In this document: positions 1-64,000 of the stretch, in pieces
How positions within the stretch are numbered: the first letter of the stretch is position 1
Layout: the number at the start of each line of letters is the position of its first letter
Assembly: GCA_018389105.1 (NCBI GenBank)
Contig: JACATO010001730.1
Coordinates: 62,001-126,000 of the forward strand
Direction: 5' to 3'
DNA length: 64,000 bases
Source of the DNA: Nautilus pompilius
Lineage: Eukaryota > Mollusca > Cephalopoda > Nautilida > Nautilidae
Program-made: the position numbers and the translations under genes
The notes under the pieces: generated by a model
The model's database searches: none
What the model was told of the DNA's origin: nothing
What the model saw: only the letters and a program-made list of their open reading frames with translations

Positions 1-302
1 TCCCTTCCTGTGCCAAGCAAAAGAACCCAGCTGCTCCATCACGTTCTGTTGCCCACGGGTTCGTTGGGACTCAGACATCTCACAAATGACCCCTAAAGCA
101 CCTGTACTCACAAACATGGGTGCTTCCTTTAAATTTACTTGGGGGACATTAACGTTTTGGACGCAAAAGAAGACAACCAAAAACCGGTGGAAAAACATTT
201 TTGTTCACAGAACCTACAGGGAAATATCAGATTTTATGGAACCTGGATTTTATCAGAAGTTTATATACTATTTTTTGCTGTTAAGATAAATGTTTCTGGT
301 CG

Positions 303-3300
303 TCATATGCAGGGATCTTCTTTCCTTCTCGATTTCTTTTTCTCGACGCACTTCCGTACGTTGATGACGAAACAGAGAAATCCGGCCGCCGAGATGGTGA
401 TCGAACCCACTATAACGAAGGACAACGAGTAACTCCTGGTAACATCGGCCATGAACCCTGAAAATATTTTTTAAAAAAAAAAAAAAAAACAAAGCAGAAA
501 ATGTAAAGGGCGGCGCAGGCGAGAAGCGATTAGAAATTCTTCGGGAGATAATACACGTTTTCTTAAATGAGATAGTCTACGAATTACGGTACAGGAAAGG
601 GCAGGTAATAACGTGGAATACAAGGTTTGCGCAGGCAAGAGCAGGTAATAACGAGGAATACAGGGTGTGCGCAGGCAAGGGCAGCTAATAACGAGGAATA
701 CAAGGTGTGCGCAGGCAAGAGCAGGTAATAACGAGGAATACATGGTGTGCGCAGGCAAGGGCAGGTAATAACGAGGAATACAGGGTGTGCGCAGGCAAGA
801 GCAGGTAATAACGAGGAATACAGGGTGTGCGCAGGCAAGGGCAGGTAATAACGAGGAATACAGGGTGTGCGCAGGCAAGAGCAGGTAATAACGAGGAATA
901 CAGGGTGTGCGAGAATTACGTGGTGCCAAGGACACCTGCAAAGCGATCGTATGATATTAAATCCATTAGGCATCGCGAAAAATACCGCAACAGATCCCTT
1001 AGTATTATTTGCTTTTTACACTTTCTTTCCGTTGGAAAACCGTGTCCAGGTTTTGTAAATCTAATGCAGAAAATCACCTTTAACCACTTCTCCGATATAT
1101 CTCGGGAAAACTCACTCGTACTTAAACCATCAGGTCGTTCCAAACGTTTTGTCGGTTTTTACATAATGCTAATTTGGGGTTCGTGTATTGCATGCTTGTG
1201 AAGGTGTGTGTACATAAGTTATAATAGTTTTGTAGCATCTGATTTTGCACACATTACGCAAAACCTACCTTTTTAAAAATCATAAAACGGATATTTGTTT
1301 CAGGGTTTCAGTGAAGCATGAATAAAGTTTTTCGTGCCATTTTGCTTCACGAGTTCAAACTCGGCCACAAAGCGAGTGAGGAAACTCGTACCATTAAGCA
1401 GGCATGGGGCGAGGACACAGCGAATGAGTGGGCAGTACAGCGATGGTTTGCAAAGCTTCGATCAGCAGATGCGAGCCTCGAAAATAAGGAACATAATGGA
1501 CGTCCTTCCATCTGTGATGACAACCATCTGAAAGCCTCAGTTGAAGCCATTCGAAGAAAAACAGTGTGAGAAAATGCTGGAGAGTTTGACATAAGCACTT
1601 CAACTGTTTTCCGGCATCTTGACACAATTGGCAAGGTGAAAAAACTTGACTGGATGCCTCACAAGTTAAATGAACAACAACAAAATCGTCGATTGGAGAT
1701 CTGCTCTTCACCTGTCATAAGAAACAAAAACCATCACAGCTGAAAGGTATGGTTGTGAATTAAATGTCGTTCATCAGAAACTCTCCCAACGACACCCGGT
1801 AGGTATTGGTGAATCAAAGAGGCCCAATCTTGCTCCACAATAATGCTTGTCCTCATGACTCTTCAGAAACCGAACACGTTGGGGTACGAAGTTCTCCCTC
1901 ACCTAGCCTATTCACTGGACCTTTCTCCCACAGACTACCACCTTTCCAAACACCTCGACAGCTTCCTCCGTAGAAATTCTTCCCCATCCAAGCGGCAACT
2001 GAAACTGCCTTCCAACAGTTTATTGTCTCCAGAAATCCAGATCTTTCAAAATGGTATAAATGCGCTTTTCACTTGTTGGCAGAAGAGTATTGATTGTAAT
2101 GGAACTTACTTTGATTAATAAACTTCCACATTCAGCAACAATGAGAAGTTTCATTGTTGCAGTAAAAAAAACAAAACAAAACTTTTGAAACAACCTAATA
2201 TGTCATAGATTACCTGCGAGAGGACCGGAACAGGCGAATCCCAGTCCCCACGCTGTATTCATAGCGCCATACGCCACTGGGAAGTGCTCGTTTCCGACCA
2301 GATCGAGGGTTATGATGGAATACATGATTGTAAAACCCGCGTATTGGCTTCCGATGAAAGCGATTATTACCAGGTTGGCCGTGTAGCTCTCTAGAAAGGA
2401 AAGTACAACAACCGCGCTACCGGCAAAGAAAGACGACATAATGTACACGATCATGCCGGAGTGGGATTTTAAAAGTTGATTATGATGCCGAACGCAGGTC
2501 GAAACAGAGCCGAGATCAGGTTATAGACGATCAGTAAGACCGTGCTTCGGCTTATTCCGAACCCCTTTTCCTTGGCGTAATCTACGATCATCATCGTGAT
2601 CATTGAGAACGAAAGTCCGCTGCAAACTGTTGAAAGAAGAATTGCCCAAAAAAATTTTATCTGGAGAACCTGGCAGTTTCTCGCTCCGTCGTCCTCCTCT
2701 TTGTCCAAGCCATCGCAGTCTGCTGTGCGGAAGAGGAGAGAGAGTGGACATATCTGAAGCAGGAAGCCAGCGAACATGAGGAAGTATCCGCGCCAGCCGT
2801 AATGGCTGATAAAGTAGGTCGACAGGTACGGTGATATCACTCCGCCAACTCCTGATCCGAACGACGTCAGCATTATACAGTAGTACTTCTTCGACTGGAA
2901 ACACTGCGTGGCTGCTGTACAGGCCCCGACTAACGAGAGGGACAAGGAAACACCTGAAAAGTTAAGAGAAAAAACAGTTAGTTTCAATGTATGCAGTGCC
3001 CGCCATAACAGCTCGGTCACTTTCTGTTACAAGATGATGGTGTGTTGCGAAAAAAACAGCAGGTAAAATCAAGCAGTAGGGTGGAACTCTTTATTTTTGT
3101 ACTTGGTCGAGCCTTCTTTATTTTGTTGTTTTTAGGGTCTGGTCCAGCTTTCTTCTCATCCATGTGAGAGCCCTCTGAATTTATCACATTGGCGGGAGGT
3201 AGACGGCTTGCTTTCGGTTGATTATCCAGATGTTTTCACAGGTGTTCCATCGGAGTAACCAGAACGCCTTGATTCTTCCTCCAGACTGTGGTAACACGAG

Positions 3301-6300
3301 GGGTTCGTTGCGTGTAGCCGCCATCCTCTCGGAGGTGCATTACAGGTACAATGGTAGACGTCTTTAAAATGGCGACGCATCCGGCAGAATCGAGACTTTC
3401 TTCGACGAACGCTCGTTCTGTCGTCTCGGCCGACCGGACTGCAGGCCAGCCATAACATCCTCGCCTCCGTGCTGGACCGTGGGAGGAGGAACACCCGATG
3501 GTGGAAGGTTCCCGTTAGGTTTTCTCCAAACGCAGGCACCTGCTATCTTCAGACGAAAATTCCTGAAGCCCGGACTCGATGGTGGGAGAGTCCGGACCGC
3601 CGACACTCGGAAGCCGTTCGCTGACCAGTAGTTATGGAGCGTTTTATTCCTATTGGCCGGAAGAACGTTTCTGTTGCTGGCGATAAAGGTTGGGGCCGTC
3701 TTTTCCGCTCAGTTCCGCTGCGAGAGAATCCTTACGGTAAAGTGCAGGCAGTAGCGAGCGATGACATCCCGTTGTTGTGGTGACGGCTTAAGACCTTCCG
3801 GGTCTCGCCCTGCCCGCGACACTGACATCTCTTCACGATTCACGGGGAAATGTCGAAATGCCTGGCAAGTCTGTCTCCGGCCTCGTTTTGAGCGGCCTTT
3901 AAGACGATCATCGGGTTAACAGGGGGAACTACCGCTGGATCAGTCTGTTTTCGGCATGATGATAGCACACACGCACTGGTTATCTGCCCTTCTAAACTTC
4001 CGCCATATGCACCCCGATCACGTGAAACGTGTAAACTGATGCATAGAACTATTCAGTTAAAAATTGTGGTCGCAGGAAAGTGTGGAACGAGGTTACAGAT
4101 GTCAGATAGTTAGAGTTATTAAAACAAAAGGCCAAAGAGCGCGAAGAACACGAGAGCTCCCTGACAGTATTGATGCAAACACTAAACAATACTGAGACTG
4201 GTGGGTTGTTTATTTTTTTTTTTTTAAAGCAGGCAAAATGGTCTTTCTGTGGCCGGCCATAGACGGGCGGCCTTTGGAAAGGTTGGCTATATGTTTGTAG
4301 TTTATTGACACTAACAACAGGATAAATTCCCTTCAACCTCAAAGTAAATACCCGTCATCTATAATAGGACATTTCGGAAGGTCTGTAACTGGCCGTTGCT
4401 CTATGACTTCATCCGAGTAACTCCCCGTGGTGACCGGGTGTTTCAGAAAACGTCCGCGTGGTTCTGTCATTATTCATTGAACTTCTAAACACCTGTCCTT
4501 TATTCTGCGCCCAGTGTCACCGGCAAACAGTACTTCTTCCCGACATGCTTAGCGATGATCTTACCTACGCCGGCGATTCCGAGAGGATGGCAGCCGTGGC
4601 TGACGACGGCAGAGCCCTTCCGGGCCGGTCTTCATGGCGCGCATGGCGGCGGCGCTGCTGGTGTCCGCGCGTGCGTGCGTCATAGTTGTGCACGGCTACG
4701 TTTCTGTTTCTTTCCGTCGACAGTTCGAGAGAACCTCCTCCTTCATCCACAACAACAACAACAACCAAAACCCCGTTTTAAATTGATGACCTAGACCACA
4801 GGCGAGTGAAGAACCCTGCTGCCGAGACCGACTGGGGATGGCGGCACAGGTGGCGCCGCGCATCGTTAGAGGAGGAGGAGGAGAGTAATGGCGGACGAAG
4901 CTGGTACCTGAGACAACGCCCACCAGGATTATAATAGCAGGGACGCTGGTCACAAAGGCCGCTCCCACAAATCCCGCGGCGGACAGAGAACCGCTGACGA
5001 AGAGACACAGGCGGAGCCCGTACCTCTTTATGGCCAGTCCGGCGAGGAAACCTGAAAAGACGGAAATACGGCGTTAGATGAGACGGGCGGCGAGAAAAGA
5101 CAGAGGGGGGAGGTTCCATATGCAGTCTCGACCTCTGGTTCGAACAGTGGCGACGTAAACGTGACCCCCTTTTACTGCTGTCTAATCAAAAAAGACCCTT
5201 TTACTGAATGCGGATTGCGTGACTTTTATTCCTGCTTAAATATCAAGTTTCCTTCGTCGCCGGGTTAACGAATTCCCGTGCACGCGCAACTTGGATGCGA
5301 TTAACCACGAAGTTTCCAATCAACGCATCCCCCTTTTCCACCATAAGTGGTGTATATATATATTCCGTCGGGAGACGCGATTGAGGCGATGGTCGACCAA
5401 CCGAAATGCAGATGTTAGAGAGACGTGGCGTAGATGCGCCCATATATCCGTGGATGCTCGTAAAACCAAGTTGCTGGCACGAATAGGTAGAGATGTGGTC
5501 TCTCGATACTCTGAGTCAGTCATTAAAGCTGAGGTGCACGTGGAAACGCCGAAATACTAGCCGGTAAAACTTACTGCTGCAGTAGGCTACCCCGTAACAC
5601 AGGGACTGTATCATACTAGTCAGCAATCTTCTGGAGCCGAACACCTGCAGAAGTTCCGTAAAGACAACGCTCAGACTGGTCATGGTGCTGTTGGCGAGGA
5701 ACTGGATGGCCACGCAGACAAATAGATTTACCGCCTTTCGTGACTTCGTCTGTTCGGGATAATCCGACCAGCTGAAAACAGAACCGCATAAATTTAGCAA
5801 AAGTCAGGGAAGTTTGAAACTTCAAGGCTACGCTAGATTTAGTCCCTTCGCATCAGTGTTCTGAGACTGGGAGCTCGGATACAAATCAGGCATCCTAGCT
5901 GTTTTATAGGTGAGGGTTATCTATCCCTGTACAAGCTGGTCTCTCATACATAGTAATCGGCCGTCCTCGCTGTTTATATATCAGGGTTATCTACCCCTGT
6001 AAAGCTCGTCTCTCATACATAATAATCAGCCGTCCTCGCTGTTTATATACCAGGGTTATCTACCCCTGTAAAGCTCGTCTCTCATACATAATAATCAGCC
6101 GTCTCGCTTTTATATATCAGGGTTATCTACCCTGTACAAGCTTGTCTCTCATACATAGTAATCGGCCGTCCTCGCGTTTATAGGTCAGGGTTATCTACCC
6201 TGTACAAGCTCGTCTCTCATACATAGTAATCGGCCGTCCTCGCTGTTTATATATCAGGGTTATCTACCCCTGTACAATCTCGTATCTCATTCAAAGTAAT

Positions 6301-6583
6301 CGGCCGGCTTCCCAACAACCCCTCGTGGGTAGAAGAGTTCCAATTTACCCAGGTGCGTGCCTCATAAACAACGCAGATCGTCTTAAAAGTCACCCTGACT
6401 CTTATTCAACGATATGCGTGTTAGCGCTGGCACATCGCGGAACGTGCATGGTTCCGATAAAACAGTGAGAATCGTTTATCCGAATTAAAATGGCGAGTTC
6501 CTCCTCATCCGAATAAACGAGGTTGGTGCAAATTCTAAGTTGAGAAATTTCCCACTGTACATAGATATTTTGTTTTTATAATA

Positions 6584-6629
<46 letters not shown>

Positions 6630-9127
6630 TAATAATAATAATAATAATAAATAATAATAATATATAAAGAATTCTTTCTACATCCTTCTAAGAATTAGTA
6701 AATTTATTAGTGATTTTAAATATTCATCATCAATGAAACTACATCGTGAAATGTTGTTATTAGTGCATAATGACAAAATATTAGACAATAATATTACCTA
6801 ATAAATTAAAACTACCTTGGGGCAATTCGCTACTTCGTATTTAAAAAAAAAAAATCCCACCACCAATAAAAACCAGAACAGTAGCAATAGATGCATATCT
6901 AAGCCCACATTTATTGTAATAGACGTTCTTTCATTTGGGACATTCAACTTCCGGTACACAGACTTCTGGGAAAGCGTCATCCGCAGCGCCGAAACAGCAT
7001 CCAGTCGGGATATGGAATTTTTTTTGGGGGGGGGATTTAAAAAGAATTTCCTCCGTGAAGCAGATAGGTTTGCAAAAATTCGGTGGATAATTAGCGAAGG
7101 AAGAAATGTGCCCTTTATAAAGAGAAACCGGACACGAACCTCTGACCGGAAAGGCCTCGGGGAAGTAAACAATAAGGAGAAGAGGGAAGAGCGGAAAGCC
7201 GACCGGGGCAGATCCTAGAGGCGACAGAAAGGCTTGCTAACGTTCCCCTTTGCGGAAGAGAGACTTACCCTTGGAAAATTAGATGAATCAGATAGTTTCA
7301 CCTTTAAAGTCCGTGTCCCCCCACACCAATAGAGCTCCCTCTGATGGGGGAAAAAGGTGATGAGAGCGGCCATTATCGTCGTCGAAATCATTAACTGGTG
7401 TTGACGATGCGGTTTTTTGCTGGTACAATGTGTACCTGTGAACGTATATTGCACGTAGGTAACGTCAGCTGTATCTTGGAGGTAGGCGGCAACCCTGTGT
7501 TCGTACACACCGGCAGTAGAAGCCGGTGTCCGGTCGGGTTTCCTTGGAGCGTCCCTAGCAGGCAGGGGAGGCGGGCGACTGTGTGTGTATGAGTGGTCTC
7601 CCCTCCCCTCTCGTCTACCTGACTGCTATGGGATGTCCTGAAGACCCCGATGTCAGAACAGGTGACCACGAAACAAAAACCCATAGGTTCGGTTCTATTG
7701 ATCTCTTAACTCCCAGGTAGTAGACGTAACAGAATTATTCCCGCAGATATCTGGGGATGCGATGGCGACACCAGCTTGACAACAGTCTGCTAAAAGCGCC
7801 TTTAAGACTCCTACATTTTCAACAAAGATGGAACTTTCTCCTTAAGTCTCGAAGATGAGGAAAACGATGTAGTGTGCCGGCTTAAATGTACCCAAAAACC
7901 TGGATACGGTTTTAGGAGAATTTGTGGTCTTTTTACAAAGAACATCTTTTAAAATGTTGAATTTACAAGGTTATATCCTGGGTTTATACGGTTAACCTTG
8001 AATATTTCAGTTTTAAAGGAGAGATGAATTTTGTGATCAATTAAGTAAAAGTTATAGAGCAAGTGTGCAAAAGGATGTTTTCTTAATATTACGAAATATC
8101 ATTTTTCCAATAACTAAATATTTAATGAATAATCAGAATAAGTTATTCGTAGTTTATTAATTTACTGTTATGAAAAAGATGATCAGAGATTTTAAAGATT
8201 TTTTTTAGAGGCCGCCTAAGAATTTGACTGTCCGTCACTTTTGAAGCTTGGATTCTTGAGAGTTTATTATTTGTGACGAATCTTGCCCCAAAGTAAAAGA
8301 TCTTTTTCCAAATTTCAGTCTTGGCATCCAGACGAAGCCATTCCCAGCCCTGACGGATAGGTCAACGTGGATAAGATTGCAATAGCGCCACCTAGCGGCT
8401 CTTGTTTAGGCGCGGTTCCTCACAGGAGAGTCATTTACAATCGATTCAGGAGAAACGAGTAGGGCAAATTATTCATTTCTTTTCCACTATCAAACTTAAT
8501 TCTGTGCTTAACTCTTCTCCATCCAGCTACGAGAATGATGCAGCCTTCAGATCGCCGCCATTATCGTTGAGGTATTTGGACAGCGGTTAACATACCCCAC
8601 CTACAGTTGTACCTAGAAATATTATAACCCACATAACAATAAATATGCACGCAATCAGTCATAAGTCAACAGTGTGTTTTTTGGGGGGGTGTATTTATTA
8701 AGTACAGGAACCATGCAAGAACCCCGAGAAAGATACCAATCTTTGCTGGAGGCTCTCGGTCCAGGCTAAACCGACCGAGTAACTCCGCGTTTCTACTGAA
8801 AGACCTGCGGGGTTATTTTCTGGTACAGTACTGACCATTTCCAACAATGTGGGGAGGGGTCTGCGTATTAAGGGGTCACTCTTACCGCTCCTGTCTGCGT
8901 GTCTTGTTCTCCCCAACGCTGGCAGGGCCGACTGCCTCCCGTGTCTGCAGCTTCCCGGTGCCACTTCCGTGAGTGCCCGATCGGCCGCAACGTTCCGCCC
9001 TGGCGGCTTCTTCAGGAACTCGCGAACCCATCGCTTCCCCGTCCGCACATCTTCCTCCCTCCTCTCCGCCCCGGTCTGCGATTACGGGTGGGCTCACGGC
9101 CGCTGATCCAGTCCGCCCCCGCGTCAT
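303..9127 (-). CDS. SLC16/monocarboxylate-transporter-like membrane protein, five exons
   Basis: Minus-strand exons 9127-8886, 5771-5575, 5051-4908, 2953-2214 and 457-303 join with matching phases and GT-AG borders, giving about 492 residues, the usual length for the family. The sequence shows about 12 hydrophobic segments in two halves, split by a charged acidic loop (DKEEDDGARN) after the sixth, as in MFS carriers. The two halves read like MCT-type SLC16 proteins; the substrate cannot be told. The PDGGWGW-type signature before the first helix is absent (PEQTKSRKAV stands there). The N-terminal exon is rich in Arg and Gly and its ATG at 9127 is the first in frame; it was assigned because its phase-2 donor fits exon 2, so it is less certain than the rest. 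Exon 4 carries a one-base frameshift near 2471. The C-terminus is basic (EKKKSRRK). Such carriers act in the plasma membrane. Confidence 0.82.
596..915. repeat. Minisatellite, 40-bp unit, about eight copies
   Basis: The unit begins GCAGGTAATAACGAGGAATA and recurs every 40 bases with a few substitutions. It lies in the last intron of the SLC16-like gene, 140 bases upstream of the terminal exon. The long minus-strand open frames across it follow from the repeat and are not genes. Confidence 0.93.
1290..2199 (+). pseudogene. Degenerate mariner-family transposon (transposase pseudogene)
   Basis: From 1318 a reading frame opens with a mariner helix-turn-helix region (ILHEFKLGHKASEETRTI, then WAVQRWFAKLRSAD and NGRPS), followed by a stop at 1567. 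After further stops and frame changes, a block at about 1830-1960 keeps the remnant of the catalytic region (PHLAYSLDLSPTDYH, compare the family's SPDLxPxDY). A right terminal end that reads TTAGGTTGTTTCAAAAG on the minus strand is seen at about 2180-2199. Several stops and shifts make it inactive. It sits inside the last intron of the SLC16-like gene on the opposite strand. The left inverted end was not located with confidence. Confidence 0.85.
2214..2953 (-). CDS. Exon 4 of the SLC16-like gene, with a one-base frameshift
   Basis: This exon holds most of the transporter core. It starts after a TTTTCAG acceptor and ends at CTCGCAG/GTAATC. Reading is open from 2953 to a TAA at 2471-2469, then resumes in another frame from 2468 to the donor. 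The break lies at a run of four T followed by AAAA; one extra T would restore an unbroken frame through a basic loop (LKSHSG) typical between helices 8 and 9. Both sides are clearly transporter sequence, so an indel error or a very recent mutation is more likely than an intron. Confidence 0.8.
2954..4907 (-). other. Intron 3 of the SLC16-like gene
   Basis: About 1.95 kb between exons 4908-5051 and 2214-2953. It holds GC-rich unique sequence with short open frames on both strands (such as 3222-3539 minus and 4778-5119 minus) that match no family I recognise. No transposon or RNA gene was seen. Confidence 0.6.
5895..6305. repeat. Minisatellite, about 66-70-bp unit, about six copies
   Basis: The repeated elements are CTCATACATA, AATCGGCCGTCCTCGCTG, TATATCAGGGTTATCTACCC and CTGTACAAGCTCGTCT, with small indels between copies. 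It lies in intron 1 of the SLC16-like gene. The rest of that intron (5772-8885) holds AT-rich sequence with no recognisable gene. Confidence 0.9.
6582..6664. repeat. (TAA)n microsatellite
   Basis: An almost pure AAT/TAA trinucleotide run of about 80 bases in intron 1 of the SLC16-like gene. Confidence 0.95.
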
Positions 9128-9280
9128 TCGATCCCTACCTAAGCCTTTTCTCTTTTTCGGTAAAACCACTACAGAGAATTACAAGACGATGCGCCCACGT
9201 GAAAAAAAAGAAGGAAAAACAAAACTATGGATCCGACCCTCGAGAACAATCTGATACATAAACGAGATATTTGCGTCCAT

Positions 9281-9345
9281 TCCGTTGCTAGCGGCCGGGG
9301 GAGGGGTTCGGTTGCTAAGACGTCATCGTGGATGTGACGTAAATA
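9281..9345 (-). promoter_or_regulatory. Possible promoter elements upstream of the SLC16-like gene
   Basis: Two copies of GTTGCTA (9284-9290 and 9311-9317), resembling RFX half-sites, stand 27 bases apart. Next to them are a CRE-like GACGTCAT (9319-9326) and a CRE half-site TGACGTAA (9335-9342). They lie 160-215 bases upstream of the proposed ATG at 9127 in a CpG-rich stretch. Their position fits a promoter for the minus-strand transporter gene; function is inferred from motif resemblance alone. Confidence 0.35.
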
Positions 9346-9439
9346 GTGCCAGGTCTTGCGAGCCGTCGATGGAGAGGAGAGTGTTGAAAAGGGAAATTAC
9401 CGCCGATAAACAATATTTGAGATGTCGGTTCAGACGACA

Positions 9440-9995
9440 AAATGTTGTTAGATCTCATTTTTTTTTTTTTTTTAAAGAAAAGGTAACTAGTACACACACG
9501 GTTCTTTCTTCTAACACCATCACAATCCTTGATATAGTATCTCACTTTTCTCTCTTCTTCTTCATCACCTTGGTGAAAGAACTGGTAACGATTTCGGTTT
9601 CTTTTTGATTTTCTCCTCCAGAGAACTTCAGAAGTAGAGCATTTTAGAAAGGTAACTCGAGGTAAGGGGCCAGTATTTAGGTGTGTTTTGGGGGTGCTAA
9701 CATTGAAGCTTTTGTAATCATTGCGCCAATGATGGTGAGCACATCAGCAGAGTTCCTTAGCAGCTGCTGACAGTTATTTTTTTCTTCTAAACAAACAAAC
9801 GTTGTTGTTGAGGAGCAAATAAATAAATACGTGTTCTCATAATTCAAACATTATTCCATTTCAAGTGTGTGTTCATCAAGTTTAATATTGGAATCCTTGA
9901 GAAATCTCAACCACATCACTTGGTCATAGGAGGGTTTTACCTAGCTTTCATATACACCTGTAGTATGACAAGAAATCAAGTTAATACTACTGGAC
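9440..9995. other. Intergenic sequence, no gene seen
   Basis: AT-rich sequence with a T-run at 9459-9473. It marks the change from CpG-rich DNA on the left to CpG-poor DNA on the right. No coding exon was recognised. Confidence 0.6.
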
Positions 9996-10735
9996 TTGTT
10001 TACTGCGATTGTCGTGTCATTTACATCCTGGATTATGAGGGCTGATCATTTAATGCTATTAACTGATTGTTTAAAATATCACCAGGATACTATTCCGCAA
10101 GACCACCTTTCAAACACAGTAGGAAACATTTCCTCTAACATTGGGCCCACTGGCAAACCATATTTAGATATGGTGTGGAGTTCAGTCATCAGAGCATACT
10201 ACGCATCTTCAATGTAAACAAACATCTGCTGAACTTCAAAAAAAAATTGCATGGAACAGGATCAAGAGGATAGATGGTGTGTTCCAATATTGTGGGTTGT
10301 CTCCAGCACATCTGCAGTGTGACTATGCATTTCTGTGATGAAGATGTCACATGTCTGCAATATTTCCAGCTACTTCTCACAGATTGCTTGGCAGTCTTTT
10401 TCCTGAAAATGTTTTGCATACCTTTCACCAGTGATGATAGCGCCAGCCTTCGCTAAGTGAACGACAAGAACACCTCAGCAGCCAAGAAACATTCTGGCTG
10501 ATCTTCCAATATGGGTGAAAGGTGTTTTAAAATTGGACATCTTTCAAATCAGAGTCATTAAAAAAGGAAAATTCCCAAGTCTCACTGCCCATTGCTGTAC
10601 TATTAAGAAACTCTGGCCACGTTCTTTAAAGCGTGCGTTTGTTGTAAAAATTCCACAAAATTTCCCTTTAAATTCACATCAGTTTGGAGGGTATCCAAAA
10701 AGAGCAGGTCCCCATCCTGGGGAAGCAGTCACTTA
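9996..10735 (-). mobile_element. Probable degenerate transposon-derived sequence
   Basis: Minus-strand frames, broken by several stops, show protein-like stretches such as TIYPLDPVPCNFFLKF, which faintly recalls the SPDLxPxDFFLF block of mariner/Tc1 transposases, and LEEMFPTVFERWSCGIVSW. No inverted ends or intact domain were found. The call is weak and could be a chance resemblance. Confidence 0.25.
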
Positions 10736-10739
10736 GTTC

Positions 10740-13700
10740 CCTTGCAACATCACTGTCAGTGGCACTGGTACCATCTTGTGGCTATTTTTACACTGCAGCA
10801 CCAATGTCAGAATTTAATGATTTCTAGTTTACTGGTTATTTACGGTATATTTGATCATTCCTGATCATACTGCTACTATTGCATAAAGTATATCACTTAG
10901 AAAGCAGCTCTGTATTTGTCTAACAAAGGTTTATTCATTGGATGTCTTCTCTTAAGTCAAAAGCTTTTTCAGATGCCTGACATCGATCTGTCTCTATTTT
11001 GTGCAGTATTTTTCTTATTTGCTGAGCAGGGTCCTGTATCGATTGGCCTTCAATTGGTTGAGCGGGTCTGATCATTGTTTATCTTATCCGTTAATCTGGC
11101 TAGCCTATTTCCTACTGATCATTTTATATTCATACTTTAGCAAACTAATAATCTTAAATTCTCCAACTTCCTTTAATTAAAACTAGCTGCTTATGGCATT
11201 GCACTGAGTGTAACATGCATAATTAGCTACCTTTATCAGATCTTCTGCCAACAAGTAATCCAAACATTAATAAAATTCTGGCATAAGGGTATCACTTCCT
11301 AGGGATTTATAATTAACTCCCTAATAACGTTTTTACTCTAGGATGGTTTGAGACCTCCATAGCATTTATTTGTCTACTCTCTACATATTTAAAAGCAGGT
11401 CCTGGCTATATGGCTAGCTCTACACTACTATACAACTCCCCCCCTAACCTGAGTCTTTTATTGTTCATTTACCCATATCTCACCATCAAGTCCTGAACTC
11501 ATGCTAACTACCAGCCCCAGGTTAAAGTGGAAACATCCTAAAACTTTACTAAATAATTGTACTCAACTTGAAGACATTTCTGGAATGGTTTAAGTAAATC
11601 AAACTTTCAAGATATGTTTAGTACACACACAGAGCAATGATATAAGCTAATAACTATCCACAGTTGGTTGTAGAATAGATAGAAAGACTTAATGACAACT
11701 GGTTAAAACAGTTCAAAATGGTAGTATTGTTTTTCAAGGATCTTAAAGTTTTTCACATCAACATGTTAGTTTACATCACAAATGCACCTTTAATAAACAA
11801 GCACAGAAAGTTTCATTTAGATAAGAGACTTTTACCTAGTTAATTCCACTTTTATCACTTGTCTGCCATTTTGAATGGCTACCATAGCAACTACATGCAA
11901 TATCATTGGTGATTTCTCTCTTGATATTATTTTGCAAAAAAAAAAAAAAGTTTTGGAGATGCTTCCACCTTAAATAAGCTTATCCAAGATTTTGAAATGA
12001 CCAGTCCAGTCTCGGGTTCTGAGGGAGCTCTAATATACACTCTTTAACATAGTAACTTATGTTAAATCTATCTGTCAAGTAAAAGAATAAATAGAATATA
12101 AGTAGGGGGCATAAATAGACCTACAAGCACATTCTTTGTTTTCTGCTTCATTACCACTGAAGGCATGTTTAATTTGGGTTGATGATAAATAAGCATCTCT
12201 ACGCTTCCTGCTTTATTTTAGTTTAAATCAGTTAAGAAATATTCAAAGTGTTCATCATACATTAGAAAAAAAATTTAACACCTTATCTTTGATCTAAAAT
12301 CCAGAAAGTCTGCAAACATTTAAATATTTAGAATTTGAGAGAGATTGGGGAAGGGAGACAATTAGGTTCTTACCTCCATGTCACTCAGCTCCAAATGACA
12401 AACCCCTGACCATCAGCATTCACTACTCTTCACATTAGAGACTTAAACGATTTACATACTAGCCTGGCCTGGGGTGAGGTTACCTCCGCCACCTAATCTC
12501 CACCACAACCACCTTCTAGTCCGGCTTAGTCTTTCACTTCAACCCAACTGAATCTCATTCACCATCAGAAAAGAATCACTGGACAAGTGCTTCACTTCGG
12601 TGGCTCCCCTGGTTGGATGGGTGGAAACAGTACAAGATTCAAAGGTACAGCTCCAGGTCTTCTTGCAGCTCTGGAAACTAAGATTGAATTCTACATAAAA
12701 CTTGGATTCTGTTTCTGCTCTTCGTGATACTGCCTAAGTGTGGCAGAATTGTCCTTGTGATGACCGGTTATGCTAAATGCTGACCAGACAGTATTAGTAA
12801 TTTTCCTGTTAATGCATGTATTCAAACGGCCTGATAAGTCTTCCCTTACACCATTAGTAGGACAACCACAGAGGCACCTCGAGCAGCACCCGAGGAAGGG
12901 GGGATGTCAACATCAGCTGACGACGTGTAACGTGGCTGCATCTGCTTCTTCTTGAAATGGTCCGTCTGGATTTCTACTGAACTTTCACCTCATCTGCTCG
13001 AAATAAATAACGTCAGTATGACAAATAATCCCAACCTTCACACAGATTGTCACACTCTGTGCTTCACGAAAACCACGAAGATGGAAATCAAACGAACCAA
13101 GCAAGCACACACGCTTTTGCTTTTTCTTTATCTTCAAACTGACAAGCACCTGTCGGCCCTAACGTACTGACATCAGCCGCGAAGGCACAGGTAAAACAAC
13201 ACAAAACAGTTTTAAGAACACTGGTCTACAAATGCGTATAATATATAAGGCTGGGAAGTTAAACTTCTGCAAAGAGAGTATTGTAATTAAAGAAAAACGA
13301 GATAATATTAAAAAATATACTGTATGTCTAACATCAATTCACAGCCTTTGTTTACACAAGCAGAAATTCATTACAAAACAGAAAAAAAAAAAAAAACTCT
13401 ACAATAAATGAATAAAAGATGTAACTGAAGCTTTCTGAGCAAGGCTGGTTATATCCCCAGCTTCCTCTATATGTTGGAGATGATCTTGTCAGCATGGGAC
13501 ATTTCAAACCAAGGAGCTGCTTTAAAGTTGGTTTTTAAAATGAAAGATGCTGATGACTGTTCTCCTTTACACACAAACATGCAACACCCACAAAAATGGC
13601 AACACACCAGAAATTCCAGGCTCCAAATTCAGCAATAACCACTGGCTTTTTAATCAGTCTACACCAATCATCAAAATACACTGCAGGCCAAAATTATTGC

Positions 13701-14750
13701 ATCACCTTACAGTTATAACCAAAATATTTAGTGCTTGTTGTGTGGTACGGTGCAAGCATATATTTCTTTTAAAACATGAAGCAGATGAAGCACTACTTTG
13801 ACATTCAAGGGTCCTCTGAAGGGGATGGAAAGCCACCAAGACCTACACGGGAGACCCAAGAGAGGAGAAACTACCATCGGTACTGTATCTACATCAACTG
13901 CAGTGCCTGGTAATCTATCCCTCTCACCAACAACGAAGTTGTTTTCCAAAGCTGAACCATGTTGCAGTCTTAGTTAATTTGTAAGTATGACCCCTAGTAC
14001 AAACAGTAGCAGACTGGGGGGAAAAGGAAAGGGGAAAAAAAATCTAACTTCTCCCTTGTCCACCATCTCAAAAAACCTACGCTTTGAAAATAAACTATCA
14101 GGTCTCCCCCTAACATCCAAACTTGGTAGATCTAATGTTTCCAATTGTTCTCCCAACGTCTCAAGCAAGCCTGCTCCGAAGTCTCTCCAATACACCATCA
14201 CCCACCAACAACTATGATGAAGCATTAATTTCTGCCAGCAGCAAGAGACAGGTTAAGCGGAAACTAAGACGGGGTAAACACTGCGCGAATGCTGCTATGG
14301 CGGTTGGCATATGTGGGTGAGCCAGCCGGATCCAGGCGGGTGGCACCCCCAGCCGACACAGGGAAATAAAAACCACCCTTACGCACAACACCTAGGGAGC
14401 TTTTCTACACTATATATGAAAAAAAAAAAATTTACATGCAAAACAGAAAATACAGGGAGCGGGTTTAAAAACCTGTGCTTTGGGTTTCTGAACTTTGTCA
14501 GACTAATACATTTAAGAAGAATATAAATACAAAATTTACAAAAAAAAATAAAAGAACCAACCATAAAATGTTTCTTAATTGTTCGGTTATTTCATTATTT
14601 ATTGTAGAAAAAAAACAAAAAAAAAAGTTCCAATAGAATAAAGGCTGCAATCTATCAACTAACTGACTCAGCTTCATTTGAAGTTCAAAGCAATTTAACC
14701 CTCTGTATACCAAAACAGTTTTAACCTCCCTTATATTACCAAGCAAGAAG
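10740..14750. other. CpG-poor AT-rich intergenic stretch, no gene seen
   Basis: About 4 kb without a convincing exon on either strand. Open frames are short and biased to simple sequence. A CpG-richer patch at about 14.2-14.4 kb interrupts it; this might be an unmethylated regulatory site but no motif supports that. A long untranslated exon cannot be excluded from sequence alone. Confidence 0.55.
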
Positions 14751-14752
14751 CT

Positions 14753-14754
<2 letters not shown>

Positions 14755-14784
<30 letters not shown>

Positions 14785-14833
14785 GGACTGGCTAAATATT
14801 ATTTAGCCAACACCCTTCGTAATCCACAAGGTG

Positions 14834-14876
<43 letters not shown>
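14755..14876. repeat. Two (TG)n arrays flanking a small palindrome
   Basis: TG runs at about 14755-14782 and 14834-14876 enclose unique sequence that includes TGGCTAAATATTATTTAGCCA, a 9-bp inverted repeat with a 3-base loop. Confidence 0.9.
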
Positions 14877-14877
<1 letters not shown>

Positions 14878-14879
14878 GA

Positions 14880-15845
14880 GCGATACACAGATTTTTTGTT
14901 ACAAAGATTTATCTAAACAAGGAGGATACTGCATTTTACATCAGTGAAGGCTCTCGGTCTGGGCTAAGTGATGCAGAATTCAAGAGCAGTGGGGTACAAA
15001 TGCATTTTAGATGGAGGGCATAGTTACAAATTAAAAAAAAAAAAAAGAATAAATGTTCCTTTATATTATGCAAAAGAATGTTTTTTTTTTTTTCCTTCTA
15101 AATAATGCATAGGTTTGAACAGCCTGCTCAGAGAGATTCGTCAGCGCACAAGTTTGCTGTGTTGTTGCGCTACAGGTGCTTCCAGGAAACAACGAGGACG
15201 ACGTCTTGAGCAAAGGACGTGTTCTGCGTGGCCGACTGTTCTTTTTACTGCTGCCCACAGCGGAGAAGCGGGACATAACGACGACACCGTTCAAAGCTGG
15301 TGCAGGTGGTGTCAACCCAGCCCAGTGTGAAATCCCCAATCAGGCCCTTAAAAAAAACAGGGATGCCAGAAAACCCTGCTCGTCCGTTACCTTTCACGTT
15401 CACAGCGGGGATTCTCGCAGCAGGGAAACCAAGAGTGAAATCACTTTCAACAACTGAACGCAATAATTATCGGGTAATTGGCAAAACAGCAACAAGCAAC
15501 TACTATAAACTAACATGGAATTCGTTAGCCACCGCTCCATACAAGCCCAGCACTTCGGCCGCATAAATACAGCACACACACAAGCGGACGGACAGTCACA
15601 CGAAGAGTTCAGCACCAGAGATTTTGATTTGTAAGTACATAAAGTTTGAGTAAAAAATTAGTTGTTCAGGAAAAAAGCCCCCCAAAATACATTTATACAA
15701 TAGTTTGTTCCCACACACACACACACACACACCACAATGCCACAACAATTTTAAAAAATACATGAATAAAATATAAAATAAAATTTTCAAAGATACAGAT
15801 TTGCTTAGAAATGTAGAAAATTTACACTATAGCAAAAGCTGTCCA
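14880..15845. other. Intergenic sequence, CpG-richer, no gene seen
   Basis: Moderately GC-rich DNA at 15100-15460 has overlapping open frames on both strands up to about 95 codons, none with a recognisable domain or clean splice borders. An (AC)n run lies at about 15711-15731. Confidence 0.5.
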
Positions 15846-16622
15846 GAGAGAGAGTGAGATGATGTCAGTACTAGAGAAAGAGAGATGATGATGTCAGTAC
15901 TAGAGAGAGAGAGAGACAGAGATGTCAGTACTAGAGAGAGAGAGAGAGAGACAGAGATGATGTCAGTACTAGAGAGAGAGAGAGACAGAGATGTCAGTAC
16001 TAGAGAGAGAGAGAGACAGAGATGTCAGTACTAGAGAGAGAGAGAGATGATGTCAGTACTAGAGAGAGAGAGACAGAGATGATGTCAGTACTAAAGAAAG
16101 AGAGATGATGATGTCAGTACTAGAAAGAGAGAGATGATGTCAGTACTAGAGAGAGAGAGACAGAGATGATGTCAGTACTAGAGAAAGAGAGATGATGTCA
16201 GTACTAGAGAGAGAGAGAGAGATGATGTCAGTACTAGAGAGAGAGAGAGACAGAGATGTCAGTACTAGAGAGAGAGAGAGAGACAGAGATGATGTCAGTA
16301 CTAGAGAGAGAGAGAGAGACAGAGATGTCAGTACTAGAGAGAGAGAGAGAGAGACAGAGATGTCAGTACTAGAGAGAGAGAGAGATGATGTCAGTACTAG
16401 AGAGAGAGAGACAGAGATGATGTCAGTACTAGAGAAAGAGAGATGATGATGTCAGTACTAGAGAGAGAGACAGAGATGATGTCAGTACTAGAGAGAGAGA
16501 GACAGAGATGATGTCAGTACTAGAGAAAGAGAGATGATGTCAATACTAGAGAGAGAGAGAGAGATGATGTCAGTACTAGAGAGAGACAGACAGAGATGTC
16601 AGTACTAGAGAGAGAGAGGGAG
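15846..16622. repeat. GA-rich minisatellite with a GATGTCAGTACTAGAGA core
   Basis: The core GTCAGTACTAGAGAGAGA alternates with variable GA runs and GATGAT or CAGAGAT spacers, with over 25 copies of the GTCAGTACTA core. Open frames across it are artefacts of the repeat. The core resembles that of the array at 63.07-64 kb. Confidence 0.93.
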
Positions 16623-17599
16623 AATTGACTGGTAATAATATTTGTTTTTTCAATATTTAAAAAAAAAAATAGTATTCCAAAAACAGGCAAGCAGAACATT
16701 TTTAAGACCAAACTTTAAAAATGTTATGAACACATTTGCTTGTTTGTCATTTTTTTAAAAAAATCCAGCAACATATCAGCCAAAAAAGTGATACATATTA
16801 TTAGTTTCATGGTAATCAGAAAAATAAAGCCAGTACATCAACAATGCAACTCTAAACCTCTGTGTATCCATTTCAGATGATCATCACTGGTACAACACTG
16901 AACAGCGATGCATTTTCAATACCTAACTATGATGTTAAGACTGGTTTGTTTGTTTTTTTAATTCTACACGAACTTTGTTATGAAAAAGATGAATCTTTGT
17001 TTGGTGCAAGACATTTAGAAAATCCTTTCTACTGCATCACGTATAACCGAACTCAGGTGATGAATCTATGCTAGAGAGCTCTTATCGCTCACAGTTGTTT
17101 TCCTCCAAAATCAGAAATCAGCTGTCAAAATGTCAAAAAAAGGTCTAAATGCTTCTGATAAATGATTTTCTTTGCATTAAATAGATAAGGCTGAAGACGT
17201 TGAGTACTCATTCTACCTAGTTTACACTGGCTCGATATTTAGATATATCATGTCAAGCTTCCTAGACTGATGCACTCATTCACATATCTATTTTTTCTTG
17301 ATGCCTGCCCACTTGTACTAGTTTATCTGATTACACACAGTTATAGATAATTGGCAATCACGTGACATGTAACAGAAGACACTAAGAAATTTGTCCAATC
17401 AGCACTGTGTTCCACTAAAAAAAAGTCAAAATATCTGCTCATATTTATACTAGAATCAGCCAGCCAGCCACTGGAAATAGAGAAAACAGAAAAAAAGTAC
17501 TAGGCATTTCTCCTATTAATGTATTTGTCCTCAAGACATTAGCCATCATGGTTTTCCCCCATGTCCTGTCAACTATCATTCTTATGATGTCTGCTTTCA

Positions 17600-18250
17600 T
17601 TAAGACCAACACTCTGCAGAAGTTCAGTCAAACCATACACATCATTCTTCATCTGCTTCTTGCTTTCAAAACCTACCTCCTTCATCACATCTAAAGAATG
17701 AGCAGCTGTTGCTTGAGTATTTTTTTGATAATCTCATGTTGTCTAATCTTGGCATTATGTCAACATTTTCACATAAACTGACCATGATATCCTGAACATT
17801 TGACATAAAAAAACTGCATTTCAAATGCCTCCAGTCATTCATGCATATTTTTACTGAGTTCGAGTCTTCTAACCATACAACAACACTGACCACACACACA
17901 TGCGCACGCACACACGCAAAATCCTCAAAGTCATCAGAATCCAGTCTGCATATGAAGTTTTCTATCGCTAAGAACATTGTTCATATCTTGAGATGCCTTT
18001 AATGCCATTCTTATTCATGTCTTGGTCTCAGAATCACTTTGACCATTTCATGTAATGGTACTGCCAAGGTATTTGAAGCTGTCAGTTTGTTTTATATCCC
18101 CTTGGCTCTGGGCTAACATTGCCATATAGACTATTCTTACTGATAAGCACACTTATTTTGTAATTGATATTGAGGCCTCTTTTCTCTTTTTGCATTATCT
18201 TACTGAAAAATCGCAGAAAGACATTTCAATCTACTCATTAGGTGCTTTCT
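17600..18250 (-). pseudogene. Degenerate LINE reverse-transcriptase fragment
   Basis: Minus-strand frames, broken by stops, keep the order of motifs found after the catalytic core of many non-LTR reverse transcriptases: a KRGLNINYK block, then SFKYLGSTIT, DSETKT, IRMALKAS and LSDRKL. The family-typical form is KxGLxINxxKTxxM, FKYLGSxIxxDGxxxxEIxxRI. Resemblance is at motif level and the frames are shifted against one another, so this is an old remnant. Confidence 0.5.
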
Positions 18251-18254
18251 GGTT

Positions 18255-19700
18255 AGTTTGCATGACTTTACCAAAGTGATTTCCTACATTATCAAACATT
18301 TAAAAATTAATCGGTCAATTTTTCTAATAAACCATAAAGGATGTGCTGATTTTTGTACATTAAATGAACACCATACAAGACCAAAAGATACCCAACTTAA
18401 TAGGCACTATTTCAAAAATTAATTTCTTTAAATATAAAATCATGAAAAGTAAAAACTTTGAAAAAGATTCTTATTAGTGCTTTTAATGTGTTCAGATCTA
18501 AATGTCTACTGAGAAAAACCATACACAAATAACTTTTCAAATTTCTCTCAATCTAAGGCTGCTGGCTGGTATCAGTCAGCATATTGGCTGTATGGCCCAG
18601 ACTAGAAAAAATATCAATTCTATTACAAAAAGGCAGGCCTGTACAACCCTAACCTGAAGGTTCTTCATTGATGTGGAAGAGACATTTGTTGCAATGAATA
18701 TAAGAAAACAAACAGATCATACATTTTGGCAAGACAGTTAAAACTGTTAGATCAGTGCTGTAAATGGGCAGTGATGTTTGTCATGTGGGGCTCTAACTGG
18801 AGGAAGAGAGACTTAGCTTATGTCAAAATGTTACCTGAACTGCCATTAATTATCTTAAGCACCTGGACAGCAGTGTGCATGCAAGTCATCAGACTAATCG
18901 TTCCATGCTCACTCTAAAAACCAGACACTAGTCATTATTTTAGTTTCTCCTAATTATTAAGATGTTATTTTACATAATACTTCAAACTCTAAAATTTGAA
19001 CTATTTTTTTTAAAATTAAAAGTTCTTATAAATTTTTTTTTGAAATTTTAATTTATACATTTTTAATTTTGGCAAAGCATTAAACAATTATTCATTTATT
19101 TCCACTTTTTTGTTTTAAATTTCTTTTTATTTTAGTAAATTCTTTATTAGCTTTATATCCCATTTTTACCTTTATGCTTAGTCATATATGGGCATTATGT
19201 CCTTCCATCTACTAACTTTGAAAAATGCATGGTGGTTGGCCAGATGTATAGTGTGTTTGCCAGCTGTGGCAGAGAGATCAAATTCACCCCCAACTGGTGA
19301 TCAACTGAGTTCAGGAAATCTACAATAGCATTGTTCTTTCTGGCTCTGTCAACGTGGGTTTTCTCTGGAAACTCTGACTTGCTTTCACAACTAAAAAGTT
19401 CTAATAGAACTTCGTCTGGGTGTGTACTGAAAGGATTTGTGGATTTTCCTGGACTAAATATCGACTGACTTCAGAAGCATGTAGCCTGCCTAGCACAGGT
19501 GTGGCATCTTAACCTTTCTGACTGACCCACCTACCAAGGACTGCTGACTACAGATGGAAAGATCAGTCAAGGGATCACAAGAATTTGAACAATCATTTCA
19601 TTAACCCACTTTTTGTTATTGTTAAATTAAATGTCAATATTTTAATCTAAAATGTGAATTTCTTAAGTTAGTTTAGCTCTTCACCACAAGACAATATTAG
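18255..19700. other. AT-rich sequence downstream of the NACHT-LRR-like gene
   Basis: Very AT-rich with many T and A runs (18940-19150). No exon was recognised. Part of it may be the 3' flank of the gene ending at 19747. Confidence 0.55.
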
Positions 19701-19705
19701 TTGTG

Positions 19706-19711
19706 TTTATT
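19706..19711 (-). terminator. Poly(A) signal of the NACHT-LRR-like gene
   Basis: AATAAA on the minus strand, 36 bases past the stop codon. Confidence 0.6.
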
Positions 19712-19746
19712 TTGAACAAAGACGAATTCCTTCCATCTTCTTCCAC

Positions 19747-22700
19747 TCACATAACCAGCTTTAACTGCCAGAAATAGACAGAAAGCTTGATAATTTGCTT
19801 TTTTCCCTCATGGCTAAAGTTGTTGCCACTTAGCAACAGTGTCTTTAGGTTGGTGCACTCCTGAATGAGTCTAGTCACAACATCTATGCTAGTGTCAGTC
19901 AGCATGTTGCCGGTCAGATCAAGTTGCATGATGTGTCGCGTCTGAAGCACAGCCTCCATGACAACAGCCAACTGACTGTCATCAAGGTGATTGTGGCATA
20001 AGATCACATCTGAGAGACTGGGCGAGGCTTGCACCAACTCCTTTATCTTCTCACACACCCTTGTGTCCACTGCCTGCCGAAAGCTAGTCGACTTGCTATC
20101 CACGCTAATGAAGTTGCGCATTGGTGACAGCAAGCTGAGATTCAGCCGCTTCAAGGTCCTGCGGATAATCACCTTATCAACAATCTGGCAGATCACCTCA
20201 GGACGGACGGACGAATGGTCGAGGGTGAGGCTTGTGAATTCCTCAGCAGCCTCAATTTTTTCCATGATGTTCTGCCCACAGCTCTCCAGATTGCAGCGGC
20301 GTAACTCCAGACGTTCAAAAATGTGTGGGAAGATGTTGAGGATGTATGCCACTCTGTGTTTGTTGTGGAGGTTGTCAAGTGAGAGTGTTCTGAGTGCGAT
20401 GTCCTTGGTGAAAATCGACTTCACCTTGGAGTACATCACTGGCAAAATGTTGCCTGCTTTATTCATCTCACCACTAAGAGTCAGAGTCTTGATGCGACTG
20501 TTATGTTTGAAGACTTCTGTAACAACGTCAACAAGCAGGTGGCTATTGTAAACATATTCACAGTGGACCATCAGGGTGGTCAGGTTTGAGATGTGGTTTA
20601 CTGCCCCAGCTAGGGAGATGCATGCCATTCCATTCTCTTCCATCCCATCAAGATGGAGGATCATTCCTTGAATGTTCAGCTCATTCAAGCGTGTGAGTCT
20701 GTAAAAGTTCTCAATGATGCGCTCAGGGCATTTCTGAAAGAAGTATTCCATAATATCAGGGAAATGCTTCACAACAATTTGAATGCAACCTGGTTGGAAA
20801 TACACTTGGCTCAAGCACTCAAGACACAGACCATAATCTCGGAGACTTCCACGAAGAATTTTATCAAAAATTCCCAAGTTAACACACTTCTCATTGCCTA
20901 CTTTGGCAAGCTTCTGGAAGAGTTCACAAACAGCAGCATCATCATAATGAGCTTTAAGGCAGCCAGTCAGGACAGAACACAGGAATGGCGACTCACTGCT
21001 GACAATAATGTCAAGCATTCTTGACTTTTCCTTTGTCTCTGTGCATTTGGCTATATAGAGAGCAACAAAGTATTCCAAATAATAGGTGCTTGAAAACATA
21101 TAATAGCTGCTGAAGTTCTGCAAAGGAAGAGGTATTTCCTCCATAAAATACATAAAGTACATGTTTGGAAGCTGAAGAATTTCTGGATCCATATCTTCAT
21201 GCGAGAAGTAGAATCTATTATTTTGCCAAGCTTGGCAAGCAAGCCGGGAAAACCGGATGAGCATCTGTTCCATCTGTTTGTTATCTAGCTCAAGAGAAAA
21301 TTTCTTCATGTAATGTCTAAAAGCCAAGTTGGTCAGTTCCTTGTACAAAGAGAAAATGCAGTGCGTCTTGGGCTTGAAACCTTTCTCTATCAAATACCAG
21401 GCAAGCAAATAAATAAGATGGATGCTTTTCAGAATTTTTACCAACATGAAATCCCCTTCAATCTTGCGGAGAATGGGCCGCAGCTCATCAAGGCAGCACC
21501 TTGATGACATAATATTCTTTAGCAGTTCCATCCCTGACGTGGCAGAGAGACCATCATTGATCAGAACGCTCTTGCAAGCACTGTGATCAACATAACCAGG
21601 TCTACTGCAAATGAGCAGGGTTGATTCAGACAGGCACAACGTGTGAAGAATGCTGTCCACATTGAGCTCTCCGAGGAAGTCAAAACTGTCCAGGATGACG
21701 AGTACTTCCTTCTGGTGCGAGACCAGCCACTTACAGACCCCTCTGATGCTGATTTCTGGTCTGCTTTGCATCAGTGGCTCAAACAGGGGCTGGACCAATG
21801 AAGAGAGAGTCTCAAACAGAGAGAGGCTGCTCATTTGCTTGCAGTCAACATAGATGACAAGAGAAAACTGGTACACATAGAGAGTCTGGTGCTGGTCCAG
21901 AACAGAAATGGACCAGTCATGAAGCAACTTCCAGCACAGAGCTCTCTGGTCAAAACTGTCTCCTTCAATGAGTGTGATTACTGGAACCTGCCCATGAAGT
22001 GGAAGGAAGAGGTCATACATGGAAGCTTCAATGCACCTGTAGAAAATAATTTTAAAAAATTATAAGGATGTAGGGGCATTGTGGTGTGCATGCCAGTGTA
22101 TGTATTACTCTCTTACTGCATGCATGCTTGTCTTAATCTGTCTGTCTGTCTGTGTGTAAATAAACATGACTCTCATCACTGTGTGTGTCAGAACGTGTTT
22201 TCACTTTAACAAATTAAACACACCTCTTGGTCATCTTAAAGAATGCAACAGTAAAATTTTCTGAATTTTCATAATAACCACCTACACTATACACAAGAAA
22301 GAATACACACACACACATTACCAAATCACCATTAACTTTAGTTCCTTAACAAGCCTGGAAAACATCAAAATGACTGCCGGTTTTCTATCATCACCACCAT
22401 GATGACATAACGTACAATCAATTTATGCTGCAAAAGTATTCTCTGGCATACTTATTTTATCTCAATGCTACTAGCTTTTGTTGCCAGATGCTCTTCATAA
22501 TGGTGATCAGAGAGTAAAACAAGACGGTAAAATATCAGTCTCTTCCAGGCACTCTCTCACCTTGCTGTGCAATTATAAAAAGGTTACTTGCTTTTGATCG
22601 CTGTTATTTTTTTTTAACACCAACTTCAAATTTGTTTTTATTCTTTAATTTGCAGCTAAGAAGAATCATGGGTACAAAAAAGACAGAAAATCATATTGTC

Positions 22701-22986
22701 TGTAATTCTTTTAGATGAATCCACAGAAAACAAATTTTTTTCCAGTTTCATTGTTACATAAAACTATTTTTTTCAACTTACTTGAAAGGCAGATGATTGA
22801 AATAAATCATCTTGGCTACCTCAGCATTGTCAGTCCATGTCTTGAAATCCAACACCTTCAGCAGTCGGATGCAGTTCATTTTGTCAGGAGTAAGGTCAGG
22901 CCACCCACCCCATGGTGGCGAAAAGACAACTTTTGTGTTTTCATAATAGAAGAGTCTAAGATAGTCTTTAAGAACCTGACCAAGCT
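19747..22986 (-). CDS. NACHT-LRR-like (NLR-type) protein, 3' part, with degenerate nucleotide-binding motifs
   Basis: Two minus-strand exons were assembled: 22986-22782 and 22036-19747, joined in phase (HLPFK/CIEAS) and giving about 831 residues. The first exon opens in phase 1, so at least one upstream exon with the true start is missing. Residues about 85-300 look like a NACHT module: a P-loop-like strand LIEGDSFDQRALCW and a Walker-B-like strand VLVILDSFDFL. The P-loop lacks the essential GK(S/T), which reads QRA, and the Walker B lacks the usual DGxDE. The C-terminal third has ribonuclease-inhibitor-type leucine-rich repeats (LDLTGNMLTD, LKTLLLSGNNFS). Family members sense danger signals in the cytosol; here nucleotide hydrolysis looks unlikely. 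Any N-terminal effector domain lies in unseen exons. Confidence 0.78.
22037..22781 (-). other. Intron of the NACHT-LRR-like gene
   Basis: Bordered by TTTCAA/GTAAGT and a TTTTCTACAG acceptor. It contains short TCTG and CA tracts and no other recognised feature. Confidence 0.75.
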
Positions 22987-24930
22987 CTGAAAGACAAGTC
23001 ACAAATACAAGGTCTTTGACTATAAAAACTAAACATTTTACTTTAATTAAAGATTCAACTACTACATATTTCCACTGTTTCCATTCTTTTATTGTCGTGA
23101 AAAAACGTTTTTTTGATAGATATGATGTGTTAAATAAAAATACATTTAAAAAAATGGTGGAGATTAGCTAAAACAACTGAGAAGTAACTCTCCAATATAA
23201 TCTAAAATGTGATAAGCAGTATGTTCAAGTGGTAGGTAGAGAAAATAGACTCTTTGTCTACAGTATGGTTTAGGATTGCTTGTCCTACTCTTGTTTTAAG
23301 TCTTTAAAGTATTTGACTTTATTGCTTGTCTTTATTTGATAATTACTGCAACAGGGCAGGGCACTGTACAAACATGGAAATAAAACATGTCTAGAATTAT
23401 AAATTAAACAAACCAGCAGATTTAAAAACACTAAAATGCTTAGTTTTCAGTTTTTGGTGGGTGACCATCTATGAAATAAAAAAAAAGATAAATACAAATA
23501 CCATCAAAATTCAATATGGTCTGTGAAATTGCTTATTTACATTCTTTTATGTAATGTTGTCTCCCCAAAATATAAACTACTTCAAATCTTACAAAGAATT
23601 TCTTTTTAGATCAGAAAAGGCCAAAGGCCTTTCTAATAACATTAGAGCATCTTAGGGATATCTAAGATAATGTTGAGGTTGTCTAATGTCTAGCATTTAC
23701 ATATATTAATGCAAGTCAGGTTTCAGAGGTGATTCATCAGTATAAAGAAAAATCAGCTGTTGATATTTTTAGGCCCCAATCCTAAGAGGCTTCCCATTGA
23801 AAGAATGCCAGTTTTAGAGGCCTGCCTTGAGCAACCATCTGCCTGCTGTTGTGACCACAATTGAGGATGCTCATCTTCCTTACTTGGGTTATAGTTGTTG
23901 CAAGTGCAAACAAGTTTAAGTGATGGTCTCAGTTGGATATTGTGGCTCATGCATAACGTTACAGATACAAATATGGTGCAGTAACTGTCAGTCAGTTGGT
24001 TGTCATTTGTCATCGTTTTGCAGTCCAATAGACAGTAAACGGTTGACAGATATATGCTCAAAGATGGCTGTGACCCATGGTCTGTCCATCACACTTTGGG
24101 ATATGAACAGAAGTTATATAAAAATGTGTGTGTGTGTGGTGTAGTAGTAGTAGCAGCAGCAGATGAAGTATGTCTAAACAAAAAAGAGCAATTCTGGAAT
24201 TTACTGGCCATAATAAACATTATCCAAAGGTTTTAGTAGGGATCTTCAGGATAAAGTTACTCATTTATAAAGTTTGGAGTGTTGGATAGCTCAAAATATT
24301 TATTTTAACTGTAATAAAAAAAAATTTTAAAAAAAAGACTCGGGGACCAAATACCACCTGAGTATACATCCCGTCATCTTGTCAATTTTATTTACAGATA
24401 TGGATAATGAGAAGAGCAGCAAGTTTATCTGCGAATAACCTTGATATCTGTGAGCAGCATAGCCTTTTAAAAGCACAGTACATTTCTAAAAGTGGCAACT
24501 ATAGTAATGAGAAACGTAACGAAACATAGATGGACCTGAGATAACTGTTTTCGGCAGACTCCCCCCCCCCCTGATACATTAAACCTGGTTACCTTATAAT
24601 AATAATAATAATAAAAACTATTATTTGTATACATGTGTCCACCTCCACTGGTTGTCACTTGCATTCAGGGTTTTCAGAAGCTGGCTTGATATTAAGCACA
24701 GACCACTTTCCACAGCGGACTCACCGCGATAACCTGGGTTTAAAACTGGAAGGGGTGACTTTCTTTTCTCTATTTTACTTTGCCCAGTTTCAACACAAAA
24801 AAACTGTGTTTTTTTTATAAAATCAGTTCGCAAGCACACACCCGCACACCCCCCCCCCCCACACACACACACATATCTTGTCAGCTGAAAGTAAAAAAAA
24901 GAAGAAGAAGAAGAAAGGAAGGGAAATTGA
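22987..24930 (-). other. Presumed 5' intron of the NACHT-LRR-like gene
   Basis: CpG-poor sequence upstream of the first assembled exon. It holds small TAA, AGC and C-run tracts and short open frames without domains. The missing N-terminal exon should lie here or further right, but no phase-1 coding exon stood out. Confidence 0.45.
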
Positions 24931-25458
24931 CAGCATACTTTCGTCTGCGTCATCTCCGACCGGAGGAGGAGTCACCGATGTCGGCTCGCACATGTCCGGG
25001 GTCCGTCCGTCCGCCCGCCAGTGATCGCTGGATTCTCCCTCCTCACCTCGGAGTTCTTTTGTGCGGCGGCCCCTTCACACCAGAGCTCGGCTACTTTCCC
25101 ACCACGCAAGCATCCCTCATCATCCGCAGATATAATCGTGCTCCCAAGCCGGAGGAATGGCACCCTAACTGAGCAAAAAAAAGGGACAGAGAGAGAGAGA
25201 GAGAGATGGATAATAGTCGGACAGCCAGCAGCAGCAGTTTCCACCTCCGACCGAAGGCGATCTTTGGTCCCTGAAACACAATTTAGTCGGTAAGGGATCG
25301 CTCCGTAATACTGCAGGGTGATGGTTCTGAGAAGATAAACCTGCTTGTCAAACGGTTCACAGTAACTAAATCGGTTTTAAATACAAAATTAAAACCCCTA
25401 TATCTTTTGTTCCTTTTTTAATTATGAGCTGTTAAGGCTTCTTTTCGCAGCAGCTAGC

Positions 25459-25516
<58 letters not shown>

Positions 25517-26400
25517 CGAATTAGGGCTCAAATTAGAAAAGTTACGAAGTCGTTAATGTATTATTATTATTATTATTATTAATTTGTATTTAATTTTCAG
25601 TGTATGTATGCACACACACACACCTTTTACAGTTTCCCCTATTGCTCCCCTTTGATATCTTACTTTTAAACGGTTTACGGTAATGATTGTCGTTAAATGT
25701 AACTCCAGGTAAAAAAAAAACAACAACAACAACAAACAGTCTTACAGGTGAGTGCTGAACAGGTACTTTACCACGGTTGTTCCTACAGCGCATAAGAGGA
25801 AATATCGAGAGATGGTTAAGTCCGACTGATTGATTCAGTTCACAGGTGCTCGAGTCATCAAAGATGATCGCCGTATTACCTGCTGCGCCTTTGGGGCACA
25901 CACCACCCCCCCCCCACCTGACGCCGCCAAGCCTTGTGGGGCGAGCGCCGCTTTACCAGTCTCATCGACGCTACTCCGCTGCCGCCTGACAGCGGTGGTA
26001 CCTTTACCTTAGCATGCAGGAGCCTCATGGTGCCAGCGACTGATTTGCGATAGAGTTTCATAAAACAGCAGCCAGGTGACACCTTTGACCTTGCTGTGGG
26101 GGAGGGGGGTCCGCATTTCTCATTGTGCACCTGCGGAGATTTCGCACGGCTCGTACTCGACAATGCCACATTATGCACGGGCGTTTACAGACCCAAGACC
26201 CCGCGAAGCCCCTCCGGTTAATCCGCCTCCTTATTCCACCAGGTAAAACAATTCGGCGGTTGGGAGAAAGCATTGATTCGGTAGGTAAATGCCATATGCC
26301 TATGACCGAAACGATACGGATCATCAGAGGAGCTACAGGTATGCTTACCTGTACTAAAGGGAGGGCAGAGTTCACACTGACCGGCACATCACCTGTTCAT
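24930..26400. promoter_or_regulatory. CpG-rich patch between divergent genes, probable shared promoter
   Basis: CpG dinucleotides are dense here (for example 24945-25020, 25900-26290), unlike the CpG-poor DNA on both sides. The minus-strand NACHT-LRR-like gene lies to the left and the plus-strand membrane protein gene to the right. Splice donors with good consensus face both ways: plus TTTAGTCG/GTAAGG at 25289-25290, minus AGTACAG/GTAAGC near 26345 and GCAGCAG/GTAATA near 25875. These would suit non-coding first exons of both genes. A (TTA)n run lies at 25459-25514 and a second at about 25560-25580. Confidence 0.5.
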
Positions 26401-26649
26401 TCCCACCCAGAGGAAAAATGACTTTTTAAAGCTAAATACAAACCAGTAACCACCACCACCACCACCCCTCCCCTCCCCTCGGAAAAGGGATCGTCGATTA
26501 TTTCAGTGCACTTTAAAATATATTAGTGAACTGGACTGTTTTTTGGCAAATCTTTGTACATATCCGCTTATGTCAGTGCTGGAGAATGATTTGCTCAGCT
26601 AAACCGAATATCGGTTTTCGAACAACTTTTGAGGCATTGCTCTGTGCTG

Positions 26650-26790
26650 AAGCAACAGTGTGTTACCTCCATATAAACACAGCTTTGAGCCACTGCTATT
26701 CACTAATATTTAGCTTAAGTGTGATACCTCCATATAAAAACAGCTTTGAGCCACTGCTATTCACTAATATTTAGCTTAAGTGTGATGTCG
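26650..26790. repeat. Tandem duplication, about 67-bp unit, two copies
   Basis: The block CCTCCATATAAA to TTAGCTTAAGTGTGAT occurs twice in a row with one or two differences. It lies upstream of the first coding exon of the plus-strand membrane protein gene. Confidence 0.88.
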
Positions 26791-27117
26791 CTACTTTTGG
26801 CCTCCCGATAGCCATTGTCCAAAGTGACAGGTGAAGATCAAATGTGTGTGGGAGGTGGGAATGAACAGATTAAATCAATTTCAGTGGAGTAATGTACATA
26901 GGTATCAGTGGTAGATGCTGACTCCCGTCAAAGAGTTTTAACTATTGGCAGTCCATTGGTTTCATTTTGGACAGGTGAGCTCAAGCTTGGCACACATGAT
27001 GGAAGCGAGAAAGCCACCTTTGAACTCCATCACAGATAAATTGCGCTGCCTCTGTAAACTTCGTTTTATGGTTGTTGTTGTTGTTTTTTTTTTTAATATT
27101 TCTGTTCTTCTTCACAG

Positions 27118-30100
27118 ATATCCTAAAGGGTAACCATGCATGGATTTTCAAAAATCAAGCCAGCCCCAGGTTCCAACGCTATCCAGGATTACATGGAGCG
27201 CCAGCTGACAGCCCTTCATTATGCAAGTGCTCCATCAGTGAATAACACCAAGAGCAAACTTATCGTATTTTTCATCGCCCTTGTCCTCCTCTCTCTTTTA
27301 CCTTACATTCACATAGGCAAGTACCATCTTTCTTTTATCCCTCCCCCCCACCCCCCCTAGAACTTTGCAACACTTCAGTAAGCAGCCAGCTGATCAGTCA
27401 TTTGGCTACATTAATAGAAGATTTTTTTTTTTAAAAAAAAAAAAAGCAAGGGAACTCAAAAATTCTGAAGCAGCATATTTTTTTCTTTAGATCAGTTTCC
27501 ATGTCTTCCTATATGTGTGCCCCCTGAGATTTAATAAATCATTTTTTCTCTCGATCGTTAATCAGACTGAATAGTCATAGCCTTTATCTTTTTGCTGACT
27601 TTTTCTTCCTTTTCCTATGCACTTCTTGGTAAATTTCGATATGTCTACGAATGATTCTGCTGAACTTGGACTCTTGCAGGAATTTTTTACATGCTCATCT
27701 GGACCCCCGATAAGGCTCCCATTGACCGCTATGGTTGCACCTGTTCCTGCTTTGACACCATTTTCCGAGGTAACATATTATTATTATATATTATTTATTT
27801 ATTATATAAAAACAATATTATTTCTAAAGCTCATTATATTTCAGAAGTTGCCCCCCCCTTTTTTTTAAAAATTTCTTTGCTTTTACATATTTAAAGTTTG
27901 CTTCATTAATTGACTGTCATGCAGCAGCTGACACATTGCGGTCATAGAATCTACAGAAGTATGCCTGCGAAATGACAATTTTAAAGAATCTGTTAACCAA
28001 ACATACAGAAGCAGATATAACATTAGCAAAAAGAAAAAAAAAAAAAAATTTTGCAAAACCCAGGTACCTATTAGATAGAGGAAATTGATTTTCTTTTTTT
28101 AAATATACCAGTTTCTACTAATGTAAGTCTTCCTGGAGTTAACTGTTTTCTTGTCCCATCCATTAGCTGGCTAAACTGATTTTTAAATGAATTTACTAAG
28201 CATAAAAGTAATTAGAAAAGGTGAAGCAGTGGCATTAAATATACTAGCCTCCACTGGTCTAGCTCTTATTAAACGTGTCCTTGTTTCACATCTTATTTAA
28301 AGATGTTACTTTTAATGTACAATGCACTTTATGATAAAACTGAGTGAGCAAAAGTAATAATGTTTGAGTTTCTGGTTGCCTGTGCAACATCAGCGGAATA
28401 TGTTGAGTTAGCCAATTGTGGGCAGGTTTCTTATCCTCTCAGGTGTTAACTCCTATTTTCTGCTAGATATTTCACGGGTGTCCAGTTATGGTAGGTGATT
28501 AAGTCAGTCACAGGTCATGCTTGTGTTGCTCCATTTTCTTAACTGTCTTAAGGTCTCATCATGTGGTAGCCAGACCACATATTCCATAGGGACCCATGCA
28601 TTTTAATTTTTTTTTATTCTGAAATAATATTTTCTGAAAAAATAATTGTCTCTGTATACTAAACTTTATCTGGATCACCAGATTTTTCCTAAAATTATAG
28701 TGTTGCAAAGTATTTTTTTTTTTTAATATAAAAAAAAGTAATTTGATTATATATTTGCAATTAAACAGATTAATTTGTTTCTAACTGTTATCTCCTTTTG
28801 ATTGTTGAACAATTGTACAGTAGCAGTACCTTACACAGTCCACACAATTATAATGTTACAAAGAGATTTTAAGATGCTTTTTTTTGAATGGATGAACTTG
28901 TTTTTGCCATATTAGTGAATTTCTGGTTATCTTTAACTACCAGAATCCACATTAGCCTACAAACGCTGAAGTTTGGATCGCTAAGGGTCAGCACTGGTTG
29001 ATGGTGATCGACTCTTCTAAAAAAGAGAAATTGTTATTTCTGTTTTATAATCTACCTGATGTAATTTTACTGTTACCACCTCCTGCTTTTTAATATTAAA
29101 TATTTGGACATTTTTCTAAGGTCTTATTGCACTCTAAGAATCACCAATTACTGAAATAGCCAAGGATAATTTGCTAGGTTGTATTCCAGTTATTTGGTTA
29201 GAGAAATAGTGTTAAAAAAATTTTCTTTCTTTAAATTATAATAATAGCAAATTTTAAAAACCTAATTATAACATCTTGTAATGTTGAATTGTTTTCCTGT
29301 CTGTTGAAAAATTAAGTAATTTAGGTGTTTTAAATCTTGATGTCCTTCATTGATTGATATTTCTAGTAATGCAAATGTAATTTTTTAAAACTTTGAATTT
29401 GACCCTGCATTAGTAATGAAGAAGTTCAAACTAAGCTGACAGAGAGACACCCAGTTAACAATAAACAGTCCCCTGGCTCTCTACGTGTGCTTATTGATGA
29501 TGTGTGGTTTGTGCATCTATCTAGGATGAGTAGTCAATTTGAAGTCTTGCAGTCTGTGCTAGGGGTACTTTGTAACTGATGCACCTTGTTGTTATTTGTT
29601 ATCTCATTTCATGCAAAACTGGCTGGAGTTTGTATCTTGTCTTTTTGGTTTTCCTGCCGCAAACTGCTGCCCATTAAGGAGCTGGTGATGGCCAGGAACC
29701 ATCAGTCATGGCAAAGCTGATGTCATATTTTCAAAGAATATTGTGTGCAAGTTGTGTGCTGATCTCCAACCAGTCTTCACTATTTGCATTAAATTATTTT
29801 TACAATCTAAGTGAACCACCTTATTGGAAGTTTCTGGTTTGTCAGCATAGAACTAGAACATTGCAAAAAACAAAAACAAAAATAACAAACAGAGTTACTT
29901 CCCTTTGTTTAGTATAGCATGAGAGCAGTTTGAGTTGCTTCCACTTGGGAGAGCAAATTGATTTTTTAACCCCATCCTCATCCATCATTTGATGGTAGCA
30001 CATCAAAATTAGTTGGCATAATTGAGTTAATTCATAGCACCCATCTGAAATCCTAACCCTTTTGAGTTTCCATTCAGAGCTGTCCTTGATAAATGATACA

Positions 30101-31360
30101 TCGCTATTAATGTATTCTTGTGTTAATGGTAATAAAATCTCTCAATTTCCAGTGACAAAGGAAGCTAACTTAGATCTATACGCTCAAATTACAGAGGATT
30201 TTAACTGATTTAAGAAAGAAACTACAAGCTTTGTTGTTATTTTTTTTTTAAAGTTCATTTCTGTAGTTAAATTCAATTGATTAATTAATGTTTTCTTTCA
30301 TTCCAATGTTTTTGTTTATTGTTTATTTTCCAATTTACTTGGAATTCTAGAGGAACCAATTTCCAGAATAGTTGTTTTTACCCACTCTGTCACCCTGCAG
30401 GAACCCTGATTGTTTAGAGCAGCAAGGTGCTTTAAGGTGGTGGTTTGTCTTCAGCTGCAAGACGGTTTGATTGCTATCCGGACTCGACCAGGTAACTGCA
30501 TTCAAACAAACATCACTGGATCTACATTCAAGACTGCTCTAAATACCTGACTGATGGATGAATTAATTATGGGTTATCACCAGTATGTTATAAAGGATGT
30601 TTATAAAAGCTTGCCATTGGTAAAACTAAGTCCAATTGTTTTTGGTTTCTTTTTTGTTTTTTGTCGTCTTTTATTTATATTTTGTTTGTTTTATTGATGA
30701 GAGAAACAAATTTTTTTAATTTATGTTGTAGGGAGGTATGAACAACCTGGACCTGTCATGTACAAGCATGTGTACTTCAATGCAACACCGCAGACACTTA
30801 AAATTTGGATTGTCACTGTGTTTTTCCTACTGGCTGCGTACGAAAGCATCAAATACCTGTTTTCGCTTTTCTGCCAGCGCCAAGTCCGCTGGACCATGTT
30901 CTTCCTGTACCTGGTCAACATCTACCCCCACTACTACTCCTGGTGGTGCTACTTCAACTACTACAACGAAGACTTTTATGAGTATTTCCGCCATCACCTG
31001 TACTTTGTCTTCACGGAGCTCATTGTCACCTTCTTCGTTTTAAACTTGTGCGATCGACGCAACAGCATTGTGTCCTGGAAGATATTTCTGATCATGGCCA
31101 TAAGCCTGATCCACATTCTTGTTAGCAGTCTTGACCAGTTCATCAACCACGTGATACATGCCCGGGGCACGACATTCCAGAACGTGCGGAACATTGCCCT
31201 CATGGTGCCAGACATGCTTCACGTGGCTCTGCCTGCGTTCGTGCTGCTGAGAACGGCACGAGAGAAACATATCCCAATCATTGAACTTTGCTACAAAGAA
31301 GAGGTCGGGTTGTTTTTCCTGACTGTTTTCCTGGGTACACTGGCTGGCAAAATAATATAG
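27118..31360 (+). CDS. Uncharacterised multi-pass membrane protein, three exons, 299 residues
   Basis: Coding exons 27136-27316, 27680-27769 and 30732-31360 join in phase 1 and 1; a TTCTTCTTCACAG acceptor at 27117 precedes an 18-base leader, so there is an upstream non-coding exon. The first intron uses a GC donor (ATAG/GCAAGT). The protein has no signal peptide: a short polar N-terminus is followed by about seven hydrophobic segments, near residues 44-70, 108-130, 142-160, 180-198, 208-226, 252-268 and 279-297. Conserved-looking features are a cysteine cluster RYGCTCSCFD between segments 1 and 2 and aromatic-rich NIYPHYYSWW and YFNYYN. I recognise no named family. The layout suggests a seven-pass membrane protein; receptor or transporter function is not shown. 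AATAAA follows at 31508. Confidence 0.85.
27317..27679 (+). other. GC-AG intron
   Basis: The exon ends ATAG and the intron opens GCAAGT, the usual consensus around rare GC donors; it ends CTCTTGCAG. The nearby GT (GGCAA/GTACCA) would put exon 2 out of frame, so the GC donor is the only one that keeps the protein open. Confidence 0.75.
27770..30731 (+). other. Intron 2 of the membrane protein gene
   Basis: About 3 kb, AT-rich and CpG-poor. Short open frames only. No clear transposon was found. Confidence 0.7.
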
Positions 31361-31507
31361 TTGACACAGAGATTACATTGTCCAGGCAGGTAATCGCTTT
31401 AACTTGGAGTGGATAGGAAATCATGCATTCACCAACTGCGCACAAAAACTGTCAGAAACTCATCAATTACCATATTCTAGAGGATGCCTTACATTTCTGA
31501 TTTTCAT

Positions 31508-31513
31508 AATAAA
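31508..31513 (+). terminator. Poly(A) signal of the membrane protein gene
   Basis: AATAAA 148 bases after the stop codon at 31360. Confidence 0.6.
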
Positions 31514-31623
31514 ACAATGCATCATACAAAAAAAAAGGAGTATGCTTGTAAAATTTCCTCATTAATATGTTAACCTGTTATGCAGTTTTATTAAGACAAT
31601 AATGAAATAAGTGAACCGATGTA

Positions 31624-33183
31624 TAGGTGCGTCTCAAAAAATTAGAATATTGTGGAAGAGTTCATTTTTTTCCGTAATTTAATCCAAACAGTGAAACTTT
31701 CATATATTCTAGATTCATTACACACAAAGTGAAATATTTCAAGCCTTTTTTTGTCTTAATTTTGATGATTACAGCTTACAGTTCATGAAAATCAAAAATC
31801 CACTATCTCAAAATATTAGAATATTTCATAAGATCAATAGAAAAAAAGGATTTATAATATAGAAATTTCGAACTTCTCAAAAGTATGCTCATTTATGCAC
31901 TCAATACTTGGTCAGGGCTCCTTTTGCACGAATTACTGCACCAATGCGGCGTGGCATGGAGGCGATCAGTTTGTGGCACTGCTGTGGTGTTATGGAAGCC
32001 CAGGTTTCTTTAATAGCAGCCTTCAGCTCGTCTGTATTGTTGAGTCTGGTTTCTCTCATCTTCCTCTTGACAATACCCCATAGATTCTTTATGGAGTTCA
32101 GGTCAGGTGAGTTGGCTGGCCAATCAAGCACAGTAATACCATGGTTAGCAAACCAGTTGCTAGTAGTTTTGGCACTGTGGGCAGGTGCCAAGTCCTGCTG
32201 GAAAAGGAAATCAGCATCTTCATAAAGCTTGTCAGCAGACAGAAGCATGAAGTGCTCTAAAATCTCCTGGTAGATGACTGCGTTGACTTTGGACTTGATA
32301 AAACACAGTGGACCAACACCAGCAGATGACATGGCACCCCAAATCATCACTGACAATGGAAACTTCACACTGGACTTCAAGCAACTTGGATTCTGTGCCC
32401 CTCCACGCTTCCTTCAGACTGTGGGACCTTGATTTCCAAATGAAATGCAAAATTTACTTTCATCTGAAAAGAGGACTTTGGACCACTGAGCAATGGTCCA
32501 TTTCTTTTTCTCCTTAGCCCAGGTAAGACGCTTCTGACGTTGTCTCTGATTCAGGAGTGGCTTGACACTAGGATGGCAACACTTGTAGCCCATTTCCTGG
32601 ACATGTCTGTGCATGATGGCTCTTGATGCACTGACTCCAGCCTCAGTCCACTCCTTGTGAAGCTCCTCCAAGTTCTTGAATCAGCTTTGCTTGACAATCC
32701 CCTCAAGGCTGCAGTCATCCCTCTTGCTTGTGCACCTTTTCCTACCACACTCCCCTTCCAGTCAACTTTCCATGCATATGCTTTGATACAGCACTCTGCG
32801 AACAGCCAGCCCTTTCAGCAATGACCTTCTGTGGCTTACCCTCCTTGTGGAGGGTGTCAGTGAGTGTCTTCTTGACAACTGTCAGGTCAGCAGTCTTCCC
32901 CATGATTGTGGTTGAGTACTGAACCAGACTGAGAGCTTCATGGTATTTATACTGCAAATAGTGATTTACTCAAACTCGAAATGGAATATTCTAATATTTT
33001 GAGACGTTTTTTCTATTTTTTTTAGCTGTAGGCCGTAATTATCAAAATTAAAATTAAAAAATGCTTGAAACATTTTAGTTTACATGTGATGAGTCTAGAA
33101 TATATACAATTTTCACTTTCTGAAATAACTGACAAAAAATATTGAACTCTTCCACGATATTATAATTTTTTGAGATGCACCTG
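31624..33183 (-). mobile_element. Tc1-family transposon, nearly complete, transposase broken
   Basis: The element is flanked by TA (31622-31623 and 33184-33185) and its ends are inverted repeats beginning (C/T)AGGTGC(G/A)TCTCAAAAAA. The inverted similarity continues for about 200 bases with mismatches (31624-31830 against 32980-33183). The length, about 1.56 kb, is typical. It is inserted 260 bases beyond the stop codon of the membrane protein gene. Confidence 0.96.
31904..32903 (-). pseudogene. Tc1 transposase, frameshifted
   Basis: The minus strand carries the whole family order: a start (MGKTADLTVV) at 32903, paired helix-turn-helix with AERAGCSQSAVSKH, a second DNA-binding part with EELHKEWTEAG, then the catalytic DD34E core with VLFSDESKF, QQDLAPAHSAKTT and WPANSPDLNSIKNLWGIVKR, ending TKY. 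At least three frame changes or stops break it, near 32745, 32670 and 32415. Since the catalytic residues are all still present the copy is young, but it cannot make a full protein as read here. Confidence 0.93.
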
Positions 33184-33379
33184 TACTGACAGCAATGATG
33201 ACATACAGTCTCTATAATGCACCTGAATAGAGAGGGGGGTCAAGTCCCTTTGGCTGACTATCATTTCCAACTGTTCACTTCACTGAAACTTGCCTTTGAT
33301 GTGTGAAAAGGGGTGGGTGGTTCTGAGTAAAAGGGAATAGAATTTTTGTCAGGGATTGTATATCAACTCACTGAACAGA

Positions 33380-33600
33380 TTACGCAACCATTTCAGCATG
33401 GTAGGTCATGCCTGAAGGCCCCTACTAGAATTCTTCCCTTTCAGATGTGGGAGGTAAATCACATGGCCAGATGGTGGAAAGTGGGACGGCCATGGAGATA
33501 ACGGCAAAACTGAGTTGTTGGCCCCCCTGCAGGAATCAAGCTTGGATCTTTGTCCCCCAGCAGTTCAGTAGGCTAACAACGCCATAGAGGGAAATCCAAA
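33380..33600 (-). mobile_element. Possible tRNA-derived SINE
   Basis: On the minus strand a stretch from about 33575 to 33532 has an A-box-like TAGCCTACTGAACTGC and, about 30 bases on, a B-box-like AGCTTGATTCC (8 of 11 with GGTTCGANTCC). This spacing is that of RNA polymerase III promoters in tRNA-derived SINEs. A tail and target duplication were not defined. Confidence 0.35.
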
Positions 33601-33604
33601 ACAA

Positions 33605-35020
33605 TGTCATTAAATTACTGTTATTCCAGTCTTCAGTGTGATTAAGTATACAAATGGGGACAATGCTCGCATAACAGCATTTACGTGGTAAAATGATGTC
33701 CTAAAATAAAAGGCCAAACATTTAGTTACCCATTTAGTCCGGTTTGTAGTTCGCTAGTGGACAATGAATGAGTCTCTTGCTTGTTTCTCTCTTCCTATAA
33801 TGGTGAAATTTAATATAATCTGAAAAAAGAAAAAAAACTGAGGGAATGACGACATTTTCAGTCTAGCTGCCCTTTAAAAATTTTGCAAGGAGACGGTGCT
33901 TGCTCGCTCTTCCATGTTTGGCACCGACTGGGAGGGGCTGGTTTGGCACCACCAGTCTTTGGAAAAATCCATCTGCCCTTATGCAACAGAGGTTCTCACA
34001 GAGCAGAAATGGCTGCCAGGTTTATCTTTCTGACAGACGGACAAGGATGGCATTGAAGTCAAGCAGCATGCAACTGTCATTCAGGGTTTGTCATACTCTC
34101 CTTTAGAAAAGAGGGGGGGATACAAGGCTTCAGCGCTGCAGACCATCCATCCGTTGTGTTCTGCGTCTTCAGCAGGAAATTCTGCATCTGTTTTGGAAAC
34201 TGGCACCGGTTTTCTGGTTCGGCACCAGGTTCACTTGGCATAGCTGGTCGGGACAAGATATGGTGATGGGGTCTATTTCTCTGTAAGTTATTCGATTTTA
34301 ATTTTTTTCTGGCTTGCTTAATTCCTGGTAACCAAATATGGTGTTCAGAGGATCAGAGAATATTGTTAACTCTCCTGTTTGTTTGTTTGTTTTGCTTTAT
34401 TCAAGATGTTTAACTTTATTTTACTTTTTCTCGAAACTCATGAAGAGGATGTCTGCTGTATTTGACCCGTACGTTCGTTTACAGTAATAAATTTTTCTTT
34501 ATTTTTTAACCAAAAAAAATTGTTCAGTCATTAAACTGTTACAAGATGTCAGTATGGTGAATTACAAGACTTTAGCCACTCCACATGCCCCCAACTTCTC
34601 CCATTTCCACAAAATAAGCCCAGATGAAGCCAAAAGAATACAATAAAAAAATCATCCACCCTGTTTCCTGTATGTTTAACTGGATCCAAATGTTATTTCT
34701 GTGAATGCTAAATCTCATTTAGACCAAAAGCATGATGATGATGATGATGGTGATGTGTTCAGTGATATCATTATTACAACTTATTTGAATAATGTTAGTT
34801 CATACTGTCCTTTTCTATAAATGTTAATGGACCTCATCACTGACCACGGCTAGTGCCTTCTTTGGCAGATGAAAAATAGCCCCTAAAATCTAAATTCCAT
34901 ATGAAAATAAGGCCATCCATCAGCCATTATTGCCTATCCTAAAGCTGGTTATTCTCAATGAAGAATGTAGACTTCTTACACATCTACAGCATCCTTTGGC
35001 AACTGAGCCAGAGTATCCTT
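33605..35020. other. Intergenic sequence between the Tc1 element and gene A
   Basis: Mixed sequence with a 3' flank expected for gene A on the minus strand. A plus-strand open frame at 33900-34106 shows no domain. A short (GAT)n run lies at 34733-34749. Confidence 0.5.
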
Positions 35021-35026
35021 TGCTAT

Positions 35027-36232
35027 CTATGTAGTTGAACCATTCCCTGCCAAAGAAAACCAACCTCCACTGACATCTGGAACACTCCAGGTGAGATGAA
35101 TAAAACCGTAGCTTTGTCTCAAATGTTCGTCGGTCAGTTTCTCGTCAGTAGATGGACTTCCAACTGTTCTATGTCGCTCATGCATCAAAAGAACTGCCCA
35201 AGAACTTTTTAAACAAACAAAACCATTTATTTGTGATAAATACAGGTGGTGGGTTTTTTTTTCACTTTTAAATAACATACTGTTCCATTGGAAATATACA
35301 AAAGGTAAATTGGCTTAGTTCATGAATATCTGATGATAAAAAAATGGATATTCTTTTGATCTCTCCTGTCTTCCTCAGGAGTTGTTATTTATCAGATTAA
35401 ACTGGATTTCTGAATTTGACGTCATATCTTTCACCCACTGCAGTCTTAAATTTTTTGACCTCTCACTGGCAATATAGTACCCTGTTAAAAAAAAACAATA
35501 TATATATATATAGAATAATCAGAAAAGACAAATATGCATAGTAAGGGTTAAACCACAGTTTGTCTTTGAAAAAAAAAAACAAGTTTATGCTATGAGAAAG
35601 AAATTAATAGGTCCGTGTATTTTGGTTTGTGCGTGATCTGCAGTGTGAAGAAGAATCTGTCGACCCACATTTTTGGATGATGTGTACTATTTGATAATTC
35701 ACTCCATTTAGATGCGGTTCTCTTGCCACAGAAATGTTTTCCACAAACTGTTCAGCCAATTTACAATTGATCGGTATTTGTGATTTCAATATGTAACTTC
35801 GTTTTCTTATTTTTTAGCATGTGCTTGTATTACAATCAGACAAACCTAACCCTGCATCCTGAAGTTTGGAGAGAGCACCTGAGGACATGGGGTGGTGGAG
35901 AACATAAAATGGCTATGACAAACCAGAAGATTGTCTTTTACATGAAAACTAAACAAGGAAAAGATGATCATCCGTTTAAAATCTAGGACGTTCACAATTT
36001 TAGAGAAACCGAGGAGCTAAAATTCCTTTGTATTAGTGGGGTTTTTTTTCCCCCCCAGGTAACTGCTGCTGATGCTCCATTAGCTTTGTTCGACATTCAA
36101 ATACAATGTTCTCACATTTCAGACTTCTAGGAATTCTTCGAACATAACTAATGCAGATTAGAATTTCAGCTCAGTCATAAATCCATTTTCTAGGTTTGTC
36201 AGGCAAACAACACTAGTTCAGTGTTTTGTTCC

Positions 36233-36282
<50 letters not shown>

Positions 36283-39200
36283 GGCAACCAGGTAAACCAC
36301 CAAGGCTGGTGGGGTGCCCCGATTAAGTCTCCAGTGCTTTTGAAAAAATGACAAACTTCTGAAGCATAAACTGAAAAGGAAATAAACTCAGATGTCCCCC
36401 ATGCAAAAGAATTTTTTTTAAGAGAGAGAGAGAAGTTTACGCAGTTTTAACTGGCGTCCATCTTACAACAACCTGCTGAAAAGATTTTCTGATGTTCTGC
36501 TGTTCCCTTTCTCCATGTTGAAAAACCCTCAAACTCCCCTTTAGCCACGCCGCCATCTTTCCTAACCCCAAAACACATCATTTCTGCCAAAACAGAGTTA
36601 ACCCTTTGTGTCCGAATCTTTTGATGGAAAAGAAAAAAAAAACAAAAATTTCCTGAGTCAACACAAGGCCTGTGCCCCACTTATTTGCACCCTGTAGACG
36701 GATAATATATTTCTGGGCAGAAGAAACAAGCTTTAAGACATTTATAATGTTTTAGTGACTCCCGACAAAAGCAAGGGAACGATAACAGCAGCAACAAAAA
36801 AGAACGCAATGGGTAAAAAAAAAATGAACAGTAAAGTATCTGCTGGGAATGAAGAAAAGTCAGACATTTAAGAAGGACGCTGTTACTGACTCAAGATTCT
36901 GGACCCTGGTTTGAAATCAGAAGAGGATGAAGTTCAAATTCTTCTAGATTTGTCAGGGATGAATGGTGGGGAGAGAGGTTTGTAAGTAGAGATGGGAATT
37001 GCATACCTGGATACACGACGGATTCAAAAGTTGTGAAGTTTTCTTTCTTCCTCACAATGAAAAATCGTGAATCCACCTTAGTTCTTTCAGTTATGTCGTC
37101 TTCCTTTCTAATCTAGGAAAAAAGAAGAAATGGGTGTGTGAGCATCAGTGTAGGTGAAAGAGAACTAATATAACATTACAGGTATTATATAAAAAAGATA
37201 CAAAAAAGTCTTCCTGAAGCTGCCTTAATCAGGCAAGCGTATTCACATGCAGTACTATAACAGTCCAGTAGGCAGCTACCAGAATATTAAGGTTTAGGGC
37301 CTGAGCTTGATTGTCATGAGTACCAGCTCAGTCTGACAAACATCCATGGATATGGTTTCTTCTTGGCCTTCTTTCCAAGCCAGTTACATAGGTTTCTTCA
37401 GGGTACTCTGGTTTCCCCCTGCATCTAAAACAACGTAAAGTTGTTGAAAGGTCTTTCAGCAGGTTTGTTACATTGGCCAAAGTTTGGAGTCAGGCACTTT
37501 TGTGCTGGCTTCCTTACCTTCCAAGGTCCCCCTCCTTTCCTCTGAGATAAGCTAGTGTTCTGGGTCCTGGCCTTCATTAATGGCCAGGCGAAATTGGATA
37601 AATACAAAAAAAGAAAAAGAAAGGTTTCCAGCTTGTATAACGTTTGGTCAGTGAATGACCGTGTGCATAATGTATCTAGCTACAGAAGAGAAATCATGCG
37701 TTTGATCTCCGCTGAGAAAAGAAAAAAGGGAAACATAAGATCTACAAGGATGAGCAGCAATTAATGAGTGTTTCTTTTCAGCTCTTTATCAGCCGAATGA
37801 AAGCTAAAATATGGTAAATTTACTCACCACGTTTATTGTGTGTACATTTTTTGCATTCATATACAACCTGCTATTATTAAACAGCTTGAAAACACAGATG
37901 TACAGATTTTTCCCAATGTTGTCTATCCCAACAAATACGCACTGACTGAAGATAACTGTGAAAAAAGGAAAGATACATCATTAAACTTCTCAAACAACAT
38001 CATCTTGTTTTTTCAAGACTCTTTTAAAAAGTTTATGGTTCTAGGCTGACACAGCCTTCACACTGTGCTCCCCCACTCTATTTCTCTCTCTCTCTCTCCT
38101 GCTAAAAACAATTGGACAAATGACAGCACCAATTCTTTTGTATTATTTTACCTCAGTGCTTTAACTCACATTTTGACAGCTGTCCTCCATCTGTGACAGT
38201 CGAGATTCTAACCAATTTCTCGGGGGGGGGGGTTTAAAAGCTTGGAGGTGTCCGTCTTGTTCAACCGATACAAACATCAAACATTCCACTGGTTGGCCAT
38301 TAGGTCCAACTCTTACTTTTTAACTCATGGTAGCTTTTAGCACATAGTCGCTGATCAGATTGAAAAGACAAGATCTGCAAGAAACATCAGCCAGATGAGA
38401 GAGAGAGAGAGAGAGAGGGATATTAGTGTACCACTCGCTAAAAATCCTGAAACTGTCCAAAAAATTTTAAAAAAATATGTCCTCTGACATCGTGGTTGCT
38501 GAAGATCCTTTGCGTGTTTGGATGGACGAAGGGCAGCCGTGGCAAAAGTGCTTGTTTCTGCCTGAGGCACAATAGCGCCGTGGGATGTTGTTTTTTTCTG
38601 TCTACTCTTGAAATTTCTTTATTGAAGCAAATCCTAAGATAACGAAGCAAGGTTTTATACAAACGTACTGGCAAATCTCACACTGGGAAACGTGTTCAAG
38701 CTTATTCTACCTTCAGTGTATTTTAACTGTTGACCTTTAACAAGATACAAGGGAATGCTATTTTGTCTGAATTTATACAAAGTTGCCTCCCTATGTAATT
38801 GAATGTCCTTAGGGGCTTTGTTGTTATCTCCATTACTAACAACCTTTAATTACACTTTCCATAGATTCCTCATCACCCAAATGCACTAAAAGTGGGGGGG
38901 GGAGAGAGTAAAATCTATTTCTCCCATTGCTTTTTGGAGTTCTGATAATAAATGTATTTAAATGCAGAGGAATTCTTGACTTTGTAAATCCATTTTCAAA
39001 AGAATGTTACCAGCCCCTGGTTTCAACCATGTAGCTAGGCAGGCGAGCTGTTTCGTGCAGTTGAGGCACACCTTGATTGTCATTTTCCACCGACTCTGGG
39101 ATTCATCATTAAAAGCGTCTGAGTCACTAAGCACCAGTTATCAATGGCAGAGTCTGGCCTGCTGCAGCCCATTTTTATTCTGTTAATAAGCTGACTTAGA

Positions 39201-42200
39201 GCAACCATTCTGTATGCCAAAACCTGCAAATCCTCATGTGAGGTGCACAGCAACATTGGCCGATGTTGCCAACCTTTGTAAGAATTCTGCCCATCATCTC
39301 GTCTAATCACGGGACTGCACGTGTAAAGCTTACTAGGAATTCCCCATGGTCTTTTGTCAGTCAGCAAAGAACAGCAGAAGACGATTCTTTTGCTGGTACC
39401 AAAAAAACTAAAGAAATTACAGCAATTAAAAGTAAAATACTTTTTTTAGGAATTGAATTTTCAACACAAAGAATCACTTACATGAATTATCATTTGCATT
39501 TACTTGTGGTGCAATGTGGAAACTTTGCTGCTGTCTGCAGGTTACATACAAATTTTGATAAAAATGATCTTGGATGAAGATGGGTAACTGCGCTTTAAAT
39601 CTGATGCTGTTTACTTCAGGTTGGAAGAGACGCATATTCAGCTCAGCAACAACCTTTCTGCACACATCCTGCACTCCTAGAAAAGCAAACAGGTTTGGAA
39701 TGCTGCATCAAATACATTATAAGAAATTATTAGATAGGACCAGAATAATTAAGTGGTCTGATCATAGAAAAAGGGAGTATATCAGCCAACTCTTGGAGCT
39801 GAAAGACACAAGATAATCACCATCTGTGTGATAAGTATACACCTTGACACAAGCATCATCAGATTTTCCATAAGCAACTTTCTGCCATAACTACTATATA
39901 ATCTAAAACACATTTCTAACTAAAAAGTTACCTAATGCAACAAAAAACACAGTTCATGTTTCAGAAAGGCATAAAAGATTAACTGATGATGTATGTTTAT
40001 ATTTTGGTAAACTCCCAGTTCTCTGTGTAATAGCAGCACCAGAGTAGGAACTGGCTGCTAGAAAAAGTTTTTGTTGTTGTAAAGAACATGCTTTTAGGTG
40101 CCTCACCAGTATTTTACAATACATGCACCACACAATTCCAAAGATCCCCTTGTATAAATGATTTCCTCATACATGGTCTTTATGCTGCTCACAAGATGCC
40201 AAATGTGTGTCTATAGCATTTCATGTCACTACTCAGGCAAAGTCTGGGTCACCCTGACAATTTTCTGAACAGGATTCCTTTTCATACTATGCCTAATCTG
40301 ATATCCAAAGATGCTTTATTTGGTTGAAATCCAGGCTAATAGGGGAAGGAGTTGAGTGGTTGGTTATGTCATGGTAAACAAAACTTCTGGTAGGGGTAGA
40401 TAAGATAACCAACCCTCAGTCACAAACAGGCAAGATGGCCAGCTGAGCTACTTACTGTCCCTTAGTAAATTAGAACACTGCACACATGAGAAGAAGAAAA
40501 GGATTAAATCCCATATCTTGCCATGTTTTTCAAGCCATGATTACAATTAAATCACAAGGCAAAAGAATCTTTGAGTAAGAAAGCATAATGAAAGTAATAT
40601 GGTCAGATGTTAGAAAGCTTCACAATCTTACCTCGGGGAATGAGAATCATCTTCATCATAATTTCAATTTCTGAATATCCCAGCAAAGTCCCTTGACAGT
40701 AAACTGGACGAATGATCTAAAAATATAAAACGAAATATATATATTTTTTTAATGATTAAATGACATTATTCATTGATGGTCTACAGCCATGGGTTTTCAC
40801 AATTGACAGCACAGAAGCCATCCACCCATAATTTTGGTGTTTCAGCATCAGTTTGGCTTTCAAATTTAAAGGTATACCATCTGCAGTTTTGTTTGTTTTT
40901 GGAAAATGATTTCGAAAGGAATTGTCATAGCACCTTAGTTCATAGATGCGAATAGTAATGACGGTTGATAATACTCAAAGTAGGTAATCTCTATGTTTTG
41001 TCACACCGCGGATTTGCTTTGTCCTGCAAACACCTTCTGCAGTTTTCCAAACCAACTGAGAAATGGGACAATTTGAAATCTAACACAAATACACGATCTC
41101 AGAAAAGAAACCACAATGACAGGTGTGATGATGATGATATTCTGTACTTCCTTTGATTAAATGTTGCTAAATAAAAGTTCTAAGCTCCTTCTGCATATAG
41201 TTTCATTTAAATTTATGCCTAAGTCCTAAACTTCTAAGGTGATGTAAAACTTTTGGACATGGCTGTATTAATGTAACACGTGACAGTGTATGTTTATTTC
41301 ACCAGTTAAAATATAAAGTAAAATCTATGGTAAAGGTGAGAGAGGACATGAACATAGAAGAAAGCTTTAAAAGGAATTAACGCCAGTTAACCTGATTTTA
41401 ATCATTTTTTAAAGTATTTCTAGTAAAACAACATAAAACTCTTCCATACACTTCAACACAAAAGTAAACCTGTATTTTTGTGCTTTATTTTAAATGTCTC
41501 ACACACAATTTAAACAAAAGGTACAATAACATAAATTATCAAATTTAATTAAGCAAATCTGTTTCCAGGAGTATCAGTTTTCTTGTGTGAAAGTCATGTA
41601 GTCTCGCAGCTTCTCTACGATTTAAAGTCCTGTCTACGCTACCTGAAATCTGGCAACTGATGCTTTATCAAAAAAACACTAAGCCACATAGAATCCACGG
41701 GATTATCCAGTTTAACATAAAACTACTTTCCATCTATTTACACCTGGGAATAAGCAAAAACCAAATCTTTTAAATGTATTCTGAGCTGTAATTTTCTTGT
41801 TTCTCATTACTTTTGGGATAACATAACTTTCAACATTTCTGTTTTACTTCCAAAATCAAAACTTGACATCTTACAGTCCTTCCAATAGATAGATTTCTAT
41901 TTGTTTTTCTTTCTACTTAATGCATTATAAAGAAATCTTGTATACATACCAGCAGACAAAGTTTCTCCTCATATGAATTAATGAATAGTTCATTTACAGT
42001 TATGTGGTCAATATTATTAATTTTCTTTGAACCAATTTGCATCAGCACATCATTTTCTCTTAAAAAAGAAAAAAAAAAGAGAGAACATTAAAAAAGATAC
42101 AACACAGTCTGAACTCGTAACCTTAGCTTGTGATACTATGCAAAACAAGCATGCTGGAGGGAGTGTTATTATAGATACTGCATTTCCACGACAAATCAAG

Positions 42201-45200
42201 AGAGGATCACAACCACTGTGTGTCTCTCCTCTGGTTTCTCCTGAGCAGATCATGAGGAAGAATGATTAATTTTGTCAAGGAGAACTGGTTCTAATAAATA
42301 AACTATAGATGCCTATACATTTGTTTTCCAGCACAGAAAAAATAAAAGTTCTCAGATCAGGTTTCAGAGATGGTTGAGAGGCATAAATGCTGCCTCTTCC
42401 AAGTGGGGAGAACTTATTCCTGGTACAAATGAACAAATTTTTATTACAACCAAAATTTTTTTTTTTTTTTAAGCCCCTGACAGCAGGATGTAATCTATAA
42501 ATACGAGAGCTGGAGTTGGGGGTGGGTGGAGGAGAATTTTCCTACGAGAGCTGGAGTTGGGGTGGGTGGGTGGAGGAGAATTTTCCTCTTTTCAAAGTTG
42601 TCAGAGAAATCTATTTCATTTCTCATCATCCTGGTAGGTACTCTTTCACTTTACTTTTCCGTGCTTCATGAATAACCCACCGAGGGCCCTTGACCAGAAA
42701 TCCATGAAGGATTTCTCCTAGTACATTCAATGTATAGGGTGAGTCCTGACTCCTACAACCTACCCCTCCCATTTAAAAGTAAAAGTCTTACACAGTTTTG
42801 ATGTTTAGCTTCATACTAACCATGGGTTCAATTAATTTAAAAGTAGTCTCCACATATGTCTGACTGACTGCTGTGCTTGGTCAGCAGATCACCGGAGATG
42901 TATGGTCTTTAACATTAACCCTTCGTTTCTGGCTCCCATTAGCAGTAAATTGAAAGTTAAGGTAGACTGCTGTGCTTGGTCAGCAGATCACCGGAGATGT
43001 ATGGTCTTTAAAATTAACCCTTCGTTTCTGGCTCCCATTAGCAGTAAATTGAAAGTTGAGGTAGCAGCAGCAGTAAAAGTTATCATCAGTAATAAAGATG
43101 AAATGAGGAGAGGTAAAAAACAAACTGAAGATTACTTACCGGATTTTGAATTCACAACCTAATCCTTCTGTGTGGATGCTGACAAAGTGATGACGAAAAT
43201 TTTCCGTCACATCTGTGTACAGTTTGGCACCGAAATTGTAGATTTCACTGCCAATGCGTAACCTCATTTCTGAAATCTTTAAAAAAAGAAATTAAAATGT
43301 AGAAAAATGAACAAATGAAAAAAATGTTCTAACTGCAAATTGTCAATTTTTAGTAAGACTTCACACTGTTCATTTGTGTCTAGCAGTTCTCTGGTTTCTG
43401 AAAAGCAATACCATGACAACCATCTGCACTAAGGTAAACTTGTGAGATGCCTGTACTGAAAATCATTGATGCAGCAAAAGGCTATGATGCATAAAGTCCT
43501 GATAGACATGCATGTTTATTACCTGTTTTTTTTATAGAATTATACAAGCTGAATTAATTAAAGAGGCGTAAATAGTATACTAAGGGAGTGGAAGGAGAGA
43601 GAGAGAGAGAGAGAGAGAAACGGGCACAAAAAGTGTGTACGTTTGTGTGTAATGGAAGGTATTATTTTGATTAACAACTCTACAATGCTGACTTTTTACT
43701 TATAAAACATACTGTTGCTGTCTTGTTTGAATAATACAGCAAAGGAAACTGTAGAAAGCCTAAAAACAGGCTCATTCAGGGCCACAGGGTCAGAAATAGT
43801 TATTGGTCCAGCTACCAAACTGCAACAGCTATTTATTACAGGTTTCTCTTATCTCTCTCTCTTTTTGTCTACGAGTTGCAACAGTTTTGACCAGTCTTTA
43901 ATTATGCCCAGATTTGCCCAGAAACAAATGAGAAAGTATTCACAGGGTAATAAGATATCTAGTACCTATTTAAAATTCCTAGTAGATCCAAAATACCTAA
44001 TAATCTCTCCTTAAGCATCTAACTGAATTGACTTTAAGTAGCTCCGACTGAATAACCTGCCACTTTGTGACTCGTGTACAGGATAAACCAGCCCATACTC
44101 GATTGGTTTTTAAAGCCGTTCATGGTTAGCGATGGAAGCAGACCTAGCGACCTCTCCGCCTTCACAGGGAACTTAACCACATCCTGTTATTGGGAGGGAG
44201 GGTGTGTGTGTGTGTGTGGTGTGAAACAATATTAGCTTTTCGTCTATTGTTTCGTGACCGTCGATGGTAAGAAACTCACACAGAGAAGGATTCGTTAAGG
44301 ACATGTTTATTGACGTCTGTCGGACACGACAGTACACAGAAGAAGCAACGCCATCGCGACACATGAAGAGGAAGCCGGAAGTGCTCTGGCCCACGTGTCG
44401 TGTCGGCAGCAAATGCCACCGGGACTTTCCAATGGCCAGATATTAGAATATATATGATAATACAGCAGCCCAGTAATTGTAAATGATGCGTGTTATCCAC
44501 GACTTTCCGCTTAGCGACCAAAATTAAGTGTTTTTCTGCACTTATAAAAATGTCCGCCATCAACATGCCCGAGAAGCCGAGGATACGGTCGGTAACACAG
44601 AGGTAGCTTTATGTATGATGCCACCACAAGGTCGCCTTCCAGCTCTTCTCTGTATCAAGTTGGTGGGACCGCCTCTGTCGTCGAAATCCATCCCCGAAGA
44701 ATGTGGGAAAACACGGCGCCAGTGGCAGAAGGCATGCGGAAGAACAGGAAAACATGATTATATGTCCTTATGGGCCTTCCCTACTGAGCCTGATACACTT
44801 GACTGCTGATGCTTTTTGTTCATTAATAAGTAGAAATTGGAGAATGTACTTATATTTATATATTGCATGACCATCGTATGTATACAGTATACATGTAGAG
44901 TTGTAAACTGCATGCTGCTGTTATTCTCATTAAAATTATAAATAATTATGCATATTTATTTAATGTATGATGGAAGTAGGTTTTAAGAAGCTTGGGAAAA
45001 GGGGGGGCAAAGTCAGTAACTTTCGGTGGACCCCCTTTTCCCAAGCTTCTTAAAACCTACTTCCATCACTGTCCAGGACCAGGTGTGTTCAGCATTATCA
45101 TCCACGTACAACCAACCACTCACCCTCACAAACAAAACACAGATAGAAACATTCAGTGTACATACTTCAGGCTCGAGGCTTATTTCGTCCAATGCAGCAG

Positions 45201-45264
45201 CCATCCTATTTGTCGAGCAGTCAAAACTCCAGCGAGACCCAAGAGGAGACGAGCAGGTTCCCAT
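35027..45264 (-). CDS. Gene A: PDZ-like plus interleukin-1-like beta-trefoil protein, nine exons
   Basis: Minus-strand exons 45264-45166, 43276-43140, 42058-41950, 40716-40632, 39676-39504, 38374-38213, 37955-37828, 37112-37007 and 35193-35027 join in consistent phases (0,2,0,1,0,1,0,1), giving about 388 residues if one missing base in exon 6 is allowed. Residues about 40-120 read as a PDZ fold: FGAKL, HFVSI, KIRENDVLMQIGSKKI, VNELF, LCLLIIRP. From about residue 200 follow beta-trefoil strands: NVLMFVSVEQDGHLQAF, CVFVGIDNIGKNLYICVF, DSRFFIVRKKE, FTTFESVVYPVLLMH and SYGFIHLTW. CVFVGI..KNLYICV and RFF..FES..YP resemble strands 4-5 and 9-10 of IL-1 family cytokines. No signal peptide or membrane segment is seen. 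A second in-frame ATG at 45204 gives 368 residues. The fold assignment is inference from motifs. Confidence 0.68.
36234..36282. repeat. (TTA)n microsatellite
   Basis: About 16 TTA/ATT units in the last intron of gene A. Confidence 0.95.
37255..37425 (+). mobile_element. Possible SINE fragment
   Basis: The stretch GGCCTGAGCTTGATTGTCAT is followed by a body ending GGTACTCTGGTTTCCCCCTG, which resembles the conserved 3' domain I associate with invertebrate SINEs. No target duplication or tail was identified. It lies in intron 6 to 7 territory of gene A, between exons at 37828 and 37112's far side. Confidence 0.3.
38213..38374 (-). CDS. Exon 6 of gene A, with an apparent one-base deletion
   Basis: The exon follows a strong TTTCTTGCAG acceptor and starts in frame (ILSFQSDQRLCAKSYHEL). 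That frame runs into a stop at 38303, while the frame carrying NVLMFVSVEQDGHLQAF opens just after about 38314. One inserted base next to the run of five A at 38317-38321 restores a continuous exon whose length then fits both neighbours. The donor (ATTG/GTTAGA) is weak, and a run of ten C just before it may also be miscounted. Confidence 0.55.
42499..42600. repeat. Tandem duplication, about 50-bp unit, two copies
   Basis: The block TACGAGAGCTGGAGTTGGGG to GAGGAGAATTTTCCT occurs twice in a row, in intron 2 of gene A. Confidence 0.85.
42866..43063. repeat. Tandem duplication, 99-bp unit, two copies
   Basis: Units 42866-42964 and 42965-43063 begin GACTGCTGTGCTTGGTCAGC and differ at only a few positions, so the duplication is recent. 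It ends about 75 bases from exon 2 of gene A, on the intron 2 side. Confidence 0.93.
44969..45067. repeat. Perfect 37-bp inverted repeat with 25-base loop
   Basis: The left arm 44969-45005 opens GATGGAAGTAGGTTTTAAGA and is matched base for base by the right arm 45031-45067. The loop is 45006-45030. It lies in intron 1 of gene A, about 100 bases past the exon 1 donor, and would fold as a strong hairpin if transcribed. Confidence 0.93.
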
Positions 45265-46140
45265 TGAAGGATACGAGAGTATCCCCGTCTATTTAAAGTT
45301 TCTGGCGCTTTGGAATTCCCCAAATAAGAAAGCTATTCCATTAGTGAAAGGGGAAGTTAACTTTGACATGCAACTCCCACCAGGCGGATTATTCCGGTGT
45401 ATTAATTCTAATAATAACAAATGAATATCGGGTTCGCTTTTGTTATCGCTACTTAGGTGGATCGCGTTTGCTGGATGGTCAGTATTATCCTCCCACGCCT
45501 CCGGTCGGTGTGGAAAGTGGAACTCACCAGATCAGGCCCAACATTAAAGAGCCGGTTAAGAACACATCGCTTCCCCAAAAAGAGAAAAGCGCGGAGATTC
45601 GCACGCACAAGGCATCTGAAAACACCCCCCCCCCCCTGGCTGTGTCATCAGCATAAACACGTGTGGAGTCTGGCGATCGGTGATACTAAGGCAGCCACCC
45701 CTACCCCAGTGAATCGTCTACCGGTGTTGACCCGGCCTCGTTTTCACCCCCCCTCTCTCTCCCTCTCTCTCTCTCTCGTTGTGCTAAGCGACGGCCTTTC
45801 CTCGGTGATATCAGGGCCGAGTGATCGGTGCGTGTAAAACAACTCGACGATTTCTTCTCTCCTTCTAAAATATGGTAACGCCGTTGTTCTTTCTTTTGGG
45901 GGGGGGGCCCCACGTCACACAAACCGGGTGACATTCATCCCACGACTGAGCCGCCAACATGACATCGGAATGTGGCGGGCGGACAGATAATTCACAAGCT
46001 CCTGGACTCGATCGTCTAATTTTACGAGGACGATCGAACTACAAACGACAGTCGGACGAGAAATAAATGTCAATGCGCTAGAAGCAGATTCGCATTAGTC
46101 CGCATCTTTCCATGTTTTACCTGAAGCTGTAGTGGCAAGT
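45265..46140. promoter_or_regulatory. CpG-rich 5' flank of gene A
   Basis: CpG density is high upstream of the proposed starts at 45264 and 45204, as expected for an unmethylated promoter region. A plus-strand open frame of 132 codons (45026-45424) overlaps it without a recognisable domain. A CT run lies at about 45750-45778. Confidence 0.4.
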
Positions 46141-46156
46141 TTCACCTTGACACTCC

Positions 46157-46222
46157 ACCTAGGGAGGGATGGGCTCTTCCGGGTTGTAAAGTGCCCGACA
46201 TACCTCTCGAGGTGCCTCCCCC
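46157..46222. repeat. Dispersed repeat, copy 1
   Basis: The sequence containing CCTCTCGAGGTGCC and GTTGTAAAGTGCCC is related, in inverted orientation, to 54340-54405 (CACCTCGAGAGGTG, GGGCACTTCACAAC). Two copies in one window point to an interspersed element. Confidence 0.6.
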
Positions 46223-46229
46223 CCCCTCA

Positions 46230-46960
46230 CCATGACAGCTCTGATCTTATCATTTGTGTATCCCAGGTACACAATTCAAGTCGTTCACAGCCAGATTGAG
46301 TTTATGAGCAGCACAATGGAAAAAAATTGCAGCTTGCAGGTATCGTTGGCCATGTAGTTTTCTTAGATTCAAGCCAAACTTTGTACAATGACCAATGATA
46401 ATATTGGCGATGGAAGTAGCATCCAGTTCGTATGGTCTCGCGAATCCAAGAAATTTCTCTCGGATAATATCGTCAGTGGTCGTTGTTTAGACGAGACGCG
46501 CACCGAGTGACAGTTGCTCCGTCCCCGATATGTCAGCAATTATTGAAAACCGGTGGAATTCTTTGGCGAAGAAAGTGTTTCTTCCATGATAGTTTCTTCA
46601 AAGAAGATGACCAGTTCCGTTTTCTACACAGATAGATGTATAGCGAACATCAGCTGGAGCATTTTCCAAACGGCTTCGCAACGTCTCATCTCCTGATCCA
46701 ATACGAAAACTAATCAGGCTTCGAGCATTTCCAGTTTTGCTTCTCTAACCACGTAAGCCGGTGTCATGAAGGCTCCCTGTGTTCCGTGATGGACACTGGC
46801 CATGGGAAGATTGTACAATATTCACAAATTGGTCCTCTACGAGCGGGGAAGTAACCGGACTATGGCGAATACTGATTTAGCCAGACACGACGAAATTTCC
46901 AGGCTCCTTTTTACATCCTTTTTGAAATCATAATCTGAAGAGACAAATCACAAAACGTGT
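46230..46960 (-). pseudogene. Degenerate hAT-type transposase fragment (DUF4371-like)
   Basis: The minus strand, with stops and shifts, keeps a recognisable series: a block like FxxIADISGTEQLSL, then EKFLGFARPYELDATSIANI, GHCTKFGLNLRKLHGQ and FFHCAAHKLNLAVNDL. This matches the order EQLS..., xFxGFxxxxxTxAxxI, CRGQ..., and HCxAHxLNL in hAT-derived ZMYM/THAP-type transposase domains. The stretch that normally follows the GQ motif is deleted. Confidence 0.6.
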
Positions 46961-46964
46961 AATC

Positions 46965-47850
46965 CGATATCATCAGGATTATCATCAGAAGGATTTGGTT
47001 GGTCACGTTTAACTGCTGCTGCTGCTGCTGAGTCCGGACCATAGATCCGCAAGTTCTCGTGTTTATAATTTCCACTTTGCTAAAAAAAAAAAAAACATTC
47101 TGATGTCAATTTTCGAAAAATGAAGATTAACAAAGTATCTAAAACCAATAAAAAGGTGAACCGCACTTGACTGGGTCGCTTGGTATTGGATGGGGAATTT
47201 CTTTGCCAATTTTTAGAGCCTGGTGTGGAGGGGTTCTGAGAGTGGCTCCTAGCGCTCAGGTGTCCGAGTCTGCTACACGGAGGAGGATGAAATTGCTATG
47301 TAATGATATATATATATATATATTTTAATGAACCTGAAGACTCAGTATAATTCTGTTATTTGTGAATAATGTTCACGCATTAAATTGTCAAGACTCCTCG
47401 CTGGGCCGTTAGTTGGCTGTGCCACTCTACACTACACCACAAAGGTGATGGAAACTAATCTTCTAACCTCACGTTGATTTTAAACAGATTAGGGATTTTT
47501 GGGGGACCTGAAGGAAACGAGGTCAAGGACAACAACACGTTTCATACTCAGAGAAACTCGCAGAAAGTTTCAATTGTCTAAAGCCAGCTGAGGAATCTAA
47601 AACAAGTAGAAACACTACAAATGTCGTCGTCGTTGTTGTTGCTGTTGTCTTTTTGCAGCATTCCGAACCTGCATCATCGGCTCTTGATGTGGTTCCTGTG
47701 CGGTCAAGTTTTATGTCAGCGATGCTTGGATTTTGACGCATTGCATTCTGGGAAGGTTTTTCTTAATTATAGGCGGGTAGAAATTCTCGGATTCCGTTAA
47801 CTTTCCTCCGACTTAAAAAAATTGCGATGTAAACTGTGTTATTATTTATA
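46965..47850. other. Intergenic sequence, no gene seen
   Basis: Mixed sequence with a (CTG)n run near 47013, an A-run at 47081 and a TA run at 47308. Short open frames only. Confidence 0.55.
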
Positions 47851-47855
47851 TTATA

Positions 47856-48931
47856 TATATGTGTGTGTGTGTGTTTATACGTATGTGTTTGTGTGTATGT
47901 GCGTTTATACGTATGTGTTTGTGTTCGTGTGTGTGTGTGTGTTTTTATACGTATGTGTGTTTATACGTATGTGTGTGTGTGTGTTTATACGTATGTGGTG
48001 TGTGTGTGTTTATACGTATGTGTGTGTGTGTGTTTATACGTATGTTGTGTGTGTGTGTTTATACGTATGTGTGTGTGTGTGTTTTTATACGTATGTGTGT
48101 GTGTTTATACGTATGTGTGTGTGTGTGTTTATACGTAGTGTGTGTGTTGTGTTTATTACGTATGTGTTTGTGTTCGTGTGTGTGTGTGTGTTTATACGTA
48201 TGGTTGTGTTCGTGTGTGTGTGTGTGTTTATACGTATGTGTTTGTGTGTATGTGTGGTTTATACGTATGTGTGTGTGTGTGTTTATACGTATGTGTGTGT
48301 GTTTATACGTATGTGGTGTGTGTGTATTTATACGTATGTGTGTGTGTGTTTATACGTATGTGTGTGTGTGTGTTTATACGTATGTGGTGTTGTGTGTTTA
48401 TACGTATGTGTGTGTGTGTTTATATGTGTGTGTGTGTTTATACGTATGTGTGTGTGTGTTTATACGTATGTGTTTGTGTTCGTGTGTGTGTGTGTTTATA
48501 CGTATTGTGTGTGTGTATACGTATGTATTTGTGTGTATGTGTGTTTATACGTATGTGTTTGTGTGTGTGTGTGTTTATACGTATGTGTTGTGTGTGTGTT
48601 GTTTATACGTATGTGTTTGTGTTCGTGTTGTGGGTATTGTGTGTGAGAGTGTTGTGTGTGTGTTTATATGTGTGTGTGTGTTTATACGTGTGTGTGTGTG
48701 TGTGCGTGTGTTTATACGTATGTGTGTGTGTTTATATGTGTGTGTCTGTGTTTATACGTGTGTGTGTGTGTGTGCGTGTGTTTATACGTATGTGTGTGTG
48801 GTTTATATGTGTGTGTCTGTGTTATACGCATGTGTGTGTGTGTTTATATGTAGTGTGTGTGTGTGTGTTTTACGTATGTGTTTGTGTGTATGTGCGTTTA
48901 TACGTATGTGTTTGTGGTCGTGTGTGTGTGT

Positions 48932-48966
<35 letters not shown>
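47856..48966. repeat. (TG)n array with regular TATACGTATG interruptions
   Basis: About 1.1 kb of GT-rich sequence in which GTTTATACGTATGTG recurs every 20-40 bases, over 35 times. The long open frames across it (up to 397 codons of Cys, Val and Tyr) are a by-product of the repeat and are not genes. Confidence 0.95.
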
Positions 48967-48968
<2 letters not shown>

Positions 48969-48969
48969 A

Positions 48970-49560
48970 AGCTTCATGAAAACGGAGTGTACAATCTCCT
49001 AACCACAACTCCCGATGATTCTCGGTCGAAAAACAGGGGTAAGCGTAATTAATGACACCGAAGCTGTCCGTTTGTGTGTGGGTCCGCTCACTTCACGACC
49101 TCACATCATCTTATCACAGTCCAGTGAACATCCGGCCGTTTGGTCCACGTGTCACTCTACGCTGATAATTACATTCCATCTTTCCATCGATCTCTGTTTC
49201 GGATGATACACCGGAGTCGGAAGGAAAATAATTTTTCAAACAACAACAACAACAATAATGAATAATAATAATAATAATAAATTAAACTGTCCGGATTATT
49301 TTGAGGTGACGTCTCGTATCGGTGTCTCTCCCCCCCCCTTCTGTCTCTATGGTGTGAAACAACCCGAGAACAGATTCGCTGTCAGTCAGTCAGCCGGTGC
49401 ACGATGACAGCAGATCACTGCTTCGTCACCTCGTCTACCCTTCGAGCGCGTAAACAGATTTTAATGTATGCGAAACAAACAGAAGTGTAAACAAGACAGG
49501 AGGAGGACTCGAGAGCTTCCTCGTCGAGAGAGGCGGCGCTGATTAACCGAGATGCGATTC
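48970..49560. other. CpG-rich spacer, no gene seen
   Basis: Unique sequence with a (CAA)n/(TAA)n tract at 49239-49280. No exon was recognised. Confidence 0.55.
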
Positions 49561-49564
49561 TAAT

Positions 49565-50082
49565 AAAAGAGAAGAAGAGAGAGAGAGAGAGAGAGAGAGA
49601 TGATGAGAGTATCGGGGAAGAGCGAGAGAGAGAGAACGAGAGAGGCGGCGAGCAAGCGAGAGAGAGAGGAGTCGAGAAAGAGAGCTTAGAGAGGCGAGCG
49701 AGCTCTAGAGAGAGCTAAGAGAGAGATAGAGCGAGAAAGAGCTCTGAAGAGCTCGCTCGCGAGCGAAAGAGCCGAGCAAGAGAGAGAGAGAGAGAGAGAG
49801 ATGAGCGAGAGACAGAGCTAGCGAGCGCGAGAGAGATAAGCGCGCTAAAGAGAGAGCTGAGCGAGATATAGCGATGAGAGAGAGATAGAGATAGAGAGAG
49901 AGAGCGCGAGATATCAGCGCGATGGAGGATAGGCAGATAGATGCGAGAGATAGAGAGAGGATAGCTCTCTCTCGATAGCCTCGCTCCAGTCTCTCTATCT
50001 AGCTCGAGTCTCCTTCTCTCTCAATTCGATCTCTCTCTCGCTCTCTCTCTCTCCCCTCTCTCTCTATCTCCATCTCTCTCCA

Positions 50083-50155
<73 letters not shown>

Positions 50156-50157
50156 GC
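49565..50157. repeat. GA-rich tract switching to CT-rich
   Basis: The plus strand is almost pure purine GA with GAGC islands to about 49960, then turns to CT repeats to 50157. The two halves are roughly inverted copies. Open frames here are artefacts. Confidence 0.92.
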
Positions 50158-50159
50158 AA

Positions 50160-51650
50160 TTTCGGGATCTACAATAAACTTAAGCATTTAAAGGAAAACA
50201 AAACAATATAAGTTTCTCCCCCCCCCTCCTTAGATAACCTGGGTCCAGGAGCGGATAAAAGGGTTAAATGTTCCGGATTAATTAGCAGTCGGATAAACAA
50301 GACTCGGACTCAGGCAGTCATCCCGTTCGGGAAGCAGGGATTGGTGGTATTTCAGCAGCCACAGATACAGGCGATGGAAATCTTGAAACGGAACGGGAAG
50401 TCGCTATTCCCTTCTTCTCGGGTCATTTCTGCTAAACCCGAGAACATTTACTGTTTCTGTATTGGAGTAACAAACGAAACAGGACCAATTATCACTACCG
50501 GGTTTTCCACTTAGTCGTTCTTCGCGCTCCTCGCGCATCCATCACTCTCTCAGCGACAGCTCCGTTTTACTGTTTCTCTCTTTCTTTTTCATCATCACCG
50601 ACACCCAGATACAAGGGCCCCGCCCCACCCCCGAAAGAGTAGGCTGCTCGCTTGGGAACGACCCTGCGATGAGAAGGAGGACAGATGATTCAAGACGTCC
50701 ATAATCTAGCTTATGAAGAACAAGGGGCTTTTATTCGATACTTAAGTAGTGGAGTGGAGCGACACGCATTCGAGATGACAGAATTAAATCCCAAACTTAT
50801 CGAAGCCGCCCAGACCTCCCCAGGACCATCCGTGCCACGTTTCGCTCTCCGGCTGAGCGGTGATGTCTCCCTCCCAGATAAGTTATAGCGTCGATGGCAT
50901 TTACGTTCGTTTTATCGGGGTGTTCGGCAGGGTTCCACACGCAGACAGCTGGGCAACGAGCAAAGAATAGAATCTTTTAAAAATTACAGTGATAGTCTCT
51001 TGTTGTCGATCAGCGATAATCTACGTGGCGAATGGTATCGTTTAAGCTAAACTGTAACCGTAGTAATAAAACTATAGGATTTTTGGTTCTTGTGTCCGCA
51101 TCTTTTACTCTGCTACTTCCCGAAATAACCACCTGCATGGGAACCTCTGGTTCTCCCACGTTGGAAAATTTTAAAATAGCAAAAGTCATAAAGACTTTAA
51201 AGCTATAAAAAAAACCAAGAGAATCTCCGATTCTCCCACGAGGGAGGACTGAAAATGAAGAAGAAAACGGAGGGAGAACATGACTCCATCCATCACCCCG
51301 CAAAAATAAAATAGAACTCTCTCCATCCTTCCATTTTGGAAAACTGAAAAATAACAGTGTGCCCCAAACTTCCCTTACAGAACAAGGACAAACAGAGAGA
51401 AAACTCTGTTCTAGAGAGTTCAGCCAGGACAAACCTACCCCTCTGCGTGCAATACGGAGGAGTTGGGTAGCCCGCTGCTCTCTCGCTAGGCTGAGGTACA
51501 CTTTTAAACAATACACAGGTCGAAATAAGGCCTCACTTATAAACAGCTGTGGCGGCCGGTCGTGGAACCGATCCAGCTACACCCACATACAAATGCAACC
51601 TAACAAACACTCCCCTAAACACCGCACAACACCCAAAAAAAAAAAAAAAA
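50160..51650. other. CpG-rich intergenic stretch, no secure gene
   Basis: A plus-strand frame of 67 codons at 50685-50888 has ordinary protein composition (VHNLAYEEQGAFIRYL) but no splice context or known domain. A 168-codon minus frame at 51010-51516 likewise lacks support. Confidence 0.4.
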
Positions 51651-51652
51651 GT

Positions 51653-52806
51653 CCCCCTTTAGAACGCGGATTTATATACGGAGTCCGTGTCAGCATCTTT
51701 GGTTAAGCCCCCTCCCTTTAGAACGCGGATTTATATACGGAGTCCGTTGTCAGCATCTTTGGTTAAGCCCCCCTCCCTTTAGAAACGGATTTATTACGGA
51801 GTCCGTGTCAGCATCTTTGGTTAAGCCCCCTCCCTTTAGAACGCGGATTTATACACGGAGTCCGTGTCAGCATCTTTGGTTAAGCCCCCTCCCTTTAGAA
51901 CGCGGATTTATATACGGAGTCCGTTGTCAGCATCTTTGGTTAAGCACCCCTCCCTTTAGAACGGGATTTCTACACGGAGTCCGTGTCAGCATCTTTGGTT
52001 AAGCCCCCCTCCCTTTGAACGCGGATTTATACACGGAGTCCGTGTCAGCATCTTTGGTTAAGCCCCCCTCCCTTTGAACGCGGGATTTATACGGAGCCGT
52101 GTCAGCATCTTTGGTTAAGCCCCCCTCCCTTTAGAACGCGGATTTATATACGGAGTCCGTGTCAGCATCTTTGGTTAAGCCCCCCTCCCTTTAGAACGCG
52201 GATTTATATACGGAGTCCGTGTCAGCATCTTTGGTTAAGCCCCCCTCCCTTTAGAACGCGGATTTATATACGGAGTCCGTGTCAGCATCTTTGGTTAAGC
52301 CCCCTCCCTTTAGAACGCGGATTTATATACGGAGTCCGTGTCAGCATCTTTGGTTAAGCCCCCCTCCCTTTAGAACGAGTCCGTGTCAGCATCTTTGGTT
52401 AAGCCCCCCTCCCTTTAGAACGGGATTTATACACGGAGTCCGTGTCAGCATCTTTGGTGGTTAAGCCCTCCCCCCTTTAGAACGCGGATTTATACACGGA
52501 GTCCGTGTCAGCATCTTTGGTTAAGCCCCCCTCCCTTTAGAACGGATTTATACACGGAGTCCGTGTCAGCATCTTTGGTTAAGCCCCCCTCCCTTTAGAA
52601 CGGGATTTATACACGGAGTCCGTGTCAGCATCTTTGGTGGTTAAGCCCTCCCCCTTTAGAACGCGGATTTATACACGGAGTCCGTGTCAGCATCTTTGGT
52701 GGTTAAGCCCCCCCTTTAGAACGCGGATTTATACACGGAGTCCGTGTCAGCATCTTTGGTGGTTAAGCCCACCCTTTAGAACGCGGATTTATACACGGAG
52801 TCCGTC
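51653..52806. repeat. Minisatellite, about 58-62-bp unit, about 19 copies
   Basis: The unit runs CCCTTTAGAACGCGGATTTA, (T)ACACGGAGTCCGTGTCAGCA, TCTTTGGTTAAGCCCCC. ACACGGAGTCCGTGT is itself a near-palindrome. Later copies carry a TGG insertion. Confidence 0.95.
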
Positions 52807-52809
52807 TTC

Positions 52810-55480
52810 TACAAAGGTATCTCGTAGGACGTTCGGGGCTGTATCATGATTTGTGGTGTAATCACGGGGGGGAAGACAGAACAAAGAGGCTCTCCTCGGT
52901 TGCACGGTGTCGCCTGCAGCCATCTATCTCCCTGATGACGGGTCCGAGGATTTCCTTTGTTTGTTCTCCTCACCGCGAGGAGTTAGATACCTCGCGCGGC
53001 GGCCGGTACCGAGGACCTGCCACGGTCGAGTACGATAAACAAGGGCAGATCTTCTTCATCGGGCGCTAGAAAAATGTCGGCCGCCACCCATCCCCTTCTA
53101 CTAATAACCGTGTAATAGTGGCCGGAAATTCCTCGGTCGGATCGGGGCGTGGGGTAGGAAATAAGTAATTAAGAGAAATACACATAGTTTTAAGGATGAC
53201 AATTATGCATAATTACCGCTAATTAATACCTGCCGAATCCTTTTTTGTAAAAAAAAAAACACAAAACAAGAAGCTAGACGCAGCTGCACAGATACCCCCC
53301 CCCCACCCACCGGAAATCCCTGTTTATAGATGTGAGAGGAAACCGGAAAAGGGGGGGGAGAAAACTCAAACGGCTGATAAAGAAGGGCAATGAGAGACCG
53401 GGGACCGGAGCAAGGCCGACACTTCGACCGAGAGTCGAACTCCAGCCCTCGGCCCTCGGCAATTCGGTGGCACTTTTTAAAGTAAAATTAGTTTTAGTTG
53501 TTTGTTTTGTTTTAAATAAAAGGGAAGTATGGAGATTCATAATTAAAATTGAACACAATTCGAAATTATTGTGTATACCGTGCGCTAGGAAAACCTTTGG
53601 TTTCTTGAACCTCACTCGCGATTTCATCTACAATATAAAGCTGTAAGGTCTGGTTTATTTGAGATGTTCTGTTGTTGTTGTTGTTTTTTTTTTATCTGGC
53701 ACCGAGGATAAGGTTAAGACAACTGCCCTAAATGTGACAACGTCGGAAAGTCAAACTCCAAATGGGCAGTGCCTTATAAATTTACCATCCCCTAAGGTAA
53801 TGAGTTGCAATAGTGAAGCAGATTCCATCCTGAACACGCAGCTACATATTCCTATTAATATACTAACTTGTTACTCTTCACACAAACTTTAAGAGTGCAA
53901 CTATTGTCTGTGCTAACCTTGACGATTAAGCACCGTTAGCGTAAAACAAACCGATAGGAATGGTTTGAACATTAATTGTCCATGATAGTAGTTTATTGAG
54001 TAATGTCGCCCATCTCCTAATAACAGTGTCAGGCGAAAATCAGAGTTCCATCAAGTCCGTCAATTCCTGTCACAGCCAACTTTTTTCTATGACACACGCA
54101 TAAAGTCTACAGCTTGTGGACTGGTTGTGTACTTCACTGCTGACGAGAGTCTTCTACTATTCTTTGTTATCGTATTTTAGCCTCCTCCTGAGAGGATGCA
54201 CCAGTGCCTCATGTCCCTGCAGACCCTGAATTGCTCTGAGTCACTTCTATAGATGATAGCTATTGCAGAAATGCAGTGTTAGGGTTAATCTATTACCATT
54301 GGTGGTTCACTTCACCTCACCTGTCCCATAACCCGTAGGTAGTCGGGGCACCTCGAGAGGTGTGTCTAGGCCCTAGGGCACTTCACAACCGGGCGGAGTC
54401 CATCCCCCCCCCCCTCTCTCTCTCCCTCTCTCTCTCTAGGTTAAGAGTCCAGGTGAATGTCGGCGTCCATCGGAGGACTTTCTGGCCCTCGGAGATCGAA
54501 CTCACGACACAACCATTGGTGGTTATAGAATTCTAAATCTGTATAATTTATTTTCACGCAAGAGCAAGCTTAACAAAATGCCATTCTCCACAATAACCAT
54601 CATGATCATTATCTAATCACGCGTCTCTGTAAATGATCTCTGTGTTTTTATACCTTCCAATTTTTCATTAATTAGTTTCTTAAATATCGAACCTCTCAGC
54701 GCCAGCACTTTTTCAGCAATCAGCTCGCACTACTCGACTTATTGACACATCCTAGGCAGATGTTATGCGATTACTACAGGAACGGAAATCCATTTTCTAA
54801 TGTCTGGTTTGCGATGATTGCCTACCATAGAATCGGGGAAAATCTGCCCGACTTAAGGCGTTCCTTCCCTGACGACATTTCTAGAAGTTTAACCAATCAC
54901 CACAAATATATCCTAGGTCTCAAATTAGGGCAACTGGTCCCCGTAACTGGGCTTACACGTCGCTAATTTTCCCGGTGGAACCTGGAGCTTGGAGTTTCTC
55001 CAAAATCGTCTCTGTATCCTCCCGCCGCCGCCGTTGTTAATACAGCGCCACCTGGTTTATGGTGTTAGCTTATGGCTAAGACATTCGCACTTGGTAAGTT
55101 GCAGTTAAGATAGAGACTACATCACCTGGATGGAAACTTCGGTCTATTTTCTTCTTGGCCGATGGCAGGATGTTGGCGAATGGTTTTTTTTTTCTTTTCT
55201 TTTTAATATTTCACCCCCCTCCCCCAATATTATTCGACGATCGAATAATGAAAGTGACTTCATTATTTTTTCATCTTTTTTATACAGATACCTAAGAATC
55301 TAACAATGCAGTAATAAACCATCGAAGCAGACCAACAACTCTCTTCCGTACGCTTGCTCTGAGTTATCGGGGTGTTGTCTGACTTCTGTAAACCGGTGTA
55401 GTAAAACAGCATACGTTGGGAGAATATTCGGGACTTTGAGCTGAAAATTATGGTTTCTTATGCCAAGCAGCTAACAAGAT
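52810..55480. other. Intergenic stretch with repeat fragments, no secure gene
   Basis: Short open frames at 52851-53069, 53659-53892 and 54742-54966 on the plus strand show no domain. The second copy of the dispersed repeat lies at 54340-54405, followed by a CT run at 54411-54438. Confidence 0.45.
54340..54405. repeat. Dispersed repeat, copy 2
   Basis: Related in inverted orientation to 46157-46222; both contain CTCGAG-centred and GTGCCC/GGGCAC blocks at the same spacing. Confidence 0.6.
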
Positions 55481-55484
55481 GATG

Positions 55485-56264
55485 GTGATGAAGAAGAAGA
55501 AGATGATGAAGATGGTGATGATGCTATTACACACTAATGAATTTATTTACTGGTTATTGGTTTTTTTTCTTTCTTTAAAAGCTACGCTCAGCTTTGTTTC
55601 TCAGGGTGCTCGGGATCGATTACACTGAAGATGATGATGATGCTATTACACACTAATGAATTGATTTACTGGTTATGGGTTTTTTCTTTCTTTAAAAGCT
55701 ACGCTCAGCTTTGTTTCTCAGGGTGCTCGGGATCGATTACACTGAAGATGATGATGATGAAGATGATGATGATGCTATTACACACTAATGAATTGATTTA
55801 CTGGTTATGTTTTTTTTTTTCTTTAATAGCTACGCTCAGCTTTGTTTCTCAGGGTGCTCGGGATCCTTCACTGAAGATGATGATGATGAAGATGGTGATG
55901 ATGCTATTACACACTAATGAATTGATTTACTGGTTATGGGTTTTTTCTTTCTTTAAAAGCTACGCTCAGCTGTTTCTCGGGGTGCTCGGATCGATTATAC
56001 TGAAGATGATGATGAAGATGATGATGATGCTATTACACACTAATGAATTGATTTACTGGTTATTGTTTTTTTTTCTTTCTTTAAAAGCTACGCTCAGCTT
56101 TGTTTCTCAGGGTGCTCGGGATCCCTTCACTGAAGAAGATGATGATGATGAAGATGATGATGATGCTATTACACACTAATGAATTGATTTACTGGTTATG
56201 GGTTTTTTCTTTCTTTAAAAGCTACGCTCAGCTGTTTCTCGGGGTGCTCGGGATCGATTACACT
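55485..56264. repeat. Minisatellite, about 120-140-bp unit, six copies
   Basis: Each copy has a GATGAT/GAAGAT run, GATGCTATTACACACTAATG, a T-rich stretch, then AGCTACGCTCAGC and GGGTGCTCGG. Copies start near 55519, 55638, 55771, 55899, 56020 and 56162. A 182-codon open frame runs through four copies only because unit lengths preserve the frame. Confidence 0.95.
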
Positions 56265-56567
56265 TCCTGATAAACGACCGGGATTATGTCTACTCAGGTA
56301 TCGTACAAAAATTTTAAAAACAACAACAACAACAACAACGTGGTGGTGGTGGGAAGTGACTGGTTTCGTATTGATTTTAATAAGAAATCTGTCGGACCCG
56401 TTTTGAAATTATTATTTATATCAAAGATGGTTCCAATAAGGGAGGTAATCCATTTTAGAAATCTCACTAAGATTAAAACACTCTCATTAACATCTCGCGT
56501 GCTCTGTTCTATCCTCTAAAAATGCAGCTACAAAAAGATTTTAAAAAAAAAAAAACAAAAAAAATTC

Positions 56568-57308
56568 TTACTCGTTTTCATTTATTATGAAAAATTTTAT
56601 TTTAAAAACAAAACGGTACAGTTTTGTAGAGTTTCCGTCCATCGGAAGAAAGAGGGAAAAGCAATGGACCGAGGTTTCCCCAGCCTCCTTCGTCACGTGC
56701 GAATTGCTGAAAACTCGTTTTAAATCACGTCGCCGGTTTTCCGCGGTTCCACGGGGAAGTAACTCGTTAGCGCAGCGGTTTGCTCCGAACCGAGCGTTCC
56801 CACAATGCATTTCGAACGAAACTGGGTCCTTTGCATTTCGCAAGGTCCCAAAACAGACGCCGATACTGAGAAAGTGGTGTTTATTTAGATGATTTTGAAG
56901 GCAATGACAGAAGTAAGCCAGGCGGCAGTTAGGGCTCAGTGAGTGTAATAGGGTGAGCAGCCTCAGAAAGCTACACATCCCTTCTGCCGAGTCTGCCGTC
57001 TTGCAGACAATCCTGGGTGCTACTGTAACAGGGCACATTTTTTGCGACAATGCCCACTACAAGATGAATGCCATCGCCTCTGAAACAAATACACTTCAGT
57101 TTGCTTCCTCAAAGAGTAAATAACTTAACATGTTTTAAATAATCAAAATACATTAATTCTCTCTCTCTCTTATCTCCCTTGTACCGACGTCATCTCTCTC
57201 TCTCTCTCTCTCTCTTCATCTCTACCGACTCACTCTCTCTCTCTCTCTCTCTCTATATCTCCCCTTTGTACCGACGTCATCTCTCTCTCAAGGAAAAATA
57301 AATGCGAT
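56568..57308 (-). other. Probable 3' flank of gene B
   Basis: AATAAA on the minus strand near 56580 could end a 3' untranslated region of about 720 bases. CT runs at 57156-57290 fall inside it. A 160-codon minus frame (56568-57050) overlaps this stretch without a known domain. Confidence 0.4.
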
Positions 57309-60117
57309 CTAATTCTCTAATCTATTGATACAATTTTCAGAGTTTCTCCGAATTAATGACGAATGTCCTGATCCGCTCTTTTCCAAAATTAGGTTAAACA
57401 GGGTTTCTGATGGATATTCGATATCGTTAATGCTGCATTCCTGCCCGACCAGCTTATCATCCTTGCATGATAACAGCAAAGCTGAAAAGAGAAGAAACGA
57501 TGCCTGATGTTATAGCAGAAGATATGAGGCAAAAACAGAAGGGGGAGGGGAATCTCTAGTTCTAACAATAACGTCTCGTTTTTGTTTGCTTGTTTTAAAA
57601 CCCTACTTTTAAAAGGGAAGACAGTTTAGACGGTCGGTTTGTGTGTTGCTTTTCTCTTCTTTGTTTTTTTTACAGTGGGAGCCATCGTTGATCAAACTCG
57701 CCGAGCATGAAGTTGCGTCAACTCTCTACCTCCTAAAAGTAATGTGCGTGCTTCTAAAACTGGGAGGAGAGAGAGAACTCTAGAATGAGTCGTGTTTCAG
57801 AGAAACGCAATTCCAAGAGTTAACGATAAAGTTCAAGTTGCGTACAAATAAAACGCTATACAGCTCTATGCACAATTATGACGCAGACATGGCTGTGTCC
57901 GGTTTTCTTAACAGGAGAGCTGCAGAAATGTATCACACCATCTTAGTGCCACCCACAAGCAAAATGAATAAATAAAATATCATTAACAATAGTTGTGGTG
58001 GCAATCAACATTTGCTTCAAATATTAAATTATCTACTGTTCTATAAACTCAACTTACAGTTTCTATAGAAAGATCTGAAAGAGAATCTCTTTCCGTTTTG
58101 TTCCAAGTAGAAAAGATGACGAAAATTCGGATCTGCATCTTTTATTGAGCGTTTGGTGCTACCCAGGTAAGGCAGCACACTGTTAGATCTTGCAGCTGTC
58201 TGTAGAAAAGGAAACCAAAGATAATAATGATGCTAACACCCTGAACGAAGAAGACCCATTTGGGCCTAATGTCGGTTTCTTAAGAAGTTAGACTTTCTTA
58301 ATTATAACGGTCCCATTATTTGTAAGTGCGTAAAAATTACATTTTGAGAATTCCTTTCATTATGCACTAACGTGAGCCCATTCCAGATGTTATTGCATTT
58401 CTGGTTATGTTGGGCCGAGAACCCCGGGATTAGTTGTTGCTGGGCTAAACCTAATCCAACGTAGAGATATAAGGCTAATAACGTCATTTTTATTCCAGCC
58501 TCATCTGTACGTTTCATTTGGAATTGATGACGATGTTATGCCTAACCCAGTAACAGCGAGCTCCGGACATCCTCAAGAATCTGCCAATGTTGGGAATGGG
58601 GGGGGCAGAATTCTTTAAAATTACATACAAGATTTTTAAAAATGGGAGGGGGAAACAAACTTGCATCGGCCAGACACTAGGCAGCACATCTTTGCGTTTC
58701 AGGTAGATGGAAATAAAAGGACTTACCACCAGGGCACATTTATTGCTATTCGTGACGACCAAGAACTTTCCGGGCATCGTGAGCGGAGAGAAATACACCA
58801 TAGTGACAACGCTGCCGGGGTGCAAGATGTTGTCGATCGCGGTGAAAGTAAACTTATTGAACAGACCTGAAAGAGTCAAACATCTACTTATAAATCAACG
58901 GCCATCGCCAGACGTAAGCTTTCAGGAAAGCAAAAAAAAAAGCATTGCAAATTTAGATTCTTCTTTAGTCTTTTCTAAAACAAAACGAATAATCAGGTGA
59001 AAGTCGATCTTGCTGGTGGGTGGGTGGGAGTCTCCCTCCAGGGGCAAAACCCTGTCTTGGGAATCACTAGTTCGGATGCAGTCTCTTCTTCGAACACGCG
59101 AGCCGACGCCGACACCTAGAGCGGAAACCGGATGTCTCGTCTCTTCTTAGACCGAAACGGAAGAGAGGGGAGGGTTCGTCAAACCAAGGTGGGGCGGGGC
59201 CCACCGGAACTCGAACTGGGACCCTCTCCCCCCCCCACCAGCAGTCCGTATATAAACAAAACACTTACAAAACTCGTCGTCAAAACTCTTCAAATACTTC
59301 ATCACCAACTCCCCGTCCTTTCTCGTTCCCAGAAAGAAGTTCCTCCACAGGCCGTATGTGATGTACACCAGCTGCTTTCCTTTGAAAGTGAAATCCGTCA
59401 GCGATACGAACCGCCATCCCAGAAATTCCCTGGTCACTTCTACCTTCAGTATCACCTCTTCTGAAACGTAATCATCGCCGTTAAAAAAGGTAACTCTCAG
59501 GTATTCCGATCTAACTTCGTGACCAAAAATCTTAACCGAAGGCAGCTGGAGCAAAAGTCGCGGTACAGCGCCACCTTTAGGCTTAACTACACATCTTAGG
59601 GGGGTTTCTAGAAGGAATTTCTCTGATAATCAGGTTTTCTTTGACATTTTTGAATCTCACATTTCGAACAGGGATCAAAAAGATTAGCAGGCCCCATGGC
59701 AGTATCTCCGACGTCGGCCATCCATCTCAGGTAGCTCGTCCTGCTCTCAGTGCCGACGAAAGACGCGCAGAAGGTTCGGCAAAGCTTACCCGGGTCAACT
59801 CCAATTTCAGCCCTGACTTCTTTGTAGACCCATTCCCTTTTCGCCTGTTCTGTTCCGCCGTCTTCTTCCTGTTCCAAATAACGCGTGACCTGGAAAAACA
59901 GAGAGAGAGAGATTCAGAAGCTTTCGCGTTGGCGTGCACCTTCCCCACCCCAGAAAAGTGCAGGCAGCTCGAAGGAGATGGGAGAACCGGAGAGGCAAGG
60001 ATCCGCTTCAATAGAAAACCCCATTCTTCTTGGTGAACTCTTGCCCTTACTTTCGCGGTCTAAGAGCGTCTCACAATAGCGAGCTGAAAGAGAGAGAGAG
60101 AGAGATGGAGATGGAGG

Positions 60118-60150
<33 letters not shown>

Positions 60151-61978
60151 AGGAGAGAGAAGAGATGAGAGAAGAGAGGAAGAGAGAGAGAGGGGAGAGA
60201 GAAGAGAGAGAGAGAGAGAGAGGGAGAGAGAGGAGCGAGAGAGAGGCGAGAGAGAGATGGAGAGAGAGATGGAGAGAGGAGAGAGGAGGAGAGCGAGAGA
60301 GAGGAGAGAGAGGGGGAGAGAGAAGAGGATGCGTGGCGGTGACTAAGCTAGGTACCCGGAAACACCTGGGGACTCTCGGGCAGTGGTCGTAGAGCAAACC
60401 CGTCGTTTACTATGGATAACAGCGGCCATGACGTGTTGCTGTGGATAAGAGCAGTAATGACGCCATAACTACCCAGCAGTCGTATACTCATCGGCGTATC
60501 TGACAAGAGTTAATTCAACCATTACCTATATTCTGAAAATCTGACTCCTAGCAGAAAAATGTCCGAAACGCTGTTTGTTTGTTTTTTTTTTTAGAATTCG
60601 CGCTGCCTTGTGGTAATAGGCAGAACTAAGTGGAGGTAAGCGGGAAGCAGAAAAGGGACGTAATGCACGCCGATTTTCATACTTACCAGCACCACGTGTC
60701 CTCCGGAATTTAAAAAGAACAAGTCGAAGCTTTTCACGATCTCGCTGTGTGTCATCTCTGCCGACAGAAAATCGTTGAAAATAATCAGCTCATCGTTCTC
60801 CCTGAAACAGACGGCGGCCATTAAAGACGGTACATAAGGGAAATCAAAGCTTTACGGAATAATTCGGACACTGAAGGTTAAAGCTCGTGGCGCTCCCTTT
60901 TACCGTTCATTCCGTGTATCCCAAAATAAAACTCTAAACATTTTAAAGTTATAACAAAATTCGATAAATAAAAACCACAACAGCAACATCAGGAGCCATG
61001 ATACACCTCGTCGTCAACGTAGGGACCGAGACGGCCTCGTTACCAGGAAAAGTAAGGTCAGCCGAAAGTGCCCTAAGATCTTACTCTCGATCTTCCCTGC
61101 CGGAAACCCTTATTTTCCAAGGTGGTAGGGGCCGACTGGTGACGCAGGGAGGTGGGGGGGGGGATAAGTCTGTTACAATAAACCGCACCGACACTTATCG
61201 TTATTTTAGTAGTAGACAGACTGGACGGGGCCCCGAGACAGAGCATCAACAAGAGATCCCTCCCCAGCGGCTGCTGTCACCTCGGGTGAGGGGCCGCGGT
61301 GAATACAGTTAAAACAGTCATAGTGCCTCCCGCTTTAATTACTTACCGAATCTTGAGCTGGTGAGCGTAGCTGTTTTCGGACACCTTATGGAACAGATGG
61401 CGGTACCTTTCCAGCTCCTTGTAGCAGCGGATATGGGATCCGAACGTTTTTTTCTCCGAGTCGGACGATAATGTCACGTATATCTGACTCGAGCCCACGA
61501 AACCGTCAGATTCTTCTCTCAGACCCTGGAAAGCAGATAAATGGAAATCGGTGAATGAATAGCATTGATGGATTCTCGATACGATGGATGCGACTCCCAC
61601 ATCCATCACCCATATTAAAGACGCGTTTCTTTCTCTCCGGAAAGAGAACCGACCCCTGCTTTGCTCTGTCGAGGTTCTTTTCGGGAATATCACCGACCCC
61701 CCCCCCCTCTCCCCGGGACTTCCCTCGGGCTCGCGACGACGAAGGCGAGAGGAGTCCGACTTTACCTGTTCGTCGTCCTCTTCCTCGTCATCGCTGCTGC
61801 TGCTGCTGCTGCTGGCTCGCGCCGGCGACTGGGGCGGCTCGAAGTCGAAGTCGGGCACCTTGGCGCTGATGATGCGCCGCATGTCTGGGCTGGGGCTTCG
61901 GGCCGACTGGCGGCTCTTCACGTCGGTCAGCTGCAGCCTCTCGAGTGCTCGGTGCTGCCGTATCCCGCTCATCGTCAT
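57309..61978 (-). CDS. Gene B: PDZ-like plus interleukin-1-like beta-trefoil protein, eight exons
   Basis: Minus-strand exons 61978-61766, 61525-61347, 60801-60687, 59889-59790, 59574-59269, 58866-58727, 58199-58058 and 57481-57309 join in phases 0,2,0,1,1,0,1 and give about 455 residues. Residues 1-71 are basic then very acidic: seven serines in an AGC repeat run into DDEEEDDE. Residues about 80-170 read as PDZ-like (IYVTLSS, LKIRENDELIIFNDF, HVVLVTR). The C-terminal part has trefoil-like strands: FFLGTRKDGELVM, NKFTFTAIDN, KFLVVTNS, RHLFYLEQNGKRFSFRSF, SLLLSCKDDKLVGQ and ETLFNLILEK. RFSFRS...LLLSC matches the spacing of the IL-1 family F-x-S...[LI]-[SC] signature. No signal peptide. Exon 5's acceptor is weak; a better one at 59545 is out of phase. 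Confidence 0.7.
59882..60340. repeat. GA-rich tract in intron 3 of gene B
   Basis: GAGAGA and GAGATGGAGA runs, mainly 60088-60330. The open frames of Glu/Arg or Ser/Leu across it are artefacts. Confidence 0.9.
61766..61978 (-). CDS. First coding exon of gene B, acidic serine tract
   Basis: The start is taken at 61978 (MTMSGIRQH); a second ATG lies two codons on. The exon ends GAACAG/GTAAAG. The serine run is encoded by AGC triplets, so its length may vary between individuals. Serines followed by acidic residues are typical casein kinase 2 targets, which is inference. Confidence 0.75.
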
Positions 61979-61985
61979 CACCAAC

Positions 61986-62016
61986 GGACTTTTCCAGCCG
62001 GGCCCCGCGTCTTATA
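61986..62016 (-). promoter_or_regulatory. Possible kappa-B-like site and TATA-like motif of gene B
   Basis: GGACTTTTCC at 61986-61995 (GGAAAAGTCC on the minus strand) differs by one base from GGGRNNYYCC. A minus-strand TTTATAAG lies at about 62012-62019. If that TATA is used, the 5' leader would be only a few bases. Motif matches this short occur by chance. Confidence 0.2.
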
Positions 62017-62019
62017 AAG

Positions 62020-63065
62020 AAGCGCGTGCACGCCGCCAGGGAGTGGACCAGGTCGGCGCCGCATCCGCTTCTCACTTCCTCGAACACGGGAAACAGAAAT
62101 TATACAGTTTTCCATGCCGGATGTACGGCCCCCTGACCCCCGACGGCGAGGTCGCCATCGAGATGATCAAATCCCTAACGACAAATTTACATTTCCGGAA
62201 GCTTGGGGGGGGTGGTTGTTTTTTAAAGGCCGATCCCTGATGTTGTCGTAAACTGTTTGCATGCGAACATCCCTCAAGCTGAACTTGTTTGTTCATCCCG
62301 GGCATCCGTCCGGCTCCCTGCGCCAGTCCAGTCTTTTGATTCGACCCGTGGGCCTCCCCCCCCGGTCTCCCTCACGCCACACCCACATTTCTCCCGGAGT
62401 TCGAATCCAATTACGGAGCCACTGATGGCCGACCTCCCTCCTTCTCCTCCTCCTCCAAATACGGCCCCGCAACAATAAAAGATACCATTCTTGTCCACAT
62501 CTTTCTCCGCATAGCTCGCGGGACCTGACCCCCTCCCTCTTCTCCCCTGCCGCTCCCAGATTTCTATCTCGATCAAAACGTCCTGCGCTCAAAGGGCCTG
62601 GCTCGTAACCACGTCACGCCACCGTCGTCCCTGGGCGGGGTCCCGGAGGGCGGTCGGACAGAGCCGCTCGCTCGCCATCAACCGGTTACGGAGTGGCGAC
62701 ATTGGGGCGGGGATCATCAGGCACCTGCCGGATGGAAGGGAGCCCGCTGAAGCAACGCAAGATGGGTTAGGGGGTGAAGTTTTCTCTCTTCCTTCTTTGA
62801 TTCACCGCCATCTTCCGTTACTATAAGAGGTCGCGTCTTTCTGGTTTTCCTTCTTGTCCTGGATTCTTCGAAAGATCCACCTGCTTGCGTTACGACTGCT
62901 GTTCTGCGGATGGAGGCTGCTAAGGTTTCTGCGCCTTCTTTTTCCTGCTATAGAGAAACGGGTGGGATGGAGTCGATATACTGCAGGTGCCCTGCCCGAA
63001 TCGATAAACCATTTCCAACTTCAGCAGCACCTGGTTCTCCTGAAAAGTCGTTCCGTATATATATA
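62020..63065. promoter_or_regulatory. CpG- and GC-rich 5' flank of gene B
   Basis: Dense CpG with GGGCGGGG-type boxes (about 62632 and 62705). This suits an unmethylated promoter of gene B. No exon was recognised. Confidence 0.35.
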
Positions 63066-63069
63066 TATA

Positions 63070-64000
63070 ATATCAAGGGGGCTGAGAGAGAGATATGATG
63101 GTGACGACGTCAGTACACAGAGAGAGAGATGATGGTGACGACATCAGTACACAGAGAGAGATGATGGTGACGACGTCAGTACACAGAGAGGAATATGATG
63201 GTGACGACGTCAGTACACAGAGAGGGATATGATGGTGACGACGTCAGTACACAGAGAGGGATATGATGGTGACGACGTCAGTACACAGAGAGGGATATGA
63301 TGGTGACGACGTCAGTACACAGAGAGGGATATGATGGTGACGACGTCAGTACAGAGAGTAGGGGATATGAGGGTGACGACGTCAGTACACAGAGAGGGAT
63401 ATGATGGTGACGACGTCAGTACACAGAGGGATATGAGGGTGACAACGTCAGTACACAGAGAGAGATATGAGGGTGACGACGTCAGTACACAGAGAGGGAT
63501 ATGATGGTGACGACGTCAGTACACAGAGAGGGATATGATGGTGACGACGTCAGTACACAGAGAGGGATATGATGGTGACGACGTCAGTACACAGAGAGGG
63601 ATATGATGGTGACGACGTCAGTACACAGAGAGGGATATGAGGGTGACGACGTCAGTACACAGAGAGGGATATGATGGTGACGACGTCAGTACACAGAGAG
63701 GGATATGATGGTGACGACGTCAGTACACAGAGGGATATGAGGGTGACAACGTCAGTACACAGAGAGGGATATGATGGTGACGACGTCAGTACACAGAGAG
63801 GGATATGAGGGTGACAACGTCAGTACACAGAGAGGGATATGATGGTGACGACGTCAGTACACAGAGAGGGATATGATGGTGACGACGTCAGTACACAGAG
63901 GGGAATATGATGGTGACGACGTCAGTACACAGAGAGGGATATGAGGGTGACGACGTCAGTACACAGAGAGGGATATGATGGTGACGACGTCAGTACACAG
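63070..64000. repeat. Minisatellite, about 33-bp unit, about 28 copies, running off the window
   Basis: The unit is GGGATATGATGGTGACGACG plus TCAGTACACAGAGA, with variants GAGGGTGACAACG and AGAGAGATGATG. Copies become more uniform to the right. The array continues beyond the window end. Confidence 0.96.

Follow-up and report, generated by a model that had tools for sequence, protein, structure and literature searches.

A probable tandem pair of PDZ-plus-interleukin-1 paralogs, similar in layout to fish nIL-1F, in Nautilus pompilius

Whether an invertebrate can encode members of the interleukin-1 (IL-1) family is the question raised by two neighboring genes of Nautilus pompilius. In the passages covered, reviews hold IL-1 to be confined to vertebrates (PMC9020223), date its birth to ~420 million years ago, when vertebrates or gnathostomes arose (PMC9020223, PMC9382457), and place the ligand later than its receptors (PMC9020223). 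The locus occupies 35 to 62 kb of the window (the whole 64,000-nucleotide stretch that was analyzed), where the minus strand carries two diverged multi-exon paralogs, here called A and B, with GT-AG introns and uninterrupted frames. Gene A (43276-35375) has at least seven exons and 288 amino acids as recovered, and gene B (61978-57309) has seven exons and 412 amino acids. The probability that the frames stay open by chance is 1.6e-9 for A and 1.1e-9 for B, values that assume preset exon boundaries, although the boundaries were not preset. The initial annotation had ended gene A at 35027; this was corrected to a last coding exon, with the stop, at 35481-35375 (YYIASERSKNL...EIQFNLINNNS; acceptor 8.4). 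At the other end, the first recovered exon of A (43140..43276; acceptor 7.6, donor 6.6, phase out 2) has an in-frame Met at residue 4, and either this Met or a segment at 45264-45124 is a candidate for the first coding exon. Exon 3 of A (40632..40716; acceptor 4.3, donor 6.2, phases 0 to 1) encodes a linker. Gene B begins with an ATG in exon 1 (61766..61978; donor 4.0, phase 0), which encodes an acidic, Ser-rich N-terminus.

The proposal of a paralogous minus-strand pair held up, on the strength of the in-frame GT-AG models and of an A-B similarity beyond that of shuffled sequences. The two proteins matched each other by blastp (E 2e-5, identities 40/191), with a local score of z 7.2 that was equaled by none of 500 shuffles. 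Their identity is only ~20%, and introns are retained in both: five are common in phase, three of them at an identical alignment column and two within one or two columns. The likeness peaks in the PDZ-like part and the early trefoil. Exon 4 of A (39482..39676), which encodes a linker and the first third of the trefoil, aligns with exon 4 of B (59269..59545; z 2.8), where a single exon covers what is split over two in A and where the splice sites are the weakest in either model (acceptor 2.3, donor 1.6). In the mid-trefoil, exon 5 of A (37828..37955; 128 nt, phases 1 to 0; CVFVGIDNIGKNLYICV), which phmmer aligned with IL-1RA, is paired with exon 5 of B (58727..58866; 140 nt, phases 1 to 0) through an F..F.F..IDNI stretch (z 2.8). 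The exon-by-exon matrix also held two off-diagonal pairs at z 3.3 and 3.8. No third paralog was found in the window with an HMM run over 2136 ORFs, and no further copies were found in the whole genome: all seven exons of A matched here only, apart from one chance-level match (E 5.2), and the matches of B were confined to the present locus.

Gene A carries an IL-1 family domain, as the initial annotation had proposed, and this domain scores above the Pfam threshold. The C-terminal trefoil alone matched PF00340 at E 9.8e-8 and 32.1 bits, and the whole protein at E 4.6e-7 and 30.0 bits, against a cut-off of 25. Exon 6 (37007..37112) encodes the IL-1 signature region, RFFIV...FTTFESVVYPG, and gave E 0.035 with PF00340 by itself. 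When a small IL-1 HMM was applied to the ORFs of the window independently of the gene models (1418 scored of 2136 listed), this exon ranked first (E 0.0035) and the last exon of A second (E 4.5). Ten of the 14 PDB matches listed for A were IL-1RA, IL-33, or IL-18 (best E, 0.032; phmmer), and hhalign against three approximate human IL-1 family sequences gave a probability of 94.4 and E 9e-8. Furthermore, none of 1000 shuffles equaled A when it was compared with IL-1beta, IL-1RA, or IL-18. An exon-by-exon search of the whole genome with PF00340 returned nothing at 1e-3, and the control profiles in that search likewise gave no matches. For the family signature, which we take to be [FC]-x-S-[ASLV]-x2-P-x2-[FYLIV]-[LI]-[SCA]-T..., inspection showed that FESVVYPGYYIAS of gene A fits at all positions except T, where it has S, and it thus departs from the strict pattern.

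The same fold is found in FGF- or lectin-like proteins, and it is very improbable that the trefoil is one of these, with its IL-1 likeness arising by convergence inside the fold. Gene A does have a weak FGF score (0.053, 14.0 bits) and a match to an FGF2 chain at E 0.65. However, the Pfam profiles favored IL1 over FGF (32.1 versus 14.0 bits), local HMMs did the same (29.9 versus 3.7 bits), and FGF identity was rejected because the PF00167 score falls below its cut-off of 24. For lectins, the comparison covered the Pfam and PDB match lists. The introns also speak against this alternative. Those of A have phases 2,0,1,1,0,1, and the first five reproduce the series II,0,I,I,0 reported for vertebrate IL-1beta in the literature passages covered, with one extra intron besides. 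The trefoil-coding introns of A have phases 1,1,0, followed by the extra 1, while B lacks the first of those three; relative to vertebrate IL-1beta, both genes have one additional intron within the last trefoil repeat. With the vertebrate proteins IL-1beta, IL-1RA, IL-18, and IL-33, gene A shares its PF00340 match and the FES..YPG..I stretch in addition to the IL-1beta phases, whereas in B the signature is lost.

The initial annotation had assigned an IL-1-like trefoil to both genes, which stands for A (PF00340) but not for B taken alone. The trefoil region of B had no IL1 match in Pfam and no IL-1 chain among its PDB matches. Its hhalign comparison with IL-1 gave E 0.36, and 24 of 1603 scored shuffles equaled it against the IL-1 HMM. 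Adding B to A lowered the hhalign support for IL-1 (E 3.4e-4 versus 9e-8 for A), and the P of the signature is missing from FRSFYRNSLLLSC. Exon 6 of B (58058..58199; HLFYLEQNGKRFSFRSFYRN; acceptor 9.6) matches exon 6 of A in its splice phases, with a pairwise z of 0.2, and the last coding exon with the stop (57309..57481; LLLSCKDDK...SETLFNLI; acceptor 8.8) reached z 1.5 against exon 7 of A. The missing Pfam match, the hhalign and shuffle values, the concentration of A-B likeness in the PDZ-like part and early trefoil, and the low exon 6 score are what would be expected if A alone were an IL-1 homolog and B a PDZ-containing paralog whose C-terminal half had lost the trefoil or never had one. 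We consider this unlikely, since the last three introns of A recur in B in the same phase, two of them at an identical alignment column, the FNLI and F..F.F..IDNI stretches are common to both, and the trefoil-only A-B score was matched by 3 of 500 shuffles. It is therefore suggested, but not proven, that the C-terminus of B is the same trefoil as in A; as judged from sequence, B is IL-1-like solely through its kinship with A.

In both genes, a PDZ-like part lies N-terminal to the IL-1 part, and it is sub-threshold in both. Its first half is encoded by exon 1 in A and exon 2 in B (61347..61525; phmmer match to the MAGI-2 PDZ, E 0.56), and its second half by exon 2 in A (41950..42058; ENDVLMQI...IDHITV) and exon 3 in B (60687..60801; ENDELIIFND...MTHSEIV). 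The PDZ profile PF00595 scored 14.9 bits in A, over profile positions 43-80 of 81 and below the cut-off of 23.2, and had no listed Pfam match in B. With a four-sequence PDZ HMM, 84 of 1747 scored shuffles equaled the real sequence for A and 2 of 1598 for B; over 1500 scored ORFs, exon 3 of B ranked sixth, and the exons of A were absent from the best eight. P values from hhalign were 0.0018-0.011 (0.0058 for B against the four PDZ sequences), which is not better than IL-1 versus FGF under the same scoring (0.002); a control of PDZ against the A plus B trefoil gave P 0.52. In alignments with the PDZ domains of the scaffolds MAGI-2, MAST4, and ARHGEF11, the second half is in register, helix B His included; the matches do not reach significance, and on inspection A and B lack the canonical GLGF loop. 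The N-terminal PDZ of the initial annotation is thus probable in both genes but sub-threshold in A and unlisted in B. These results suggest, without proving it, that the N-terminal half of A and B is a PDZ domain; it may act like one, while family membership by sequence is not established.

This pairing of domains has a precedent, contrary to the earlier statement that no such protein was known. According to the parts of the source covered, fish nIL-1F joins a PDZ and an IL-1 family domain in a single protein of 352 amino acids with seven coding exons, has six introns and seven coding exons in lumpfish, and is reported from teleosts, Callorhinchus, and Latimeria (PMC7144542). The molluscan genes, compared with it by description only, appear to share the layout, with a PDZ-like part that is sub-threshold, and have the seven coding exons with six introns (B exactly, A with at least seven exons); they differ in length (412 amino acids in B) and in forming two strongly diverged tandem copies. 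Nor would a protostome member be a novelty, as had been supposed, because the N. pompilius genome paper names an IL1 gene in a list with a figure reference (PMC8257504). This gene is very probably A because the species is the same; in the passages covered, the entry consists of the name, and architecture, a paralog, and intron analysis are absent. The open-licence PMC literature yielded no report for a molluscan gene of the nIL-1F layout, the IL-1 phases, a hidden paralog, or a NACHT neighbor, an absence that carries little weight.

The host is an invertebrate, as had been proposed, on the evidence of two 7-unit molluscan haemocyanin loci in the genome and of a mitochondrial code in which AGA is serine. 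A repeat in the A-B interval is also present on 19 other contigs, and the locus therefore belongs to this assembly. CpG depletion in the window is mosaic (0.15-0.77 at 10-44 kb versus 0.81-1.21 elsewhere), unlike vertebrate genomes, which are globally methylated; gene A lies within the CpG-depleted domain, of germline-methylated type, and B within a domain of unmethylated type. On these grounds, a vertebrate origin of the locus was rejected. Foreign DNA, whether a contig from a contaminating vertebrate (fish) or a gene acquired from a vertebrate, would accord with the vertebrate-only view in the review passages covered (PMC9020223), yet it is extremely improbable given the mosaic, the repeat, and copies that are only ~20% alike with their introns kept. 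No viral relatives were found for the trefoil or part of the NLR frame described below, and scans with Rfam (at gathering scores) and for tRNAs found nothing.

Collectively, the sequence evidence indicates that A and B are probably molluscan tandem paralogs within an nIL-1F-like branch of the IL-1 family, one that combines PDZ and IL-1 domains. Their likely role would be that of leaderless alarmins with a PDZ anchor. Both proteins would be made without a signal peptide and remain cytosolic, where the PDZ would grip the C-terminal tail of a partner and double as a pro-region. The trefoil would be freed either by damage to the cell or through NLR-type sensing with subsequent proteolysis and a gasdermin pore, and it would then signal as an alarmin through a TIR-bearing receptor. 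A may be a constitutive copy, in its CpG-depleted domain, and B a regulated or diverged one. An open frame at 19753..22059 on the minus strand, 13.3 kb past the stop of A and separate from the pair, has a NACHT match (PF05729, 3.1e-6, 27.6 bits; cut-off 26.7) and RNase-inhibitor-like LRRs that matched LRR chains in PDB; it is the best of four genome-wide NACHT matches at E <= 0.1 and the sole NACHT-plus-LRR frame among them. Gasdermin had one match in the genome. Among 16 TIR matches in the genome, classed by eye on translations, no IL-1R-type (Ig-TIR) receptor was seen; 12 were in LRR frames, two were left unassigned, and two, on contig C1355, were preceded on their own strand by a membrane exon and EGF-like exons, the best PDB matches of one of these TIR domains being TLR6 and TLR1.

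PDZ domains are intracellular scaffolds, no signal peptide was seen in the N-terminus of the predicted B protein by inspection, the TIR matches included no IL-1R-type receptor, and the IL-1 surface of B has diverged past recognition. These observations would also suit an intracellular adaptor in which PDZ and trefoil are both protein-binding modules, never a cytokine, and in which the IL-1 likeness reflects ancestry without a common role. This is possible though doubtful, for the signature region is closely kept in A, and the fish protein of equal layout is reported, in a study cited in the passages covered, to bind IL-1R1 and attenuate IL-1beta (PMC7144542).

IL-1beta, to our knowledge, has no PDZ domain; its propeptide exons have phases II, 0, I, and the putative PDZ-coding exons of A show the same series, 2, 0, 1. 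We tentatively raise the rather unlikely scenario that IL-1 existed in early bilaterians as a cytosolic, PDZ-tethered PDZ-trefoil alarmin, that IL-1beta arose by decay of the PDZ, with the exons of its propeptide (PMC7144542, in the part covered) as the remnant of the PDZ exons, and that A and B beside an NLR-like gene preserve an old inflammasome-ligand neighborhood. A molluscan IL-1 domain above threshold, together with the IL-1 phase series, would shift the origin of the ligand to the bilaterian ancestor. If so, the family would likely have started from PDZ-IL-1 of the nIL-1F type, and comparisons of PDZ exons with propeptide exons in different phyla could test how the IL-1 propeptide arose.

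Models of A and B, the two minus-strand genes with a PDZ-like N-terminal half and an IL-1-like, trefoil-like C-terminal half, were built by combining splice-site scoring with reading frame. Gene B starts with an ATG at 61978 on the minus strand and ends with a stop at 57309; its seven coding exons encode 412 residues. For gene A, the seven exons found on the minus strand (288 residues) extend from 43276 down to the stop codon at 35375, and for its first coding exon there are only candidates. The last exon of A (minus strand, 35481-35375) ends at this stop, so the end at 35027 in the initial annotation was wrong. All introns of both models are GT-AG, and both frames are open end to end. The probability of uninterrupted codons is about 1e-9 per gene if boundaries are assumed to be fixed beforehand, a value that overstates the case because the boundaries were picked with the frame in view. 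The weakest splice sites are those of exon 4 of B (acceptor, 2.3; donor, 1.6). A and B are a real gene pair.

The proposal that the two minus-strand genes are paralogous was upheld by their direct comparison (E value, 2e-5; 40/191 identical; z, 7.2; 0/500 shuffles as good). For the PDZ part by itself, z was 6.0, again with 0/500 shuffles as good, and for the region from the trefoil onward it was 3.7 (3/500). Furthermore, phase agrees at the five introns common to A and B: phase 2 for the first, inside KI(R)|END; phase 0 for the second, which follows the PDZ, and for the fourth, which follows INV/ALV; and phase 1 for the third, which precedes IF/LF, and for the fifth, at YP(G)/RN(S). In A-B alignments, introns 1, 3, and 5 fall in the identical column, intron 2 is off by one, and intron 4 is off by two; A has an extra phase 1 intron where exon 4 of B stays undivided. 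An exon-by-exon matrix was weaker evidence, with z ranging from 0.2 (A6-B6) to 3.5 (A1-B2) for corresponding pairs and reaching 3.3 and 3.8 in two noncorresponding pairs. B is a diverged paralog of A.

The IL-1 domain proposed for both proteins was borne out in A, whereas support in B was poor. Whole A matched the Pfam IL1 profile (PF00340) at 4.6e-7 (30 bits) and its trefoil alone at 9.8e-8 (32.1 bits), both above the cut-off of 25; the FGF profile reached only 0.053. The PDB search with A listed 14 sequences, 10 of them IL-1RA, IL-33, or IL-18, although the best E value was just 0.032, and no IL-1 chain was among those listed for the B trefoil alone. Against an alignment of three human IL-1 family sequences, hhalign gave A a probability of 94.4 (E value, 9e-8), B an E value of 0.36, and A and B jointly 3.4e-4. 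As a control independent of the gene models, the 2136 open reading frames of the window were searched with a small IL-1 HMM, and 1418 of them were scored; exon 6 of A ranked first (E value, 0.0035), and the last exon of A ranked second, at an E value (4.5) that is weak alone. Shuffled A never reached the score of A (0/1000 each against IL-1beta, IL-1RA, and IL-18), while 21, 377, and 200 per 1000 shuffles of B were as good. In A, introns of phase 2, 0, 1, 1, and 0 are followed by one more of phase 1. According to a turtle IL-1beta paper (PMC4880838), typical phases are (II, 0, I, I, 0), of which (1, 1, 0) close the series, and the last three exons encode the trefoil. A thus has the same series as vertebrate IL-1beta, with a further phase 1 intron, which we regard as the strongest support, beside the profile match, for A as an IL-1 gene by common descent. 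We conclude that A belongs to the IL-1 family.

A PDZ domain is probably present in both proteins, judging from sequence comparison. Support was suggestive: hhalign against four PDZ domains gave P values of 0.0018 (joint), 0.011 (A), and 0.0058 (B), with alignments in register, including the helix-B His. The PDZ control against the A and B trefoil gave 0.52, but IL-1 versus FGF scored alike gave 0.002, so that these values are suggestive only. The Pfam match of A (PF00595, profile positions 43-80 of 81) scored 14.9 bits, under the cut-off of 23.2, and the first of two PDB matches of B was the MAGI-2 PDZ (E value, 0.56). With a joint profile, PDZ chains filled 5/14 PDB rows, the best at 0.35 and an unrelated chain better at 0.18. 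With a small PDZ HMM, the score of B was reached by 2/1598 scored shuffles and that of A by 84/1747; over 1500 scored window open reading frames, exon 3 of B ranked just sixth.

Genome-wide searches covered 2558 contigs with a total of 727,640,739 bases. In one COX1 copy (L001), AGA stands for Ser at the NNMSFW site and AAA for Lys at NHKDIG, which excludes the vertebrate, tunicate, echinoderm, and flatworm mitochondrial codes. COX1 gave at least 117 matches (including L001-L006), many repeating the same partial spans, which probably reflects numerous nuclear copies of mitochondrial DNA. Molluscan haemocyanin has seven units in octopus and nautilus and eight in gastropods; PF14830 matched 14 times here, at two loci with seven units apiece, and not once in 14 control genomes, all prokaryotic. 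The genome is firmly that of a mollusc, probably Nautilus. A repeat between A and B recurs on 19 other contigs, and the locus therefore belongs to this genome. The window is a CpG mosaic: observed/expected CpG is low at 10-44 kb (the NACHT-LRR frame and gene A; 13/17 2-kb windows ≤0.40) and about 1 at 1-10 kb and 44-64 kb (gene B; all 15 other windows 0.81-1.21), with a sharp edge at about 44.0 kb that leaves the paralogs in opposite states.

A long minus-strand frame at 19753-22059, 13.3 kb from gene A, has a NACHT match (27.6 bits; cut-off, 26.7) and RNase-inhibitor-like LRRs. It is the best of at least four genome NACHT matches at E values of ≤0.1; by eye, one of the other three is RIG-I-type helicase-like and one has a P-loop frame. 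Its linkage to A is only a hint, since four is a minimum number of NACHT matches, the proximity was spotted post hoc, and the match begins at profile position 26, beyond the P-loop, which was unmatched. The window also holds major facilitator transporter exons (2209-5803, minus; PF07690 in 3/4 frames scanned there), decayed transposons that are mariner-like by eye (1315-2115, plus) and DDE_3/Tc1-like (31904-32969, minus), and a 218-residue open frame with many membrane-like segments and no Pfam or PDB match (30701-31354, plus). Long tandem arrays occupy 47860-52805 and 63085-64000 (TG-rich, 1.1 kb; 59-60-bp unit, about 20 copies; 34-bp unit, 27 copies).

The N terminus of B is charged, acidic, and Ser-rich and by inspection has no signal peptide. 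IL-1alpha, IL-1beta, IL-18, and IL-33 are leaderless, cytosolic or nuclear, and exit by lysis or a pore; by analogy, a protein of this kind would reside in the cytosol or nucleus and would leave in the same way. The single gasdermin match in the genome lies at G000:C651:861375-861746 (L038; E value, 9.1e-11). B has an Asp immediately before the trefoil (SLTD|F), where A has a Ser, and the sole linker Asp of A is residue 114, further upstream; a caspase step is therefore not common to both. Among 16 TIR matches in the genome, 12 were Toll-like, two resembled EGF-TIR, and two were unassigned; none was shown to be Ig-TIR. Two likely receptor genes on contig C1355 (L030-L032 and L035-L037), whose exons were grouped by strand and nearness, have by eye EGF-like exons, a membrane exon, and a split TIR. 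One of these TIRs was closest in the PDB to TLR6 (1.2e-26) and TLR1 (3.6e-26), with IL-1RAP at 6.5e-21.

The initial annotation knew of no protein with this domain pairing and no accepted protostome IL-1 member. Fish nIL-1F, as described in PMC7144542, joins a PDZ to an IL-1 domain in one protein with seven coding exons, the same number as in B; the pairing is therefore already known. Likewise, the Nautilus pompilius genome paper names an IL1 gene with a figure 6b (PMC8257504), which is very probably gene A. A 2022 review states that gene orthologues were not found outside vertebrates (PMC9020223), and PMC8226699 diverges from itself, stating that "IL1 first appeared in mollusks" yet giving lampreys in the results. 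Among the papers listed in the literature searches, judged by titles and abstract openings, none was seen to describe a PDZ-IL-1 protein from a protostome, or the paralog or introns of one. By kind, A and B probably belong with the PDZ-IL-1 (nIL-1F) genes, but they come from a phylum that, according to that review, has no known IL-1 gene. The mechanism is one that we infer, and the significance of the pair is evolutionary.
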